Shown piece after piece: positions 1 through 64,000 of a stretch of 64,000 nucleotides of DNA. The translations under genes were made by a program, and so were the position numbers. Numbering within the stretch: position 1 is the first letter of the stretch; each line of letters opens with the position of its first letter. The DNA comes from Symbiodinium natans (Eukaryota > Sar > Dinophyceae > Suessiales > Symbiodiniaceae), in NCBI GenBank assembly GCA_905221605.1, contig CAJNDS010002129.1:1-64000 (forward strand), in the 5' to 3' direction. Under the pieces are notes generated by a model. It worked only from the letters and a program-made list of their open reading frames with translations. It was not told the origin of the DNA and did not search any database.

Positions 1-234
1 GTAAAAAAGAACAAAGGTTTACACGGGAATACTGCTAGCAATTATTCCGAGCCCCCTATATTCGGGCCCGAAGAGTTATCAAGGAACAACTTAAGACTGC
101 TCATGGGAGGCTTCCCTTGCGAACCTTGAAGGGGAGATTTCAAGATTCAATCCCATGGGGAGGGGACCCCCGGGCTGACTTCAATTCAACCAATCCGTTT
201 CTTCAACCTCGCAGCACTCTTCAGCTCTAAACCC

Positions 235-335
235 CAAACCCCAAACCCCAAACCCTAAACCCTAAACCCTAAACCCCAAACCCTAAACCCTAAACCCTTA
301 AGCCTAAACCCTAAACCCCAGACCCTAAACCCTAA
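235..335. repeat. Telomere-like array (CCCTAAA orientation)
   Basis: Imperfect CCCTAAA/CCCCAAA units. The array ends directly before an exon-like island at 338. Confidence 0.9.
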
Positions 336-337
336 AG

Positions 338-478
338 GCAATGCGAAGCCCTCCAGCTAAGCATAGTCGAAGCCCAGGGTCCTCGCAACAAGATGCGGGT
401 CGGGAGCGAGGAAAAACGGACCGCAGTGGCAGGTTCATGCTGCAGGCCTCTCCATGCCCCAGGCCCCTCCAAAAAGTA
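338..478 (+). CDS. Exon-like island, unknown protein
   Basis: It lies between a CCCTAAA array (ends 335) and a TTTAGGG array (from about 494). After an AAAG acceptor at 337 one frame is open for 53 codons and is rich in Ser, Arg and Gln (AMRSPPAKHSRSPG...). A second frame (EALQLSIVEAQGPRNK...) is also open to 478, so the frame is undecided. Confidence 0.4.
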
Positions 479-1024
479 GATCCCTTGAAAGGGGTTTAGG
501 GTTTAGAGTTTAGGGTTTAGGGTTTAGGGAAAAGGCGTAGTATGGGTCACGATCAGCTTCCTAAGCCTAGGCTTTGTTGGTTGTTTTCCTGCGCACTGCT
601 TTCAGACTTGAGTATCAGCTCATATCAGAGCCAGGCAAGAAAACAGAGGTGGCCTGAAGCAAAATACAGCATAAGCGGATGAGTCGTAGCATCTCCCTCC
701 CTTCCGTTGTGCCTCCGCCTTGCGCCCTGAAAGCTCGACACTGCCGGACAATGTGTCAATGCCCCGAAGCTTGTAATGTTTGACCTTCAAACGAGCCTCG
801 CCTTAAACCTAGCTGAAACCAAGTCTGCATACATATCTTGCGCATCCCTGTCCAGTGTATTGGATCAGTGTACGAACGAGATTGCTCCGCATCCCATAAG
901 CCGTCTTACTCCGATGCCCAGCTCGGGAGGGCCCTTGCCAGTCTTGCCTTAAAGAAGGCTCCGAACTTCTCCCGGCGCAGCGCACTTTTTTTCGGCTCAG
1001 GAGGGCCCGCTCCCAGGAGTGGCC

Positions 1025-1160
1025 ATGGCGCGCCCCGCTGCATTGCTCAGGGCGGCCGTGCTTGCGTGCGCGCTGCTGGCCTTGAAGGACCTGGCCTTCG
1101 TGGCGCCAGCCGACAGCCCGAAACCTCGCGGAGCCGAGGCTCCTGGGAGATGGGAGCAGG
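1025..1160 (+). CDS. First exon with signal peptide and FVAP-type plastid transit peptide
   Basis: ATG at 1025, preferred over an in-frame GTG at 1019. It opens MARPAALLRAAVLACALL, a hydrophobic signal-peptide core, followed by AFVAPADSPKPRGAEAPG, a Ser/Pro/Arg-containing stretch. The FVAP motif just after a signal peptide is typical of proteins sent to the peridinin plastid through the ER. Codons stay open past a GT donor candidate at 1161. The mature protein is not identified; the next plausible exon is at 1562. Confidence 0.6.
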
Positions 1161-1561
1161 GTGGGGACATGTACGTGTTCCTCATGAGGATCTCCAACAG
1201 TAGATCCCTTCAAGGGGGGTCTGGTTATAGGAGCGAGTGTCACTAGTTATGACGAGATTGAGATATGTTGCTCCTCATGTGTGTCGTGATTGTAACATTC
1301 CCAGCTTGCGCGCACCCTCAAGCATGAAAGCAAGGTACTCACTTCCAGACCAGCACCTGTAGCACATCAGGAGGCCAGCAGTCGAGACGCTGGGAGGGGG
1401 TAGGGTTGGAGGGTAGGGGCGGGGGGAAGTAAGTTGCTTAAGCTACAGCTTGGGGGTGACCTTCTCAGTGCATGAGCCCGAAAGGCTTTCTTTCGTGGTC
1501 GTTGGGGTTTTTTCTTATCCCCGCGACCCCATCCTTGGCCAAAAGTTTGAGAGCCTTTTAG

Positions 1562-1684
1562 AGGGGACTTGACCAGGCCACGGCCAAGGTCAGAGAGGAT
1601 GCGCCGAAGGCGAGCCAGCTTCATGAGGACTGTTCATACCTGGTCTACACCGACATAGTTTCAGTCGTCACCACTTCTTTGTGA
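1562..1684 (+). CDS. Probable terminal exon, unknown
   Basis: After a TTTAG acceptor at 1561 one frame reads GLDQATAKVREDAPKASQ and continues HEDCSYLVYTDIVSVV to a TGA at 1682-1684. It could be the end of the plastid-targeted gene starting at 1025; no domain is recognised. Confidence 0.45.
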   Translation, partial: RGLDQATAKVREDAPKASQLHEDCSYLVYTDIVSVVTTSL

Positions 1685-1717
1685 TACTTTTGAAGCTTCA
1701 TTGCCATGCTGAGCCCT

Positions 1718-1821
1718 GATTAAGGCCCTGATGGCTTTCGCTTCCGCTTTTACTCCCACATCTGTCATGGCCTACTACACCGCTGATGAGGCACTGAGGC
1801 CCTGGCACCCCAGCAGCACAG
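1718..1821 (+). CDS. Exon-like frame, unknown
   Basis: Reads ALIKALMAFASAFTPTSV then MAYYTADEALRPWHPSST, with an ATG at 1731. A TTTAGGG motif follows at 1840. Confidence 0.4.
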
Positions 1822-2015
1822 GATTTGGGATTTTTGGTTCAGGGTTTAGGGCTTAAGGCGGGCTTCTGAGCATCTACAGTAGTGACCTTGTTCTCTTAAC
1901 ATGTCCAACTCAACCCTAGGCCCTATAAGCCCTAAACCCTACATGAAACGGAGTGGGCTGTCTTGAGTCGACAGATGGGAAAGACTGGCCAAGACTGCTC
2001 TTTCGCCAGTCCACC

Positions 2016-2123
2016 CGGGGGTTTCCGAGAATAGGGGTACCCTTTTTTGGGGGGGGTCCCTTTCAGGGGATTCTGTTCTATTTGGGGTATAAAAGGCGCA
2101 CCCCTAATTTGGGACATACCCAC
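2016..2123. mobile_element. Small inverted-repeat element, family D (copy 1)
   Basis: Left end GGGGGTTTCCGAGAATAGG, with GGGGTACCC following; right end is a diverged inverse ending in ATTTGGGACATACCC. Related copies lie near 11970, 22010, 38766 and 56864. No coding capacity. Confidence 0.55.
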
Positions 2124-2350
2124 CTCACGAGTTGCGCATGGATTGTGGGTGTTGTCCTGGGCTTTCGGGCTGCGGGGTTTCAAGGTGAAGGTTGTTTCAG
2201 AGACGGCTCCCTGGTCCTTCTTGGAGGTACATGGGTATTCATAAGCAATGAGCATGCTAACTTCTCGTCTAGCCTTACTTAGGGTACTTGCAATTTGTTC
2301 TTTCCTTAATTAGGGTACTTACAACCCTACTTGTTCCAGTTCGCCCTTAG

Positions 2351-2667
2351 CTGCCAAGCCATTCGGAAATCTCTTGGTTATCGTGTCAGTAGGCATGCCC
2401 AACCTGATGTGCAAGAGGCCTAATTATTGGAAGTCTGCACTTGTTAGGGCCGAGTTATTCGGGGAGACCTTGGATTGTTCGGTTTCCCCGCCACCTACCG
2501 CTACCGCCTCGGCGTCAGCTTTCGCAGTCCCGAGGACGAACGTTGCTCCGTGGTATGGTGGCGCGCTCTACGTGCTGACCCTTGTTGTTCAGACACGCGG
2601 CTCAACTCAGCTCCGAAAGCGAGACCCAACTGAGCAGTTAAAAGCCAGGATCCCTGAAAAACTGTAA
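2351..2667 (+). CDS. Open frame of about 105 codons, unknown
   Basis: Open from a CTTAG acceptor at 2350 to a stop at 2667. The peptide contains MPNLMCKRPNYWKSALV, a Pro/Thr/Ser/Ala-rich middle and a basic end (STQLRKRDPTEQLKARI). No family is recognised. It is long for a chance frame here and is not split by telomere repeats. Confidence 0.45.
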
Positions 2668-2838
2668 TGAAGCAGGGCGGAAAGGAAAAGGCATGTGTGA
2701 GCTTGAGGTGTGAACTGTGCTGTTGTGCCTGAGCATGCGGAGTACAGCAGGAAGCAAGATCCCACGGGCCGTCTCACCAAGACAGAAACTTGTGTAAACC
2801 ACGAGGCTCCTCCCTGAACCCACAAGTGCAGGGCCTAC

Positions 2839-3063
2839 TTGAAATTCGAATGGGCGTTCTGGGTTTCATTGGTATTCAATTCGGCTGTATTGCAAGGGTG
2901 GTCAGAGGGAGTGGGGTTTAGGGTTTATAGGGCTTATAGGGTGTTGGGGGGGAGGCGAGTGAAGTTCGAGTGGTACAACTATGTCTACGTGGCCGCTGCG
3001 GCTTTGTGGCTCGGGCCAGTGGCTTGCCTGGCAGTCCACTGGGCATTGACCTTTTTTCTGTAG
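2839..3063 (+). CDS. Short frame with a C-terminal membrane segment
   Basis: Open for 75 codons to TAG at 3063. It contains KFEWAFW and later KFEWYNY, then a hydrophobic stretch (YVAAAALWLGPVACLAV) ending in a Phe-rich tail. A degenerate telomere-like stretch near 2917-2945 is read through in frame, so the real exon may be only 2955-3063. Confidence 0.4.
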   Translation: MKFEWAFWVSLVFNSAVLQGWSEGVGFRVYRAYRVLGGRRVKFEWYNYVYVAAAALWLGPVACLAVHWALTFFL

Positions 3064-3287
3064 GGGGTTTGAGCGGTTCTTTAGGATGGAGCATTCTGGT
3101 TTAGGGTTTACGAGTTCTGGATCTTGTGCAAAACCTGTGGGCACTTGCATCAAAACCCATCCAAATTGACCCCGCAGGCCAAGCTGAGCCCATCGGCTCA
3201 GGTGTCCTAATTCTAAACCCTAAACCACTCCCAGGCGTTCTTTCTCTTCCTCTCCTACAAGTGGGACCCAACGAACCAGCTACCTGG

Positions 3288-3579
3288 AGTAGCCCAGTGG
3301 TACCCTTTTTTTGGGGTTTAGGGTTTAGGGTTTAGGGTTCGGTTTAGGGTTTAGGGTTTATTAACCAATTATAACTGTACGTAAAATAACCCGCTGATAA
3401 GCCCCTTGAGCGCCCTAATATGGCGATAAGTACAGGTATAAGTACGGCTATAATTGGTGAATAAGTATCATGAACCTCCAAGTAACCTTTTTTGGTTCTG
3501 GGTTCCCTTATGAAGTAGCCAACCACAAAAAGGGTACCCTATTGTACCCTTATGAGAATATGGTTACTGTGCTACCAAG
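3288..3579. mobile_element. Inverted-repeat element family B (copy 1) with nested telomere array and second element
   Basis: The left end AGTAGCCCAGTGGTACCC is mirrored by a right end ATGGTTACTGTGCTACC. The middle holds TTTAGGG units (3312-3360) and a second inverted repeat (TTAACCAATTATAACTG near 3360, its diverged inverse near 3445-3465). Confidence 0.6.
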
Positions 3580-3627
3580 GATCGAGGACCTCTAACTATG
3601 CCAAAATGGCAGCACCCCGGCAGATGA

Positions 3628-3822
3628 GAGGTTAGGGTTTAGGGTTTAGGGTTTTAGGGTTTAGGGTTTAGGGTTTAGGGTTTAGGGTTTAGGGAGGTTT
3701 TCTGGCCATCGCTTGAGAAAAAATATCGGTTTTCGGCCACCGTAGATTGCAGGCCTTTGGCCTCCGAAGCATCCATCATCTTTGACGTTTAGGGTTTAGG
3801 GTTTAGGGTTTAGGGTTTGGGT
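3628..3822. repeat. Two TTTAGGG arrays
   Basis: Nearly perfect arrays at 3633-3694 and 3787-3821, split by about 90 bases of unique sequence. No exon is called between them. From 3822 to 4300 I see no supported gene, only a short CCCTAAA pair near 3952. Confidence 0.9.
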
Positions 3823-4307
3823 GTGAGAATAAGGGCCCAGGGTTTGGGGCCCGGGCGTTGTGACCTGCTTGGTCTGCAGCAAGCAAGCCTCCACAACCCA
3901 AGGGTTTCAGTTGCCAAAGGTGGAACGACAAAACAGGACTTGTTTCTTATCACCCTAAACCCTAAACCCACCAGCATCAACACCAGCCAGGTCAGCCATC
4001 GGAAAGTGAGCCCGCAGCGGCAGGGGATCGCCGGGAACCATGCTCAAGGACCTCGCCCTTGGGTGAATCAAGGTTCAAGAACCTTATTAACCCTTGAAAA
4101 TCCTTCCCCTTAACCCTTTAAATCCTTGAAAGAATTGAAAAAGCCCTAGCCCGTAGCAGTCCCAGAGCAAGGACCCCTGAAGTCAGACTGTCTTGAAACC
4201 CTCAAGGCTTGAATGCTAGACCACAGCAAGCCCGCGAACACCTGGCTGCAGACACCATGCTGCGCCCGTCCGACTCAAAATACCTGCATTCGCCTGCAGC
4301 GTGACCG

Positions 4308-4308
<1 letters not shown>

Positions 4309-4338
<30 letters not shown>

Positions 4339-4465
4339 CTCTCTCTCTCTCTCGCGCGCTCTCCCTCCCTCCCTCTCTCTCTTTCACTCTTTCTTTTGTC
4401 TCTCTTTTTCTATCTATTTTTTTCTCTCTCCCTCTCTCTCTCTCTCTTGCTCTTGCACTCTCTCT
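4309..4465. repeat. GT/CT compound microsatellite
   Basis: A GT run followed by CT and pyrimidine-rich repeats. Long frames on both strands here are low-complexity artefacts. Confidence 0.95.
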
Positions 4466-4683
4466 CCATTGTCGGCTCATTTTGTCGTGTATTCACATGA
4501 TTTTCTGGGCTTATCTCGGGTTGTGTGGTTCACGGATTCTAAGCAGTTCCCTAAATGATGCCCTTTTGACTGTCTCCCCAATCATCTAGATAGGTACGAC
4601 AAGTAGACCTATCGACAACAGACAGGGCCCGACAAAACAAAGACTCGAATGTAGAGAGGGCGCGGGGTTGCCCAATAATTAAC

Positions 4684-5062
4684 CTAACTCTTCTCCTCGC
4701 CCGGTCTACTCCTTGCCCATCCATATCCCACCCCAGACTATTTCCAGAAAGTTCCTGGGAGTGCCCAGCCCCTAATTAGTCCCAGCCCCAAGTATTTCAG
4801 AGAGTCCCAGGAGTGCCCAACCCCAGAGTATCACCGGCAAATTTCTGGAGTGCCCAACCCCAGGCCAGAGAATCTCCTGGAGTGCCCCATTAATTCCAGA
4901 GCTTTCCAGAATCTCTGGAGTGCTCTGGAGTGCCTAACCCCAGAGTATCTCCGAAAATCTTGGAGTGCTCAACCCCAGAGTATCCCCCAAAATCCTGGAG
5001 CGCCCAACCCCAGAGTGAACTCGCAGGTTCCTTGCCTGCAGGGTGGGGGATGTTCGAAGTAC
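4684..5062. repeat. Minisatellite family H (copy 1)
   Basis: It begins ACTCTTCTCCTCGCCCGG, continues as degenerate units of about 20-40 bases around GGAGTGCCCAACCCCAGAG, and ends with GGGGGATGTTCGAAGT. The same start, unit and end occur at 42008-42290. Confidence 0.8.
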
Positions 5063-5636
5063 TTTATTTTGAACAGGGAATGGGCTTAGGAGCAACCCCA
5101 AACCCTAAAACCCCCGGCCTGGCTTTCACAAGCACTCCAGGGGCTCGAAGGATCCCCCATGACTCTAGGTAGGCCCTTGGTATTTTATATGTTCCCATTT
5201 ATTTTCCCTTATTGGGTTTAAGAGGAGGATATTTAGGAGCATATTTCCGAGGGTTTAGGGACATTCTAGACCCCGACATCTTATGACACTTCAGATTTAG
5301 GCATTTAGGCTTTGGGGGGTGGGAAGTAGAGATTTCGTTCTGCTGCTTGCGACTACACCACAATGTGCGCTCAGACCCAAAAATGCAAAGCCACAAGCCA
5401 CTGTGGTAGCATACGTTTTTAAGGGGGTTTGGGCTTTGCAGTCCCCTCGCCATGGCACGCCGACGGTCACAACGCGCCAGCCTGCGCCACTGATGGAGAG
5501 GCCGGGCTCCCATTGTGTCGTGCCTTGGGCACCCAGGGACACCGTGTGTCAGACCGGAACGTGGGGAAAAAAAAGCAACCTACCCACCATGTGCCGTCCA
5601 TGCCCCTAAACCCTAAACCCTAAACCCTAAACCCAG

Positions 5637-5754
5637 TGGAAATTTGCATGATCTCCGGAAGGCCCTGCTTCTCCATTTGCGTCACCCTGCTGAGCGGCCA
5701 ATCGACCACTGTGGAGGTGCAGCCAGACATGACGGTGAATGAGCTCCTGGGACC
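5637..5754 (+). CDS. Exon of ubiquitin-like/RCC1-like repeat gene: first half of the ubiquitin-like domain
   Basis: After a CCCAG acceptor at 5636 the frame reads EICMISGRPCFSICVTLL then SGQSTTVEVQPDMTVNEL. The pattern of two beta strands, an acidic turn and the start of a helix fits the first half of a ubiquitin fold. A GT donor follows at 5755, one codon before an in-frame TGA. A CCCTAAA array ends three bases before the acceptor AG. In dinoflagellates such domains often precede RCC1-like repeats, and such exons lie downstream on the same strand. Confidence 0.6.
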
Positions 5755-6072
5755 GTGAAGCCCAACCCAAACTGCAGGACCAGGACCATGATGTTGCTGG
5801 ACGCAACATCACATTACAACACAAAGACTCCCAAACCCAAGCATCGCAAAGCTTCGGAGCCTCACCCCATCGAAACCTCCGACACCGACTCTCCAGTCAT
5901 CTCAATCTTCGCACCCTGTCCCTTTATCCTCGATCCGCACGAGATTTGAGGCTGCGGCTGCTTGGGCAAAGAGCGCTGGGTGTGCGCCTGGGAGGCTTGG
6001 TCGCCGCAGGCCAGGAGGCTGAATGGGAAGAGGGTTCCTAGGCTGCAGGGTTGACAGTTGACAGACCAAATT

Positions 6073-6140
6073 GATATAGGGGTCGGAATAATTACTAATA
6101 GGACCCCAAAACCCTGTTCTAACTATTTCAGCCCCAATAT
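6073..6140. mobile_element. Inverted-repeat element family C (copy 1)
   Basis: Left end GATATAGGGGTCGGAATAAT; the right end TTCAGCCCCAATAT is its diverged inverse. It lies in the intron between the two ubiquitin-like exons. The rest of 5755-6589 holds a 114-codon frame (6229-6573) that runs into telomere-like sequence and is not convincing as coding. Confidence 0.6.
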
Positions 6141-6589
6141 TACGTGGCCCAACGTTGAGTATTAGGAGTTTTAGGCTTGTTAGGCTTCCTGGTTTTGTGG
6201 GAATAGCCAAGATTAGCACAGTTCTTTTATGGTTGTGGGAGAGGCAAGCAGCGAAGCACCAAATGAGAATCCTACAGAGCATGGACAGGGTTTAGTTCCA
6301 GGGGCTTACATCCTCCCAGCCAAGCCCAAACCCGGGGTCTCAAATCGTTCGCGAGAAACCAGCACGAAACCCACAGCCTGTCCCACTGAAACTGTAATCC
6401 CCGAGCCCTTAAACCCCCCGAACCGATCCAAACCCGCGGGGGGGCCGCAGCTGCTGTGTCCAATGCTCCAGCCCCCGCCAGGTGTCCTCTTTGGATTCCG
6501 TTTCGGAAACAAGCCCACCCCAAACCCTAAACCCGAAACCCAAAACCCCAAACTCAAAGCTCTGAAGCCCTAAGCCTTCATATGGGCAG

Positions 6590-6675
6590 GCGGCGAGTTG
6601 CTACAGGGCACCAGCACACTCAGGGCGGCAGGGCTCAAAGAGAATGCCACGATTGGCGCCCTTCGGACCGCTTGG
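6590..6675 (+). CDS. Exon of ubiquitin-like/RCC1-like repeat gene: second half of the ubiquitin-like domain
   Basis: After a GGCAG acceptor at 6589 the frame reads GGELLQGTSTLRAAGLKE then NATIGALRTAW. This resembles the late part of a ubiquitin-like fold (LLxGxxxLxxAGLxxxxxIxAL). A GT donor at 6676 is followed by TTTAGGG. The middle of the domain is not accounted for, so one small exon in the 0.8 kb intron is probably missed. Confidence 0.55.
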
Positions 6676-7879
6676 GTCGTTTAGGGCTTTGTTTTGTCTT
6701 TGTTTTTGCGGGTTTGGGGTTTAGAGACTTCGGATTTCGGGGCCGTTCTCTCTTTTTTTTTGGCTGCTTGGAGAACGCAAACCTCACAGTTCCTTCTCAA
6801 CCTAAACCACCCCGTGAGGATGAAAGGGTCTAGATTGGGGGGCTCAGACGTCGCGGCAGGGGGCGGTGCTCCCATAGAACCTCATGGACCAAGAAGGCGT
6901 TTAAACCAGATTCGATACATAACCCTGAGCCTCAACTCAATCTCCCAGAAGAAATAGCAATTTTCCCAAAACCGGCGTGTATTCTTTACTCCGTATGAAA
7001 GGAATTCCAAAAAAGGGTACAGCCTTACAAGCCCTTAAACCCGAAATATTCAGAAGCCTCCAAATGGAAAGCCCAGAGACTTAGTAAGGCCACCGTGCGC
7101 AAAGCGGCGCCTTGGCCTCTTAGTTTAGGCTTTGGGGGTTGGGGTTGAGGGTTTGGGAAGTTTAGGGTTGAGGTTTTAGGAAGTTTAGGGTTTAGGGTTT
7201 AGTGTCTTTAGGGTTTTGGCAACTTGGAATTCTGCAAGCGTCCGCAGCTGATCGATATGCACAATGCTTGCATGCAGGCGCGCTCTGTTCTCCTTCTGTA
7301 CAGCGAAAGTTCCTGAATCATTGATTCGCAAGGCTTTCTGTCGCAGACACAAGTGCTAGGGTCTGAGAGTTTTGCTGAGTCGTTCCGGCCTGGACATCTT
7401 AGCCCGGATGCAAAAATGGCAAGATGGAATTTGCACAAATTCTGGGCGCGCGAGCGCGCGTGTACACGCATGCAGGGGGCTGGTGCGGGATTTGGTGATC
7501 CGGGTTTTAAATGTGCTTTACCAATTCTGGGCAAGCCTGCTCGAACTTGGGGAGAGACTGGGGCCCCTAAACCCTAAACCCTAAACCCTAAACCCTAAAC
7601 CCTAAACCCTAAACCCTAAACCCTAAACCCTGAACCCTAATCTTTGTGTGTTGCAGCTTGGCACCTGTAGTTTCTTGAAGTTGTTCCTTAAGCCCTTCCA
7701 CTGCTTTTGAAACAGGTCTACACTAAACCCTAACACCGAAACCCTAAACCCTGATTGCTCGCGTGAAGCCTGCTGCTGCTCAGAGTGCTTGCAGAAACCC
7801 TGATTGAATCGGGCCCAAAAAGCTCCCAGCTCGTCTAACCCTAAACTCTAAACCCTAAGCCCTAAACCCTAAACCTGAG
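6676..7879 (+). other. Intron region, mostly telomere-like repeats
   Basis: Holds degenerate TTTAGGG sequence (6680-6725, 7125-7215) and CCCTAAA arrays (7566-7642, 7723-7755, 7832-7875). At least one exon completing the ubiquitin-like domain is expected here but I could not locate it. Confidence 0.6.
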
Positions 7880-10656
7880 GTTTTGGCACCTAGCCAGCGC
7901 TCGTCGGCCTTCGCGTTGATCCGGCGTGATGGTTCAGTGGTGACCCTGGGCCCAGTTGGCACAAGATCTAGGATTTCAAACCCTAAACCCTAAACCGTGT
8001 AGACCCTAAACCTGTGTTACCTCCAAAAACACGGTTACCTCGAATAGTCCCTGCGGAGTAGCCCGAGAGGTTTGGCTAGGCGAGTGGCAGAAAACCTGTG
8101 GTTCAGGGTGTTTGTAGGGCGTTTTTGTTGGTGGTCTTCGGGCCCTGCAGCTGGATAGTGTCGAGCTGCCATGATGCACTCAGAGATGTCCAAGACCCTA
8201 GAGAATCCCAAGGCCATAATTTGGGATGTTCCCCCCTTTTACTAGCAGTCCTTAATAGGGATTCTAGTACCCCCATTAAAATATCCCAAGGCCACAATAT
8301 ACAAAGCAACACCGGAAACCTCAAGGAGCTGGGGCCTTCCGAATTGGGGTGGCGACAGTAGTGCGGTGCAGAGTGAGCTGCGCGACGTGCAGTTTATCCA
8401 GGCTACCGTCAAGGTGCCTTCGAGGGTTTCCAAGCTTGTTTTGGCGCACGTCGGGATTCGCAAGTGAGGGTGGGAATATGTGGGAATCTTCGGCAATGCC
8501 CCTGCCCTTGCGGTCCGCACAGAGATGGCTTGTTTATGGGGCTTTGAGTCACCTGCTCGTTGTTTAGAACTTTAGAACCCCTAGAAAGAAAAGACAATAA
8601 TCCCTCTATTTCCCTTATCAGGAAGAAGTGTTTTTGGTTTTTTTGGGGGGAGGGTGGTTCTTAAGCAAATAGTAGATAATAGGTTTGTCATGGTTGCTGT
8701 CGAGGCGTTTGCAGCTGTTCGAGGCGATGGCAGTGTCGTCACCTGGGGAGACAAGGCCTGGGGTGGAAACAGCGACTTTGCTGATGTGGCTATAGCTTGG
8801 CCCGGGGTAGGAACACGGAGAGCCCCAATAACCATTCGCGATCCACAGGCCCGAATTTCATAGGCTGGCAGGGGTATGTCTCGTGAGTGTCATAGACGAG
8901 GCTCTCATGGCTTCCTGCGCTGCAGAAATGTAGCGAACAAACAGGTGATTTCGTGGCGAAATGACAACGCTGAGGTACAGCTGTCCAAGAGCGGCTGACG
9001 AGTGTGCAGCACGTCCAAGCCTCTGACGGTGCTTTTGCAGCTGTCCGCACAGACGGTGGTGTGGCGACCTGGGGTGATGCACACCTGGGAGGGGACAGCA
9101 GCACCATCCAAGATTCACTGGTTGATGTGCAGCAGGTGCAATCCACTAAGGGAGCTTTTGCAGCCATTCGCGCAGACGGCACTGTCGTCACATGGGGTGA
9201 TGCCAAACGCGGTGGCGACAGCAGCATGGTCCAAGCATCTTTGCAGAATCTAGGTTGGATTTTGGGAGTTTTTTTATTCTCCTTATATGGGTTTATAAGG
9301 GATTAACCCTAAACGCTAAACCCTAAATACATAGATATTTTTCAGGGTGTTTAAAGGGCAACCCAGGAATGTGCGTTCCGTCGCTGGCTCTAAAGGTGCC
9401 TTTGCCGCCGTTTGCGGCGATGGCACCGTGATAACCTGGGGCTACGCCAAGGCTTCGGTTTAGGGTTTAGGGTTTAGGGTTCAGGGTTCAGGGTTTAGGG
9501 GGCTTTGTCTTTCTCTTCCAGTCTTCACAGGAAGAAAGCTTCAATGGTGAAGCGCATAACGGCCAGAAAAAAGAGCCAGAACAACAACGATACCATTATG
9601 AATAGTATGATGATTGTTAGTGACTATGAAGAATCATGTGGCATTGCTACTGTTCAGGTTGGCGGTGACAGCAGCCTTGTCCAGAACCGGCTTCGAGGTG
9701 TCCTTCAAGTCTGTGCATCCGAGACCGCCTTCGCAGCCCTTCTGACCAGTGGCGAGGTGGTGACATGGGGTGATGCTGCCTATGGTGGTGACTTGAGGGA
9801 ATGAGGTACCCTACATAATCCCTTAAAGGGCATACATATATATAGGGGGATATAGGGTACCTCATTCCCTCAGTCCCTAGTAACCGTAAGGTGACAGCTC
9901 GGAGGTGCAAAGTCAACTCCAAGATGTGCAGCAGATCGCCTCGTCAAAGGGAGCCTTTGCCGCCATCTGCTCTGACGGCAGCGTGGTGACCTGGGGCGAC
10001 GCTCCTGGGCTGCCCTTGGCCTTGAGATGTTCGCATATAGCGTGGCCACGGGTTCGGGTATAACTTGGTAGAGTTGCAAAACTCTAGACCCTAAACCCTA
10101 AACCCCAAAAAGCCCTAAAAAACCCAAAGGCGAATCGCGGCGGAGATAGCAGCATGGTGCGGGAGCAGCTGCGGGACGTGCAGCAGATTGCAGCGACTTC
10201 CGGCGCTTTTGCGGCTGTCCTGGACAACGGCGGCGTTGTTACCTGGGGCTATGTGACTTGGTGTCTGAGATGGGCATTTTCCCAAAAGGGGGTCCTCCTC
10301 ATATACCTCGACGACAAGCATAAACCTCGTATTAGACCCCCCCAAATGGTACCCTGCCCCATCTGCCCCCAGATAGCTCGTTTGTTTTTGCAGCGCTATT
10401 GTCTCCGGAACAATCGAACAACTGAACAGAGGCAAGTCTTGGCGGAGACAGCAGCTCCGTCCAGGAGCGCCTGGAAGACGTGCAGCAGATCCAAGCATCA
10501 GCTGGTGCCTTTGCAGCTGTTCTTGCAGATGGGAATGTGGTGACATGGGGCCATGCGACCATGGGAGGCGACAGTAGCACTGTGCAAGAGCAACTGCGCC
10601 GGACCAGCTTACCGCTTTTGCCAGTTGCTCTGGATTCCTTTCATGATGCCGGGTAA
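7880..10656 (+). CDS. RCC1-like repeat protein, nine-exon part
   Basis: At least eight modules of about 48 residues repeat the theme GAFAAVRTDGGVATWGD...GGDSS.VQ..L..VQ.V. The exons are about 7880-7951, 8329-8413, 8705-8771, 8975-9245, 9367-9451, 9658-9787, 9891-10000, 10130-10252 and 10432-10656. From the second exon on they join with matching phases into about 365 open codons ending at TAA 10654-10656. Donors are GT (8414, 9788, 10253), GC (8772, 9452, 10001) and GA (9246); acceptors are AG. The junction between the first two exons is unresolved: both sides share CTGG(G)GCC. The family forms beta-propellers and is often annotated as HERC/RCC1-like. The partner or substrate cannot be inferred. 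Introns carry telomere arrays and small transposons. Confidence 0.85.
8220..8289. mobile_element. Inverted-repeat element family A (copy 1, right arm deleted)
   Basis: TTTGGGATGTTCCC at the left and ATATCCCAA at the right, with most of the right arm missing. Flanks GGCCATAA (8212-8219) and GGCCACAA (8290-8297) look like an 8-base target duplication with one transition. It lies in the intron before the exon at 8329. Confidence 0.8.
8596..8679. mobile_element. Inverted-repeat element family J (copy 1)
   Basis: It shares CTATTTCCC, AGGAAGAA, a T-run then G-run, and CTTAAGCAAATAGTAG with 57532-57650. It lies in the intron 8414-8704 of the RCC1-like gene. Confidence 0.55.
9788..9890 (+). mobile_element. 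Introner: inverted-repeat element that is exactly an intron
   Basis: The intron starts GTGACT and ends GTAAG. Perfect 20-base inverted repeats TGAGGGAATGAGGTACCCTA lie at 9794-9813 and 9853-9872. GGTGAC is duplicated at 9787-9792 and 9890-9895 and provides the GT donor, while the element end provides AG. Removing it restores the frame TAT GGT GGT GAC AGC across a repeat module. Confidence 0.9.
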
Positions 10657-10863
10657 CAAGATTCAGGCGAAGCACCACGTGACGGCAAGGACGGCTCTTA
10701 AACCGAAAGTGTTTGACACCGAGTCCATTGGTGCAACCTGTCATCCGGTTGTCCTATGTCTCCCAATCTCGTGACAAGCAAGCATGATGCCGAAGACTTC
10801 CGAGAACCATGGTGACTCTGCCGGTGATTTGTCGGTGGCCGGTTCATCACCAGGGTCAGGAGT

Positions 10864-11130
10864 ATGAGTTCATGGCCTTGGGGCAGCGAGCACGCAGAGG
10901 GCCGATTGAGAACAACACCCGGAAGAACACGAGGCCTTGAAGAAAGTGTCACACTCTGCAGTGGCCGCTGCAAGAAAAGGAAGTGCCCAAGGCCCAAAAT
11001 TCCTGAGCAAGACAACAGCTATCTCCCCCACGACTTCGGGCCTAAATGCAAATTGCAGCCGTCTAAACTCCTGGAGCGCTGTTCGGTTCGGGGAATGTAC
11101 TGTAGGGGCTGCTCTGTGCCTTTCATGTGA
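10864..11130 (+). CDS. Cys-rich open frame, unknown
   Basis: This frame contains CSGRCKKRKCPRPKIPEQ, then KCKLQPSKLLERCSV and MYCRGCSV, ending at TGA 11128-11130. An overlapping + frame (from about 10937, ALKKVSHSAVAAARK...) is also open, so the frame is uncertain. 10657-10863 shows no supported gene. Confidence 0.35.
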   Translation: MSSWPWGSEHAEGRLRTTPGRTRGLEESVTLCSGRCKKRKCPRPKIPEQDNSYLPHDFGPKCKLQPSKLLERCSVRGMYCRGCSVPFM

Positions 11131-11371
11131 TTTACTTGAACGCAAAGATCCGTATGATGGCATGGGACCCGCAAGCCTGGGCCAGGATGATGCCTCTACG
11201 CATCGCTAGATGGCGAGTTCTCCGTATGGTCGCTTTTGGGTTCCTGTGCAGCTGAGATTGGCCCACAGCCGAAGCAAGGAGTCCTCTAGGTCTGACGGTT
11301 ACAAGTACCCAGCTCATGGCAGACATCCCTAAGTCGGCCCATGTTGTGCAATCCCGTCTAAAGCGGTCTTG

Positions 11372-11457
11372 TGCTTGATACCCTCAAGCATGTACCTCAG
11401 CGATGAGAAAATCGCGGCTTTGCTGCCGGCCGTGGCGCAGATTCCAGAGGCCAAGCT
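11372..11457 (+). CDS. Exon-like frame, unknown
   Basis: Reads MYLSDEKIAALLPAVAQI then PEAKLVHHP, an amphipathic helical peptide. Confidence 0.5.
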
Positions 11458-11593
11458 TGTTCATCACCCGAGCAGGTCTAGAAGCCTCAGCCAGAAAGCG
11501 GGGGAACACGCAAAACCCTGAAACAGCGCCAGGTAGCTGCAGCCTACGAGGACTGCCAGGGCTGCTTTCTGTGAGGGCTTCAGGGGTCTTCAG

Positions 11594-11637
11594 GAAGGAG
11601 GCTGACGAAGCCGCGGATTTTCTCCGAAATGCGGAAG
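11594..11637 (+). CDS. Short exon-like frame, unknown
   Basis: CTTCAG acceptor at 11593, peptide KEADEAADFLRNAE, GTAATG donor at 11638. The surrounding 154-codon frame is also open. Confidence 0.4.
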
Positions 11638-11867
11638 TAATGTATGGAGAAGGATCTTCCCATGTTTTGCCGGCTTGTCCCATGATATGCTGCACGAATG
11701 CCTTTTCGCGACGTCTTCCTCGCAGTTCTCTCGGCCAGAAACCTCCCTGCTCCCTCATGTTGGCACAAGTGAACCGACCCCCCAACCCCGCACTTACTGG
11801 TTCGGGCTCTATCTTTCAGGGTTGGGTCAGGTTCTTTAGGATCAGACGCCGAAGCCTGAGCGTCTAG

Positions 11868-11969
11868 GCCTTCGCCAAGATCTGGGCAGCGTGCGGCTTG
11901 CCCGAGAAGGAGCTCACGACAGAGTTGGTTGGAGCTGCGCCCCGGCTTCGAACTGCATCGAAGAGAAGA
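11868..11969 (+). CDS. Exon-like frame, unknown
   Basis: After a TCTAG acceptor: AFAKIWAACGLPEKELTT then ELVGAAPRLRTASK. It runs directly into a family D element at 11970. Confidence 0.5.
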
Positions 11970-12077
11970 GGGGGTTTACGAAAATGGGGGGGAACCCAAT
12001 AATAGACCCAAATTGTAGGCTCCCCTCATGATAGTGGACCCCAATAAGGTACCCCCCCATTTTGGAAATCCCCTAAG
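11970..12077. mobile_element. Inverted-repeat element family D (copy 3)
   Basis: Left GGGGGTTTACGAAAATGGGG, right CCCCATTTTGGAAATCCCC; the two ends pair as inverted repeats. Confidence 0.7.
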
Positions 12078-12187
12078 TTGGCTTGGGACTTCAATTTTGA
12101 ATGTCGGCTGCAAGGGGGGGAGAACTGTCCGCCCGGGTTCAGGATGTTTTAGGGCAACGCACGAACTCTTGCAGAAGACAATGAGCC

Positions 12188-12328
12188 ACAACCAGCGAAG
12201 CCCCGAAGCCTGTGGCGGGTGAGAAGGAGGAACCGCCACTGAACTTCATCCATCAAAACCAGTTCCCTTTAAGGTCTTCATGGACGGACCTCCAGATCCC
12301 ATCCTCTCAGCGCCTTCGCCGAATGTGA
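12188..12328 (+). CDS. Exon-like frame, unknown
   Basis: Open to TGA 12326-12328: TSEAPKPVAGEKEEPPLN then FIHQNQFPLRSSWTDL. A second frame (ELHPSKPVPFKVFMDG...) is also open and continues to about 12400. Confidence 0.4.
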   Translation, partial: TTSEAPKPVAGEKEEPPLNFIHQNQFPLRSSWTDLQIPSSQRLRRM

Positions 12329-12530
12329 AGTCGAATTCATGTGTATGCCAAGCCCTCAACCAAATGGTCTCGGGTTCGTGTGGTGATTGGTGGTGAAGAT
12401 GCTGCCGCCGGCCATCGTGGATTCAGATCCGGGTTGGTTCCCTAGTTTTGGGGTGAAGGTGGGCGGCTGCCGGGTCGAACGAGAGTTCCCCACCTCCAGC
12501 TTCGGCAGGGGGTCCTTCGTGTGAACATAG

Positions 12531-12659
12531 GCCCAAACGAGGCCAGACGCGGTATCAGAGTTCATGAATCTTGAGGAGGCACTTCGCCAGCCGAAGCCAG
12601 TGTACCCACATCGAGACGAGAAGTACAAGCAGCTAAGCTCAGCGCATGCCACCCCTTGA
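12531..12659 (+). CDS. Exon-like frame ending in stop, unknown
   Basis: After a CATAG acceptor: AQTRPDAVSEFMNLEEAL then RQPKPVYPHRDEKYKQL, ending at TGA 12657-12659. Confidence 0.5.
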   Translation, partial: AQTRPDAVSEFMNLEEALRQPKPVYPHRDEKYKQLSSAHATP

Positions 12660-12765
12660 AGCCCCCTAAGAGCTGTAAATTGCCCTAGACCCGAGCTTAT
12701 GCCGCCTACCCTACACCCTAAAACCCTGAGCCCGAAGAACCTCCAAAGCCTAAGTTACATGGTCC

Positions 12766-12886
12766 CTCACTATGGTCCCTTACCTTCTCTAAAGCGTTCT
12801 CAAGTATGGGCCCGTGCGATTGGGTATTAGGGGTATATAACAGGTCCCCAATTAAGGGCCCATATTTACAGCACCATGTAACCCTA
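12766..12886. mobile_element. Inverted-repeat element family E (copy 1)
   Basis: TTCTCAAGTATGGGCCC on the left and AATTAAGGGCCCATATTT on the right. Related arms occur around 43915-44232. Confidence 0.5.
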
Positions 12887-12946
12887 AACCCTAATATACC
12901 CTAGGCGGGTGGCAAAAAATATACCCTAAACCCTAAACTTAAACCC

Positions 12947-13078
12947 ATGCAAGCGCCCTGGGTGCTGCGAGGAGGCCCAGCGCTTGAGGGCCGCCGACAC
13001 ATCGCTTTGGCAGCTTGTGGGGGTGCCCAGGGGGTGCTCATCGAGTGCAGCTATAATTGCCTGGCAGGGAGGCTCTAG
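12947..13078 (+). CDS. Exon-like frame, unknown
   Basis: Follows CCCTAAA repeats. Reads MQAPWVLRGGPALEGRRH then IALAACGGAQGVLIEC, open to TAG at 13076. Confidence 0.4.
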   Translation: MQAPWVLRGGPALEGRRHIALAACGGAQGVLIECSYNCLAGRL

Positions 13079-13120
13079 AGGACCCTAAACATCCCAAAGC
13101 CCTAAACCCGAAACGCCTGT

Positions 13121-13170
13121 CCCCTGCGCAAGGATGACACACACACACACAAATTGAGAAGTGTACCAAG
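13121..13170 (+). pseudogene. U6 snRNA 3' fragment with CA expansion
   Basis: CCCCTGCGCAAGGATGACAC matches the conserved U6 stretch. It is followed by extra CA repeats and then AAATTGAGAAGTGTACCAAG. The same 3' end (GAAGTGTACCAAG) occurs in the longer copy at 58032-58124, so the two are related. No 5' half is present. Confidence 0.75.
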
Positions 13171-13236
13171 GAGTCGAAACCCTTGTCCGAGAGTGATTCA
13201 ACCCTACACCTAAAATCCGTACCGAAGCCCGGACGA

Positions 13237-13317
13237 GGGTTTAGGGTTTAGGGTTTAGGGTTCAGGGTTCAGGGTTCAGGGTTCAGGGTTCAGGGTTAGG
13301 GTTTCGGGTTTAGGGTT
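13237..13317. repeat. TTTAGGG array with a block of TTCAGGG variants
   Basis: Canonical units then consecutive GGGTTCA units. It precedes the exon at 13371, an exception to the usual orientation. Confidence 0.9.
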
Positions 13318-13370
13318 CCTGCCCCACTGCTGGCGCACGAGGCTCGCTGCAAAAGGGTTCCTGCCCCCAG

Positions 13371-13436
13371 GTCCTCATGGGTGAGGGTGGCCTGGAGATC
13401 GAAAGCTTCGAGAAGCTGGAGGCCATAAGATCTTAG
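13371..13436 (+). CDS. Exon-like frame, unknown
   Basis: CCCCCAG acceptor at 13370; VLMGEGGLEIESFEKLEA, then TAG at 13434. Confidence 0.5.
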   Translation, partial: VLMGEGGLEIESFEKLEAIRS

Positions 13437-13438
13437 TC

Positions 13439-13591
13439 CTACTTCAAGGTTCACGGGTACTTCGACGTACGGCTATAGGTACCCTGAACCCTAAACCCTA
13501 AACCCTAAACCCTACATCCTCAACCCTAAACCCTAAACCCTAAAGCCTAACTTATAACCTACTTATAAGAAGTACCCATGAACCTCCAAGT
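13439..13591. mobile_element. Inverted-repeat element family G with telomere array in its loop
   Basis: Left CTACTTCAAGGTTCACGGG, right AGTACCCATGAACCTCCAAG (inverted). The loop holds CCCTAAA units at 13484-13551. The right end also occurs at 3468-3486 inside the family B copy. Confidence 0.7.
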
Positions 13592-13653
13592 AGGGGAGCT
13601 CTGCGAGTTTTCGGGGAGGCTTTGAGTCTGAGAGGCAGGAGGTCTTTAAGGCC

Positions 13654-13840
13654 GTTTTTCTAAGTTCCAGAAGCACCTGCGGTTTAGGGTTTAGGGTTTA
13701 GGGTTCCGAGGCCTGCTGTACAAGGGTTTAGGTTTAGGGTTTAGGAGGTGAGTCTGGGGCCGATCTTGGGCATAGCCGTGAGGGGTGTCGGTCCCCAGAT
13801 GCCTGAAAATGCAGTTTTTCTAAGTTCCAGAAGCACCTGC
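13654..13840. repeat. 27-base direct repeat, each copy followed by a TTTAGGG array
   Basis: GTTTTTCTAAGTTCCAGAAG plus CACCTGC occurs at 13654-13680 and 13814-13840. Telomere units follow within about 10 bases each time. Confidence 0.85.
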
Positions 13841-13935
13841 AGCATGCGTTTAGGGTTTAGGGTTTAGGGTTTTAGGGTTTAGGAAGAAGAGTATCCTGAA
13901 CAAACCAACTCACAAGCCCGGTTGCCGAACTGTAG

Positions 13936-14023
13936 TCCCTGGATGGGAAGCATTGGCAGGACGCGCAGGCGGCGCTTGCTGCGCTCAAGGTGACGGAGAC
14001 GGGCGAGGACCTGAATCTCGCGC
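13936..14023 (+). CDS. Exon-like frame, unknown
   Basis: After a TGTAG acceptor: SLDGKHWQDAQAALAALK then VTETGEDLNLAR; Ala-rich helix. Codons favour G or C at third positions, unlike the flanks. Confidence 0.55.
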
Positions 14024-14339
14024 GTTTAAGCTTTCAGGTTTAGGCAACATTGAACTTCAAAGGCTGAGATTCCGAGCTCATGAAAGCTTGAACTGGGGCG
14101 GGGGCGGGGGGGCGAGTAAGAAGGTAGCGTGCGGAGGGGAGGGAGGGTAGCTACTCAAAAGAAGTACAGATGCTCGCCTGTTCTACTGTGAGAAGGGGGC
14201 GGGGGGAGGCCAGAATAATGAATTGAGCCCTTTGCTATGCAAGATACAGACCTCGTGCCCCTTCTTGAACTCTGTGTGGTTTCTGGGCGGTCTATCGGGT
14301 CAAGTTAGTTCGTTTCGCACTGAGGGTCCCTGCTTCTCT

Positions 14340-14521
14340 TGGGGATGGACTCCAGACTCACCCTGCAGGGCGGAGGCTTGATCTTGCAGAGCGGCAAAGT
14401 GGTGGCAGAGAAGCTCACACTCAAGTACATGCAAAAGGACCGGGTTCCGGTCTCCGCAAGCCTTCAACAACACATGCTGTCGAGACTCCCCTGGCAACCT
14501 GGAACGCCCGCAGTATCTCAC
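14340..14521 (+). CDS. Exon-like frame, unknown
   Basis: Contains MDSRLTLQGGGLILQSGK then VVAEKLTLKYMQKDRV. Open to the CCCTAAACC motif at 14520. Confidence 0.5.
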
Positions 14522-14814
14522 CCTAAACCTTGAGTAACGCAGAAACTGCCTTGGTCCAAAAACTACACCTTAAGCCTTAAACCATGATGCCACCGCGTCT
14601 CGTGGAAAATGCAGGTGTTTTTACCCCCCGGCCTCCTGCCACTCTTGCATCCCAGCCGACAGCCCGCACCCGAAATGGGCAAGGACAGTTTTTTGACTTG
14701 AGGTCATGGTCAAGGCACGGTTTAGGGTGTGAGGCACACAGCGCCGGAACCCTAAACCAAGCAATCTGTCTCGATGAGAGCCATTGCGGCAAAATGCCAT
14801 GCCCCCCTCCCCCC

Positions 14815-14963
14815 CAGATTTCATCATGGACGCACAGGATCCCTCAGTCCCAACAAAGCTAGATCCATTTTCTAGCTTCGATAACTCCGACAAATCCGTG
14901 CCAACAATGCAGGAGGATTTTGTGGAGTTCCTTCAGGCCATTCGGCAGCAAAATCGGTTGTGA
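14815..14963 (+). CDS. Probable terminal exon, unknown
   Basis: CCCCCAG acceptor, then MDAQDPSVPTKLDPFSSF and later TMQEDFVEFLQAIRQQNR, ending at TGA 14961-14963. A family C element begins three bases after the stop. Confidence 0.6.
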
Positions 14964-14965
14964 AT

Positions 14966-15071
14966 GATATAGGGGTCGGAACAATTACGATATTATCCCC
15001 TTATGGCCCCTTTACAAATATTATAATAACCCCCCAAAACCATCTAATAATGAAGGACCCTATATAATTAG
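14966..15071. mobile_element. Inverted-repeat element family C (copy 2)
   Basis: GATATAGGGGTCGGAACAAT at the left, a diverged inverse ending CCTATATAATTAGG at the right. 15072-15324 shows nothing else supported. Confidence 0.6.
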
Positions 15072-15324
15072 GTGGAAGACTTTTGTGGTCGTCGCGCTCC
15101 GCCTTCCTCTCTCGCTTCTGCTACCGCTCCCGGCTTGCTTCTTACTGCAGCGAGAGGGCTATATACAATGAACGATCCGCGTCCGAAACCCTGAACACTC
15201 TACTAGGCATCGATTTGGGATAATTATTTCTAAATTTATCTTATAACTTGTTGTCCAAGCTGGAGCCCTAGTTAGAATATTTTTTGGGGACTTTGAAGTC
15301 GACACCTATAGTGTATAATCCCAG

Positions 15325-15533
15325 GCATCCGGCATCGCAAGGTGAACAACACTCCTGCGGGCACGATTCGGATTGACAGTTATCTGCTTACGGAGCTAGG
15401 CTTCTCGAAGCACAACCTCAATGAAAAAACCAACAGCCTAACCTATTCCCTTTGGAACTACGTTTTTCTCCATTTGTGTGCCACACAGAAACGCATGGTT
15501 CTACGGGAAGTATGGAAACCCTCCAACAGCTGA
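15325..15533 (+). CDS. Probable terminal exon, unknown
   Basis: After a CCCAG acceptor at 15324: GIRHRKVNNTPAGTIRID then SYLLTELGFSKHNLN. Open to TGA at 15533. A C-run follows at 15549. Confidence 0.5.
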
Positions 15534-15775
15534 AACGATGCGCCCCTCCCCCCCCCCCCCCCCCCCCCGGTGTACTACGTTTACCCTTGTTGCGATTTCC
15601 GACCAGAAGCCCGCGAAAACCTAGACGCTTGCGGCTTAGGGCTTGTAGGTTGCGAAGGCTTTTGGCTTCGGGGATCGCTGGCGAGAGAACTGAGAACATT
15701 GGCTTCCGAACCTTCAGCCATATCCTACCCTGGAAAAAGGCAACCTAGACGCCATACTGTACTGCACTGATAGCC

Positions 15776-16050
15776 CTAAACCCTAAACCCACCCTAAACC
15801 CTAAACCCTAAACCCTAAACCCTAAACCCTAAACCCTAAACCCTAAACCCTAAACCCTAAACCCTAAACCCTAACCATAAACCCTAAACCCTAAACCCTA
15901 AACCCTAAACCCTAAACCCTAAACCCTAAACCCTAAACCCTAAACCCTAAACCCTAAACCCAAACCCTAAACCCCAAGCCCTTAGCCCTAAACCCTAAGC
16001 CCCAAGCCCAAAGCCTTAAGCCCAAAGCCCTAAGCCCTAAGCCCTAAGCA
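15776..16050. repeat. Largest telomere-like array (CCCTAAA)
   Basis: About 270 bases, almost perfect to 15960, then variants (CCCCAAG, GCCCTTA, GCCCTAA) toward the exon at 16052. The gradient of variants is on the exon side. Confidence 0.95.
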
Positions 16051-16051
16051 G

Positions 16052-16131
16052 CTGGGATTGCCAACCGAGGATGCTACCCGGGAGCCCGTGAAGGTCACGG
16101 TCAGCGAGGCTGATGAGATCAAGGCGGCTAA
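16052..16131 (+). CDS. Exon-like frame, unknown
   Basis: AGCAG acceptor, LGLPTEDATREPVKVTVS then EADEIKAAK, and a GC donor candidate. Flanked by CCCTAAA before and TTTAGGG after (16155). Confidence 0.6.
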
Positions 16132-16212
16132 GCGTTTTCGGGTTCAGGTTTGGGGTTTAGGGTTTAGGGACTTGTGCCTGGAGTGTTCCATTGGAGATTG
16201 CGCCAGCTTCAG

Positions 16213-16335
16213 TCCTGTTCGGAGAAGGGACTTGTGGCAAAGTGGGTCGAAGCGTTCCCAGATCACCGTGCTGCCAAAGCTCTCGTATCATGCTGTTTTT
16301 GCTCTGGCCTCCCACCTCGGGAATTTGTAGCGTAA
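16213..16335 (+). CDS. Probable terminal exon, unknown
   Basis: CTTCAG acceptor; SCSEKGLVAKWVEAFPDH then RAAKALVSCCFCSGLPPR, ending at TAA 16333-16335. Two other frames are partly open. A further frame at 16420-16540 (SIKVDAFKLGSEESPNSS) is possible but weak. Confidence 0.45.
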   Translation, partial: SCSEKGLVAKWVEAFPDHRAAKALVSCCFCSGLPPREFVA

Positions 16336-16671
16336 CTTGTGTGAGAGTGTGGGCTTACTCTAAGGCTAAGTTTTAGGGTTTACGTACTTGGTTCAGGATT
16401 TTGAACTTGGGTCATTTTCGAACAAGAAGCCTGCATCACGAACCCTTCCCAGACCCCTGGGAGGATCCATAAAGGTAGATGCCTTTAAGTTGGGTTCCGA
16501 AGAATCGCCCAATAGCAGTATAGCGTACTATTTAGGGATTCTGTTTTTTGGATCCTGCAAGGGGTCTGGGTTATGGGCCTTCTCGAGTTGTGGCGATTTA
16601 CGTCTGTGCGTGTGTGTGAACAATCTCGGAGCTCTAAGCCATAAACCCTAATGTTGGACCCGTTTTTGTGA

Positions 16672-17067
16672 AAAGGGACACTATTACGCATTTTTCCGCA
16701 AATCTTATAGAAAACCCCCCCTTTGATGAGGGTGGTCCTCAATTATGCGATGTTGCCGGGCCGGGGATGAAGGGCGGGGCGCCGGGCAGCCAAAAACTAA
16801 AAATTAGATTGAATATAAGAAACTCCGGAAGTTTCTGGTGTCCGGCTTTGTTTAATTTCCTTTTAAAATTTCATTACGAAACAGGCCCCCAAACAATTTT
16901 CCAAGGGAGTAGCCCACGAGCTGCCCTGATTCGCTTTTAGTAAATTGTTTTGGTTACCCGCATTAATCCGCAGCCCCCCTGGCCAGGGAGCTACAAGGCC
17001 TGGAAAGCTTAGACCATCAAGCTTCAAGGCTTCCCCTCAACCCCCGCCCTACTGTACCCCCAGCCCC
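16672..17067. repeat. Dispersed repeat I, copy 1
   Basis: About 400 bases. The reverse complement of 48708-49086 matches it along the length, for example TCAATTATGCGATGTTGCCG and CTGGCCAGGGAGCTACAA. No convincing frame; non-coding mobile DNA of unknown class. Confidence 0.85.
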
Positions 17068-17482
17068 CCCCGTCCTAGCCAATAGAGGATCCCCGAAAAC
17101 CCCAATTTTTTTTTTTTTTTTTGGGGGGGGGGGGGGGGGGGGCGGGGCCTGGATACTAAAGCGTGTCCAACATTGACATCAAACCAGATGTGGAATACTA
17201 ACAGGGGTGTCTTTTGCTTAAGCGCCGTGCGGGAGCGACGACGGCCCTGTGCACGTGCCTGGGCCCGAACACAGATCGCTCTCACCTGGGTCCCGTACAC
17301 CTTCCGCTCCCATCTCGGTCCCCGTGCAATTTTTTGCACCGTGCCGTGTCCAAAAAATGGAAACCCTAAACCCAGAACAGGGAACTTCCCCCCAAAACCG
17401 CATTTTCTGACGCTTGCGAGGGGGGACCCCCTGAGACCCCTGAAACCCCTCTAGGCCTAAACCCTAAAAGGAAAAGGAATAG

Positions 17483-17642
17483 GTTCGGGTGGGTTTGTCA
17501 CCTGAGACGGCGTCGGGTGGGACAAAAGTGTTAGATGGCCCTCCACTATCGGGCCATGGCTGCTCCTCGGATATCACGAAGCTGTCGAAGCGAGTCTTCA
17601 TCCCAACCTTCACAGCTTCTGCGCCATTACACAGCAAACCCT
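17483..17642 (+). CDS. Exon-like frame, unknown
   Basis: Reads GLSPETASGGTKVLDGPP then GCSSDITKLSKRVFIPTF. The first in-frame stop is in the CCCTAA that opens the next array. Confidence 0.5.
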
Positions 17643-17775
17643 AAACCCTAAGCCCTGAACCCTAAACTAAACCCTAAACCCTAAACCCTAAACCCTAAAC
17701 CCTAAACCCTAAACCCTAAACCCTAAACCCTAAACCCTAAACCCTAAACCCTAAACCCTAAACCCTAAACCCAAA
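17643..17775. repeat. CCCTAAA array
   Basis: Long near-perfect array ending 15 bases before the CAG acceptor of the next exon. Confidence 0.95.
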
Positions 17776-17790
17776 CCCCATTGGGCTCAG

Positions 17791-17937
17791 ATGGGTTGTC
17801 TTCGTCCATTCTAAGGGAGTTTTTGCACCATTTCGGCCCGCAGAGTTCTCTTCCAGTGGTCTTGGCAGGTTCTTCGAGTCCGCGTGTTCTTGGCATGCTT
17901 TTTCCACGTGTCCGAACTCAGATCAAACCCGAGCAGG
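17791..17937 (+). CDS. Exon-like frame, unknown
   Basis: CTCAG acceptor at 17790; LSSSILREFLHHFGPQSS then LPVVLAGSSSPRVLGML; ends CAGG before GTTTAGGG, so the telomere unit itself can supply the GT donor. Confidence 0.5.
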
Positions 17938-17959
17938 GTTTAGGGTTTAGGGTTTATCG

Positions 17960-18060
17960 TTGGGATGTTCCCCCCTTAGACTCACAGCTCCTTAATATGG
18001 ATTATACAACGGGGTACTAAAATCCGTATATTAAGGACTGTTAGTAGAAGGAACATCCCA
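17960..18060. mobile_element. Inverted-repeat element family A (copy 2)
   Basis: TTGGGATGTTCCCCCCTTAG ... TTAGTAGAAGGAACATCCCA. Both arms present. Confidence 0.85.
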
Positions 18061-18070
18061 GGTTCAGCGT

Positions 18071-18174
18071 TCAGCCCAGTGGTACCCTTTTCCTTTTTTT
18101 GGTTCTGGTTCCCTTATAAAGTAGCCAACCAAAAAAGGGTGCCCTTATCATAATATGGTTACTGGACTACTAAG
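18071..18174. mobile_element. Inverted-repeat element family B (copy 2)
   Basis: TCAGCCCAGTGGTACCC left; ATGGTTACTGGACTAC right; GGTTCCCTTATAAAGTAGCC inside. It sits just after the family A copy and just before an exon. Confidence 0.75.
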
Positions 18175-18185
18175 ATAGGGTTTAT

Positions 18186-18268
18186 GGTACCCCGAAGCCA
18201 AGCGAGGCCATTGAGCTCGCTGCTCGTGAGCGCTTGGATGAGCGGCTGGGCGGCCAGTTCTTTCCATG
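18186..18268 (+). CDS. Exon-like frame, unknown
   Basis: Reads TPKPSEAIELAARERLDE then RLGGQ, open to TGA 18268. Charged helical peptide. Confidence 0.5.
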
Positions 18269-18307
18269 AGACCTCTGAACCTTATGCGTGACCCGTAATG
18301 GTATGTT

Positions 18308-18420
18308 GGTATAATACATATATATATATATATTGATTAATTTATAGATATAGATATAGATAGAGAGAGATATCTACGTATATATATATACATAGATATT
18401 AATATATAGATATAGAATAT
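18308..18420. repeat. AT/GATA-type microsatellite
   Basis: TA runs with interspersed GATA units, partly palindromic. Confidence 0.9.
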
Positions 18421-18511
18421 GCCGAATGCCATATTGCAATAGTACATCGGTACCATAAGAACACCATCACGTACCAAGAGTCGTGCTTCTCGCCTTTTGC
18501 TCAATCCGGTA

Positions 18512-18580
18512 GCTCCTGATCTCACATCTCGAGGCTGATAAAGTTGGCACCGGAGATTGGCAAGCTGAAGGCCCGACCAG
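18512..18580 (+). CDS. Exon-like frame, unknown
   Basis: Contains SRLIKLAPEIGKLKARP ahead of a GGTTTAGGG motif. Confidence 0.4.
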
Positions 18581-18669
18581 GGCGGTTTAGGGCTTGGGTG
18601 TTAGGGTTCGGGTGTAGGGTTTAGACTTGGGGCCTAGAGATTTTCATCTTGGTAGCACGCGCGGAGACT

Positions 18670-18789
18670 TTTTTGCCCGCACGCCATGAAGGCGGAGTAT
18701 GCAGAGAAGGGCGGGGAGAAGCCTGAAGTCGTCATCGGCAGACCTTCCCACGCTTTGCAGGCGCTTCGTACTTTTTTTGCCGGTTGATC
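18670..18789 (+). CDS. Exon-like frame, unknown
   Basis: Contains MKAEYAEKGGEKPEVVIG then RPSHALQALRT, open to TGA near 18786. Confidence 0.45.
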
Positions 18790-19108
18790 GGAATGTCTTT
18801 CGAGGCTGGTTATGAAGTTTGAGGTTGCGAGGTGAGGGTCTGAAAGGTGCCTGCACGGGGCATGAAGCGTGCGATGTGGAGTGTTGAGGTACTTATGTCG
18901 TGTTTGCTGGGAACTGGGCAGCTGTTTGTGCATGGGAGACAATGGAAGGCGACTAGGGTCGGTAGGCGGTGCTGCGTTCATGCAGTTGCCTGGGCACCAA
19001 GGTCCCACATACCCTGAAACTAGGAACCCTTCTTGAAGGGCCTCTTCTCCTAACCGACTGCTGTATAAGAACTGTGTTAAGATGACGATTGAAGTGACTC
19101 TATCTTAG

Positions 19109-19214
19109 GGGCCAGCAAAACATGCCGACTGGGTTAGACACCTTCCTGTTGTCACAGGTGTTCTCCGAGCTCTTTCCAGAGTACGTGAGACTCGGTGGAT
19201 GTTGCGCTGAATGA
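19109..19214 (+). CDS. Probable terminal exon, unknown
   Basis: TTAG acceptor; GQQNMPTGLDTFLLSQVF then SELFPEYVRLGGCCAE, TGA 19212-19214. Confidence 0.5.
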
Positions 19215-19356
19215 TCTGACTCTTAGATAGCTGGCTCAGGCTGTAGATGGCACGGCCTGATTTAGGGTTTAGGGTTTAGGGTTTAGGGTTGCCTTCGGGT
19301 TAACCTTCCGCTACCACGGGACGCCTCACCGTGTACAGTAGTGGGACATTACGCAG

Positions 19357-19464
19357 AGATGCGTATCGCTGGATTCTCAAATTGTTTCATATGTGCTCGC
19401 GAGGAGAATGAAACACAGGGCCCCAGCAGCAAGATGGATCCGTAGCTTCGTCAGCCAGTTCTGA
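19357..19464 (+). CDS. Probable terminal exon, unknown
   Basis: Reads RCVSLDSQIVSYVLARRM then KHRAPAARWIRSFVSQF and TGA at 19462-19464. TTTAGGG arrays lie on both sides. Confidence 0.5.
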   Translation, partial: RCVSLDSQIVSYVLARRMKHRAPAARWIRSFVSQF

Positions 19465-19499
19465 GGGTTTAGGGTTTAGGGTTTAGGGTTTTTGGTAGT

Positions 19500-20130
19500 A
19501 GAGCTTGGAATAGTGTGACAGTATGAGCACCTTGTGTGACGCAACGCGGGCTGCTTAGCCCCAGGCTAGATCGATAGTACGCACAAGCACTGAGCTCGTC
19601 AACCCATTGCAAGCTGAACTCTGGCCATTGCCCTCCACATGCTCACGTTGCTGATCAGCTAAAGCTAATGTCTACACTGCAAGAATTCCACAAACCCTCT
19701 GAGCCAATTCGAGTTTTGCAGTTTTGGATGTCGTGGCTGCGCGGCTCCCTCTGTGCAGACGCAGTCTTGCTGCAAACACGAGCCAGGGACCTGGACCCTA
19801 CAACTCTTAACTCTCAGCCATTCTAAGCCAAACTGAAGCGCTGAAACCGAAGCCCCCCAACCTTCAGCCTTAAGCACAGTGCACACATAAAAAGACCATC
19901 AGCCAAAACCCTCGCAATTGTCGAAGCTTGAAGCAAGCACAACAGCCCACACAGTAGCAAACAAAGCTACCTTTTCGCAAGTCAGACTAAAGCCCCATCA
20001 ACAGGGCAAACACAAGCCACACCAATCAGGAACATTTTCTGTACACATAGTCTTGCATGCAGCTCGAATAGGTGTAGGTGCTCTAACCGTCTAGCACCAC
20101 CCATAGCAGGTGGAAATTTACGTTGCTGTT
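19500..20130. other. Stretch without supported gene
   Basis: No telomere array and no coherent splice-bounded frame on either strand. A short minus frame (19665-19886) is not convincing. Confidence 0.5.
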
Positions 20131-20190
20131 CACAGTCCTTAATAGTACAATAATCCCTATTATGGACTGTGAGTATAAGGGGAAACATCT
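20131..20190. mobile_element. Inverted-repeat element family A (copy 3, left end truncated)
   Basis: CACAGTCCTTAATAG ... ATTATGGACTGTGAG then TATAAGGGGAAACAT. The left outer arm is missing. Confidence 0.7.
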
Positions 20191-20512
20191 AAACCCTACC
20201 ACGTATGACTGAACGCACCATATGCCGGACGGAGCTGGAGTTGCGGACGGCGCTCGAGGTGGGAAAGCGTGGTTTAGCAAAAGGGTTTATATAGGGTTTA
20301 GGGTTTATAAGGTTGAGGGTTTAACATTGGGAAAAGTCATGGAAATGGTGGCTCTGGGGGTGCTGGGTAGCTTCGCTTGAGAACTTCGAAACTCCGAAAG
20401 GACGGAGTGTAGAACTTTGAAAGGACGGAGCGTGCTATGGTATCGTATGCTCCGCCCACCCGAACTACCCCCGTGATAATCACCACAAATAACGATTCAA
20501 AAGAAGCCTAGT

Positions 20513-20740
20513 ACATCTTGCTTCACAGGCTCGGGGGGCCTAGGAATCTGGCTTGGGGATTGGCTGTGGGAGCAGGTGTCCCCTGCGCAAAGGCTTATCC
20601 TGGATTCTCACTCATGTGTGGACACCAGAACAGCCATGTACAACAACGTTAAACACGATGGACTACCCTTGTACATATGTGGGAGATTTCTAGCACACCG
20701 CAAAAATTTGCTAGCTCAAGGAACCCGAGAGATCACAGCA
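20513..20740 (+). CDS. Exon of about 76 codons, unknown
   Basis: One long frame: GLGIWLGDWLWEQVSPAQ, RLILDSHSCVDTRTAMY, NNVKHDGLPLYICGRFLA, HRKNLLAQGTREITA. It ends GCA before GTTTAGGGC, a GT donor. No family is recognised, but it is one of the clearest protein-like frames in the window. Confidence 0.6.
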
Positions 20741-20758
20741 GTTTAGGGCAGCGCCCTT

Positions 20759-20826
20759 CAGCCCTAAGCCCTAAGCCCTAAACCCTAAACCCTAAACCCT
20801 AAACCCTAAACCCTAAACCCTAAACC
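20759..20826. repeat. CCCTAAA array before exon
   Basis: It starts with CCCTAAG variants and becomes perfect. A reciprocal TTTAGGG array occupies 20936-20998, after the exon. Confidence 0.95.
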
Positions 20827-20850
20827 AAGCAGCTTTAGCACCAAGACCAG

Positions 20851-20933
20851 GGATGCTCGAAGCTTACCCTGAGCGGAGCCAAGCTGGCAGCTGCAGATGT
20901 GGAGGATGCCATGTCGCACGAAGTGGAGTTCAA
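20851..20933 (+). CDS. Exon between opposed telomere arrays, unknown
   Basis: ACCAG acceptor; GCSKLTLSGAKLAAADVE then DAMSHEVEF; GC donor candidate at 20934 leading into GCCTTTAGGG. Confidence 0.6.
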
Positions 20934-21341
20934 GCCTTTAGGGTTTAGGGTTTAGGGTTTAGGGGTTAGGGTTTAGGGTTTAGGGTTTAGGGTTTACACT
21001 CCCAAGATGGCCCTAAAATTACCTTAAGGGGGCTTCCTGGGGTCAGGATTGGGGAGCTCAGAACATCTAACTTGTGCTTTTCTAAGTGGAGTTCAGGGGG
21101 CTTCTTGGGTTTCAGAATCTCTAGCTTGTTTGTTGTCTCTCTCTCTCTCCTTCTCTCTCCCTTTGGGGGGATGGGTTGTGAGAATCAGACATGTCACATC
21201 ATGTCCATATTCTCGTCAACATGGCCACTTCATGCTATAGTCAGAGGTAATGTTTCACAAAGTTTGGGTTTAGGGTTTAGGATAGGATTCAGGATTTAGG
21301 GTTTAGGGTTCAGGGTTCAGGGTTTAGGGTTTAGGGTTTAG

Positions 21342-21580
21342 CAAAAAGGGCAGTTGAGCAGCATTTCTGGCTGGATGAAAGTCCTTCTAGGCATCCCCAG
21401 GCAAAGGACGTGAGGTTCAGCGCGCTTCTGGCCCATGGGGTTACAGGTCGACGATTCACAACAGAGCCTGAAGCAATACCTGTTGCTACATGTGCTATAG
21501 CTGGCGTCATTGACCTTGCTTTGATCTGCTTTATTGGCCATGCACAGAGCTGCCCATGTTCCCCAGAGAAGCAGTCCTCA
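21342..21580 (+). CDS. Exon of about 80 codons running into a transposon fragment
   Basis: A TTTAG acceptor comes from the preceding TTTAGGG array. Frame: KRAVEQHFWLDESPSRH, PQAKDVRFSALLAHGVTG, RRFTTEPEAIPVATCAIA, GVIDLALICFIGHAQ. From about 21583 the sequence is the inner part of a family A element (TTCTAGTACCCC...CCCTATTAAGGACC) and the frame continues into it. The true 3' end is unknown. Confidence 0.55.
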
Positions 21581-21624
21581 AGATGGATTCTAGTACCCCA
21601 TCTGATAATCCCTATTAAGGACCC

Positions 21625-21706
21625 CAAACCCTAAACCCTAAACCCTAAACCCTAAACCCTAAACCCTAAACCCTAAACCCTAAACCCTAAACCCTGAACC
21701 CTACAA
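21625..21706. repeat. CCCTAAA array
   Basis: Fused to the 3' side of the family A fragment and preceding the exon at 21752. Confidence 0.95.
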
Positions 21707-21751
21707 GGGGGTAGGTCCCAAACCCATGAAAGCCGCAAGTGAACCTGCCAG

Positions 21752-21817
21752 GCCTGCATCAAAAGCCTCAGCTTCCCATCCTTGCGGCACCTCGAAGAGC
21801 TGCGCCTCGAGGACCCG
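21752..21817 (+). CDS. Leucine-rich-repeat exon
   Basis: TGCCAG acceptor and GT donor (GTGGGTTTAGGG) bound exactly 22 codons in phase 0: ACIKSLSFPSLRHLEELR then LEDP. The LxxLxxLxL pattern fits one LRR unit. The following intron opens with TTTAGGG three bases after the donor. Confidence 0.65.
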
Positions 21818-22009
21818 GTGGGTTTAGGGTTTAGGGTTTAGGGTTTAGGGTTTGGGGCTATTAGGGCTTAGAGCGTTATGTATCTTTGCAGGCCGTGGTT
21901 TGTACAACTGCCCAAGCCTTGAGTCCTTGAGCAAGCACAAACCTTAAAGCCAATTTCTGTAATTTCCGACCAGTGTGCTTCGACTCGCGCTTGAAGTCGT
22001 ACCATGGTA

Positions 22010-22137
22010 CTTGTAAGAAATGGGCATGTCTCAAAATAGGGGTGCCCTTAATAAAACCCAAAGTTACCAGACTCCTTGTCATCGGAGCCCGTAAAAGAAG
22101 GGCACGGGCACCCCCTACTTCGGAATCCCCCGACTTC
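22010..22137. mobile_element. Inverted-repeat element family D (copy 2)
   Basis: TCAAAATAGGGGTGCCC at the left; GGCACCCCCTACTTCGG at the right, inverted. Abuts a CCCTAAA array at 22137. Confidence 0.6.
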
Positions 22138-22187
22138 CTAAACCCTAAACCCTGAACCCTGAACCCTGAACCCTAAACCCTAAACCC

Positions 22188-22300
22188 TGCTGAAGGACCT
22201 TACACTGCACCCTGCGAGCCTGGACCACTTAGCCAGCGCCCCTCAGCCCTTCTTGGCTGCTTCGACCGGCTCAGGGTGGCGGGTCTGGGGATGCTTCGGG
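22188..22300 (+). CDS. Possible exon between opposed telomere arrays
   Basis: LHPASLDHLASAPQPFLA is open between CCCTAAA (to 22187) and TTTAGGG (from 22317). Weak composition evidence. Confidence 0.3.
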
Positions 22301-22555
22301 TTTGTGGGGGGGGGGGGGTAGGGTTTAGGGTTAGGGTTTAGGGCTAAAGGTTTAGGGTTTAGGGTTGAGGGTTGAGGGTTCGCGCAGGGCTCTTGTACCG
22401 ATAAAGTCTTATGCACCACCTCCTCAGCCTTGAGTCGTGTTGGACTTGCAGCACTGGCTATGTCCTGCAGTCGACGCTTCCGTAATCTGTCATGGGGACT
22501 CTTCGCCGGCCTTGGTCCTCGAAGTTATTTTGCTATGTGTATATATGTCTGTATA

Positions 22556-22675
22556 CATATATATATATATATATACATATACATACACATTCAACATTCA
22601 TTCATTCATTCATTCACTCATTCATTCATTCATGCATGCATGCATTGATTCATTCATATATATATATATATATTC
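22556..22675. repeat. TA and CATT compound microsatellite
   Basis: TA run, ATTC/CATT tetramers, TA run. Frames translating to Ile/Tyr/His runs are artefacts. Confidence 0.95.
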
Positions 22676-23114
22676 CTCCAAGTTCCTGCCATACGCCATA
22701 CGCCGTTTCGTGTGTTCGCGGCGCAAGAGTTGAACATGAGATGAGGCTGATGGAGCGGTGGCCAGCGCCGAACACGTGTTGTCCCCATGACTTGGCCCCT
22801 TTCAATGTTTTCCTCCGGCATTCTTAAGCCAGCCGCACGTAGTGGCTATCAACCCTGAAGCCAGTGTTGTGACTGAGGCCTTTCAAAATCCTGGACCTCT
22901 GCCGGCAGGCCGAGGGGAAGATGTGGTGGGAGCCTAAGATTTCGGGGGTGCCAGGTGATTTTTTGTTGCGGTTTAGGGCACAGGGTTCTTAGGGCCGAAA
23001 AGTAAGACCTGAATATTGAGATGAAGGTCACGCTTGGTTTTCTGTCTTTTGACTTGTGGGGTTCATGTCGGGCTTGTGCCAGCGACTTGGGTCTAAGGTT
23101 TTCGGGTTGATCTA

Positions 23115-23312
23115 ACATAGGGGTTTGAATAATTAGAGTAGGCTTTTTTGCGTGGTAAAATTTTAGAATTATTTTTGTTGGACTAGAAGCGAATACCCTA
23201 AACCCTAAACCCTAAACCCTAAACCCTAAACCCTAAACCCTAAACCCTAAACCCTAAACCCTAAACCCTAAACCCTAAACCCAATACTACTCGTAATTGT
23301 CCGACCCCTATG
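23115..23312. mobile_element. Inverted-repeat element family C (copy 3) with telomere array in its loop
   Basis: Left ACATAGGGGTTTGAATAATT, right GTAATTGTCCGACCCCTATG. A perfect CCCTAAA array (23198-23284) fills the interior. Confidence 0.75.
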
Positions 23313-23386
23313 GTACGTGGAGGTCATACTGGGTTGTCCGACAAGCCCTGGCCTCGCCACAGATTTCTGCAAGTTTTGTCGGCCTA

Positions 23387-23438
23387 GACCCTAAACCCTA
23401 AACCCTAAACCCTAAACCCTAAACCCTAAACCCTAAAG
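23387..23438. repeat. CCCTAAA array
   Basis: Perfect array with no clear exon directly after it. Confidence 0.95.
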
Positions 23439-23515
23439 GAAACAACTTGCGTGACAAGAGCCATCATCGAGCTTGAAGGGGCGACTGCAGAGCCTGGCAA
23501 GTGTTGAACAGACCT

Positions 23516-23611
23516 TGGAGTTTTCGCCCTTACACTAACAGTCCGTAATAGGGATTGCAATGGTACTACAATCCCAATTAAGGACTGTTAGAAGAAGGGG
23601 GAACATCCCAA
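23516..23611. mobile_element. Inverted-repeat element family A (copy 5)
   Basis: TTACACTAACAGTCCGTAAT ... AGGACTGTTAGAAGAAGG then GGGAACATCCCAA. The left terminus is mutated. Confidence 0.8.
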
Positions 23612-23674
23612 GTTGCCACTGAAGTTTGTGGAGTGAAGGAAGCAAGCGGTTCCCCGACTTAGGTCGCGGACCCC

Positions 23675-23953
23675 AGCCTTGTGGCCGGGGGCACAGCGGA
23701 GGAGGAGGAGGAGCTGGAGCTGGATTTGCTTCTTGACTTTGTTTCGAGCTTCGGGGCTTGTAGGATTTGTCGTGTTGGGTTCAGTCTTTTTTCACACAGG
23801 ATCCAGGGAGGAACTTCGAAAAAACCCCTGGTTACAGGAGCTGTGTGTGTTATGGCAACCATTTCGCAGCTTCCTTTGTGTTGGAAGCACCGGCTTCAGA
23901 TCCTGCGCCTAGCGCCCCCAAGCAGGAATCTAGGCTTTAGCTACAATATAACT
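23675..23953 (+). CDS. Acidic open frame, unknown
   Basis: Contains VAGGTAEEEEELELDLLL then DFVSSFGACRICRVGF, continuing HRIQGGTSKKPLVTGAVC to a TGA at about 23954. The antisense frame is a Ser run, less likely. No domain recognised. Confidence 0.45.
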
Positions 23954-23955
23954 TG

Positions 23956-24250
23956 AATGACAAACATGAGCCAAGTCGGCTCCGCTTCGAGGGCACAAAC
24001 TTTTGCTCCAGCTGTCAGCCTCATTTTGTTAGGAACACTTTGTGGGTGCAAGACCTGGATGAGTATGAGTGCAAGCGGTTTCTGAACACTCCCTGAATGG
24101 ATCACAGACAAAGAGGATGGAACCTCATTCTATGATTTCAAGAATTTCTTTGTAAGGAAATTAGCTAGCATGTGCACTTTGTTTTGGAACATGTTTTGCG
24201 GAGAGCTTCTCCCTCAAACATGTTTGTCAGAATTTCTGTAAGCGCTGTAC
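23956..24250 (+). pseudogene. Coding-like region with a one-base frameshift
   Basis: One frame reads NDKHEPSRLRFEGTNFCS, CQPHFVRNTLWVQDLDEY, ECKRFLNTP and stops at TGA about 24100. Skipping one T lets the next frame continue EWITDKEDGTSFYDFKNF, FVRKLASMCTLFWNMF to a stop near 24250. A third frame (24172-24377) is also open. Either a decayed gene, an unrecognised intron, or a sequencing indel. Confidence 0.4.
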
Positions 24251-24613
24251 TTCCTCAAGTTGTGGCATGCTGCAAGCTTCACGTGCCGACACAGCCTTCT
24301 CCCGATTTGGTGAGGGCTTCAGAAATTCTTGTCCACCCTGTGAACACCGGTGAAACCGGCTTGATGCGTAAAGCCTAACCCTGCCGTGTGTTGGGCTGGC
24401 AGCGTGGGCTTTCCCCGATGTGTGTTAAAGTTGAGGTTATAATATGAGTATATATTATATATTCATTAGAATCCTATAACTACACGATAGCTACAATATA
24501 GGTACATTATAGCTGTCTGATAACTTTGTTTTGCTGATTTGGTGATTGAGGTTCGGCGACGATGTGGCTGAGGTCTTGGAGGCTCGGCCTTCAGGCGAAC
24601 ATTTGTCTTGTTA

Positions 24614-24716
24614 AGGTTTAGGGTTTAGGGTTTAGGGTTTAGGGTTTAGGGTTTAGGGTTTAGGGTTTAGGGTTTAGGGTTTAGGGTTTAGGGTTTAGGG
24701 TTTAGGGTTTAGGGAG
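24614..24716. repeat. TTTAGGG array
   Basis: About 14 perfect units immediately before an exon, opposite to the usual orientation. Confidence 0.95.
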
Positions 24717-24719
24717 ACT

Positions 24720-24838
24720 AGCCTGACATGTTGGTGTCAGAGTCGCCAATACCGATCCTGTACCCCATGGAGCCCTTGTCCGACAATCGCAGGGGGAAGT
24801 GGTGGAGAAGGGCCCTCCTCAACGCAGAAGAGCCCTAG
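24720..24838 (+). CDS. Probable terminal exon, unknown
   Basis: PDMLVSESPIPILYPMEP then LSDNRRGKWWRRALLNAE, TAG 24836-24838. The acceptor lies in GGGAGACTAG at the array edge. Confidence 0.5.
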
Positions 24839-24999
24839 TAAGACCCTAAAAACCCAGAGAAAAACCCGAATACAACACAACAAAAACAGGAAGCCCCACT
24901 AAAACCAACCCATTAAATACTCATTAAAACCACAAAACAACCCCGTCAAAAAAAAAAAAAACGTAAAGAAAACATAAGCAACCCTAGACTGAACCCGAA

Positions 25000-25062
25000 G
25001 GCCTCTGCTGCGCCAGCCCGCATGGAGCAGGGCTCCATGTCCACGTTGCCTGACGCCGGCTT
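25000..25062 (+). CDS. Possible exon, unknown
   Basis: ASAAPARMEQGSMSTLPD then AGLQL. No clear boundaries; A-rich DNA (24840-24980) precedes it. Confidence 0.3.
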
Positions 25063-25444
25063 GCAATTGTTTTGGGTTTGCCGGAAGTGTCCCTACAGCC
25101 TAGACCCTGAGCCCTAAACGGGTCTAGGGTCTCCCCTCATCAGGGAGGAGGTAGGCATGTGTAGGCCCATGAAGCCATGGCCCCCCCTGGGGCACCTGGA
25201 GATCACTGGAGAGGCCCTGCTTTCCGGGAGCCAAGAAAGAGCCCCATATCCAAAAAGTCCAAAGCCATAAGTCCGAAACCTCAAGTCCTAAAGCCCGAAA
25301 TCCTAAACAGCACACACACACACATCAAAATCCTAAAGCCCGAAATCCTCAGCCATAAATACCCTAACAGCATCCTGAACCCTGAGTCCTAACGCCTACC
25401 GGTTGCCTGAGATTTGCCCGAAGCTTCGATATTCTCATTCTAGA

Positions 25445-25603
25445 ATGGCTGGTTATCCGAATCCAGCAGGGATGCAATCAAAGGAACCCCCAACAAAAAG
25501 ACCAGAAGTGGTTCAGGGTACGAGGTACCAGAGACCTTTCCGTCAGGCGTCGTTCAATGAGTGCTCATATACCCGAACTGGAGCAGTTGCCGCCATGAGG
25601 TAG
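25445..25603 (+). CDS. Open frame, unknown
   Basis: ATG at 25445: MAGYPNPAGMQSKEPPTK then RPEVVQGTRYQRPFRQ, ending at 25603. Polar and basic; no domain seen. Confidence 0.4.
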   Translation: MAGYPNPAGMQSKEPPTKRPEVVQGTRYQRPFRQASFNECSYTRTGAVAAMR

Positions 25604-25633
25604 ACGAACGAGGTAGACTCCTAAACAGAACTC

Positions 25634-26260
25634 GGACCCTAAACCCTAAACCCTAAACCCTAAACCCTAAACCCTAAACCCTAAACCGAAGCACAAACGT
25701 CACAAGAGCCATCCCGAAGCATCCGTGAGCTTCGAGCTGGGTTGCTGTGAGTCTGAGGAGGAAGGAAGATCAGGTCTTCGCACCTTTGCACTTGTGCACA
25801 GCCCCTGCACCTTGGGCTTACTTTGGGCTTCGACTTCCGGGGGGGGGGGGGGCTAAACCCTAAACCCTACACCCGAGGGGGGGGGGGGGGGCGGGGGTTG
25901 GGGGGGGTTCTCCAAAATTTCGAGTCCCTGCCCGGATCCTTGCGATACCACGGCGTCCGCAAGACAAGGGCCCAAGTAGGACACCGGCTGGGAAAGCCCT
26001 GCCCATGTGGGGAGATTTGGGTTTAGGGGTTTAGGGATGTTTAGGGTTTAAGGGTTTAGGGTTTAGGGTAGGGCTTTGTCTGATTAGTTTTGTTCATGTG
26101 CACTGGTGCTATCGTGGAGCGATGGTGCAGTCACATTCCCGTCTAAGGCAGTAGCACAGCGCGGGTTCAAAAAAAAGGGTTTAGGGTTTAGGGTTTAGGA
26201 TTTAGGGTTTAGGGTTTAGGGTTTAGAGTGTTTAACGGAACCTTTGAGGCAGAGTAGCTG
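25634..26260. repeat. Telomere arrays and G-runs without a supported gene
   Basis: CCCTAAA at 25634-25688, two runs of more than ten G (25841-25852, 25877-25892), TTTAGGG at 26016-26070 and 26178-26230. No coherent exon in between. Confidence 0.8.
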
Positions 26261-26601
26261 TCTTCGTGGCAGTGGCTGTGGCAATCTCATAAGCGGCTCT
26301 GAGGTTGTGAGTTGCTTCACTTCAGACTTGAGCAAAACTGCTTGGTCAGCATGGAGCATGTAACTCTACTCCCTCAAGCTCTTTCATACGGAGACCCGCA
26401 TAAACCCTAAAACCCTACACCCTAAACCCTACATCCTAAACCCTAAGCCCTAAACCCTACATGTTCTTAAGCTCCCCGCGCCGTGAAGCAAGGCTCGCCA
26501 AGTGATGCTTGGTCGCCGCTTTGGCGCAGCCTTCCGCTCGGCCTGACCGAGCCACGGCGAGGGTTTGCGGTTGAAGCTTTGAGGTCTTTTGGGTTAGTTT
26601 C

Positions 26602-26690
26602 GGGTTTAGGGTTTAGGGTTTAGGGTTCAGGGTTCAGGGTTCAGGGTTCAGGGTTCAGGGTTCAGGGTTCAGGGTTCAGAGGTTAAGGTT
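26602..26690. repeat. TTTAGGG array with homogenised TTCAGGG block
   Basis: Three canonical units, then about eight consecutive GGGTTCA units. Confidence 0.95.
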
Positions 26691-27000
26691 GAGGGTTTTG
26701 TCATACACCTCGGCCTCAGTATGGGCTGAACCATGCAAAGGGCTTTGATATTGGACTTCGGTATGGTTCGATAGTACATCGTTTGACACCACTTGAAATG
26801 ACGCCAACAATCGACACATCCTAGAGTGCCTGCGCCCGCAGCATCTCACAGCGATCCTTTGAGTTCTGCCACGTTTCAGCCCTAAACCCTATAACCCCTA
26901 ATCCCTAAACCCGCTGAGCTTAGGGGTGCTATCCAAAAAGGAGGCCCGAAACCCTAAACCCTAAACCCTAGACCCTAGACCCTAAACCCTAACCCCATAA

Positions 27001-27112
27001 GATGCGGGTACAGATGCCCCAGGAGTTGGAGCTCTCCGGCAACGCGCTGAGCGACCACGCCGCTGGGCCGTTCTGGAAGATGCCTTGCTGTCTGGAATGC
27101 CCTCAGAAGTAG
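27001..27112 (+). CDS. Exon between opposed telomere arrays, LRR-like
   Basis: MRVQMPQELELSGNALSD then HAAGPFWKMPCCLECPQK, TAG 27110-27112. LELSGNAL resembles an LRR core. CCCTAAA precedes and GGGTTTAGGG follows within a few bases. Confidence 0.5.
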
Positions 27113-27135
27113 CTGGGTTTAGGGTTTAGGGTTTA

Positions 27136-27222
27136 GGGTCCTTAATAGGGATTATAACAGGGGGGGGTACTCTAATCCCTATTGAAGGACTCTTATGTTT
27201 GTATCAGGGGGAACATCCCAAC
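27136..27222. mobile_element. Inverted-repeat element family A (copy 6) whose left end is replaced by TTTAGGG
   Basis: The right arm is complete (GGGGGAACATCCCAA). On the left, TTTAGGGTTTAGGGT joins directly to CCTTAATAGGGATTATA, so the outer left arm is gone. Confidence 0.8.
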
Positions 27223-27251
27223 CCTTAGGCCTTAAGCCTCAAGTCTTTTAA

Positions 27252-27310
27252 GGCCATCGCGGCTCTTAGCGGCGCTTTGCGCGGCCACACGGCGCTGCGC
27301 CATGCGGCCG
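27252..27310 (+). CDS. Exon-like frame, possibly repeat protein
   Basis: AIAALSGALRGHTALRHA then AAT. The GHTALRHAA core resembles an ankyrin helix pair, but one partial unit is not enough to assign it. Confidence 0.4.
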
Positions 27311-27512
27311 CAACATCATGGGATTTCGCAGAGTTTGCAACCTGTAAAACCTTCAAGCCCTTAACTCGAGGTCTCGGCTGTGGGCTAAATTTGGGCCCAT
27401 GGTTTTCGAAGGAGGTGACCCCTGAGAGCCTGGATCCCTGGGAGAGTTCGATGTGTAAACTCGAAACGGCCCTAAACCCTCAACCCTAAACCCTAAACCC
27501 CACGCCTCCCAG

Positions 27513-27586
27513 GCCTGGGCCTACGGGGAAATCGCTGCAAAGACATCGACCGCCTCTCGGACCTGGTCTCGCGCGGCTGCGTGGAG
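27513..27586 (+). CDS. Leucine-rich-repeat exon (RNI-like)
   Basis: CCCAG acceptor at 27512 and GT donor at 27587. Reads LGLRGNRCKDIDRLSDLV then SRGCVE, matching the LxLxxNxCxDxxxLxxLV unit of ribonuclease-inhibitor-like LRRs. CCCTAAA repeats end 12 bases upstream. Confidence 0.65.
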
Positions 27587-27689
27587 GTGCGCGAGTCTTC
27601 GTCACGGTCAAAGACCTCAACTACCAAGTGCTTAGGAATCCCCCCGCAAAAGAATAACAAGATTCTTCCTTCTAAGGGCAACATAGGGA

Positions 27690-27724
27690 TGATTTTTTTT
27701 TTTTTTTTTTGGGGGGGGGGGGGG
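27690..27724. repeat. T-run joined to G-run
   Basis: About 18 T followed by about 14 G, similar to 17106-17142 and 54508-54525. Confidence 0.95.
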
Positions 27725-28115
27725 TTCGGCAAGTAATAGTCAACCTAAGGCTTAGGCCCCTAGAGGGAAAGAAAGGGGGAGCCCATAAGCCTAAGCAGCC
27801 CTAAACTCCGATCGCACATCTTTTGAGGGGGGGCCTGGGTCCATGAACAGCAGTGTCTTCACGATGTTTGGGGAACCCCTGAGATGGCATGCAAGGCTCG
27901 TCATCTGATTCTGAGCCCAACTATGTATATGTAAGAGTCCTGCGGAAATTCCAGTGAGGGATGGACGAAGTCTAATGGCATGGCAGCTGCTAGGGCCGCT
28001 AGGGGCAACAGCCTTCCCCAACTACAAATTGTACTTCCTTATGGTTCCTTTAACCCTTATACCAGAATAACCCCCCAAAACCGCATCTACTTCTTAAGGC
28101 CTAAATTTCTCCCAG

Positions 28116-28219
28116 AACCCCGGACCGTAGAAGAACGCCAGACCCTGGTTCGGGAGGCTTTGGATCTGTCCGACAATCTTCTCAATGACGCCAAGCTTCA
28201 ATTTTGGGATACGGGCCGG
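28116..28219 (+). CDS. Leucine-rich-repeat exon
   Basis: CTCCCAG acceptor; PRTVEERQTLVREALDLS then DNLLNDAKLQFWDT. LDLSDNLLND fits an LRR core. Confidence 0.5.
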
Positions 28220-28645
28220 TTCGGAATTCGGGGTTTCATGTGTGCGTGTGTGCGCAACTCTGCTCAGTTGACTTGTAGCAGATCTTGAAATGACGACCTG
28301 GTCAGTCTTGTGAGTCTTGTGGCCTCGTACCCGAGCTCTGCGCGCTCTTTCAACCCTTCCACAGTCCCTTTTAGTCCAACTTCATGAACAGCTTGCCAAA
28401 TAGGTGTTGGATGCTTGACTTTTCTATCCAGGAGCTCTTTCCTTCATGTCGCCCTAGGGCTGCAGAATCTAGGGGTTTTTTAGTCTTGGGGCGGCTGCAT
28501 CTCAGGACAAGAGCATTCAGCAGCTCTGCGAAATTCTGGGCGCGCCTGGATGCCGACTCGTTGAGCTGCTGCTCGCTCAAAAATCAGCACGCTGCGACGA
28601 TCGACCCCCCTGACCCTTCGAACTTCCTGGGCATATGTGCGCACC

Positions 28646-28719
28646 TTGGGATGTTCCCCCTTATACTAACGTACCCCTATTATGATCCCTTTTAAGGACT
28701 GTCAGGGGGAACATCCCAA
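28646..28719. mobile_element. Inverted-repeat element family A (copy 7, short form)
   Basis: TTGGGATGTTCCCCCTTATA ... GGACTGTCAGGGGGAACA then TCCCAA. Flanks TGCGCACC (28638-28645) and TGTGTACC (28720-28727) form an 8-base duplication with two transitions. Confidence 0.85.
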
Positions 28720-28764
28720 TGTGTACCTGTGGACCCTCAGCCAAAATCCACCTGTAGCTTCTGT

Positions 28765-28912
28765 GCTTGGGTCTTGGCCAACAAGTGGCTGCCGTGAACG
28801 CCACAGTTGCATCCGCCGTCAGGGATCTTTCGGACAATCGGCGGCTCTCCTCAGCGTCACTGAAGACGCTGTTTGCCAAGCTGCCCAGGAGGGGGTCAGG
28901 GTCATCAAGGGG
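28765..28912 (+). CDS. Leucine-rich-repeat exon
   Basis: QQVAAVNATVASAVRDLS then DNRRLSSASLKTLFAKLP. Fits an LRR unit followed by a helix. Probably belongs with the exons at 21752, 27513 and 28116. Confidence 0.5.
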
Positions 28913-29447
28913 GCATCAAGGTTCCGGCGTGTGCTTCAATAAGCATAGTCCTGAACGGGCCTGCTCGTATGACAATACAAACGTATATATATATATATAT
29001 TCTTTTTTTCTTAAAGCAATGCACCCCCTTAGAATGCCGTTTTGTGGAACGCTTCAGTGCCTGGGGCTGCTTCCGGAGGGTTGCATGTAGGTGCCATTGA
29101 CGCTATTCCTTTTGCGAGGGTTTGAGTCCTTGAAGTACCTGCCTTATAGCCCTTAGAATCCAAAGTTGTCAATAGAGTTTTCAACTCCGCCCGGCAGAAG
29201 CCCCGTTCGTCAACTTTCGCTTCGGAGAACGTCGCTCTGTGACAACGGGGACGCTCGCCTTTGAGAGGTTTAGGCTTTAGGGCTTAGGGTGTTGGGTAAA
29301 ACCCCTAAGGCCCGAAACTCCACGGTAGTGGCAACAGGAAATACATATCCCGAACCCAAAAGTGTAACAGCCTAAAAGTAGACTTTGCACCTAGGATGTT
29401 GGCACATGCTGTGCATCTGGTCCGGAATTTGAGTTTGGCGACGTGGT

Positions 29448-29660
29448 TTGCCACGACCTTTTCATTTTGTTTTGCTTAGGATCCCTCCGCAATTGGACAG
29501 ACCAAACGTGCACAGGGCGAAATGGGATTTTAGTTCAGGAGCCGGCTTAAACCCCAAAGCGCGTCTTTCTTTCACACACGAGGTCCAAACCCTGTGCGCA
29601 CAGCAAAAAACCTCACAAGCACTCCGTCAACGGATGGGTGGGGCTGCAATTAATTCCTGA
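29448..29660 (+). CDS. Open frame, unknown
   Basis: LPRPFHFVLLRIPPQLDR, PNVHRAKWDFSSGAGL and LSFTHEVQTLCAQQKTSQ; stop at 29660. No domain recognised. Confidence 0.4.
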   Translation: MPRPFHFVLLRIPPQLDRPNVHRAKWDFSSGAGLNPKARLSFTHEVQTLCAQQKTSQALRQRMGGAAINS

Positions 29661-29771
29661 GCTTTGCACTTGCTTGGTGGGGTTTGGATTTCACCGGTTC
29701 AGTCGCATACGACATGAAAACCCTCATGCGCTTGTTCGACTGGCCACGTTGCCATACACTCAGCATACACT

Positions 29772-29964
29772 ATGGGGGAGAAACCAAAGCCTTTGAACTT
29801 TCCAAGCCCTGAAAGCCTGGGCCCCCCACTGTCCCAGAAGCTCTTGGCTCCAAAAGGTCAATTTCCTCGCCGGAATGCTGGGTGACATTGACCTGGTCCT
29901 CTTGGACTTAGCTCTTGGGCAGAAGTTGCACCCTCCTATGTTCCCTCTTATTGAGTTTGGTTGA
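29772..29964 (+). pseudogene. Coding-like region with a one-base frameshift
   Basis: ATG 29772 opens MGEKPKPLNFPSPESLGP then PLSQKLLAPK. After CCAAAAGG the next frame continues VNFLAGMLGDIDLVLLDL then ALGQKLHPPMFPLIEF to TGA 29962-29964. One extra G in the AAAAGG run would explain it. Assembly error or decayed gene. Confidence 0.45.
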
Positions 29965-30104
29965 GGCGTTTGGCGTGAGCCATTATCTCCGACATTGGTC
30001 ACCTGGGTTGTGCTTTGGAATAGTTTTTTAATTTCCCTTCTTTCCTTATACGGGAACCTAATCAGAAATAGTTTTCAAAGGGGTTAAGGCACAACTCAGT
30101 CACT

Positions 30105-30350
30105 TTGCTGGGGAGTCTCACATCTTCTTTGGTGCATATGCATGCTTACGTCAGTGCAAATTGGCCGGAAACGCCGCTGAGAGCACACGGCGCGCTTTTG
30201 CAGGAGCACTTCGCTGGAACATGCCAGCTTGCGAAAAGAGCATGTAACGTGTGTACATCAACCATAGCCAAGAATCGCGCCGGCCAGAGCAGCAACTGGC
30301 AGATTCAGTGTGTTTTGAACCTTCGCAGCGGACATCCTCGTAGGCTTTGA
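30105..30350 (+). CDS. Open frame, unknown
   Basis: 82 codons: LTSSLVHMHAYVSANWPE, LLQEHFAGTCQLAKRACN, ending RSGHPRRL. A minus frame overlaps (30151-30459), so strand is uncertain. Confidence 0.35.
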   Translation: MLGSLTSSLVHMHAYVSANWPETPLRAHGALLQEHFAGTCQLAKRACNVCTSTIAKNRAGQSSNWQIQCVLNLRSGHPRRL

Positions 30351-30629
30351 CGTGTGCAGCTTGAATCTTCGTAGAAAAATGTGAAGTGGTCGGCTCCCCA
30401 CCTGCAAGAGAAGCATCATGGATCAACTGTGTACCTAAACAGCACTGCCCAACAACCATAGGCCACAGACCTTCATGGAACTAAGGTAACTAAGGGGTGG
30501 GTTACTCGGTCTAGGCATACTTCCCTTAAGCAGAACTTAGTTCCGCAAGCCGATCAAAGTTTCAACTGCCTGTTGGGATTCTGCACCTGATAAATCAAGA
30601 TTTTTCATGTGACGCGGCAACTCTCCGTA

Positions 30630-30735
30630 AACCCCTAAACCCTAAACAACCCTAAACACCCTAAACCCTAAACCCTAAACCCTAAACCCTAAACCCTATA
30701 CCCTATACCCTATACCCTATAAACCCTAAACCCTC
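30630..30735. repeat. CCCTAAA array with CCCTATA block
   Basis: Canonical units, then four CCCTATA units, then canonical again. Confidence 0.9.
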
Positions 30736-31183
30736 TTCGCCATCAAGCCTCCTGCGTCTGCAACCTCGCCCAGGCGTGCTTGAACATCTCGCCTCCCACC
30801 GTCTCGGACCCCGCAGCCTCCCACCAAAAGTCCTTATAAACTTGTGGGATGTAGAACAGGCCCGGCAGTCTCATGCCGTGCTGTCACGGAGCAGCGAGTC
30901 AGGTGGCAAAACAGCCTTGAGAGCCCTAAACCTACAACGCCTTGACAGGCCTGACAGTGGTGATTTCATCAACCATACCTAGGGTTGAGGGTTGAGGGAT
31001 TGTATGAGAAATCAAGAAGCTGGCCTGACCCATTGAGACCTTCGGAGTCCCTGCTGTGTGATCGTTTGAGTCGAAACCACCAGGGTTCTGCTCCTAGCAC
31101 CTCGCAAGCAACCTGAAGGAGATGATTTCAACAAACTTCGGAGCTCTTTCTACGTTCCGCTGTAGTATCTTAAGGAAGGAGGG

Positions 31184-31346
31184 GTGTCATTTCCATTCCT
31201 GAAAGTAGGTTGCCTAGGACCTAGACTTAACAGCCTCTTCGCCAGCAGTGACGATCCGAACCAGAAAGATGCAGGACCTGCTGTTTGCTGCTCAAGGGGC
31301 GCCTGGGCTCCAATGCTCCCCGGACTTCATGAGTGGGACATAGCCA
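31184..31346 (+). CDS. Open frame cut by a family A element
   Basis: LKVGCLGPRLNSLFASSD, DPNQKDAGPAVCCSRGAW, APMLPGLHEWDIA, directly abutting the element at 31347. After the element one copy of the duplication (CATAGCCA) resumes. Confidence 0.45.
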
Positions 31347-31447
31347 TTTGGATGTTCCCCCTTATGCTAGCAGTCCTTAACAGGGAGTATAAAACCCCCT
31401 AGTATAATCCCTATTAAGGACTGTTAGTATAAGGCAGAACATCCCAA
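31347..31447. mobile_element. Inverted-repeat element family A (copy 8) with perfect 8-base target duplication
   Basis: TTTGGATGTTCCCCCTTATG ... AAGGCAGAACATCCCAA. CATAGCCA is duplicated at 31339-31346 and 31448-31455. Confidence 0.9.
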
Positions 31448-31609
31448 CATAGCCACGACATAGTGACATAGTGGGGCCTGATAAGCTTACAAATGCTCAC
31501 GTTCAGTATTTGCTTCTTGTGTTTCGGGTTGGCATAGCGTGCCGAAGATGGACGGGAACTCGAGGTTTTCCCTGAAGGATGCATTCATGAGTCCTGCACA
31601 GGTTGCAAC

Positions 31610-31730
31610 CCTAAACCCTCAACCCTTTTGACTAAACCCTGAACCCTAAACCCTAAACCTGAACCCTGAACCCTGAACCCTGAACCCTAAACCCTAAACC
31701 CTAAACCCTAAACCCTAAACCCTAAAGCCC
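31610..31730. repeat. CCCTAAA array with CCCTGAA block
   Basis: Includes four consecutive CCCTGAA units, then canonical units up to the exon. Confidence 0.9.
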
Positions 31731-31734
31731 AGGC

Positions 31735-31873
31735 CTGGTGGTGGATGACGCAGGCCGGCGCCTACGATGGAGGAATTGCAACTCCTTCGAGAGATTGCTG
31801 GCGCCGGGGGTGCAGCCGCAGGTCTCGGCTGAGGAAAAAGGGAACATCCTTGAGGACCAAATGAACGAACCAT
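31735..31873 (+). CDS. Probable terminal exon, unknown
   Basis: LVVDDAGRRLRWRNCNSF, ERLLAPGVQPQVSAEEKG, NILEDQMNEP, TAA at about 31871-31873. An AAAGCCCAG acceptor joins the array to the exon. Confidence 0.5.
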
Positions 31874-32795
31874 AAACCCTTTAGGGGTCATTTGGTCCCC
31901 AAGGGTTCGGGCTCAGAGGGAAGCACAGAGGACGCATCGTCCCACAGAACTGTCGGGTTGAGAAATTCGTAATTTCGTTCGGGCCTGGGTTCAGAGAGCC
32001 TGCTGGACAGGGTTCAGGGCGGAAAGAGGGATGAGGATTCGCGTGTGGTTTTTTTGTGCCCGCCAAGACCGAGCAGAGCCCGCATGCCCGAACCATCCCA
32101 ATGTTTCCCAGTTGAACCCTAAAGCACAGCTCTCACTCCCAAGCCCCCAAACGGCCGAACCCCGAATCTCAAACACAAGCTGGACCAATGCTTGGCTCGA
32201 AGCTTGCGGCAGCCCTGCTTCTGGGGCGGCTGCAGGGGGGTTCCGGGCCGCGGCGACATCGATCTGAGGTACAAGGCATGGAAACTAGGGATCAGCAACA
32301 GGGATTTCAGGATTGAAGATGTCACGAGGCTTTTTTTTGGGCACTGGCTTGCCCATGCATCATCACTACCCGCACGCCGAATGCTGCTATTGTTCACACA
32401 ACATACCGCTTGCGGTGAGGGGCTGCCGATTAGGCCACTGCGCCTACATGTCGGCAGGTTAAGCAACACAGTTTTCTATGCGAACGTACTACAAAGAGGG
32501 CTCATGAAGGCTGCCTGTAATAGGGTCCGACCATTGTGTAGAAGCTGAGACAGCACGACCAAAAGATGGGTTTCGTCTCTCTCCCATGTGCGCTCGTGTT
32601 TATCGTCAGGGTTGTGTGAGCTTGGCCTCGAACTTCCACCAGGACAGCCGAGATGCCAGACAAGAAAGAGGCTGCGTGGGAACGCTTCGTTGTGGGTTGT
32701 GCTGCAGAAGCAAGGTCCGCTTGACTGGACGTGTCACCGCCTCCGCCCCGCAACACTTCTCCAAGAGTGTGACCTTGAGCCGTGCATGCCCTAAC

Positions 32796-32957
32796 TAGCC
32801 CTAAAGCCCTAAAGCCCTAAAGCCCTAAAGCCCTAAAGCCCTAAAGCCCTAAAGCCCTAAAACCCTAAAACCCTAAAACCCTAAAACCCTAAAACCCTAA
32901 AACCCTAAAACCCTAAAACCCTAAACCCTAACACCCTAAAGCCCTAAACCCCTAAAA
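32796..32957. repeat. Telomere-like array of 8-base variants
   Basis: Successive blocks of CCCTAAAG and then CCCTAAAA, eight-base units rather than seven, each repeated about seven to nine times. Confidence 0.95.
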
Positions 32958-33054
32958 CTATGCCTTCTTGCATCCGTCTGACACCCTTCCCCTGTGCTCC
33001 ACGGGCGAGGCCGCATCCCTGGTGACGGCCGCAGAGAAGAATCTCAAGGCTCGG
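32958..33054 (+). CDS. Exon between opposed telomere arrays, unknown
   Basis: YAFLHPSDTLPLCSTGEA then ASLVTAAEKNLKAR; a GT donor at 33055 lies inside GGGTTTAG. Confidence 0.55.
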
Positions 33055-33112
33055 GTTTAGGGTTTAGGGTTTAGGGTTTAGGGTTTAGGACTTAGGGACC
33101 CTCGGCGTGTAG

Positions 33113-33694
33113 GTGAAGGCAGACATAGGCAGACAAAGACCCATGTGCTTTTGCCCGGGATATTTGAGTTGCAAGTGTCAAAATGTTTGGTTCAAGGGGT
33201 TATCGGATTTGGTCGTATTGTTCTTCGCACTTTTCAGTCAGAACAAGACACGTGAGAGCCAGACTTGGCCCTCGAGGTTCGGCATAAAGTTGTTTCATGC
33301 ATACATAGTCCACTTTAGTCTACTTCCTGCATTGCTGCATTGCACATACATCCAGCGTAGTCTCTGTAGATCTGCTTGCTGTAAGGGCTTGGTACCCCCT
33401 AAATTCGTGCGGGTTCTTGGCGCCGGCGGTGCAGCAACCCAGCCCCTGCGATGTTCAGGTCGGCAATGCTCAGCAGGGCGTGCAGGCATCGGAGCCCTAA
33501 ATCCTCGAAGTGCACCAAAGCAAAACAAAAAAACAACTACTGTTGCATCCCTAAACATGCTGGAATTCAGAGGATGTTGGGTTTATTTAGGGTTTGGCAT
33601 CCCAATGGTTGGCTCCGAGTTCTACCTCGACTTGCCTGGGACCTTGTCACCCTGGAACCCCCTGAACCCCCAACCCCTGCTTGAATCTTCATGA
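33113..33694 (+). CDS. Long open frame (about 190 codons), unknown
   Basis: Open to 33694. Includes MCFCPGYLSCKCQNVWF, SDLVVLFFALFSQNKTR (hydrophobic) and later QNKKTTTVASLNMLEF. The length argues against chance, yet segments may be exon and intron mixtures; an alternative frame at 33430-33495 (VQQPSPCDVQVGNAQQGV) is also exon-like. Confidence 0.35.
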   Translation: MKADIGRQRPMCFCPGYLSCKCQNVWFKGLSDLVVLFFALFSQNKTRESQTWPSRFGIKLFHAYIVHFSLLPALLHCTYIQRSLCRSACCKGLVPPKFVRVLGAGGAATQPLRCSGRQCSAGRAGIGALNPRSAPKQNKKTTTVASLNMLEFRGCWVYLGFGIPMVGSEFYLDLPGTLSPWNPLNPQPLLESS

Positions 33695-34379
33695 GCTGTT
33701 TGTACCTTCCCTGAGCCCTCGAAACCCCAAACCCTAAACCCTAAGCTTCATCACTCTGTTGCCCTGCAACGCCTCTAGGCTCGACATGTAGGGGCGCCTC
33801 TGTTCACTTTTGCAGGCTGCGACCGCCGCAGGGAGCTTAGGGTTTAAGGATCTGGTATTGCAGTCCAGATTTCTCAACAAGGGCTTCGGGCTTCCTGGGC
33901 CATCTCCAACGCAAAGAACGTCACAAAAATAGGCACGCAACACTGGGACCCATTCTCCACTTCCGCGGACAGAAGGCCCCGACCCACCCTGAACTTTGAT
34001 CGCTTTCACTCACGACGTGTTTGCATCCTCTGAGGCACCACAATTGTCCCCCCCCCCCCCCCACAGCTTAGGCCTTAGACATCTTCAAGGGGTTGGGCCC
34101 TGACGGCGAGCCAGGAGCCCAGTCTTGTCGCTGGCATTCAAAATTATACATTCTGTACCAGATCCAAACAAGCACCGCTAAATTCGCGCAGTCACGCCAC
34201 ATGCCTGGCCTGTCTGACAAGCAACCTCCTTCAAATGGGGTTCTGAAGTACGGGGTTGCATGGGGTTTTCAGGGGTCTTAATATCGGTCCCGTTTCAGGA
34301 CCCAGATTAAGGGACCATGAACTACCCCAAGATCTCACCAGGTCTGATGGCTGTAGGGGTTGGCTCCCACGGCTCTACC

Positions 34380-34494
34380 GAGGGGGGCGCTCCCTGATGT
34401 GCTGCGCCTCGTCGTGGATGGCAAGCGTATGCTGGCCATTCAACAGCAAGAGGCCGTGCCAACCTTTTCTGGATATCTCTGTGTGCTTGCCGAA
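34380..34494 (+). CDS. Exon-like frame, unknown
   Basis: GALPDVLRLVVDGKRMLA then IQQQEAVPTFSGYLCVLA. A family A element starts about 30 bases later. Confidence 0.5.
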
Positions 34495-34524
34495 AGTTGG
34501 CTTCACAGGCCATGTGCCCCCAAC

Positions 34525-34655
34525 TTGGGATGTTCCCACCTGTTTCTAGCAGTCCTCAAGGGGGATTAGAGTCGGGGGTACTATAGTCCCACCCCAAACC
34601 CTAAACCCTAAACCCTCCCGATCAAGGAGTCTTAGTAGAAGGGGGAACATCCCAA
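34525..34655. mobile_element. Inverted-repeat element family A (copy 9) with telomere units in its loop
   Basis: TTGGGATGTTCCCACC ... GTAGAAGGGGGAACATCCCA. CCCTAAACCCTAAACCCT lies in the middle (34592-34616). Confidence 0.85.
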
Positions 34656-34811
34656 ACCCTAAGCCCTCCGAGGTGACAGGGTATCGCCTGTAAGCGGAAT
34701 CCTGGGCGTGCTTGGCGAGGGTAATGCAGAGTAGGGTTTAGGGTTAGGGTTTGGGTTTAGGGTTTAGGGTTTCGGGTTTAGGGTTTCGGGTTCAGGGGCT
34801 TCCCGGTTCAG

Positions 34812-34863
34812 AGGTGGCCCTCCTCCACGGCCATAGTGCCAGCGTCGTCGCATTCAAACTGAG
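34812..34863 (+). CDS. WD40-like exon
   Basis: GGTTCAG acceptor at 34811 and GT donor at 34864. Reads VALLHGHSASVVAFKLR, the GH dipeptide and following strand of a WD40 unit. Confidence 0.55.
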
Positions 34864-34973
34864 GTGCCAACTTTCCAGTGCCAAATACCTATAGCTACAA
34901 GTAGAGGAACTTCAAGTCCAACCAGCCTTAAGCACGCAAAGGTGCTTGTCCTGGTTAAGCTTTGCTTTCGCAG

Positions 34974-35049
34974 GCCCTGAACTCCGTGCGGCAGTTTGCC
35001 GAAGAAGCGCAGGCAAACTTTGCGAAGGCCTATGGCAAGTCAGTGTCAG
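34974..35049 (+). CDS. Exon, helical, unknown
   Basis: TTTCGCAG acceptor and GTATCC donor bound ALNSVRQFAEEAQANFAK then AYGKSVS. Clean boundaries. Confidence 0.65.
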
Positions 35050-35340
35050 GTATCCATGGCTGTGAATTCATTAGTTTTCAGGCTGTATGCAGCAACATAG
35101 TCGGCCACGAATTTTAAGCCCTAAACTCTAAACCCTAACTTTAACAGCCCCCCACCCTGAACCCTCAAAGATGCGAAATCTCTGGGCCTGTGTCATGGGC
35201 AACAGCCTGGAAAGCACACCGGGCCGGAAGTTTGTACCCTAAACCCTAAACCCGAAACCCTAAACCTTATTCTGGACTTAGGTTTTTCATGTCCGGGCGT
35301 ACCCTTCCAAGCCTGCTGCAAAGGTTTTTGGGTTCAGGAT

Positions 35341-35474
35341 CTTGGTAGCCCAGTGGTGCCCAATTGCCGTGCCCAATTGCCCTTGTTTTGCTTTTGGGTT
35401 CCCTTATACAGTACCTTTTAGGTTCCCTTATAAAGTACCTAAACCCTAAACCCTATGTGGCAACTGGGCTACCA
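35341..35474. mobile_element. Inverted-repeat element family B (copy 3) with telomere units
   Basis: CTTGGTAGCCCAGTGG left, CAACTGGGCTACCATGG right. CCTAAACCCTAAACCCTA sits just inside the right arm. Confidence 0.75.
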
Positions 35475-35587
35475 TGGGGTTTAAGATTTGGACGACTGCA
35501 AGCACCCAAGACCAGCGCCTGATGGCCCAGAAACAGAAGAAGTGTACCCATGTGCCAAGAAAGCCGAAATCCCTGAACCTCAAACCT

Positions 35588-35690
35588 CCTAAACCCTAAA
35601 CCCTAAACCCTAAACCCTAAACCCTAAACCCTAAACCCTAAACCCTAAACCCTAAACCCTAAACCCTAAACCCTAAACCCTAACCCCAAC
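35588..35690. repeat. CCCTAAA array
   Basis: About 14 perfect units ending five bases before an exon acceptor. Confidence 0.95.
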
Positions 35691-35695
35691 AACAG

Positions 35696-35748
35696 CCACC
35701 AGCCCTGACGAGGCCGGCAATAAGAGCGGAGAGGCTGCCATGATGTGG
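35696..35748 (+). CDS. Exon between opposed telomere arrays, unknown
   Basis: AACAG acceptor; TSPDEAGNKSGEAAMMW. A TTTAGGG array starts at about 35785. Confidence 0.5.
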
Positions 35749-35849
35749 GGGACTCCCAGACATCTTGGCTTTGGCTTAGGGTGGTGTAGGGTTTAGGGTT
35801 ATTTAGGGTTTAGGGTTTAGGGTTTAGGGTTTAGGGTACAATGTCTTTT

Positions 35850-36920
35850 TTTTGCTTTGTGGAGGGGGGGGGGGGGGGTTAGACAAGAAGAGGGCCCACG
35901 AGGCTTATGGGTTGGTTATATTTCTTTCGTTTTTTTCACATGACGTGCCTTCAGGGCCAGGTCGGTCGAGAACCAATGTATTATTGAATGTAATTATTGG
36001 GCGGGGTTTAGGGCTCAGGGCTGTGAAGTTTTCAGTTCCGGGCCAGAGTTTGCCCAAATGATTTCCGGGTCCAGGACTTGTGAATGACAAACTCTCGCCT
36101 CTCTAGTATTGAATTGTTAAACACTTCCAGGCCAACCCCTCGCACCGGCCGAAGAACAATTGGAGTGCAAGATCTGGGCTCTAGATGGTTAGACGAACAC
36201 GTCGGTACCCCTTCGAAGTATTCTCAACCTTCTCCTAGGACCCGGAATAGGCTCTTTTTTAGGCTTGGGGTTCCCTCATCATCCCCTTAAAAACAAAAGG
36301 GTCTAGTCTCTCTCGCCAAGGATCTCCCTTGCAGAGATTGATCTCAGTGAGCAGACTCGGCGGGCGTCCCAGTTCGAAGGTCATGGTTTCGGGCAGAGGG
36401 TTTCGGGTTTAGGGTTTAGGGCAGGCAGTGCAGCAGTCCTAGCCGTGAGAAGGGTTTAGGGTTTAGGCGGTTTAGGGTTCAACTTAGGGTTCAGGAATTA
36501 GGCCCGTTTAGGGGCTGGCCCTGTTTATGTTTTGGGACGTACGATGGCCTTGGCATGGCTCCTGCAGGGCCAAGTTCGCGGCCTACTTGACCTAAACCCT
36601 AAACCCTAAACCCTAAACCCTAAACCCTAAACCCTAAACTTGGGGGGTCACAGAATTCCTGCTAAGGCAACATGAATCCTAAGCCCTTTTGGGGTCCCTT
36701 AGATGCCCTGTCATGCCTGCCCCGTATGAAACCTGCCGACCCATAAACCCGAAACAACCTTCAAGGTTTTGTTGGGCTGTCCTGTCTCTATGCCCTGTAC
36801 ACATGCCGGTCGCAAGAAGGAACCGTCCTAGAGGAGTAGCTTGCGGAACATCGCGAACTTGGTTGAGGTGAAGGTTTCGGCTTAGACCACAGCCTAAACA
36901 CGAAATTGAAGCCCACGAAT
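35850..36920. other. Stretch without a firm gene call
   Basis: Holds a G-run (35863-35878), short TTTAGGG groups (36395-36490) and CCCTAAA (36594-36640). A peptide RSSLRNIANLVEVK near 36835 may be part of an exon. Confidence 0.4.
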
Positions 36921-36924
36921 ACGA

Positions 36925-37101
36925 CCTGAGCCACTGCGTGGCTTTGGCGTTTACTACACCGCAGCAATTGGAAGGCCTCTTTCCATTGCAAAGTTGCCCA
37001 ACATCCAGCTTGTGGACCAGGCTCTTCCGCACAGACATGTGCTGCACATGTTTTACAACATCGCGCACCCGTGCTTGCAAGAGCGAAGAGAGCAGTTGAA
37101 G
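36925..37101 (+). CDS. Exon-like frame of about 57 codons, unknown
   Basis: LRGFGVYYTAAIGRPLSI, AKLPNIQLVDQALPHRHV, LHMFYNIAHPCLQERREQ, then AAG before a GTGTTG donor at 37102. An antisense frame of 175 codons overlaps but lacks ordinary composition. Confidence 0.55.
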
Positions 37102-37845
37102 GTGTTGTGTTGCGTCTGTGTTTATGTAGTCGCTGTTTGTGGGCGGTTCTTGTTGATCATGTGGTTGTTTCTTTTGGCTAGCAGGGGTAGCCTGTAGCCA
37201 GATCACGTTTACAGTATTAAGGGCGTTACAGTCACCAGTTCACAAGTTCCTGAACATGTGTATGCATGTGTGCATGTATGTATGTGCACGTGTGAGAGAG
37301 AGAGATACACATGCTATGAGTATGCATCTATCTGTCTTTTGAGAAAGAGAGGAGAGAAAAACAACACACAAAAAGATAGAGTAAATAAAATAAGAAAATT
37401 CCAATACAAAGCTCGGACAGTGTGTGTGTGTGTGTCACCAGTAGCATCGGCCGGATGGGGTGGAGAGCCGGCAACATCTCTCAAAGCAGACGCCTGACCA
37501 ACACGTACGGGGTCTCAGGGCTGCGTCATGTGGTTGCCGAGGGGGGGAGTGTTCGATTGGTTGTGGCTGTGAAGCGACTCAACCGGAATGAATGAGAAGG
37601 CGGCCTCTGAGGTTGGGCGGTGTGGAGTCAGGGGCAGCCATCCCCTTGTCGATGCGAACTTTGGTGAAGTGCTGGATGTTATCTACATGCGGCACTTGTG
37701 GTCTCGAGTTCATCGAACTCTGCAGTAATGGTAATTCTGGTCTGCAGGGGTCATAGGTTGGCAGGGAATGTGCAACAAAGCATGGACCTGTGCAACGTTG
37801 AGAATGCCGAGCGCGCATGAATCTCGGATCAAGCTTGAAAGTTAG

Positions 37846-38025
37846 TTTGTGGCAATTCGGGCAGTGGCACCTCCCAGCAGCGACGAGAGCTTGCGTCGTG
37901 GAGTGCTGCGGTCCGGACGCCATATGCGGAACGACCATCAGAAAGATTTTCGGAATAGGGTGCCTTGCCAGGAGACCTGTGTGGGTGTCGAGTTTCATCG
38001 TCTTAGACTTGACAGGTCTTTGTAA
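37846..38025 (+). CDS. Probable terminal exon, unknown
   Basis: TTAG acceptor; FVAIRAVAPPSSDESLRR, GVLRSGRHMRNDHQKDFR, NRVPCQETCVGVEFHRLR, TAA 38023-38025. Other frames on both strands are also open. Confidence 0.4.
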   Translation, partial: FVAIRAVAPPSSDESLRRGVLRSGRHMRNDHQKDFRNRVPCQETCVGVEFHRLRLDRSL

Positions 38026-38293
38026 TTGCTATGATGGTTCAGGTGCGGGACACGTTGGGTTGCAGGCAGTTTGCACGCAGCCATGGACAGTGTACATGAG
38101 GCGAGCCTTAAAGACCCAGGCTGCTGCTCAATGTCACAGGCTCAGCAGTCAACGAGCACATGTAGCCCGCAACCCGCCAAGTCGCCGCCAACCCTGAATC
38201 TTCCGTCCCTACGACGTACTCAGCAAGGAAGTTGCGACCCTGAAACCCTAAACCCTGCAACCCTGAAACCCTAAACCCTAACCCTAAACCCAG

Positions 38294-38372
38294 CCAAGGC
38301 ATTCGTGACCGGAGGCAAGACGGGCCACGGTCGACAGCGGTCCGTGGACCTCAACAGCGCAGCTCGGAATCG
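38294..38372 (+). CDS. Exon, basic, unknown
   Basis: CCCAG acceptor after CCCTAAA repeats; KAFVTGGKTGHGRQRSVD then LNSAARNRASG. Confidence 0.5.
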
Positions 38373-38427
38373 GGCTTCGGGTTGGGCGCACGCTAAACGG
38401 TCCAGAGAGGCCAGCAAGGCCAGTCAT

Positions 38428-38638
38428 AATGTCATGTATAGTGTATGTATGTATATATATAGTTCCTCAGAACTAGTTATCATCATAATATCATGCATAT
38501 AGTGTTTATACATATATATATATACAAGTTATTAATACTAATCATTATGTATCATCAGAATATCATGTATATTGTGTATATAGACTTCTTGAATACTAAT
38601 TATCATCGTCATATCATGTAGAGTGTGTATATACAGTT
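38428..38638. repeat. AT-rich tandem repeat, unit about 60 bases
   Basis: Three to four degenerate units sharing ATATCATGTATA and TAATTATCATC. Confidence 0.8.
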
Positions 38639-38765
38639 TAGTGATGCTGAGTCACCTTGCTGCATTCGAGGTAAGAAGCGCTGCACAGGGGCAAGGCAGC
38701 ATGTCGGCGTCTACTACCCCGCCGTCAACCACCCCGCCCTCCGGCCTCCAGGCGTGGTGCACAGA

Positions 38766-38878
38766 ATTGGGGGTTTTCGAAAATGGGTGTACCCTATTGG
38801 GGTCCATATTATTATAAGGGGATCCTATTATTCGGGGATCTATATTGGCGGCCCCCTACTTTCGTAAACCCCTAATTT
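38766..38878. mobile_element. Inverted-repeat element family D (copy 4)
   Basis: ATTGGGGGTTTTCGAAAATG left; ACTTTCGTAAACCCCTAATT right. 38879-39390 has no firm exon. Confidence 0.7.
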
Positions 38879-39395
38879 GTTTTCGGCAGCGGGAACCGGT
38901 ATAGGATGGCATCCAAGTCTGTTTGTTTATGTATGCCTGTCATGTAATCGATGCTGCTGGGGAACACAAGCATGCGATGGCTTCTTGCGTGGTGTGACGT
39001 TGCGTTGTCGGGCTCGTTTTCTCACCCACCAGACTCTTGACGATGTGAGGAGGTAAATAGTATGGTAAGCGCACGCCTCTCCGTGGAAGAGGTGGATAAT
39101 CGATTATGTCCGTCCGAAGGTAATGGCGAGCCTCCAATCGTTACGCGACGTTCTTACATGATTGAGCCACTTTCAAAGTTCTTGGGGTCAAACTCTTGTG
39201 CTCCGGTTGACGTCAGTTCCCCTACCGGAGCCTTGCCTGCCGTGCGCGAGTCGGAGAGTCGAAAGCTGTACAATTCTCCCCCCCCCCCCCGTCCCCCAAG
39301 CAAAAAAATCAAATTCCATCCCACGAACCCCGAAATCCAACACCCTGCTCAGTTGCTCAGACTCAGAGACAGCGCCGAGTAAACCCGAATGACAG

Positions 39396-39470
39396 GCCCA
39401 GCCTGGTGAGATCCTCCTTGACTTTGAGAGCAAGGAGGCAGCGGAAAAGGAGCTGCTGATGCTGAGAAAT
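39396..39470 (+). CDS. Coiled-coil exon
   Basis: GACAG acceptor and GC donor bound 25 codons: AQPGEILLDFESKEAAEK then ELLMLRN. Charged heptad-like helix. Confidence 0.6.
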
Positions 39471-39805
39471 GCTCTTTGGGCTTTGAAATCTTCGTTTGGG
39501 TCTTCTGCTCGGGTTCAGGGTTGGGGGGGTGTGGAGTGTCAGGGTTTAAAGGGCGAAGGGCTTGCAGTGCTCGTGAAAACAGCAGGCCACAAAAGTATGG
39601 TAGAAGATGCTTAGCTTTGTTAAGACAACCTGTGGTGCAGCCTTCCCAAAACCATAAACCCCTAATTCTCAAGCATTTTGCCCTGAAGCCTTCAACCCTA
39701 GGCGCTCTTTGCAGCCACATGCCTACAAACACGAACAAAAACCAGGCTGAACTCCCTGGAAGAAAGTTGAGCTCTGACATCCCCATCTTGAGAAAGAAAG
39801 CCTAG

Positions 39806-39951
39806 CCCAAAGCCAGGCCACCAAATTGATGAAACTCTACGATTTCGAGGAACCCAAGTTTGGTGAAGTTCCGATCAGAAAGCCCGAGCTCAACCCGCAA
39901 AGTCCTCAAGCTGGTTTCTCGGTGAATGCTTTTACTTCCCCCTCCACCTAG
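39806..39951 (+). CDS. Exon, unknown
   Basis: CCTAG acceptor; QSQATKLMKLYDFEEPKF then GEVPIRKPELNPQSPQ; open to TAG 39949-39951. Confidence 0.5.
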
Positions 39952-40051
39952 ACCTGAAGCCCCCCATATCGAAAAATCCTAACGGGGCGGTTTCACGATG
40001 TGTTTTTTGGGTTTCGGGTGCAGGCTTCGGGTCGATAGCCCTGGTACTCAG

Positions 40052-40127
40052 GTGGCGGCCAAGAAGGATCAGGAGTGGGCCAACCTTAAGCTGGAGGCCT
40101 ACCGGCACCGCGTCATCCGGAAGGATT
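40052..40127 (+). CDS. Coiled-coil exon
   Basis: ACTCAG acceptor, GT donor at 40128: VAAKKDQEWANLKLEAYR then HRVIRKD. Confidence 0.6.
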
Positions 40128-40145
40128 GTGGCTGCTGTGGGGTTT

Positions 40146-40215
40146 GGGGTTTAGGGTCCCTAAACCCTAAACCCGAAACCCTAAACCCTGAACCCGAAAC
40201 CCTAAACCCTAAACC
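40146..40215. repeat. Head-to-head telomere junction
   Basis: GGGTTTAGGGT meets CCCTAAACCC directly, then CCCTAAA/CCCGAAA units follow. The junction can fold into a hairpin. Confidence 0.9.
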
Positions 40216-40814
40216 CCAGGGTTTCGCCACACAGTCGAGGAGGTTGGGATGTAAGGGCAATCCAGGCGAAGTGCGAAGCCTGTTGCAAAAAGGGTTTGGG
40301 GTTCAGGCTGCTGTGGGACATCTCGTGAAGGTTTCGGGGGCAAAAGGGTTTCATCAAGGGCTTGCCCTAAAAGGTTTAGGGTTAAGGGTTTGGGATTGAG
40401 GGTTTAGGGTTTAGGGTCTAGGGTTTAGGGCTTAGCGGGCATCTTGACCCTAAACCCTAGACCCTCACTGCTCGGATACCAGAGTGAGCGCTGAGTGCGG
40501 CTTGGGCTCAGGGGTTCAGCTCTATAGGCTTCGGACTATTGGGTTTGTCATGCAGGGTCCAGGGTTGAAGGTTTTGGGGCTTTCGGTTTTAAGACTTTAA
40601 GGTCTGTCGTTTGGGAGTAAAGGTTTGGCCGACCTGAAAAATTCTGTGAGGATCCTTTCGCAGCAGGGGATATTTAGGGTTTCGGGCTTGTGTCTGGTGT
40701 CTTGACCTAAGCCTCAACTCTAGGCTTCGGCCCAAGGCATCTCAACAAGGAACGCCCAACTCCCTCACTCCCCCCCCCCTCACCCCAAAGTCGGAAGCTC
40801 CACACTTCGTGCCC

Positions 40815-41513
40815 ATGACGTCCTCCTCAGACGTGTTGCGGTCCGCTCTGTCCAAGCTAAAGCTCTCCAGCGACGACTGTCCTTGGCTGCTGTTGTCCAT
40901 GGACCATGCGGATGACACCAACCCAGAGCAGGAGACCTCGCCCGAGACGCTGGAGTTTCTCAACTTGCAGCTTGGATGCTGCCTGGAACGGCTCCTGCCT
41001 TTCTTTCTCGGCAAGTACGGCTGCGCAGATTTGCCAGAGCCCATGCTGGAGATCAGCCTGCATGCGCCGGTCTACACCTGCGAGCAAGCGAAGCAGCTCT
41101 GCCCTCGCGCGCAGAAAGCTGGTGGCCGCGCTCCTCTGGATATGAAGAACCTTTTCTTGAGGGACAAGAAGAAAAACTTCTTCCTGGTGTCCGCCGCAGT
41201 CGACACAGAAATCAAGCTGAAGGAGCTGAAGTTTGCCAAGCAGGTCGGCTTCGCTTCATCGGATGCGCTCCAGGAGAAATTGAAGCTCCTGCCGGGTAGC
41301 GTCACACCCTTCGGCTTGCTGAATGATACGAGTTCGGAGGTGCAGTTCCACCTGGACCCCCGGGTGGTAGCTCCAGATGAAGATGGGAGCTGCCCTACGG
41401 TGAGCTTCCATCCGAACGCCTGCCATGCCACTGTCTACATGAAAGCCACTGACTTTGTAGAGTTTGTGGAGAAGGAGACCTCCCACGAAGTGAACATCCT
41501 GGAGCTGGGGTAG
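40815..41513 (+). CDS. PRORSD1: Prolyl-tRNA editing (YbaK/ProX-like) domain protein, PRORSD1-like
   Basis: An intact 232-codon frame without introns. ATG 40815 is preferred over the in-frame GTG at 40809. Residues about 105-230 carry the family's pattern: DMKNLFLRDKKKNFFLVS, KELKFAKQVGFAS, PGSVTPFGLLND, VQFHLDPRVV and VSFHPNACHATV. Proteins of this family hydrolyse tRNA-Pro mischarged with Ala or related amino acids, acting in trans in the cytosol. The first 100 residues are an extension with Cys and acidic residues, not part of the domain I know. It carries no telomere repeats and lies between coiled-coil exons, so it may be a retrogene in an intron or a separate gene. The 3' side has an AT microsatellite. 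Confidence 0.9.
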   Translation: MTSSSDVLRSALSKLKLSSDDCPWLLLSMDHADDTNPEQETSPETLEFLNLQLGCCLERLLPFFLGKYGCADLPEPMLEISLHAPVYTCEQAKQLCPRAQKAGGRAPLDMKNLFLRDKKKNFFLVSAAVDTEIKLKELKFAKQVGFASSDALQEKLKLLPGSVTPFGLLNDTSSEVQFHLDPRVVAPDEDGSCPTVSFHPNACHATVYMKATDFVEFVEKETSHEVNILELG

Positions 41514-41853
41514 TGCGACGAGGTCAGCACCTCTTGCGGGACTTTTGTGCGGGGCTCCGACCCTTCTGAGCACTGCTGCGAGCTTCAGATGGCGTGTTTG
41601 CAAATGATTCATTCTGCCTTGGTTCTGCAGGTTTCTTTTGGCGCAATTACTTCGGTGTACATAGCAAGCATTCCGGAGCTCGCTGGTGCTTGAGATCCGA
41701 TTGCCTGCACGCTGAAAGTTTGCATTGCCCTCTGTGTTGGAAAGTGCCCGGAGCATCAGTCCTCGATGAAAATCAAGGGCTGCTCGGTGTGGAGTCGAGA
41801 CAGGTCTGCAACTGAAAGCTCGTCATATTGCCCTCGTCGCTGAGCTCTGTTCC

Positions 41854-41900
41854 CGAACATCCCACCCTGTGCCAAAACAACTATACATACGTATGTATTA

Positions 41901-41931
<31 letters not shown>

Positions 41932-42286
41932 GATTTATTTATCTGTTTGTTTGTTTAATTTTCTCCCCCCCCCCCCACCCTCGGTGTGGCGTTGTTAGAT
42001 GTTAGTGTCAACTCTTCTCCTCGCCCGGAACTTTTCTCCTCGCCCGGTCTACTCCTCGCTCATCCCTGGAGTGCCCAACCCCAGAGTGCCCGAGCGCCCA
42101 ACCCCAGAGTGTGCCTGGAGTGCCCAACCCCAGAGTGCCCCTGGAGTGCCCAACCCAGACTTTGCCTGGAGTGTCCAACCCCAAAGTGTCCCTGGCCCAA
42201 CCCCAGACTTTGCCTGGAGTGCCCAACGCCTGTCCCTGGAGTGCCCAACCCCGGAGTATTTGTATCCAGAGGGGTGGGGATGTTCG
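41854..42286. repeat. Minisatellite family H (copy 2) with short terminal inverted repeats
   Basis: CGAACATCCCACCC at 41854 and GGGTGGGGATGTTCG at 42272-42286 are inverted. Between them lie a TA/T-rich microsatellite, a C-run, a duplicated TTCTCCTCGCCCGG and about nine units of GGAGTGCCCAACCCCAGA type. Confidence 0.75.
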
Positions 42287-42688
42287 AAGTGAAATGATAT
42301 AAAAAGGTAAGCATCCAGAAATTCGAAGGATGGATCCAAACGACCCCAAGGCCTCACGAGCACGAACATCGCAGCAGTAGCCAAGCCGGGAAGGACAGCC
42401 GCAAGCTTGTTGACGAGCTTCACATGGCGCAGAGACAGCTCTTAGAGGACTGCGTCTTTTGGTCCTCAAAGCTATACCTTCAGATAATGCGAGGCATGAG
42501 CCTGCTCCTGGGGTCTTTATGGAAGTGCGGGTTCAGGAGGAACGGGAGAGCAGTGTCAGGAATCATGCCAGACTAGTTCAGGCTTTTCAGCTTCGAGGCT
42601 GGAGCATCTAGAATCCCTTTCCCTACCTATCCGCAGTGCCTGGAATCCTGAGCCCTGTGTAAACCCTGAAACTCTTTTCAAGCTTTAG

Positions 42689-42760
42689 ATGAGGAGCAGG
42701 AGGCAGCCAAAGAGGCGCGCGCTGAGGCCGAGCGTTGGAAGGCCCAGGTGGAGCAATACA
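42689..42760 (+). CDS. Coiled-coil exon
   Basis: CTTTAG acceptor, GC donor candidate at 42761. DEEQEAAKEARAEAERWK then AQVEQY: strongly helical, charged. Confidence 0.6.
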
Positions 42761-42966
42761 GGCCAGGCGGTGACATCTCCAGAAAACGTCGGAAAGTGTG
42801 TAAGACATCGGGGTTTTCGAGAGCGTGAGCATCCGGAACAGTTTCAGGGTCTTTCGCATGTCTGTCAGGAAGTTCTCTCCACGGACGGCGTTGTTGGCGT
42901 CTTGTTCAGGCTGTTACCTGGAAACCTGGAAACCTGGAAACCCTAAACCCTGAACCGTAAACTGAG

Positions 42967-43062
42967 CTGGCCGGGAGGCATCAGGTGGAACACTTGCGCG
43001 CCTCCGCCGACAAAGCCGCGGGGCTCACGAAGGAGCTGCAGCTCGGCTCATGTTCTTGTAGG
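42967..43062 (+). CDS. Coiled-coil exon
   Basis: CTGAG acceptor and consensus GTAAGT donor bound 32 codons in phase 0: LAGRHQVEHLRASADKAA then GLTKELQLGSCSCR. CCCTAAA before, TTTAGGG five bases after the donor. Confidence 0.7.
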
Positions 43063-43307
43063 GTAAGTTTAGGGTTTAGGGTTTAGGGTGCTTGGGAATC
43101 AGTGCGAGGCAGGCAGGCAAAAGGGTTTGGGGGTTAGGGTAATTAAGTCCATTGCTCAAAAGGCTTTTTTAGGGTTGAGGTTCTTGGCACATCGGACACT
43201 GATCGATGATTTTGTTCCTCGGTGCCGTACGTTCTGTGTGGTGCAGGAATCAGGCTTGGCTGTTTCTGCTGTTGAGGGGTTGAGCCCACATTTGCAGGCC
43301 AACCCAG

Positions 43308-43407
43308 TAAGCTTCACAACCTCCAACAAGCCTCAGCCCAACTACAGCAAAACAAAACCCTGCGCCGTCCAAGGAAAGAGGCCCAGGCGCAACAAGCGGC
43401 ATTGGAG
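43308..43407 (+). CDS. Coiled-coil exon, Gln-rich
   Basis: CCCAG acceptor, GT donor at 43408: KLHNLQQASAQLQQNKTL then RRPRKEAQAQQAALE. TTTAGGG follows. Confidence 0.65.
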
Positions 43408-43887
43408 GTTGGGTGTTGGGTTTAGGGTTTAGGTTTCCCCGGCTGATTGGATAGAGCTCCGGGTTCAAGAAAAAAGGGTTTCGGGATGAGGCTTGGGTGG
43501 ATCTTTCAGTTTCCCGGGGGGAGGGGGCCTGGAGAAGACGGCCAGGGACTGCTTTTGAGATCTTAGCACTTTCTCTGCCGGCTTCCAATTGCAGGCAGCG
43601 TGTCGCTTTGCTGAACAGGGCCAATCATACTTTTTTTTCCGAGAGGCCCTTGCCTCTAGCCTTGTAGCTCAGGAACATTCTCCCCTTGTTGTGTTAGCTT
43701 GAAAAGGCTCATTATTCGGAGCGTCCAATAAGGCCAAGCCTGAACCCAAAGCCCTCTGGAAAGGTGGCAAACAAAGCAAGCAAACCCAAAACCCTAGAAC
43801 CCTGCCCTGCCCAGTTGCGCAGGAGGGCAAATAAGCCCAGACTAGAGAAACATAGGCTCATAGATCACAGGTTACGAAGGGAGATCC

Positions 43888-44256
43888 TTACCTTTCTTAG
43901 AGGGTTCTGAAGTATGGGCCCCTGTGTTGTCCGGAGTACCATACAAAGGTTTACCAAATTAAGTGCCCATACTAAGAACCTAAACCCTATAAAACCCCAA
44001 GAACATGTAAGGTTTAATCCCATCCCCCTAATATAACCCCCCCCTACCCCTAATATTAACCCCCCCCCCCCCTACCCACTAGTATGAAACATCCCCCCAT
44101 TAAAGTTACATTATGGGGGTATTCAATATAAGGGGATAGGGGGGTTTATAAATATTAGGGGGAGGGGATTAAACCTTACATGTTCTTGGGGTTTTATAGG
44201 GTTTAGGTTCTTAGCATGGGCCCTTAATTTGGGTTATATATATTAGGGGGAGGGGA
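43888..44256. mobile_element. Large fold-back element with 81-base arms (family E related)
   Basis: Arms 43954-44034 and 44152-44232 are inverted copies with about three differences (for example AACCTAAACCCTATAAAACC and its inverse). The spacer is C-rich on one side and G-rich on the other. It ends just before the exon at 44261. Confidence 0.85.
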
Positions 44257-44260
44257 TTAG

Positions 44261-44342
44261 GTCGGGACTCGGAGAGGTTGAGACAAAGCAGTGGCGCGCC
44301 ACGGCCGAGGAGCTGCGACGGAAGCTCGAGGTGGACAGTTCG
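44261..44342 (+). CDS. Coiled-coil exon
   Basis: GATTAG acceptor; GEVETKQWRATAEELRRK then LEVDSS; GT donor at 44331 or 44343, then TTTAGGG. Confidence 0.6.
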
Positions 44343-44344
44343 GT

Positions 44345-44431
44345 GGGAGGTTTAGGGTTTAGGGTTTGGGGTTTAGGGTTTAGGGTTTAGGGTTAAGGTT
44401 TAGGGTTTAGGGTTTAGGGTTTAGGGGCTGC
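44345..44431. repeat. TTTAGGG array
   Basis: Directly follows the exon; mostly canonical units. Confidence 0.9.
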
Positions 44432-44673
44432 GGGGAGTTGAGGGCCCTAAACCCTAAACAATGTTAAACATCCTGCCTGTGGAATGATGTCAGGCTGTCG
44501 AAATCCTCCACTGTCTCGGTCTAGATTGGCCTCGTAGAGTTGGGTGCTGTCATGCTGGCCAGTGTGTCATGTGTCAAGTTTTCTTCACACGTCCATGAGA
44601 CGCCTTTGTTTGCGGTAAAGCTTGTAGGGGTAGGGGTGGTCGTGTTGTGTGTGTGGGGCGGGGGTTGGCACAG

Positions 44674-44745
44674 GGATATCAAGGGCCCGGGAGGCCGTGG
44701 AGAAAGAGAGAGAAGTCGACCTGCAAATGCACATGCAGCAGGCGC
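44674..44745 (+). CDS. Coiled-coil exon
   Basis: CACAG acceptor, GTAAG donor at 44746: ISRAREAVEKEREVDLQM then HMQQA. Confidence 0.65.
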
Positions 44746-44902
44746 GTAAGACACAGAAATGTGATCATGCAAGCCTTCTCCATGGTGGGTGAAGTGGGTT
44801 TAGGGTTTAGGGTTTAGGGTTTAGGGTTTAGGGATGAATTACATCTCGTTTGTAGCCTGGCCTTGTATCTGAATCCAGCAACGACCGCCCAAAAATTCGC
44901 AG

Positions 44903-44951
44903 GTTCGCCCCTTCCGATGAAAGCCGCCAAGGAACCCTGAAGCACTGGCTG
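44903..44951 (+). CDS. Possible exon, unknown
   Basis: TTCGCAG acceptor; FAPSDESRQGTLKHWLPK. Confidence 0.4.
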
Positions 44952-45089
44952 CCGAAATCCTAAACCCTAAAACAAGAACTCAACAGAAACTCACGACTTG
45001 CCAACCATGAAGCCCACAGAAGCCAGAAGCCAAAACCTTCAGCATCCTCGGCTCGACTCTAGGCTCTATAAACCCGCCGAGAAACGCAC

Positions 45090-45189
45090 GTTAGGGTTTA
45101 GGGTTTTGGGTTTGGGGTTTAGGGTTTAGGGTTTAGGGTTTAGGGTTTGGGGTTTAGGGTTTAGGGTTTGGGGTTTAGGGTTTAGGGAT
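45090..45189. repeat. TTTAGGG array with TTTGGGG variants
   Basis: Canonical units interspersed with TTTGGGG in a higher-order pattern. 45190-45532 has only a weak frame. Confidence 0.9.
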
Positions 45190-45532
45190 TAGAGGTAATA
45201 TGGCCCTCATACTTGTAAAAGGATCCCCAAAACCCAAGGGTACGAACTTAAGGGTCCGAGGTACAACCCCTAGAAAGCCTAAATCCTTAACCCCTAACAA
45301 AGCCCAAGCTCCCCCGACCAGCATCCCCTCGACACCAAGACGGTCCCCAAGCCCCAGATCAAAGCAAACGGCCGAAACTCTAAGACCTTAGGTGCTGGGT
45401 GGGTAACCTTTAACCTTTTGGGGTGGTTTAGGGTTTAGGGGTTAGGCTTCAGGGTTTAGGGTTTACCCCCTCAAACCCAAAGGTGAACCTTTTTTTTCCG
45501 CAAGGGAACTCAGCACCTAAGAGCCCTTGTAA

Positions 45533-45620
45533 TCCTAAACCCTAAACCCTAAACCCTAAACCCTAAACCCTAAACCCTAAACCCTAAACCCTAAACCCTA
45601 AACCCTAAACCCTAAACCCT
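45533..45620. repeat. CCCTAAA array
   Basis: About 12 perfect units ending at the acceptor of the next exon. Confidence 0.95.
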
Positions 45621-45624
45621 TGAG

Positions 45625-45704
45625 CACAGGCACAGAGCCAGCTCAGCCCTGCGAGCCACGGGCCAAAGGTGTCGGCGTCGCTCAATGGCCACACTCCCCA
45701 GAAG
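45625..45704 (+). CDS. Exon between opposed telomere arrays, unknown
   Basis: TTGAG acceptor, GT donor at 45705: AQAQSQLSPASHGPKVSA then SLNGHTPQK. Ser/Gln-rich. Confidence 0.65.
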
Positions 45705-45720
45705 GTGTGGGGGGGGGGGG

Positions 45721-45873
45721 GTAGGGTTTAGGGTTTAGGGTTTAGGGTTTAGGGTTTAGGGTTTAGGGTTTAGGGTTTAGGGTTTAGGGTTTAGGGTTTA
45801 GGGTTTAGGGTTTAGGGTTTAGGGTTTAGGGTTTAGGGTTTAGGGTTTAGGGTTTAGGGTTTAGGGTTTAGGG
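45721..45873. repeat. TTTAGGG array
   Basis: About 21 perfect units beginning after a G-run 16 bases past the donor. Confidence 0.95.
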
Positions 45874-45919
45874 GGGGGTTTCTTACTGGTTCTGAGTACG
45901 GAATGAGGGGCGATCCTAC

Positions 45920-46150
45920 ATGTCGGCGTACGCCTTATGCACCTCAACTTGCTCTAATCAGTTGTTGGTAGGATACCCTATGTGTGACCCCGAATCTGTG
46001 GAAAGTACCAGATGTTCTCAGGCGCCTTCGGCAGCCCAGTTGACTGAGAACTTCCACGAGAGATCGGCCAAAGCAGGTCGCCCGAGGAAGAAGCTTGGCA
46101 GCCATACGGATCGTGTTTTGAATTACTCGCTTAGCTGGCTTACGGTTTAG
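45920..46150 (+). CDS. Open frame of about 76 codons, unknown
   Basis: MSAYALCTSTCSNQLLVG, YPMCDPESVESTRCSQAP, AKAGRPRKKLGSHTDRV; stop near 46150. It may be an exon of the coiled-coil gene or intronic noise. Confidence 0.35.
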   Translation: MSAYALCTSTCSNQLLVGYPMCDPESVESTRCSQAPSAAQLTENFHERSAKAGRPRKKLGSHTDRVLNYSLSWLTV

Positions 46151-46621
46151 GGGTTAACTTAAGAATTCCGAAGCCGTTTTGAGGAGGGAAGGGGTTCCTT
46201 GAGGGTCCCTCCTGGCTTGTACCGGGTTTTTTTCTGTTCAGCGGCGCGACTGTGAAAGTCGCCTATGAAGGGGGCCCTCATGCTTGAGCTTGTTGGAACA
46301 GACCGCAAGTAGGGATACAAATGGGGGGCTCCTCTGCCCTTAGCAAAGACTGTTGGAGCTCGCTAGGGCCCCCACATCTTTCAGGCCTCACATAACCACA
46401 CATGGCTATAACACCCCACCCCCCCATCAGGCTTCCTGAAAGCCCTACAGCTTTGCTCTTGGGTACAACCAGTCCTTGATCTTCTCCATCGCGTCACGAA
46501 AGCCTTCGCCTTAAGCCCTGAGCGCCTAGCCAGAAATCGCGGGGCCTCTGTCCGCTCTCGCGAGCGTCGAATCTTACCAACATGAGGGTTTAGGGTTTAG
46601 GGTTTAGGGTTTAGGGTTTAG

Positions 46622-46709
46622 GGGCAGCGTGAGGAATCTCCGCATGGTTCCCATGTTGAATGGCAGCGTTGAGTTGACTCCCGGCAGTGTGACAAGGCCA
46701 GGAAAGTTG
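46622..46709 (+). CDS. Exon, unknown
   Basis: The TTTAG acceptor is supplied by the preceding TTTAGGG array: GSVRNLRMVPMLNGSVEL then TPGSVTRPGK. Confidence 0.5.
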
Positions 46710-46715
46710 CATGAA

Positions 46716-46806
46716 TTTGGATGTTCCCACTTATACTAAGAGTCCACAACAGGGATTATGGTACCCCTATTAGAATCCCTATTGAGGACTGTTAGTTACA
46801 TCCCAA
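46716..46806. mobile_element. Inverted-repeat element family A (copy 10)
   Basis: TTTGGATGTTCCCACTTATA ... GAGGACTGTTAGTTACATCC. The right arm lacks about 12 bases. Confidence 0.85.
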
Positions 46807-47064
46807 TCCATGGGTCTTATGCGCAGGCTTCGAGGTTCAGGGACGAGGGAATCCGGAGTCCAGAATCTAACCACGCATAGCGCAGAGCCTTGGCGCCACT
46901 TGAAGCCCCACTTCAATCCCAAGGAACTCTTCCCACCGAGCACTGAGTACTGAACCGAACAGTATAACTTAACACAACTTGTGCCGGGCTCGCTTCGCAC
47001 AAAGCACCATCAGGCCCACACTCAGGCAGCGCCCAATGCACAAGTCGCGAACGCAACCCTGGGA

Positions 47065-47203
47065 GCCCTAAACCCTAAACCCTAAACCCTAAACCCTAAA
47101 CCCTAAACCCTAAACCCTAAACCCTAAACCCTAAACCCTAAACCCTAAACCCTAAACCCTAAAACCCTAAACCCTAAACCCTAAACCCTAAACCCTAAAC
47201 CGC
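47065..47203. repeat. CCCTAAA array
   Basis: About 20 units, one with an extra A. Confidence 0.95.
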
Positions 47204-47217
47204 AACCCTGATGGTAG

Positions 47218-47300
47218 GTACTGCGATGCCCCGAGTTCCCAGGGTGCCGCGCCGTCGCACCCGCGGAGCCGTGAGCCAGAATCTCCGAAAGGCCCCTGAG
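47218..47300 (+). CDS. Exon between opposed telomere arrays, basic
   Basis: GGTAG acceptor; TAMPRVPRVPRRRTRGAV then SQNLRKAPELG. TTTAGGG from 47310. Confidence 0.55.
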
Positions 47301-47725
47301 CTGGGATGATTAGGATTTAGGGTTTAGGGCTTAGGGTTTAGGGTTTAGGGTCACAGTGCAGTTTGGCCTTAAAGAAGGTTTAGGGTTTAGAGAACTAAGC
47401 TAGAATAAGGATTTCATAGAAGCCATAGTGCCAGTTAGGGTCCGTGTTTTGGGGTGCAGGAACTTGATGAAGACGTGGGCGCTCTGTCTTAGCGGTGTTG
47501 TGTTTAAGGTTGGGGTGTTTCTTTGGCATTTGGGGGTGTTCGCTCTTCTGGGGCTTGCTTTTGAAAGTCTTGGGCTTTTTGGGGGTTTAGGATGACTCTG
47601 CCACACGTACGTACGATTTCACATTTACGTTAGACATGTTTCTACATGCAATGCAAACATCATTTTCGCAGGGCACAAGTGTCGGAGTTGCAATTGCACA
47701 AGTGCCGCAGACGTTAATTTAAGTG

Positions 47726-47825
47726 TTGGGATGTTCCCCCTTATACTAACAGTCCTTAACAGATGCTAGTACGGGGTACTAGTAATCCCGATTACGGACT
47801 GCTAGCAAAAGGGGGAACATCCCAA
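47726..47825. mobile_element. Inverted-repeat element family A (copy 11)
   Basis: TTGGGATGTTCCCCCTTATA ... AAAAGGGGGAACATCCCAA. Both arms complete. TTTAAGTG before it and TTTAAGAG two bases after it may be a decayed target duplication. Confidence 0.9.
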
Positions 47826-48099
47826 GGTTTAAGAGAGAGAGGGACCTTTAAACCCTAAACCCTAAACCCTAGGGATTTTTTTGCCACCCGCCTAGCTGAC
47901 ACTCAGGTTTAGGGTTTTTTTTTGCCGCCCGCATAGCTGAACTGCATGTCCACATGGCAGGGAATAGGCAATCAGTCAGAACGTTCCACATCTCTCCGGA
48001 GGAAGGCACCTCCCTCTTGTGCCCGAATCTCGGGCCTCCAGAAATGGCTCGGTCTAAACCCCAAACCCTAAAACCCCAACAAAGCGTGTGGGAACAGGC

Positions 48100-48160
48100 G
48101 GACGACAGAAGCCAGTTGTGTTCGCAGCCAAGAAAAAGGACCTGCTCGTCACGCGGCACA
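48100..48160 (+). CDS. Exon, basic, unknown
   Basis: KPVVFAAKKKDLLVTRHR, ending at a GTTCTAGGG donor, followed by degenerate TTTAGGG. 48210-48700 has no firm call. Confidence 0.45.
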
Positions 48161-48707
48161 GGTTCTAGGGTTTACGGTTTAGGTTTAGCGTTTAGGGTTT
48201 AGGGTTTTGGGAGGCCTTATCAAGGGCCAAGGCTTCTTGAGCTTCTCGCCGAGGATGTCAAGAATGCTTGCCATTGAACGGTGTAACCGTGTGCAAAAAC
48301 AAAAACCACATGGCACCGCACCTACAAGCTTCACGGGTTGTTTATGTATTATTTCTAGAAGCCCCCCAGCCATGTGCAATCCTTGCACAAGCTCCTTGTA
48401 GCTAGTTTCTTCGACTCAGTATCCTAGAGTTCAGTCGATAAACCTGCAAAACCTGGGGGACCTGTGGCAAGTGTAGGACGTTGGTCGTTTATTCAACATG
48501 GAGGGGGATATGGGAAAGCCGTTGTCCCTCTCAGTGTCCTACAATATGTAGAACTTCGGAGACCTTCGGCACGAGTTGTCTTGGGGTTCGGGTTTAGGTG
48601 TCAGTCAAGCGTTTCGAGGGCTCCGGTTTGGTTCTGAGAGGACCCAAACGCGCAAGAGGCGGTGATATCTCAGGCTGGCGAACCGTTTGTGGATTCGGGG
48701 TCTGGGA

Positions 48708-49086
48708 CAGGGGCTGGGGGTAGGGAGGCTAGGGGTCGAGGGTTGAGGGGAAGCCTCGAAGCTTAAGGGTCTAAGCTTTCCAGGCTTTGTAGCTCCCTGG
48801 CCAGGGGGGCTTCGGATTAAGGCGGATAACCGAAACAATTGCTAAACGCGAATCAGGGCAGCTCGTGGGCTACTCCGTTTCAAACCTGTTCCGTAATGAT
48901 TTTTTGTTGGAATTTAAATAGAGTTGGACACCAAAAAACTCTTATTCAAAAGTTTTTTGGTTTGTGGCTCCCCGGCCCCCCGCCCTTCATCCCCGGCCCG
49001 GCAACATCGCATAATTGAGGGCCACCCTCATCAACGGGGTCCCCTATACTATAAGTTTTCGAGAAAAACGCTTAATAGCGCCCCCT
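48708..49086. repeat. Dispersed repeat I, copy 2 (inverted relative to copy 1)
   Basis: Reverse-complement relative of 16672-17067, with substitutions and small indels throughout. Confidence 0.85.
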
Positions 49087-49778
49087 GAAACTAAAGCGAG
49101 TGCAACATTAAGCATAGCCTGAGAAGTGTACCCAGTAGGGGGAAGGGGGAGAGGGTAGACTGCCCAAATGTCTTGGCAGGTTCATATCCCTGGGATGGGC
49201 ATTGCGGCTGATTCCGGCACCCTTGCGCGGTTGCTACTTTCCAGAAGCAACATCTCCATGTATGGACCCTTTGGTGCAGAGGCGGGTCAAATCGGCGAGC
49301 AGCAACCATTCCGCCCTGATCCTCTGGTGCTTATCTAATTCTTACTATTCTTGCCATACTCTGTACTTGTTGTCGCTTCTTTGATATGATGACGTCGTTC
49401 GGGCGCGGGCTTTATCATTCTTTAGACACCTGAGCACCCTTTCCGAAAATCGCGTATGGTTTCCAGAGCGTAGAGTCGTTGATGAGACTTTCTGTCCCGC
49501 AGTTCCCATCCTCAACAAGTCCAAGAGAGGATCGTGCACCTTAAGCCCGAAGCCCTAAGTGCAAGAGCGAAGCCCTGATCCCGCCAAGCGGACTGAACTT
49601 GAGACTGTGCAGCGCCCAAGAGTCCTGCTGTGACAGGAGGTGGCTGTGATGTTCGGTGCCCTATAGAGATCTAACTCTGCGAAGCTGCGGCACCGCAGCC
49701 TAAGCCACTCGATGCTTTAGCTTGCAGCCCTATACAAAAACCCTCAAGCCTCATAAGCCAGAAGCCCTAAACCCTAAT

Positions 49779-49873
49779 GTGCAGCGACTGGGGAGGCTCG
49801 CCGTCAGCAGCAGCAACAGCACCAGCAGCAACAGCACCAGCAGTATCAGCAGATGGGCGCCTCGGCTGTTTAG
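49779..49873 (+). CDS. Terminal exon with polyglutamine tract
   Basis: TGCAG acceptor after CCCTAAACCC; TGEARRQQQQQHQQQQ then HQQYQQMGASAV, TAG 49871-49873. Probably the end of the coiled-coil gene upstream. The Ser frame of the same CAG repeat is the alternative. Confidence 0.5.
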
Positions 49874-50280
49874 ATCTTTCGGATGCACTGGGAAAGCTGG
49901 GGCGGGGGGGGTCGGGGGACGTTGATTTAAAGTGTTTTATACAATAGTTATACTTTATACGTATTATAAGGTAGCATGATGTTACGCTACAAAATGGAAG
50001 AAACAACGCTCATTCTAGACAACATATCCGGTGATCTTTAGTTTGCCGTTGTCCTTGAGTGTAGGGTCTTGGGCTTCTTGGGAAATGTGTCCACATGCGC
50101 AGAGCGGGCGTTGCTTTTGGCATTCAGCAGAGCCTGCACCCTAACTCGTGTGGGGCCGTGGGGTAACAGCATGCTGGCTACCCGCGACTTGAATCTAAAC
50201 CCTGGCCGCCATGATGTCAAGCTCTGGAGTCGTAGAACAAGCCGAAGCCCTCTCATCTATCAGCTCGGCTACCTCTTGCC

Positions 50281-52407
50281 ATGGCTTTGCAGTACAGCCC
50301 ACAGATCTCTCCGCATGAGCCCGGCGATGTGGATAGCGAACTTACGCCGGCTTTGCCAGAATCCGCCCAGGAGGCGACGCACCAAAGTGCTGTCTTCCGC
50401 CGGGCGGCCTATGCACTCTTTCTCCTCGGCGCTGCGCTCGTGGTCATGGCCACAGCCACAGTCTTCCCAATGCAGGCTGGAGAAATGGAGAAATCTTCCA
50501 GCGATGCTTCGATGGAGGGAATGGCATCGGAATTGCGAATGCTTGCTGAAGTTTCATGTGCTGGAGTTACGTGCGACGCCTACTCCACCCATGACCCGAC
50601 CGGCACATGTGAGGGACCCGAGACTTCCGATGACTGTTTGGAGAAGTGCTGTCTCGAGATCGAGTGCGACGACATTCCAGCTTTCTCGTGCGTGGCTGCC
50701 CTTGGTCCGTCATTCTTCAAAAGGAAGATTACATTCTTCAAAATGGGAAAAAGTGGAAAGTGCAAAGGAGAAGATAATTGCAAGGACACGTGTTGTCAAG
50801 GCGAGTGCGCCACCACTACTTGCAACGGCGCAAACCCCTGCCAGAGGCCGTTCCCACCAGAGCGGTGCACTCCTTCCAAGTGCCCGGAGCAATGCTGCTA
50901 CAATGGCGATGAGTACTGTGGCAATGGTGGTGCCAATGCCTACACGTCGGCATGCAAGAGTTGCATGTCGCTGACGACATATTGTGAGAACATGATGAGC
51001 CTCGACTTCGCGACGACACCCAGGCATGAGTGGAACCAGAAAGCCTTCGAGATGGTCATGCAAGGCTTGCTGGAGCCCGGCTGTGAGGTGAAGGAAGTTC
51101 CACAGTGTGAGGACTTGCTCAAGTTCAGAGTGAAAGCTACCTTCCCTTGGCACAAAGCCAGTGGCGAATACGTGTCAGCGAACGCCGTGGATATCATCGC
51201 TGGTGGCACTCAAGCGGTCAGTGGTGGAGATGACATGCTAATTTTCATCTGGAGGATTGAGGATGGCCACTTCCTCCGAAACTACTCGGCCCATTATTCC
51301 GGCGTTCGTGCGATCAGCACGTTCCGCGATGCCACCTTCTTCTGTGCTGCCAGCTCGACAGAAGTAATCGTCTGGCGCAGCTCAGGCCCGGAAGATGCAG
51401 GAACCCTTTCCGTGGAGTTTACGACCTGGAACACAAGCTCTGTCTTTACTACGTACTGCATGAGCGTCCCCACGTGGGAAACCGTCATTGTGGGTCAGAC
51501 TGACAGCGAGACGGTAATCTGGCACTGGAAATTTGGTGGAACCCTCTCAGTTCCAGTCGACCCGGATGCCGAGTGGGCTTGGCAAATTGACCGAGATGCG
51601 CTCTTTGTCCGCTGGCCCGACCAGATCAAGGGCCATCCCAGTGAGCTCCAAGTCGGCTTCACGGAGTGGAGGAAGAATCTGTTCGGGATTCATCCACATG
51701 AGGGATTCCTGGCCACCAGCCGGCGCCTGCTGGACGGCGGCGACACGTCCCGGGGCGGAGAGATGTCTCCGGCTATCGTGACGTCTCTGGAAGGCAAGGT
51801 GCCTGAGGAGGTGCAGGCACAGGCACGGAGACTCCGTCCTGCCGATCGCACAGCCCCGTTTACCAATTGGTTCACCAATGAGCGTTGGGGCGATGTCCCG
51901 GTCTATTTCTACCAGCCGGACGGCTGGGGAAAGGTGATGTGCATTGCAGCGATCCCCTTCGACATCCTCTATGCAGTCGGCTACGAGGATGGTAGCATCC
52001 GTGTTTGGAAGGTCTACAACGGCTTCTTGAAGAGCTTGATCCCAAAGGCCCATGAAGGATCTGTCAACGCCTTGGTTTCGGCTCCGGCTGGGAACACCTT
52101 GTATTCCGGTGGTCAAGATGGCATCATTCGCATGTGGGATGTCTTCAGCGGCAAGCTGCAAGGAGAGCTGTACGCTGCCCATGCCGGGCCTGTTCGATCG
52201 TTGGAAGTGATCCCGGGTGGCAACAATATCTACTCGGGTCACGCCTTCGGCCTTTTGCTGTTGTGGATCCCAGGAGAGAAGAAGTTGTGGTGTGAGCTGG
52301 ACACAAAGGCTGGTTCCGTCAACTCTCTTCGAGTCAATCCTGCTGTGGTTGGTCAGGTCCTGGCGGCTTTGGAGAATGGCGACGTCAGGGTGTACCAGAT
52401 GGGCTGA
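50281..52407 (+). CDS. Membrane-anchored Cys-rich WD40 protein, intronless
   Basis: An intact 708-codon frame with ATG at 50281. Residues about 42-62 (AAYALFLLGAALVVMATA) form one membrane anchor with a polar N-terminus. Residues about 92-245 are Cys-rich with three modules ending DCLEKCC, NCKDTCC and KCPEQCC. WD40-type strands follow at about 290-420 (AVSGGDDMLIFIWR, EVIVWR, TVIWHW) and about 560-705 (EDGSIRVWK, GGQDGIIRMWD, GHAFGLLLLW, ENGDVRVYQ). The type II layout and Cys modules suggest an extracytoplasmic scaffold; this is inference. No family with this order is known to me. No telomere repeats lie inside or within 400 bases, unlike the split genes. Confidence 0.9.
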   Translation: MALQYSPQISPHEPGDVDSELTPALPESAQEATHQSAVFRRAAYALFLLGAALVVMATATVFPMQAGEMEKSSSDASMEGMASELRMLAEVSCAGVTCDAYSTHDPTGTCEGPETSDDCLEKCCLEIECDDIPAFSCVAALGPSFFKRKITFFKMGKSGKCKGEDNCKDTCCQGECATTTCNGANPCQRPFPPERCTPSKCPEQCCYNGDEYCGNGGANAYTSACKSCMSLTTYCENMMSLDFATTPRHEWNQKAFEMVMQGLLEPGCEVKEVPQCEDLLKFRVKATFPWHKASGEYVSANAVDIIAGGTQAVSGGDDMLIFIWRIEDGHFLRNYSAHYSGVRAISTFRDATFFCAASSTEVIVWRSSGPEDAGTLSVEFTTWNTSSVFTTYCMSVPTWETVIVGQTDSETVIWHWKFGGTLSVPVDPDAEWAWQIDRDALFVRWPDQIKGHPSELQVGFTEWRKNLFGIHPHEGFLATSRRLLDGGDTSRGGEMSPAIVTSLEGKVPEEVQAQARRLRPADRTAPFTNWFTNERWGDVPVYFYQPDGWGKVMCIAAIPFDILYAVGYEDGSIRVWKVYNGFLKSLIPKAHEGSVNALVSAPAGNTLYSGGQDGIIRMWDVFSGKLQGELYAAHAGPVRSLEVIPGGNNIYSGHAFGLLLLWIPGEKKLWCELDTKAGSVNSLRVNPAVVGQVLAALENGDVRVYQMG

Positions 52408-52599
52408 GAGCGAGGTTGGCTAGTTGAGCTCAGATGAGTTTCACTTGGCTGCAATGCCGTCTCGCTTCCTTAAAAGAGGAGGTGCCTTGCGGTTTGGACA
52501 TTGTACCAGAATTTCCGGCGTGCGCCAGTGTGAGAGTCGACACTTTAACATGCCTAGATGCGGCTGGGCAGGTGGCCAAAAATTGTCCCGAGAGCTGTG

Positions 52600-52950
52600 T
52601 ATATCTAATTTTATATATATATATATATATTTATTTATTTATATATTATTTACTTATAGATACCTTTTATATAATTACATGTCGGTTGAGTTCCTGGAGC
52701 TGTGTCGAACTGAAGCGAAGACAAGGCAAGGACACCCGAAGCGGGCTGACCATACCCACCACATGAAGACACCGAGGCCTGCTGCTGCCCCAGGGTGGTA
52801 TTCAGCCAATGGCCATGGCAGTGCCCATGCATCAGCTCCTCGGTTGCAAAGATGTCCGATATCTATATATATATATATATCCATATACATATATATATAT
52901 ATACGTAAACAAATAAATACATGTCTATATATATATATATGGGACTTGCT
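52600..52950. repeat. TA microsatellites downstream of the WD40 gene
   Basis: TA/TATT tracts at 52600-52675 and 52862-52945; the second is partly palindromic. Frames here are Ile/Tyr artefacts. Confidence 0.9.
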
Positions 52951-53039
52951 TGGGAGTTTCGGTGGGCTCAAGCTACAGCCAGAAGGGTGTGGAAGTCGTA
53001 TGGAAGCCAGGCATCTTTCTCCCTAAGCGCTAAACCCTA

Positions 53040-53117
53040 AGGCCCTAAACCCTAAACCCTAAACCCTAAACCCTAAACCCTAAACCCTAAACCCTAAACC
53101 CTAAACCCTAAACCCTA
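53040..53117. repeat. CCCTAAA array
   Basis: About ten units ending at the next exon. Confidence 0.95.
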
Positions 53118-53119
53118 AG

Positions 53120-53185
53120 CTGGCGCCCAGGATGGCGGTGCCCGCGCACATGGCCATGCATGGCATGCCCAGTCTGGGTCCGTGA
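53120..53185 (+). CDS. Exon between telomere arrays, Met-rich
   Basis: CTAAG acceptor from the array; LAPRMAVPAHMAMHGMPS, TGA 53183-53185. Degenerate TTTAGGG/TTTAGGA follows from 53253. Confidence 0.45.
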   Translation: MAPRMAVPAHMAMHGMPSLGP

Positions 53186-53330
53186 CGCGTTTCATGGGAC
53201 CTCCATCGGCTCAGATGTCTCCTCGGGGTCTCAAGAGCTTGTCCTTTAATGGAGGTTTAGGGTCTAGGGTTTAGGGTTTAGGATTTAGGATTTAGGATTT
53301 AGGATTTAGGATTTAGGGTTAGGGTTCAAA

Positions 53331-53420
53331 ATAGGGGTCGGAATAATTACTAGTAGTATTCCCTTATGGTCCCTTGATAAATATACTATAATGACCCCCC
53401 CAAAACCCTGTTACATTCGG
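53331..53420. mobile_element. Inverted-repeat element family C (copy 4)
   Basis: ATAGGGGTCGGAATAATTAC at left; right part CCCCAAAACCCTGTTAC resembles copy 1. Confidence 0.55.
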
Positions 53421-53889
53421 ATGATGGGTGTGGTAAGGCTTCTTTGACTGCAAGAACGGAATCAGGGGGGGGGGGGGGCTTGGGCATTAGGAGTTCATGG
53501 GGTGTGTAGGCTTGGACAGCACCTCCTGTTTGTCACTTGAGGCCACGAGACTCCGGAAGTGTTCTCAACACGTCTCAATCGAACCTGGCGAAATGACCAT
53601 GCTATCCAAAGGCTCCTATGTAGTACCTTTTTGGGTCGTATACAGTGGACTAGAACCCCCAAGAACTGACCTCCAAAAGGAACTACAGTGGAGCCTTCAG
53701 GTAGATACTAGCAACTTTGCTTCGATGCGGTGAGGCATTGCGACGGACCAAAGAGCTGCGTTGCGCAAAATCCTACTTCGCCATTTCTGCGCCGAGTCAA
53801 ATCCGATGAGGCACCGAACAAGTACAGGCTCTTGCAGAACCGAAGCCCTGGGCCCTAAGCGTAAACACATTCAACCCTAAACCCGGAAG

Positions 53890-54003
53890 CTGGCAAACAA
53901 AAAGCAGCTGAATCAGGCTATCTCAAAAGTTGTTGATGCCTCCGGGAAAAAAGTTCCATCTGCGCGAACACTTCGAATCCACCTACATGAACCATGGCAT
54001 TAG
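53890..54003 (+). CDS. Exon, basic, unknown
   Basis: KLANKKQLNQAISKVVDA then SGKKVPSARTLRIHLHE, TAG 54001-54003. Confidence 0.5.
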   Translation: MANKKQLNQAISKVVDASGKKVPSARTLRIHLHEPWH

Positions 54004-54135
54004 GGGAATACTATGCCTGAGCTCGGCTGAGCATGAGGGGCCTGCGGGTCAACCGCGTTCGACTGCTTGTGGGCCAATAGAATTTCAGTCCCCCCCCCCC
54101 CCCCCCAAATGAGCCAGCCCTGCTGATGGACCTTC

Positions 54136-54230
54136 AACCCCCCTTGTACTAACAGTCCTTCATTGGGACTACAATTAGGGTGTACGATAAGCCCTATCAA
54201 GGACTGTTAGCATAAGGGGGAACATCCCAA
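54136..54230. mobile_element. Inverted-repeat element family A (copy 12, left end damaged)
   Basis: TTGTACTAACAGTCCTTCAT ... TAAGGGGGAACATCCCAA. Confidence 0.8.
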
Positions 54231-54264
54231 CCGCAAGTCCCGGAGTCCTTTGAGTTGCAAGATA

Positions 54265-54363
54265 CTTGGTGGCCCCGTGGTACCCCTTGCCGATTTTTTG
54301 TTTGGTTATAGGTCCCCTTATTGCAGAAACCAACCCCAAAAAGGGTACCCTTATTGTAGTACC
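54265..54363. mobile_element. Inverted-repeat element family B (copy 4), right end merged with CCCTAAA
   Basis: CTTGGTGGCCCCGTGGTACC at left. On the right, GTAGTACC passes directly into TAAACCCTAAACCC, so the terminus is lost. Confidence 0.7.
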
Positions 54364-54433
54364 TAAACCCTAAACCCTAAACCCTAAACCCTAAACCCTA
54401 AACTCCCGTTTACAACACCCCCCAAAAAGAAAG

Positions 54434-54502
54434 TTGAAGACTGAGTGGCGAGAGGCCCTCCAGAAGGCCAAGGATGCTGGAGATCAGAAGTCCAACCTCC
54501 CA
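54434..54502 (+). CDS. Exon between opposed telomere arrays, helical
   Basis: GAAAG acceptor; LKTEWREALQKAKDAGDQ then KSNLPE. TTTAGGG from 54528. Confidence 0.55.
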
Positions 54503-54884
54503 GAGCTTTTTTTTTGGGGGGGGGGGAGGTTTAGGTTTAGGGTTTAGGGTTTAGGGTTTAGGGTTTAGGGGGGAGGGGGGTTACATGCATTTTGAGATAT
54601 TTTGGGGAGCTTCCGCAGGGGGATGCGTTTTTATCTTGCTTCCACGCACATGCTTGTCCGTCGGAAGGTTAGAGGTCTGAGGCCTGCTAAGACGGCCACT
54701 TCAGGTTTTGAGGTTTTGGGCTTTGGCTTTTGGTGTATTTTTCTCTGGGGCAAGTGTGGGTAAGGAGCCATTGTATGGCAGGGCTTGGTGATGTAGCGGG
54801 TTCAGTGGTGTTAGTAAGGTTGGTTGCTCTCCCAACAAGCCAGATCAGACTACTATTTGCTTAAAAACCCCATGCGAAGAATAC

Positions 54885-54990
54885 GAGGCTTACGGCGCTG
54901 GCCCTCCTGGTGATGAGCGAGACCTACCTGGAGCAAATGCCTCAGAACTGGGCTGGACTTGGATCCCTCGACCGAAACCCTAATACCCCT
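54885..54990 (+). CDS. Possible exon, unknown
   Basis: EYEAYGAGPPGDERDLPG then ANASELGWTWIPRP; a second frame (TRLTALALLVMSETYLEQ) is also open. Confidence 0.4.
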
Positions 54991-55554
54991 CAACCCTAAA
55001 CCTAAACTCCGAACACCCAACGTATCTTGCTTTCATCTTTCTGATAGGCAGCGCAGAAAGCTGCCAAGTCCGAACGCCCAACGGGCTTCCGAACCCGAGG
55101 GCCCCTTTGGGAATGGCCACAAAAAAAGGGCTTAGGGCTCAGGGTTCTTCAGGAGTCTGGGTTCAATAAAAGGGTTTAGGGTAAAGGGTTTAAGGTGTAC
55201 GTCGGGTTTAGTGGTCCAGGGTCCTTCTGAGTGGCTCCGCAGTCTTTTTTCTGGCTTTTGAGGGTTCATGGGGGTGCTTGGTGGCATTTACCAAGCCCAG
55301 CTTGACCAGAGGTGTTTGTGGAGGGAGGGCTCCCTAAACCCTAAAGAGCAACGTAGACCCAAAAGTTGGGCGCTGGTCGCGCTGCAACCTAATTCTGAGA
55401 GTACTCTGAGCGCCCCTTTTTTCAAATCAAAGGGCTTCCTTCTCCCGAGAATTTGCGCAGCAATCCTTCACCCCTGATATGACCCCTCCCCCCCCAGACC
55501 CTAAGCAGAAAACCCGAACCCTAAAGTGGCCAGGTTCATATTTCGGGGCATATC

Positions 55555-55712
55555 TTGGGATGTTCCCCCTTATACTAACAGGCCCGAATAGGGATTATCG
55601 TACCCCCCCCCCCCCCCCCCCCCCCCCATTATCAAGCTGTTAGTAGAAGAGGGAACATCCTAAACCTTAAACCCTAAACCCTAAACCCTAAGTATAAGGC
55701 GGAACATCCCAA
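55555..55712. mobile_element. Inverted-repeat element family A (copy 13) with telomere array splitting its right arm
   Basis: 8-base target duplication GGCATATC at 55547-55554 and 55713-55720. The right arm appears twice: GAGGGAACATCC, then CCCTAAA units (55661-55691), then AGTATAAGGCGGAACATCCC. A C-run fills the loop. Confidence 0.9.
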
Positions 55713-55729
55713 GGCATATCTAAGATCAG

Positions 55730-55816
55730 CGCGCCGGGAAGTTGAGCCCAGGCGGCCTGCGGTGGTCGAAGCCCAGTCGGCAGCTGATGCGGCCATGAAG
55801 GTGTTTGAGGAGTCTG
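55730..55816 (+). CDS. Exon, helical, unknown
   Basis: ATCAG acceptor, GC donor at 55817: RREVEPRRPAVVEAQSAA then DAAMKVFEES. TTTAGGG follows the donor directly. Confidence 0.6.
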
Positions 55817-55817
55817 G

Positions 55818-55925
55818 CTTAGGGTTTAGGGTTTAGGGTTTAGGGTTTAGGGTCTAGGGTCTAGGGTCTGGGGTTTGGGGTTTGGGGTTTGGGGTTTGGG
55901 GTTTAATTAGGGTTTAGGGTTTGGG
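55818..55925. repeat. TTTAGGG array with TCTAGGG and TTTGGGG blocks
   Basis: Canonical, then TCTAGGG, then five TTTGGGG units, then canonical. Confidence 0.95.
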
Positions 55926-56308
55926 GATCGGACTCAGGGGGTCTAGCAATGTTTGAAGGTGTAGGGCTCATGAGATCGTCCCCGCGCGTACCTGCGCGCG
56001 CGTGCTTCTTCCGGCGGAGGCTTGCATACCTTTGAAGCCCTAAACCCTAAACCGGCGACTCTGTTGGAGGGTCATCCTTGCTACGCCCCGACGTTCCACA
56101 CCCTGAGCCCGAGTCTTACGCCGGATCTCAGAGCCTATAGGGGCCTTGGCGTGGAAACGCCTGAGAATTCTGAGCACTCACATGCTTGGAGACAATGGTC
56201 CCTCCAGGTTTGCTGGCTAGTCAGTTGCATAGGGCCCTAAGCCCTATATAACCACCCGCCCTAAAGTTGAAAGCTCAACAACAAATCCTGAGCCCCTGAA
56301 CCCAAAAG

Positions 56309-56485
56309 ATTGCCAGGTCGGAAGAGAGGATTGAGCAGACGCTGCTCGCCCGATCCCCTTTCCTGACTCGAGTGGCTCCAAGGCTAGAAGCAGCCCTATC
56401 AGCCCGAGATTGCCGTCAGAAGCCATACATAGACGCCCGGAACCTTCAGTCCATCTTTCTCAAGATCGCAAGAGACCCCAAGTGA
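56309..56485 (+). CDS. Probable terminal exon of 58 codons, unknown
   Basis: AAAAG acceptor; IARSEERIEQTLLARSPF, LTRVAPRLEAALSARDCR, QKPYIDARNLQSIFLKIA, RDPK, TGA 56483-56485. Clear helical composition. Confidence 0.6.
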   Translation: MARSEERIEQTLLARSPFLTRVAPRLEAALSARDCRQKPYIDARNLQSIFLKIARDPK

Positions 56486-56863
56486 AACAAAGGCCCCATC
56501 GTGCCCAGTCAGAGCCCTACTACCCTCAACCCTAAACCCTAAACCCTAAGTTTGAAACCGCCGACTTCAAGCCCAGCCATGGATCCATCTTCCCGAAATC
56601 TTACACACCCTGTGCTGAAACAAGGCGAGGGCTTAGGCCATGGTTTCCTTGCAAAAAAAGGTTTCAGGAAAAATGGTTTCGGGGGTTTAGGGTTTAGGGT
56701 TTAGGGTTTGGGGTTTAGGGTTTGGGGCTTAGGGTTTAGGGCACATACTCCAGAGCTGCTGCCCATGACCTGGTGCAGAGCTCCTGCCTACCATGGCCTC
56801 GGCCGCCCATGCAGAGCCTTGGGTGGTGGCCATCCCATCCTACGACCGAGTTGGCCTTCTGGC

Positions 56864-56966
56864 ATATGGGGTTTCCGAAAATAGGGATGCCCTGTTCTGC
56901 AAGAAGGATTACAGCATTTGGGGGTATACTAGGGGAAACCCCCTATTTTGGGAAGTGCCCATATAC
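56864..56966. mobile_element. Inverted-repeat element family D (copy 5)
   Basis: ATATGGGGTTTCCGAAAATA left; CTATTTTGGGAAGTGCCCAT right. Confidence 0.7.
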
Positions 56967-57143
56967 TGGCTGGCACGGAATCATAGGTGGGGTCTGATGT
57001 CAGGATTTCGCTGAGTTTGTAGCGACAGCTGTCGTGTGAAAGAGCCGGTCCCGCTGCAAGCATCCAAGGTACCATAGTGTCACATACACTCAACCTGGTA
57101 TGTTCGGCGGGTATACCGACCCGGCGCATCTTCGTCTTCGCAG

Positions 57144-57213
57144 ACCCACGGCAGTGCGACGAGTGCCCAGGGCAACGAGATTTGAGATCATGCTTTCACA
57201 AGGTCCATGTGGG
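57144..57213 (+). CDS. Possible Cys-rich exon
   Basis: TCGCAG acceptor; PRQCDECPGQRDLRSCFH then KVHVG and stop. Another frame (FEIMLSQGPCGLILDAVW) is open through 57260. 57214-57531 has only weak frames. Confidence 0.35.
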
Positions 57214-57531
57214 TTGATACTAGATGCTGTATGGAGAAGTGAAACAGCTGCATATCAAGGTAGGCATGGTCGCTGCGTCGGCAGTGCATGTCACTGGTAG
57301 CTGAAGGCTGTTTGAGTGAATGTCCACAAATCAGGGACGGTCTGCCGTGCGTGGGGCGGCTAGGCAACTGGAAGACCCACATGTAGTGAAGGTACCAGAA
57401 GGCGCTAGAACCGCGCGGCGTCAATGTGGTCCCGGGCGAAGAGGGCGTCTGCGGTCAGAGGCACATTTCTTAAACCGAGAATTTGAGCCACCGGCATGGG
57501 TATACAGGGCTGGAGGGGTCACGGTGGATCT

Positions 57532-57650
57532 CTAGCTACTATTTCCCCCAAAGCATGCAAGATAATGTCTCCCTACATGTCCCTACTATATTTCCCCTCT
57601 AAAGGAAGAATAGTTTTTTGGGGGGTGGCTCTTAAGCAAACAGTAGCTAG
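57532..57650. mobile_element. Inverted-repeat element family J (copy 2)
   Basis: CTAGCTACTATTT at the left and AAACAGTAGCTAG at the right are inverted; internal CTTAAGCAAACAG is shared with 8660-8675. Confidence 0.65.
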
Positions 57651-58031
57651 GGCTAGAAGTGGTGTTTTCGTACGGGTGTCATGATGAGCCGTCGAGGAAT
57701 AGGATCATGAGCTTCTTTCCGGTGGGCACGCGCATCGTGGAGACTCGGCTTATCGACAGCACCCTCACACTCCCTGTAGCCGCTGTAGCCGTAGGCCTTT
57801 GAAACCCTAAGCCCTGAACCCTGGCTTGTGGAGTGCGGGAATCCTAGCTCTTGGGTGGCAGACCTTCGATCCGCATTGGGAGAAGTTGTCTTGATGGGGT
57901 CGCAGGAGTAGAAGTGTTTTGCCCACAATTACGGCCAAGGCCCTGCAAACATCAAGTCCAGGTCTCAAAAAAGACCTAGTAGAGATCCCGGGATCCAACT
58001 TAGCCCTAAACCCTAAACCCTAAACCCTAAA

Positions 58032-58124
58032 TTCCCTTCGGGGATCATCCGATAAAATTGGAACGATACACTAGCATGGCCCCTGCGCAAGGATGACACG
58101 CACAAATCGAGAAGTGTACCAAGC
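58032..58124 (+). pseudogene. U6 snRNA-derived retrocopy lacking the ACAGAGA box
   Basis: TTCCCTTCGGGGATCATCCG, then ATAAAATTGGAACGATACA, then TAGCATGGCCCCTGCGCA and AGGATGACACGCACAAATCG match U6. Between GATACA and TAGCATGG about eight bases (the GAGAAGAT of functional U6) are replaced by a single C. That removes the region that pairs with the 5' splice site. The copy ends GTACCAAGC followed by ten A, as expected of a retroposed RNA, and CCCTAAA repeats flank both sides. Confidence 0.85.
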
Positions 58125-58164
58125 AAAAAAAAAACCCTAAATCCTAAACCCTAAACCCACTTAG

Positions 58165-58215
58165 GAGATGGATGACGACATCAAGGGCGTCGTCACCTCC
58201 ACAGGAGAGTGGTTT
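58165..58215 (+). CDS. Exon of 17 codons
   Basis: ACTTAG acceptor and GTGTGTG donor bound EMDDDIKGVVTSTGEWF in phase 0. CCCTAAA precedes, TTTAGGG follows at 58297. Confidence 0.6.
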
Positions 58216-58291
58216 GTGTGTGGGTGATGGAGGAAGTTTACACAGAGGTTTCGTGGCAAGAGTCGCCTCCCGTGTAAGAAGAATGTCTCTC

Positions 58292-58350
58292 GGATTTAGG
58301 GTTTAGGGTTTAGGGCTTAGGGTTTAGGGTTTAGGGTTTAGGGTTTAGTC
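58292..58350. repeat. TTTAGGG array
   Basis: Seven units. 58351-58620 contains a polar + frame (58359-58616) without recognised domain. Confidence 0.9.
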
Positions 58351-58920
58351 AAAAAGGGTTGCGTGATTGTGATCGAAAAGACGATCATGAGAATGCAATG
58401 CCACATGTGAGGGGCTTTGCATCCTCGCCACCAGGATCCGTGCGAAGCGACAGAACAGCGCAGGCAGTTCCGGTTCCCAACGCAAGCCTGCCAGCAATCA
58501 TCGACCATCTGTTGCTCGGAAGCTTTTGCAGCAGGCAGGGTGATGTAGACCTAAATTGCCCGGGGCTGTTGTGTCGAAATCGCGACAGATTCGCCGGTTT
58601 CCTCCCTAAACCCTAAACCCCTAAACCCTAAAAAAAAAACCCACACCCACCCCGCCTCCGAGTCGGCCCAGGTTTGCGGTGGCCAGTCGTGACGTGGCCG
58701 TTAACCATGGTAGGGGTTTCGGGGCATGTAGAGCCGAAGAGGCATTCAAAGGCCCTCCTTCTTGCTCTAGGCAAGACGCGGTGGGTTCGTAAAAAGAGAA
58801 GTGAAATCGAAAGGCACTGAAAATAGGGGGATGGGCTAGTTCAGGACACTTTTGTCCAAGCCCGAACCCTTCAAGCCTCATAAGTGTTCCTTCTAGGGCC
58901 TCCCCAAAGGCAAATAGCAG

Positions 58921-59091
58921 CCGGTGCACATGTTGCCTTCTTTTGCCCTGACGCCTTCCCTCAGTCTTGAGAATGATGAGCTGGCTGGGCTCCAGGGGTT
59001 TAGGCCACACCAGACCCTGAATCCTGAACGCGGCATCGGATTCATTGCGAAGGCCTTTTGGGTACGAAGGGTCGAGACGGTTAGGAATTAA
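58921..59091 (+). CDS. Possible exon, unknown
   Basis: PVHMLPSFALTPSLSLEN, DELAGLQGFRPHQTLNPE, GIGFIAKAFWVRRVETVR, TAA. An antisense frame of 166 codons (58621-59121) overlaps, so strand is uncertain; + is preferred because all firm genes are +. Confidence 0.4.
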   Translation, partial: PVHMLPSFALTPSLSLENDELAGLQGFRPHQTLNPERGIGFIAKAFWVRRVETVRN

Positions 59092-59148
59092 CATGAGGGC
59101 TGCGAAGGCTTGAGGCTTCACAGTTCGGCGATGAGTGATATCAGCTTG

Positions 59149-59308
59149 ATCCTACTGAGCCCCAAAAGGTTCTGAGCTTAGTGAAGTATAGTCTTGCTTT
59201 TGCACATGGACTGCGCAGGTGAGGGTTGCGTTCTCTGGGGCGTCTACCCGCTCGCCAACCAGTGGATGCTTTCCCGGACCTACGCCTTGGGTTTGACAAA
59301 GGCCTGAC
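59149..59308 (+). pseudogene. Coding-like region with a one-base frameshift
   Basis: ATCAG acceptor; LDPTEPQKVLSLVKYSLA then FAHGLR. Skipping one A the next frame gives GEGCVLWGVYPLANQWML then SRTYALGLTKA and TGA at about 59308. Alternatively GTGAGG at 59218 is a true donor and the second part is intronic. Confidence 0.45.
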
Positions 59309-59595
59309 CCAATCATTAGCTTTGCCGCAGTCGCTTCGCGGCGCTTGAGTTTATTGGGCTTGTGGTCACATATGCACTTCCACGCTCGTCCTGGAGTTTG
59401 CCTGCTGGTTTTGGGGTAGTGCATATCGTCTGTGAGTGCGGTTTGTTCGCATATCAGAGGCACGAAAATTGGCACAAGGAACGAGGTCAGTCGGCTCTCC
59501 GCCTAAACCCTTGGCAGCCCGAAACCTCGACACCCTACCAGCGCAAAAGCACCCTTAGTGCCTAAACCCTAAACCCTAAACCCTAAACCCTAAAG

Positions 59596-59730
59596 GCAAC
59601 CACACAACTGGTCGGCTACATCAACCCGGGCACCGAGATGAAGTTGACGGTGCCAGTCATGGAGGACCAGGGGCTACCAGGGGAAGGTTCTCTTGATCGG
59701 CAAGTGACGAAGCTGGAAGGCTTGGATTAG
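59596..59730 (+). CDS. Probable terminal exon, unknown
   Basis: AAAG acceptor at the array edge; ATTQLVGYINPGTEMKLT, VPVMEDQGLPGEGSLDRQ, VTKLEGLD, TAG 59728-59730. Confidence 0.6.
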   Translation, partial: ATTQLVGYINPGTEMKLTVPVMEDQGLPGEGSLDRQVTKLEGLD

Positions 59731-59893
59731 ATCCCTTTCACGTTACAAGTCGTGTCCAAAAACCTACATAAAACTCGTGCGGACCTCAGTGAGGCCTTGG
59801 CCTCCTTTTGCAATTGTAAATGCATTCCTGTACCCTGCCAGTGTGAGATTCGAAGGCTTCGGAACACTGTGGACAATTTTGGGTAGAGATCAG

Positions 59894-60135
59894 ATCTGAA
59901 TGTGCCATCAACTCTCTCTGAAATTGGGGTTTTCCTCTCCTCGGTATACCCGGCGAAGCTTAGCCCACTAGTGACCCCTAGTAGTAGCAACCAAAAAAGA
60001 CTGCACTCGTATGGAAGTTCCCCACGTGGACGGAATCAGGACTACGAGCGCATACTGCGTTTCTTCAGCCAGGGAAAGTTGTGCATGCGCTGCGACTACC
60101 TGGGACTCAAGACTGACACCTGCCACCCCTACGAG
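59894..60135 (+). CDS. Exon of about 80 codons with Cys/His motif
   Basis: ATCAG acceptor and GT donor (GTTTTAGGG) at 60136. VPSTLSEIGVFLSSVYPA, SSSNQKRLHSYGSSPRGR, NQDYERILRFFSQGKLCM, RCDYLGLKTDTCHPYE. The C-x2-C ... C-H arrangement could bind a metal; this is inference. Confidence 0.55.
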
Positions 60136-60773
60136 GTTTTAGGGTGCAGGGTTTCGGACACGCAGACGAGGAAACACCTGATACATCTAATTAGACCAAG
60201 GCTTGTAACGCTTACCAGTAGCAGAGCGCATGTGACAAAAGAGATAGCGAAGTGCAGCAGGTGCCGTGATTGTCGGAGATACATAGCCTTAGCAACCATA
60301 CGCTTGATGTTTGCCGTTTCGGTTACATTGATAAAGCCAGAACAGATCATACGATTATTAGGGCTCTCAACTCTACATTTCAAGCCCAAAACGCTTTCAG
60401 CACTCCTTCAGATTGTAAGGTCTCCGGTGATCTGCATTTCGGTGGGTCAAGTCGGTTTAGGATTACGCAAGTGCGTGACCCTGAAGTCGGGTTGGGGGTT
60501 TAGGATTTAGATTGGGGGTTGCCAGCAACCCAAGGCGAACAAGGGCCGTGGTGGTTGTTCTTCCGCCTTCACCGAATACAAGGCACGGGCAGAGTCCAGG
60601 CCATTCAGGATTCGGAATGGTTGCCCGCAGAAAAAGAGACTCCCATGTAAATCCCTAGACCCTAAGTAGTTGCCTTCCTCTCAACCGAAATTCCTTGAGC
60701 CAGCAGGACGCCTCTTTCCTAAAGAGCTCGTCCCAACATCTTCTCCGGTGGGCCCAAAAGCTAAGGTCTTCAG

Positions 60774-60850
60774 GGTTTAGGGCTTTAGGGTTTTAGGGTT
60801 TTGGGGTTTTAGGGCTTTAGGGCTTTAGGGTTTAAGGTTTAGGGTTAAGG
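60774..60850. repeat. TTTAGGG array rich in 8-base variants
   Basis: GGGCTTTA and GGGTTTTA units alternate, then canonical. Confidence 0.9.
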
Positions 60851-60856
60851 GCTCAG

Positions 60857-60950
60857 GTGATCAAGGATGGACATCTGAAGAAGCATCTGCGCCACCCCCG
60901 CGAGCACCTCGAGGCGCTTGCGGCCGAAAAGCCCCGCGGCCGAAGAGACA
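60857..60950 (+). CDS. Exon, basic helical, unknown
   Basis: VIKDGHLKKHLRHPREHL then EALAAEKPRGRRD. TTTAGGG on both sides. Confidence 0.55.
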
Positions 60951-60954
60951 GTAT

Positions 60955-61076
60955 TAGGGTTTAGGGTTTAGGGTGTTCCCCCTTATACTAACAGCTCCTT
61001 AGTAGGGATATAGCACCCCCCCTTCTCTTCTAATCCCGATTAGGGAGCAGTTAGTATAAGGGCGGGAACATCCCAA
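60955..61076. mobile_element. Inverted-repeat element family A (copy 14) with left terminus replaced by TTTAGGG
   Basis: GGGTTTAGGGTGTTCCCCC joins telomere units to the inner left arm. The right arm ends GCGGGAACATCCCAA. Confidence 0.85.
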
Positions 61077-61217
61077 AGTAGTGCCCCTTTCCCTTTTTAG
61101 GGGGTTTGGGTCACCTGCGAAACCTATTTAACACAAAAGCAAGTCACTCTGGTTAACCCTGCTTGCTGGGTTCCCCAGAAGTGTCTAGGGAGGGGTAGAA
61201 GGGTCCCTTTCTTTCGG

Positions 61218-61262
<45 letters not shown>
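61218..61262. repeat. G-run of about 44 bases
   Basis: Uninterrupted apart from the start; followed by GA-rich DNA. Exact length may be an assembly artefact. Confidence 0.9.
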
Positions 61263-61263
<1 letters not shown>

Positions 61264-61600
61264 GGGGAGAGGGGAGGGGCTTTGCGTAGGTGAACGGCTT
61301 GATTCTTTATCGGGGGTGGAAAGGTAAACTTGTAAGAGGTCTCCTGCCTATTGGAGGCATCTTGCGCTTGGTGAGCCTTGGTCAGCCAAAGGCAGGGTAA
61401 AGTGTCACTACACACTCACTCACTCACTCCGCCTGATGCCCAGGCCTGAAACGTTCGGTAACAAGTGGGTGTTTCCCAGAGCACTGGCCCGCCTTATATA
61501 TTGTGGGGACCCTTTTACAAGAGAACCTAATCTTCGGAAACCCGCAAAAGTGAAGAATGCAGTGCAAAGCGGAAAATCCGCGCAAGAAACCGTTAAACAC

Positions 61601-61708
61601 TTGGGATGTTCCCCCCAAAACCAAACAGTCCCTGAAAAGGGATGATAGTACCCCCTCCCCCATTAGAGTCCCTGTTAAGGAGCTGTTAGCATAAGAGGGG
61701 GACATCCT
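61601..61708. mobile_element. Inverted-repeat element family A (copy 15)
   Basis: TTGGGATGTTCCCCCC ... GTTAGCATAAGAGGGGGACA. Followed immediately by AGCCCTAAACCCG. Confidence 0.85.
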
Positions 61709-61737
61709 AGCCCTAAACCCGAAGTGTAAAGGGGAAC

Positions 61738-61844
61738 ACTGCCGGGGCACAACGTGCCGAGGCTCAAGAAGCTCTTCCCGGATCTTGTCACATCCGCTAC
61801 GAAGCCAAAGGTCGTGGAGAAGCTTCCCGACATTTGGGTCGAGG
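61738..61844 (+). CDS. Exon, basic, unknown
   Basis: LPGHNVPRLKKLFPDLVT, SATKPKVVEKLPDIWVE, then a GT donor at GTCTAGGG. Degenerate TTTAGGG follows. An Ala/Arg-rich frame is also open. Confidence 0.55.
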
Positions 61845-62307
61845 GTCTAGGGTTTAGATTTAGGGTTTAGGGTTTCGGGGTGGGAAAGGGCGCAGGGCTT
61901 AGGGTAACATGGTGCTTCCGGCCTTGCGTATCAAGAGCACAGTTTGACAGTCGCCACAACCTCCGAGATTTCGCCTGCTGGACAACGAAGGAAGATGGTG
62001 GAAAACATGGGCCTCGTGCAGCCCCTTGGACGACCCCTGATGACTTCCTGGTTCTTAGTAGGGAGGTCTAGTAACTCGAGGCGCCTTTTTGGGGTTATAT
62101 GGGGTAGCTACTTCCTAAATTCCTTAATTACTGCAAAAACACTACGACTACGATACCCCGATACTGAGTGTCGACATCCAAGAAGCCTGCAAAGAACCGG
62201 TGCGTGAGCAACATGAGAACGTAAAAGTTTGCTATGCTTTGGCAATGCTTTGGGTTCAACCCTCCACCCTGAACACAAAACCAGGTATCATCGGCCTGGG
62301 TGGAGCT

Positions 62308-62393
62308 TGAACTTCAGGCAAAAGATCCGGTACATTTGTGCATCGGATGTCTCTGGAGCTTTTGCGGAGAAGTGGCCGGGCCGCGTGGGAGTT
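62308..62393 (+). CDS. Possible exon, Cys-containing
   Basis: LELQAKDPVHLCIGCLWS then FCGEVAGPRGS and stop. 62400-63080 shows no other supported gene. Confidence 0.35.
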
Positions 62394-63086
62394 GAGTGAG
62401 GGCAGACGGACCATGGAGGGATGTTTCACGACTCGTAGGACTCCTAGTAGTGCCTGGTTCCCTTTGTCGGTTGTATAGATTCCCTTCTGCACCCCTGGTA
62501 TGCAAGAGAGGTTGCTTGGGAGACCTATAACCCTTACCCCCCAAACCTTAGGGTTTTGGTGCCAAGTCGCTATTTGACAGAGGTAGCCAGAAGGATTCAA
62601 GAGGCGACAGGAGGCCGGTAGCAAGCATAGCGGCATAGCGCTTGTGTACGGCCTGTATGTATCTAAACCTGGTACGCCCGGCATGCCCCTTAAAACTCTG
62701 CAGCACACACGGCATACCAGGAGGAACGGGGATGTGGGGGCGTGTGGATCCTACGTTTCCCCCGTCCCCCCATGTCCACGTCTCCGCATTCCAGATGTGA
62801 CTCTACTCCACAGTATAGGGTAGCGAGTTTGGCTTGGGCGAAGTTGAACCATGTCGATGGCCCTTGCGGTACCCCATGAATGGCAAGAAACCGAACGTTG
62901 CGTTCTACGATTCTACCTACGACCCTCGGCACCTGAAACACCAAACGCCACATCCTGGGTTACCGAAATAGTTAGTTCTCTAGATCATGACCCTTTTTGG
63001 CAGACCCTGCCGTAAGCAGAGCAGGGAACCCCCAAAACGGGACAACCATTTTCAGAACTGACCATACCAGGTTGGGTCTAGGACCC

Positions 63087-63137
63087 AACGTCGAGCCCCA
63101 GAAGACGGTGGTCAACGGCTCGGTGGTGCCTTGCCGA
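63087..63137 (+). CDS. Possible short terminal exon
   Basis: LGPNVEPQKTVVNGSVVP then CR and TGA, after a TCTAG acceptor. Confidence 0.4.
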
Positions 63138-63322
63138 TGAAGGGTGCATACGAGCTGCGCTTGTGATCCTCCTATTCAGAGGGGTCCCCTATCCCAATTT
63201 CTAAGCCACCAGCGTTTAGGGCCCAACCACGGCTTGTGAGTATTTGCAGAAGCTTCGAGACCCAGAATGCCTCAACGTGCTTAAAAGTAGGTGTGCCCGG
63301 AACCCCACAGACTCACGGACTC

Positions 63323-63383
63323 AGCCTAAACCCTAAATAACCCCTAAGCCCTAAACCCCAAACCCTAAACCCTAAACCCTAAC
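63323..63383. repeat. CCCTAAA array
   Basis: Degenerate then perfect, ending 17 bases before the acceptor. Confidence 0.9.
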
Positions 63384-63400
63384 CATGCCATGGCCTTCAG

Positions 63401-63499
63401 GTGGACTTGCGCGTCGCAAAGCAGCGAAGGGCCAGGCGTCGGGCGGCCAGGAAGGCTGAGCGACTGGCAGAGCAGATGGCCTCAAGCGACGAAGCTTGA
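63401..63499 (+). CDS. Terminal exon, strongly basic helix
   Basis: CCTTCAG acceptor at 63400; VDLRVAKQRRARRRAARK then AERLAEQMASSDEA, TGA 63497-63499. TTTAGGG starts 20 bases later. 63620-64000 has no supported gene. Confidence 0.7.
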   Translation: MDLRVAKQRRARRRAARKAERLAEQMASSDEA

Positions 63500-64000
63500 C
63501 TCGCCTGGGCACTCCCCTAGGGTTTAGGGTTTAGGGTTTAGGGTGTAGGGGTTTTAGGGAGGCGGGATATTATCGAGGCGGGCGAAGTCTCCTGGAAAAG
63601 GGTTTAGGGTTTAGGGTCCCCCAACCCTCATCCTAAAGGTTCATGCGTACCCTGTCTTCCGGCAGTTGTTGCGTATGTCCTGCGCATTGGTTTTTACTGC
63701 GTGTTCGGATGTGACTTGAAAACTGTGAGCTGGGAACAACAGTGATGTTTGTACCTCCAGTGTTTGCACGCTTCTATCTACAAGTGTCCTGGCTGTTCCT
63801 GTAGGCTTTAGGGATGTGGTAGGTGAGTGGGGATTATCGAGGTTTCTGAGGCTTTTCCGTTATTCCTGGGTTGCTTCTACCCTTTTTGAGTGTGGTTCCT
63901 ATAGGCCACCTGGAAAGCCTAAGATCCAGAGTAGGCACCTTCTTCCCGGTTTCTTAGGGTTTAGGTTCGGAGAAGCCCCTTATAAACCGAAAAGGGCACC

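Follow-up and report, generated by a model that had tools for sequence, protein, structure and literature searches.

Telomere-type repeats in introns of Symbiodinium natans mostly point outward from exons

The stretch of Symbiodinium natans DNA studied here raises the question of why repeats of the telomere type should flank small exons in a fixed orientation. The window, which is the whole 64-kb stretch that was analyzed, contained 256 TTTAGGG and 321 CCCTAAA units, and these merged into 132 arrays (hereafter G-arrays and C-arrays) compared to 0 in one mononucleotide shuffle. TTTAGGG is reported for dinoflagellates as the telomere repeat (PMC11453091, PMC11508785). RCC1-like repeats, GC/GA donors and the size of the genome point to a dinoflagellate of the Symbiodiniaceae type. 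The genome held more than 1 million perfect telomere-type 21-mers on each strand, and the tandem repeats found here at internal sites are of the interstitial telomere type. Many introns of this genome are filled by such repeats, mostly pointing outward from exons, and the cause of this orientation may be what the splicing machinery tolerates. Searches of an open-licence library listed no description of telomere arrays facing outward around exons.

An earlier note had listed 17 small exons with CCCTAAA before and TTTAGGG after them. All 17 were flanked in this way, with the nearest C unit 2-61 nt upstream and the nearest G unit 71-157 nt downstream, and G units were present upstream of all five exons that it gave as exceptions. 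The upstream side of the exon at 61738 consisted of one CCCTAAA unit only. Exons predicted from codon usage on the + strand overlapped four of the 17 (16052, 20851, 58165 and 61738) and one of the five exceptions (13371), and the exon at 27001 overlapped a codon-usage exon on the minus strand. The coding status of the remaining listed exons is putative and unproven. Homopolymer runs in the islands between arrays were too few to be informative. The array positions, which carry no strand, were as follows:

227-529: C-array 227-336, island, G-array 492-529
15774-16169: C-array 15774-16047, island, G-array 16136-16169; codon-usage exon 16070-16133 on +
17636-17956: C-array 17636-17778, island, G-array 17935-17956, then a palindromic element copy at 17960-18060
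20762-20996: C-array 20762-20826, island, G-array 20937-20996; codon-usage exon 20851-20933 on +
21621-21871: C-array 21621-21703, island, G-array 21820-21871; the C-array directly adjoins the core in a copy of a palindromic element
26880-27139: C-array 26880-26996, island, G-array 27115-27139; the G-array abuts a palindromic element core; minus strand favored by codon usage
32799-33097: C-array to 32956, island, G-array 33053-33097
35571-35837: C-array to 35687, island, G-array 35776-35837
42938-43140: C-array 42938-42962, island, G-array 43067-43140
45534-45873: C-array 45534-45620, island, G-array 45722-45873
47066-47390: C-array 47066-47201, island, G-array 47310-47390
53021-53326: C-array 53021-53118, island, G-array 53254-53326
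54362-54570: C-array 54362-54403, island, G-array 54528-54570
55659-55926: C-array 55659-55691, island, G-array 55819-55926
58132-58348: C-array 58132-58158, island, G-array 58295-58348; codon-usage exon 58165-58211 on +
61711-61879: CCCTAAA unit 61711-61717, island, G-array 61842-61879; the weakest case among the 17; codon-usage exon 61762-61840 on +
63325-63617: C-array 63325-63382, island, G-array 63518-63617
13236-13550: exception exon 13371, G-array 13236-13317 upstream, C-array 13481-13550 downstream
21266-21341: exception, G-array upstream of 21342
24611-24714: exception, G-array upstream of 24720
46585-46623: exception, G-array reaching 46622
60772-60974: exception exon 60857, G-array on both sides

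The arrangement exceeded chance. Gaps of 80-185 nt between neighboring arrays in the window, bounds picked after inspecting the window's gap lists, numbered 63 and comprised 30 C-G, 15 C-C, 11 G-C and 7 G-G. The difference of C-G minus G-C was 19 vs. 0.0 ± 4.3, a value reached by none of 20,000 label shuffles (p = 5e-5). Genome-wide, C..G unit pairs exceeded G..C pairs at distances of 90-120 nt (134,342 vs. 47,188) and 200-230 nt (321,834 vs. 148,393). At 0-30 nt the counts were 2,282 C..G vs. 6,284 G..C, which puts direct junctions at 2.75 to 1 in favor of G|C over C|G. The note had phrased the rule for the coding strand. That wording did not hold: TTTAGGG at the start and CCCTAAA at the end is an order unchanged by reverse complementation, which means that the arrangement cannot mark the coding strand and that the rule concerns the exon. 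Coding-strand polarity was rejected on this ground.

Exons were also called by codon usage in other DNA of the genome, with a predictor that recovered 13 of 33 known dynein exons and had two of its four test genes in the training set. The 206 exons obtained, which include pieces of two window training reading frames without an array nearby, showed C16:G2 within 40 nt upstream (p = 0.0013) and G14:C6 within 40 nt downstream (p = 0.12); at 60, 100 and 200 nt no bias reached significance. An RCC1-like gene in the window supplied four introns placed by eye, the first from a protein repeat:

9246-9366, +: RCC1-like intron 1 (GA-AG); C-array 9305-9327 ends 39 nt before the intron end
9452-9657, +: RCC1-like intron 2 (GC-AG); G-array 9457-9500 from intron position 6; no C-array at the end
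9788-9890, +: RCC1-like intron 3; palindromic introner-like element whose two ends carry GGTGAC; no telomere arrays
10001-10129, +: RCC1-like intron 4 (GC-AG); C-array 10079-10125 stops 4 nt short of the end; codon-usage exon 10130-10234

For eight dynein genes outside the window, introns were positioned from protein alignments. Of the 76 exons placed, 15 that were weak terminal exons or had low similarity were left out, together with any intron spanning them, and 51 introns remained. Up to 60 nt from an intron end, the arrays were G14:C4 at donors and C13:G2 at acceptors (Fisher p = 3.6e-4), an orientation bias seen with exon borders set by protein similarity. One gene supplied 12 of the 18 donor-side and 11 of the 15 acceptor-side arrays; this gene alone gave p = 0.012, and the remaining genes gave p = 0.048. 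With the single intron longer than 3,000 nt (6,932 nt) excluded, the C:G counts on the acceptor side were 13:2, 8:3, 5:4 and 3:4 at 0-60, 60-200, 200-400 and >400 nt, so that the bias was gone by 200-400 nt, and the G:C counts in the donor half were 14:4, 5:3, 9:5 and 7:2. Arrays >100 nt from both ends were G25:C10 in the first half and G10:C14 in the second (p = 0.03), or 21:10 and 10:14 without one 6.9-kb intron (p = 0.06). At >200 nt from both ends, with the same exclusion of long introns, the second half held G8:C8. Donor-side and acceptor-side combinations within one intron were GC10, CC2, GG2 and CG0, and the two array ends of an intron look independent.

At profile positions 61, 84, 119, 170 and 190 the intron contained arrays in some paralogues and none in others, with no change of phase; a sixth position (214) lay in a shared column, with a different phase in the alignment. 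Since the five in-phase positions are common to array-free paralogues, the arrays entered existing introns. The note had suggested that arrays might be kept where they provide a G|GT donor or a C-rich acceptor tract. The donor idea failed, as the 14 donor-side G-arrays began 10-57 nt past the dynein donors. Arrays as donor suppliers are ruled out for these introns, and the array of RCC1-like intron 2 also starts after its donor. The acceptor idea fits best, with C-arrays filling at least half of positions -45 to -18 in 11 of 13 introns. The acceptor sequence was AG|G in each of the 51 introns (the aligner required AG and slightly favored a following G). In a check for target-site duplication, matches of at least 4 were seen at 22 of the 51 junction pairs vs. 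11.3 in shuffles, a count that refers to all introns and not to array introns specifically.

Our leading explanation, held tentatively, is that interstitial (TTTAGGG)n arrays spread into existing introns and that tolerance by the splicing machinery is the main determinant of how they are oriented close to splice sites. Arrays would enter introns already present, with telomerase at breaks, slippage and carriage by palindromic elements as candidate routes. A G-strand array near an acceptor would place AGG about every 7 nt before an AG|G acceptor and would be selected against, a C-strand array, having no G, could sit in the branch and pyrimidine zone, and a C-array early in the intron may mimic a 3' splice region and be disfavored, leaving G-arrays in the donor half. 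The exon-anchored bias, the fading of the acceptor bias with distance, the C-array cover of -45 to -18 and the colonization seen among paralogues speak for this explanation. So does the low AGG in the last 50 nt of 28 array-free introns (10 vs. 17.7 ± 3.6 in mononucleotide shuffles), compared to 23 vs. 22.3 expected near their starts. Against it, TAGG (3 vs. 4.4) and AGGG (6 vs. 4.4) showed no depletion near array-free acceptors, and because these are the array's own forms, we lowered our confidence from evenly balanced to somewhat less. TAGG was lowest near the donors of array-free introns (0 vs. 5.1). An AG-exclusion zone was considered and was absent, AG near array-free acceptors being above expectation (89 vs. 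71.7). This AG excess also counts against the splicing explanation, as do the scarcity of TAG|G acceptors (3 of 51 dynein introns) and the retention of AGG in the three G-arrays that lie 70 nt or less from an acceptor (0.82 per 7 nt vs. 0.75 at donors, the usual rate). The same holds for the order kept by interior arrays, the G|C junction excess and the share of dynein counts from one gene. Array-free intron starts lean mildly to G (G 0.29, C 0.235), but GGG there was below expectation (21 vs. 28.5 ± 5.5), which leaves the donor-side G preference without a direct cause. No C excess was found near array-free acceptors, and the branch motif CTRAY, present in three of the 28, was too rare for use.

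A serious rival to the splicing explanation, although on balance an unlikely one, is polar insertion, in which telomerase extends the exon-side 3' ends of intronic double-strand breaks with TTTAGGG before rejoining, so that each array points outward from its exon. A single cause would then cover both ends and the symmetry. The apparent independence of the two dynein intron ends, the similar lean of interior arrays and the G|C junction excess agree with it, and telomerase-linked insertion of interstitial telomeric repeats at breaks has been proposed for mammals (PMC2246262). Direct junctions were nevertheless few compared with wider gaps, the even second-half count beyond 200 nt does not fit, and a telomere-like growth gradient was absent from the flanks of 218 perfect cores (repeat similarity higher 5' in 101 and 3' in 110, p = 0.42). 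An origin of the arrays as terminal or sub-terminal repeats of DNA elements of the introner/MITE type, whose inverted arms would yield G..C in each intron, is improbable. A palindromic element of ~105 bp is common in the sampled DNA, three of its copies (near 21621, 27139 and, just past the window, 64619) carry an array at the same arm site and in the same orientation to the center, and RCC1-like intron 3 is another palindromic introner-like element. Yet the outer segments of 10 G..C introns lacked inverted similarity (5.10 vs. 4.96 ± 0.33 in shuffled pairs, p = 0.39), and terminal inverted repeats of one element were not found at the intron ends of these 10. Hairpins at z < -3 occurred in only three of 58 G..C gaps (60-300 nt, without N). 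Among the flank pairs listed (40 of 357 and 40 of 229, from 270 kb of 759 Mb, excluding arrays affected by N or by a truncated flank), degenerate telomere repeats and this ~105-bp palindromic element, which adjoins a few arrays, were seen. The shared intron positions are array-free in paralogues, and the five in-phase ones hold introns there, which does not fit an element that created the intron. The arrays are thus unsupported as paired introner terminal repeats.

Selection for folding, in which G-arrays and C-arrays pair in the pre-mRNA and bring splice sites together, is also improbable as an explanation. Intron 21818-22187 (+), which according to the note could fold end to end, did so as RNA (MFE -156.7 kcal/mol, z -9.3), and of the 10 dynein introns whose donor side has G and whose acceptor side has C, eight had their first array paired to the last for more than half its length. 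However, pairing is equally good for C..G, which means that the orientation cannot come from folding alone; the joint end counts fit independence, and array-free paralogous introns exist. The note's interpretation stands in part, for intronic arrays of preferred orientation and for the ability of many such introns to fold end to end, and not for folding as what orients the arrays. We also consider it distinctly unlikely that telomere-type repeats have been co-opted genome-wide as exon-bracketing splice signals, the C-array acting as branch and acceptor tract, the G-array marking the donor side and the two pairing across the intron, so that much of what defines introns would rest on one simple repeat in a lineage whose GT/GC/GA donors are loose.

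G-run intronic splicing enhancers near donors and C-rich tracts near acceptors are known elsewhere, and the arrays are likewise G-rich near donors and C-rich near acceptors, but array-free introns here show at most the mild donor G lean and no acceptor C excess. Like the interstitial telomeric sequences of mammals (PMC2246262; see also PMC7215372), these are telomeric-type arrays inserted into older DNA at internal chromosome sites; unlike them, they exceed 1 million perfect 21-mers per strand, fill introns and have a preferred orientation around exons. Dinoflagellate introner elements (PMC7789003, PMC9860276, PMC10666404; Roy et al. 2023 as cited in PMC11453091) share inverted repeats near both intron ends. 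Here the motif is a tandem telomere repeat with no element-specific ends, the introns predate the arrays and the ends look independent. The introner calls of PMC10666404 are based on inverted repeats 8-20 nt long and direct repeats 3-5 nt long, lying no more than 30 nt from the intron ends, and four of 23 array introns had a G-array start and a C-array end within that distance. Introner counts from short inverted repeats at intron ends may include telomere arrays. A chromosome-end repeat that shapes gene structure, here with more than 1 million telomere-type 21-mers per strand in a preferred order around exons, would be unusual, and many introns with the same motif in known orientation would offer a natural test of how a loose-donor spliceosome finds intron ends.

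The orientation of telomere-type repeats around exons was examined in the window, where 256 TTTAGGG (G) and 321 CCCTAAA (C) units merge into 132 arrays; one mononucleotide shuffle yielded none. Across the 759-Mb assembly (2,543 contigs), a perfect telomere-type 21-mer was counted 1,185,204 times on the forward strand and 1,184,385 times on the reverse strand, compared with 41 and 33 for its reversed control. Density was uneven, with coverage of 0 to 52% across 17 sampled stretches (one wholly masked, three partly masked, and one of only 75 nt). At 50236-52404, a 723-codon open frame with WD40 repeats has no array within ~450 nt in array-rich surroundings. Another open frame (40650-41510) carries an aminoacyl-tRNA editing domain (PF04073, E 2.1e-14), and minisatellites with similar units (CTGGAGTGCCCAACCCCAGAGT...) lie in two far-apart places, 4925-5016 and 42065-42257.

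The earlier note's observation that arrays are oriented around exons was confirmed. Each of the 17 exons listed as obeying the rule had C as its nearest upstream unit and G as its nearest downstream one (at 61738, the support is a single unit), and all five listed exceptions had G upstream. Adjacent arrays 80-185 nt apart, bounds picked after inspection of array gap lists, were C-G in 30 cases, C-C in 15, G-C in 11, and G-G in 7; the excess of C-G over G-C was equalled in 0 of 20,000 label shuffles. Genome-wide, where unit pairs were counted and long arrays thus enter many times over, C..G exceeded G..C at 90-120 nt (134,342 vs. 47,188) and at 200-230 nt (321,834 vs. 148,393), and fell below it at 0-30 nt (2,282 vs. 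6,284). Gaps below 30 nt between opposed arrays are rare compared with wider gaps; instability of long palindromes, or difficulty in assembling them, may be the reason.

Protein alignment was used to fix exon borders in dynein genes. Their AAA_6 domains were found via Pfam, the genomic stretches were retrieved, and a splice-aware aligner was run with a profile of two uninterrupted copies (L034 and L035), to which three of the genes under study (L029, L030, and L033) were added for refinement. This placed 76 exons, 15 weak ones of which were removed, and 51 introns were kept, with GC (25), GT (16), or GA (10) donors. Arrays were present in 23 of them, and the bias persisted: G14:C4 within 60 nt of donors and C13:G2 within 60 nt of acceptors (Fisher p=3.6e-4). 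The sample is clustered, one gene (L036+L037) supplying 12 of the 18 donor-side and 11 of the 15 acceptor-side arrays; the bias gave p=0.012 in that gene alone and p=0.048 in the remaining dynein genes. Array-free introns measured 53-950 nt and array introns 293-6,932 nt. Paralogues (L029-L033, L036-L039) differ sharply in array load, from every placed intron to almost none.

Other exon sets were also considered. A codon-usage scan of the other DNA sampled, by a method that detected 13 of the 33 known dynein exons, gave 206 exons with C16:G2 within 40 nt upstream and G14:C6 within 40 nt downstream; the bias was not significant at 60-200 nt. Plus-strand codon-usage exons overlapped 4 of the 17 rule exons and one of the five exceptions. 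In an RCC1-like gene in the window, four introns were placed by eye from internal protein repeats. By this placement, introns 1 and 4 have a C-array within the acceptor half and intron 2 has a G-array directly past the donor. Intron 3 (9788-9890) has no array and appears palindromic and introner-like, with GGTGAC at both insertion ends and the 5' splice site within the repeated bases. This RCC1-like repeat gene, the GC and GA donors, and the size of the genome point to a probable dinoflagellate of Symbiodiniaceae type.

The earlier note had framed the rule on the coding strand, which did not hold. TTTAGGG at the start of an intron and CCCTAAA at its end read identically on the opposite strand; therefore, the rule is that the G strand points outward from the exon at either border. 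The island at 27001 is minus strand by codon usage. Array orientation cannot reveal the coding strand, and a transcription-directed process alone cannot produce the exon-outward pattern.

Five dynein intron positions are common to paralogues in the same phase, with arrays in some copies and none in others. At the K|D position, for example, the introns that carry arrays measure 618 and 370 nt and the array-free ones 71 and 950 nt. Arrays are therefore not the creators of these introns and arrived later. A sixth position shares the column and was aligned in a different phase.

Our leading explanation, held tentatively and at somewhat less than even confidence, is that arrays spread into existing introns and that splicing tolerance mainly set their orientation near splice sites. 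Acceptors were AG|G in 51 of 51 dynein introns, a form for which the aligner has a slight built-in preference, and TAG|G in 3 of 51. Among 28 array-free introns, AGG occurred 10 times in the last 50 nt (17.7 ± 3.6 expected) and 23 times in the first 50 nt (22.3 expected). The forms found in G-arrays were not depleted near these acceptors (TAGG 3 vs. 4.4, AGGG 6 vs. 4.4), AG was above expectation (89 vs. 71.7), and AGG is intact in three G-arrays located within 70 nt of acceptors. The acceptor-side bias falls off with distance (C:G 13:2, 8:3, 5:4, and 3:4, nearest to farthest), and this fading lends modest support to selection by splicing. In the donor half, G prevails throughout (G:C 14:4, 5:3, 9:5, and 7:2); in array-free introns, the lean toward G near the donor is only mild and GGG is below expectation. 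A C-array early in an intron might act as a false acceptor region. In 11 of 13 introns, C-arrays span half or more of -45..-18, and a branch site at the usual distance may therefore fall inside the repeat. A branch motif could not be confirmed.

Polar insertion, in which telomerase extends exon-side 3' ends at breaks inside introns, covers both intron ends and the order of interior arrays (p=0.03; p=0.06 without one large intron), but leaves unexplained the equal purity of both array ends and the balanced G:C numbers (8:8) in the acceptor half more than 200 nt from either intron end. We regard it as a serious rival, less likely than splicing tolerance; the undepleted TAGG and AGGG shifted some weight toward it. 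Pairing of G- and C-arrays across the intron is possible: the end-to-end fold proposed earlier for 21818-22187 was borne out (z -9.3), and in 8 of 10 dynein G..C introns more than half of the first array is paired with the last one. Folding is unable to select orientation. The earlier interpretation, of introns defined by pairing or insertions kept where they supply splice-site sequence, was partly right.

A reading of arrays as paired ends of one element was not supported: no inverted similarity was found between outer segments in ten G..C introns, G..C fillers did not generally fold into hairpins (3 of 58 at z<-3), and within an intron the array near the donor and the one near the acceptor behave as if independent (GC10, CC2, GG2, CG0). 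A common palindromic, MITE-like element of ~105 bp has copies at:
17959-18064, palindromic MITE-like element
23512-23614, palindromic MITE-like element
31345-31462, palindromic MITE-like element
46715-46796, palindromic MITE-like element
47724-47829, palindromic MITE-like element
54139-54231, palindromic MITE-like element
It also occurs in two further stretches (L011 and L037). In three copies an array breaks one arm at the same site; these show arrays lying within an older element and explain three arrays only.

In PMC10666404, introners are identified by short repeats, inverted and direct, close to the ends of introns; the inverted-repeat side of that definition could apply to 4 of the 23 array introns here. 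Related literature comprises PMC11453091, PMC7789003, PMC9860276, PMC8045281, PMC8110479, PMC11508785, and PMC2246262. In line with the earlier note, no description of oriented telomere-type arrays at intron ends was found in the open-licence literature searched. The arrays are best read as interstitial telomeric repeats of a kind with exon-centred polarity.
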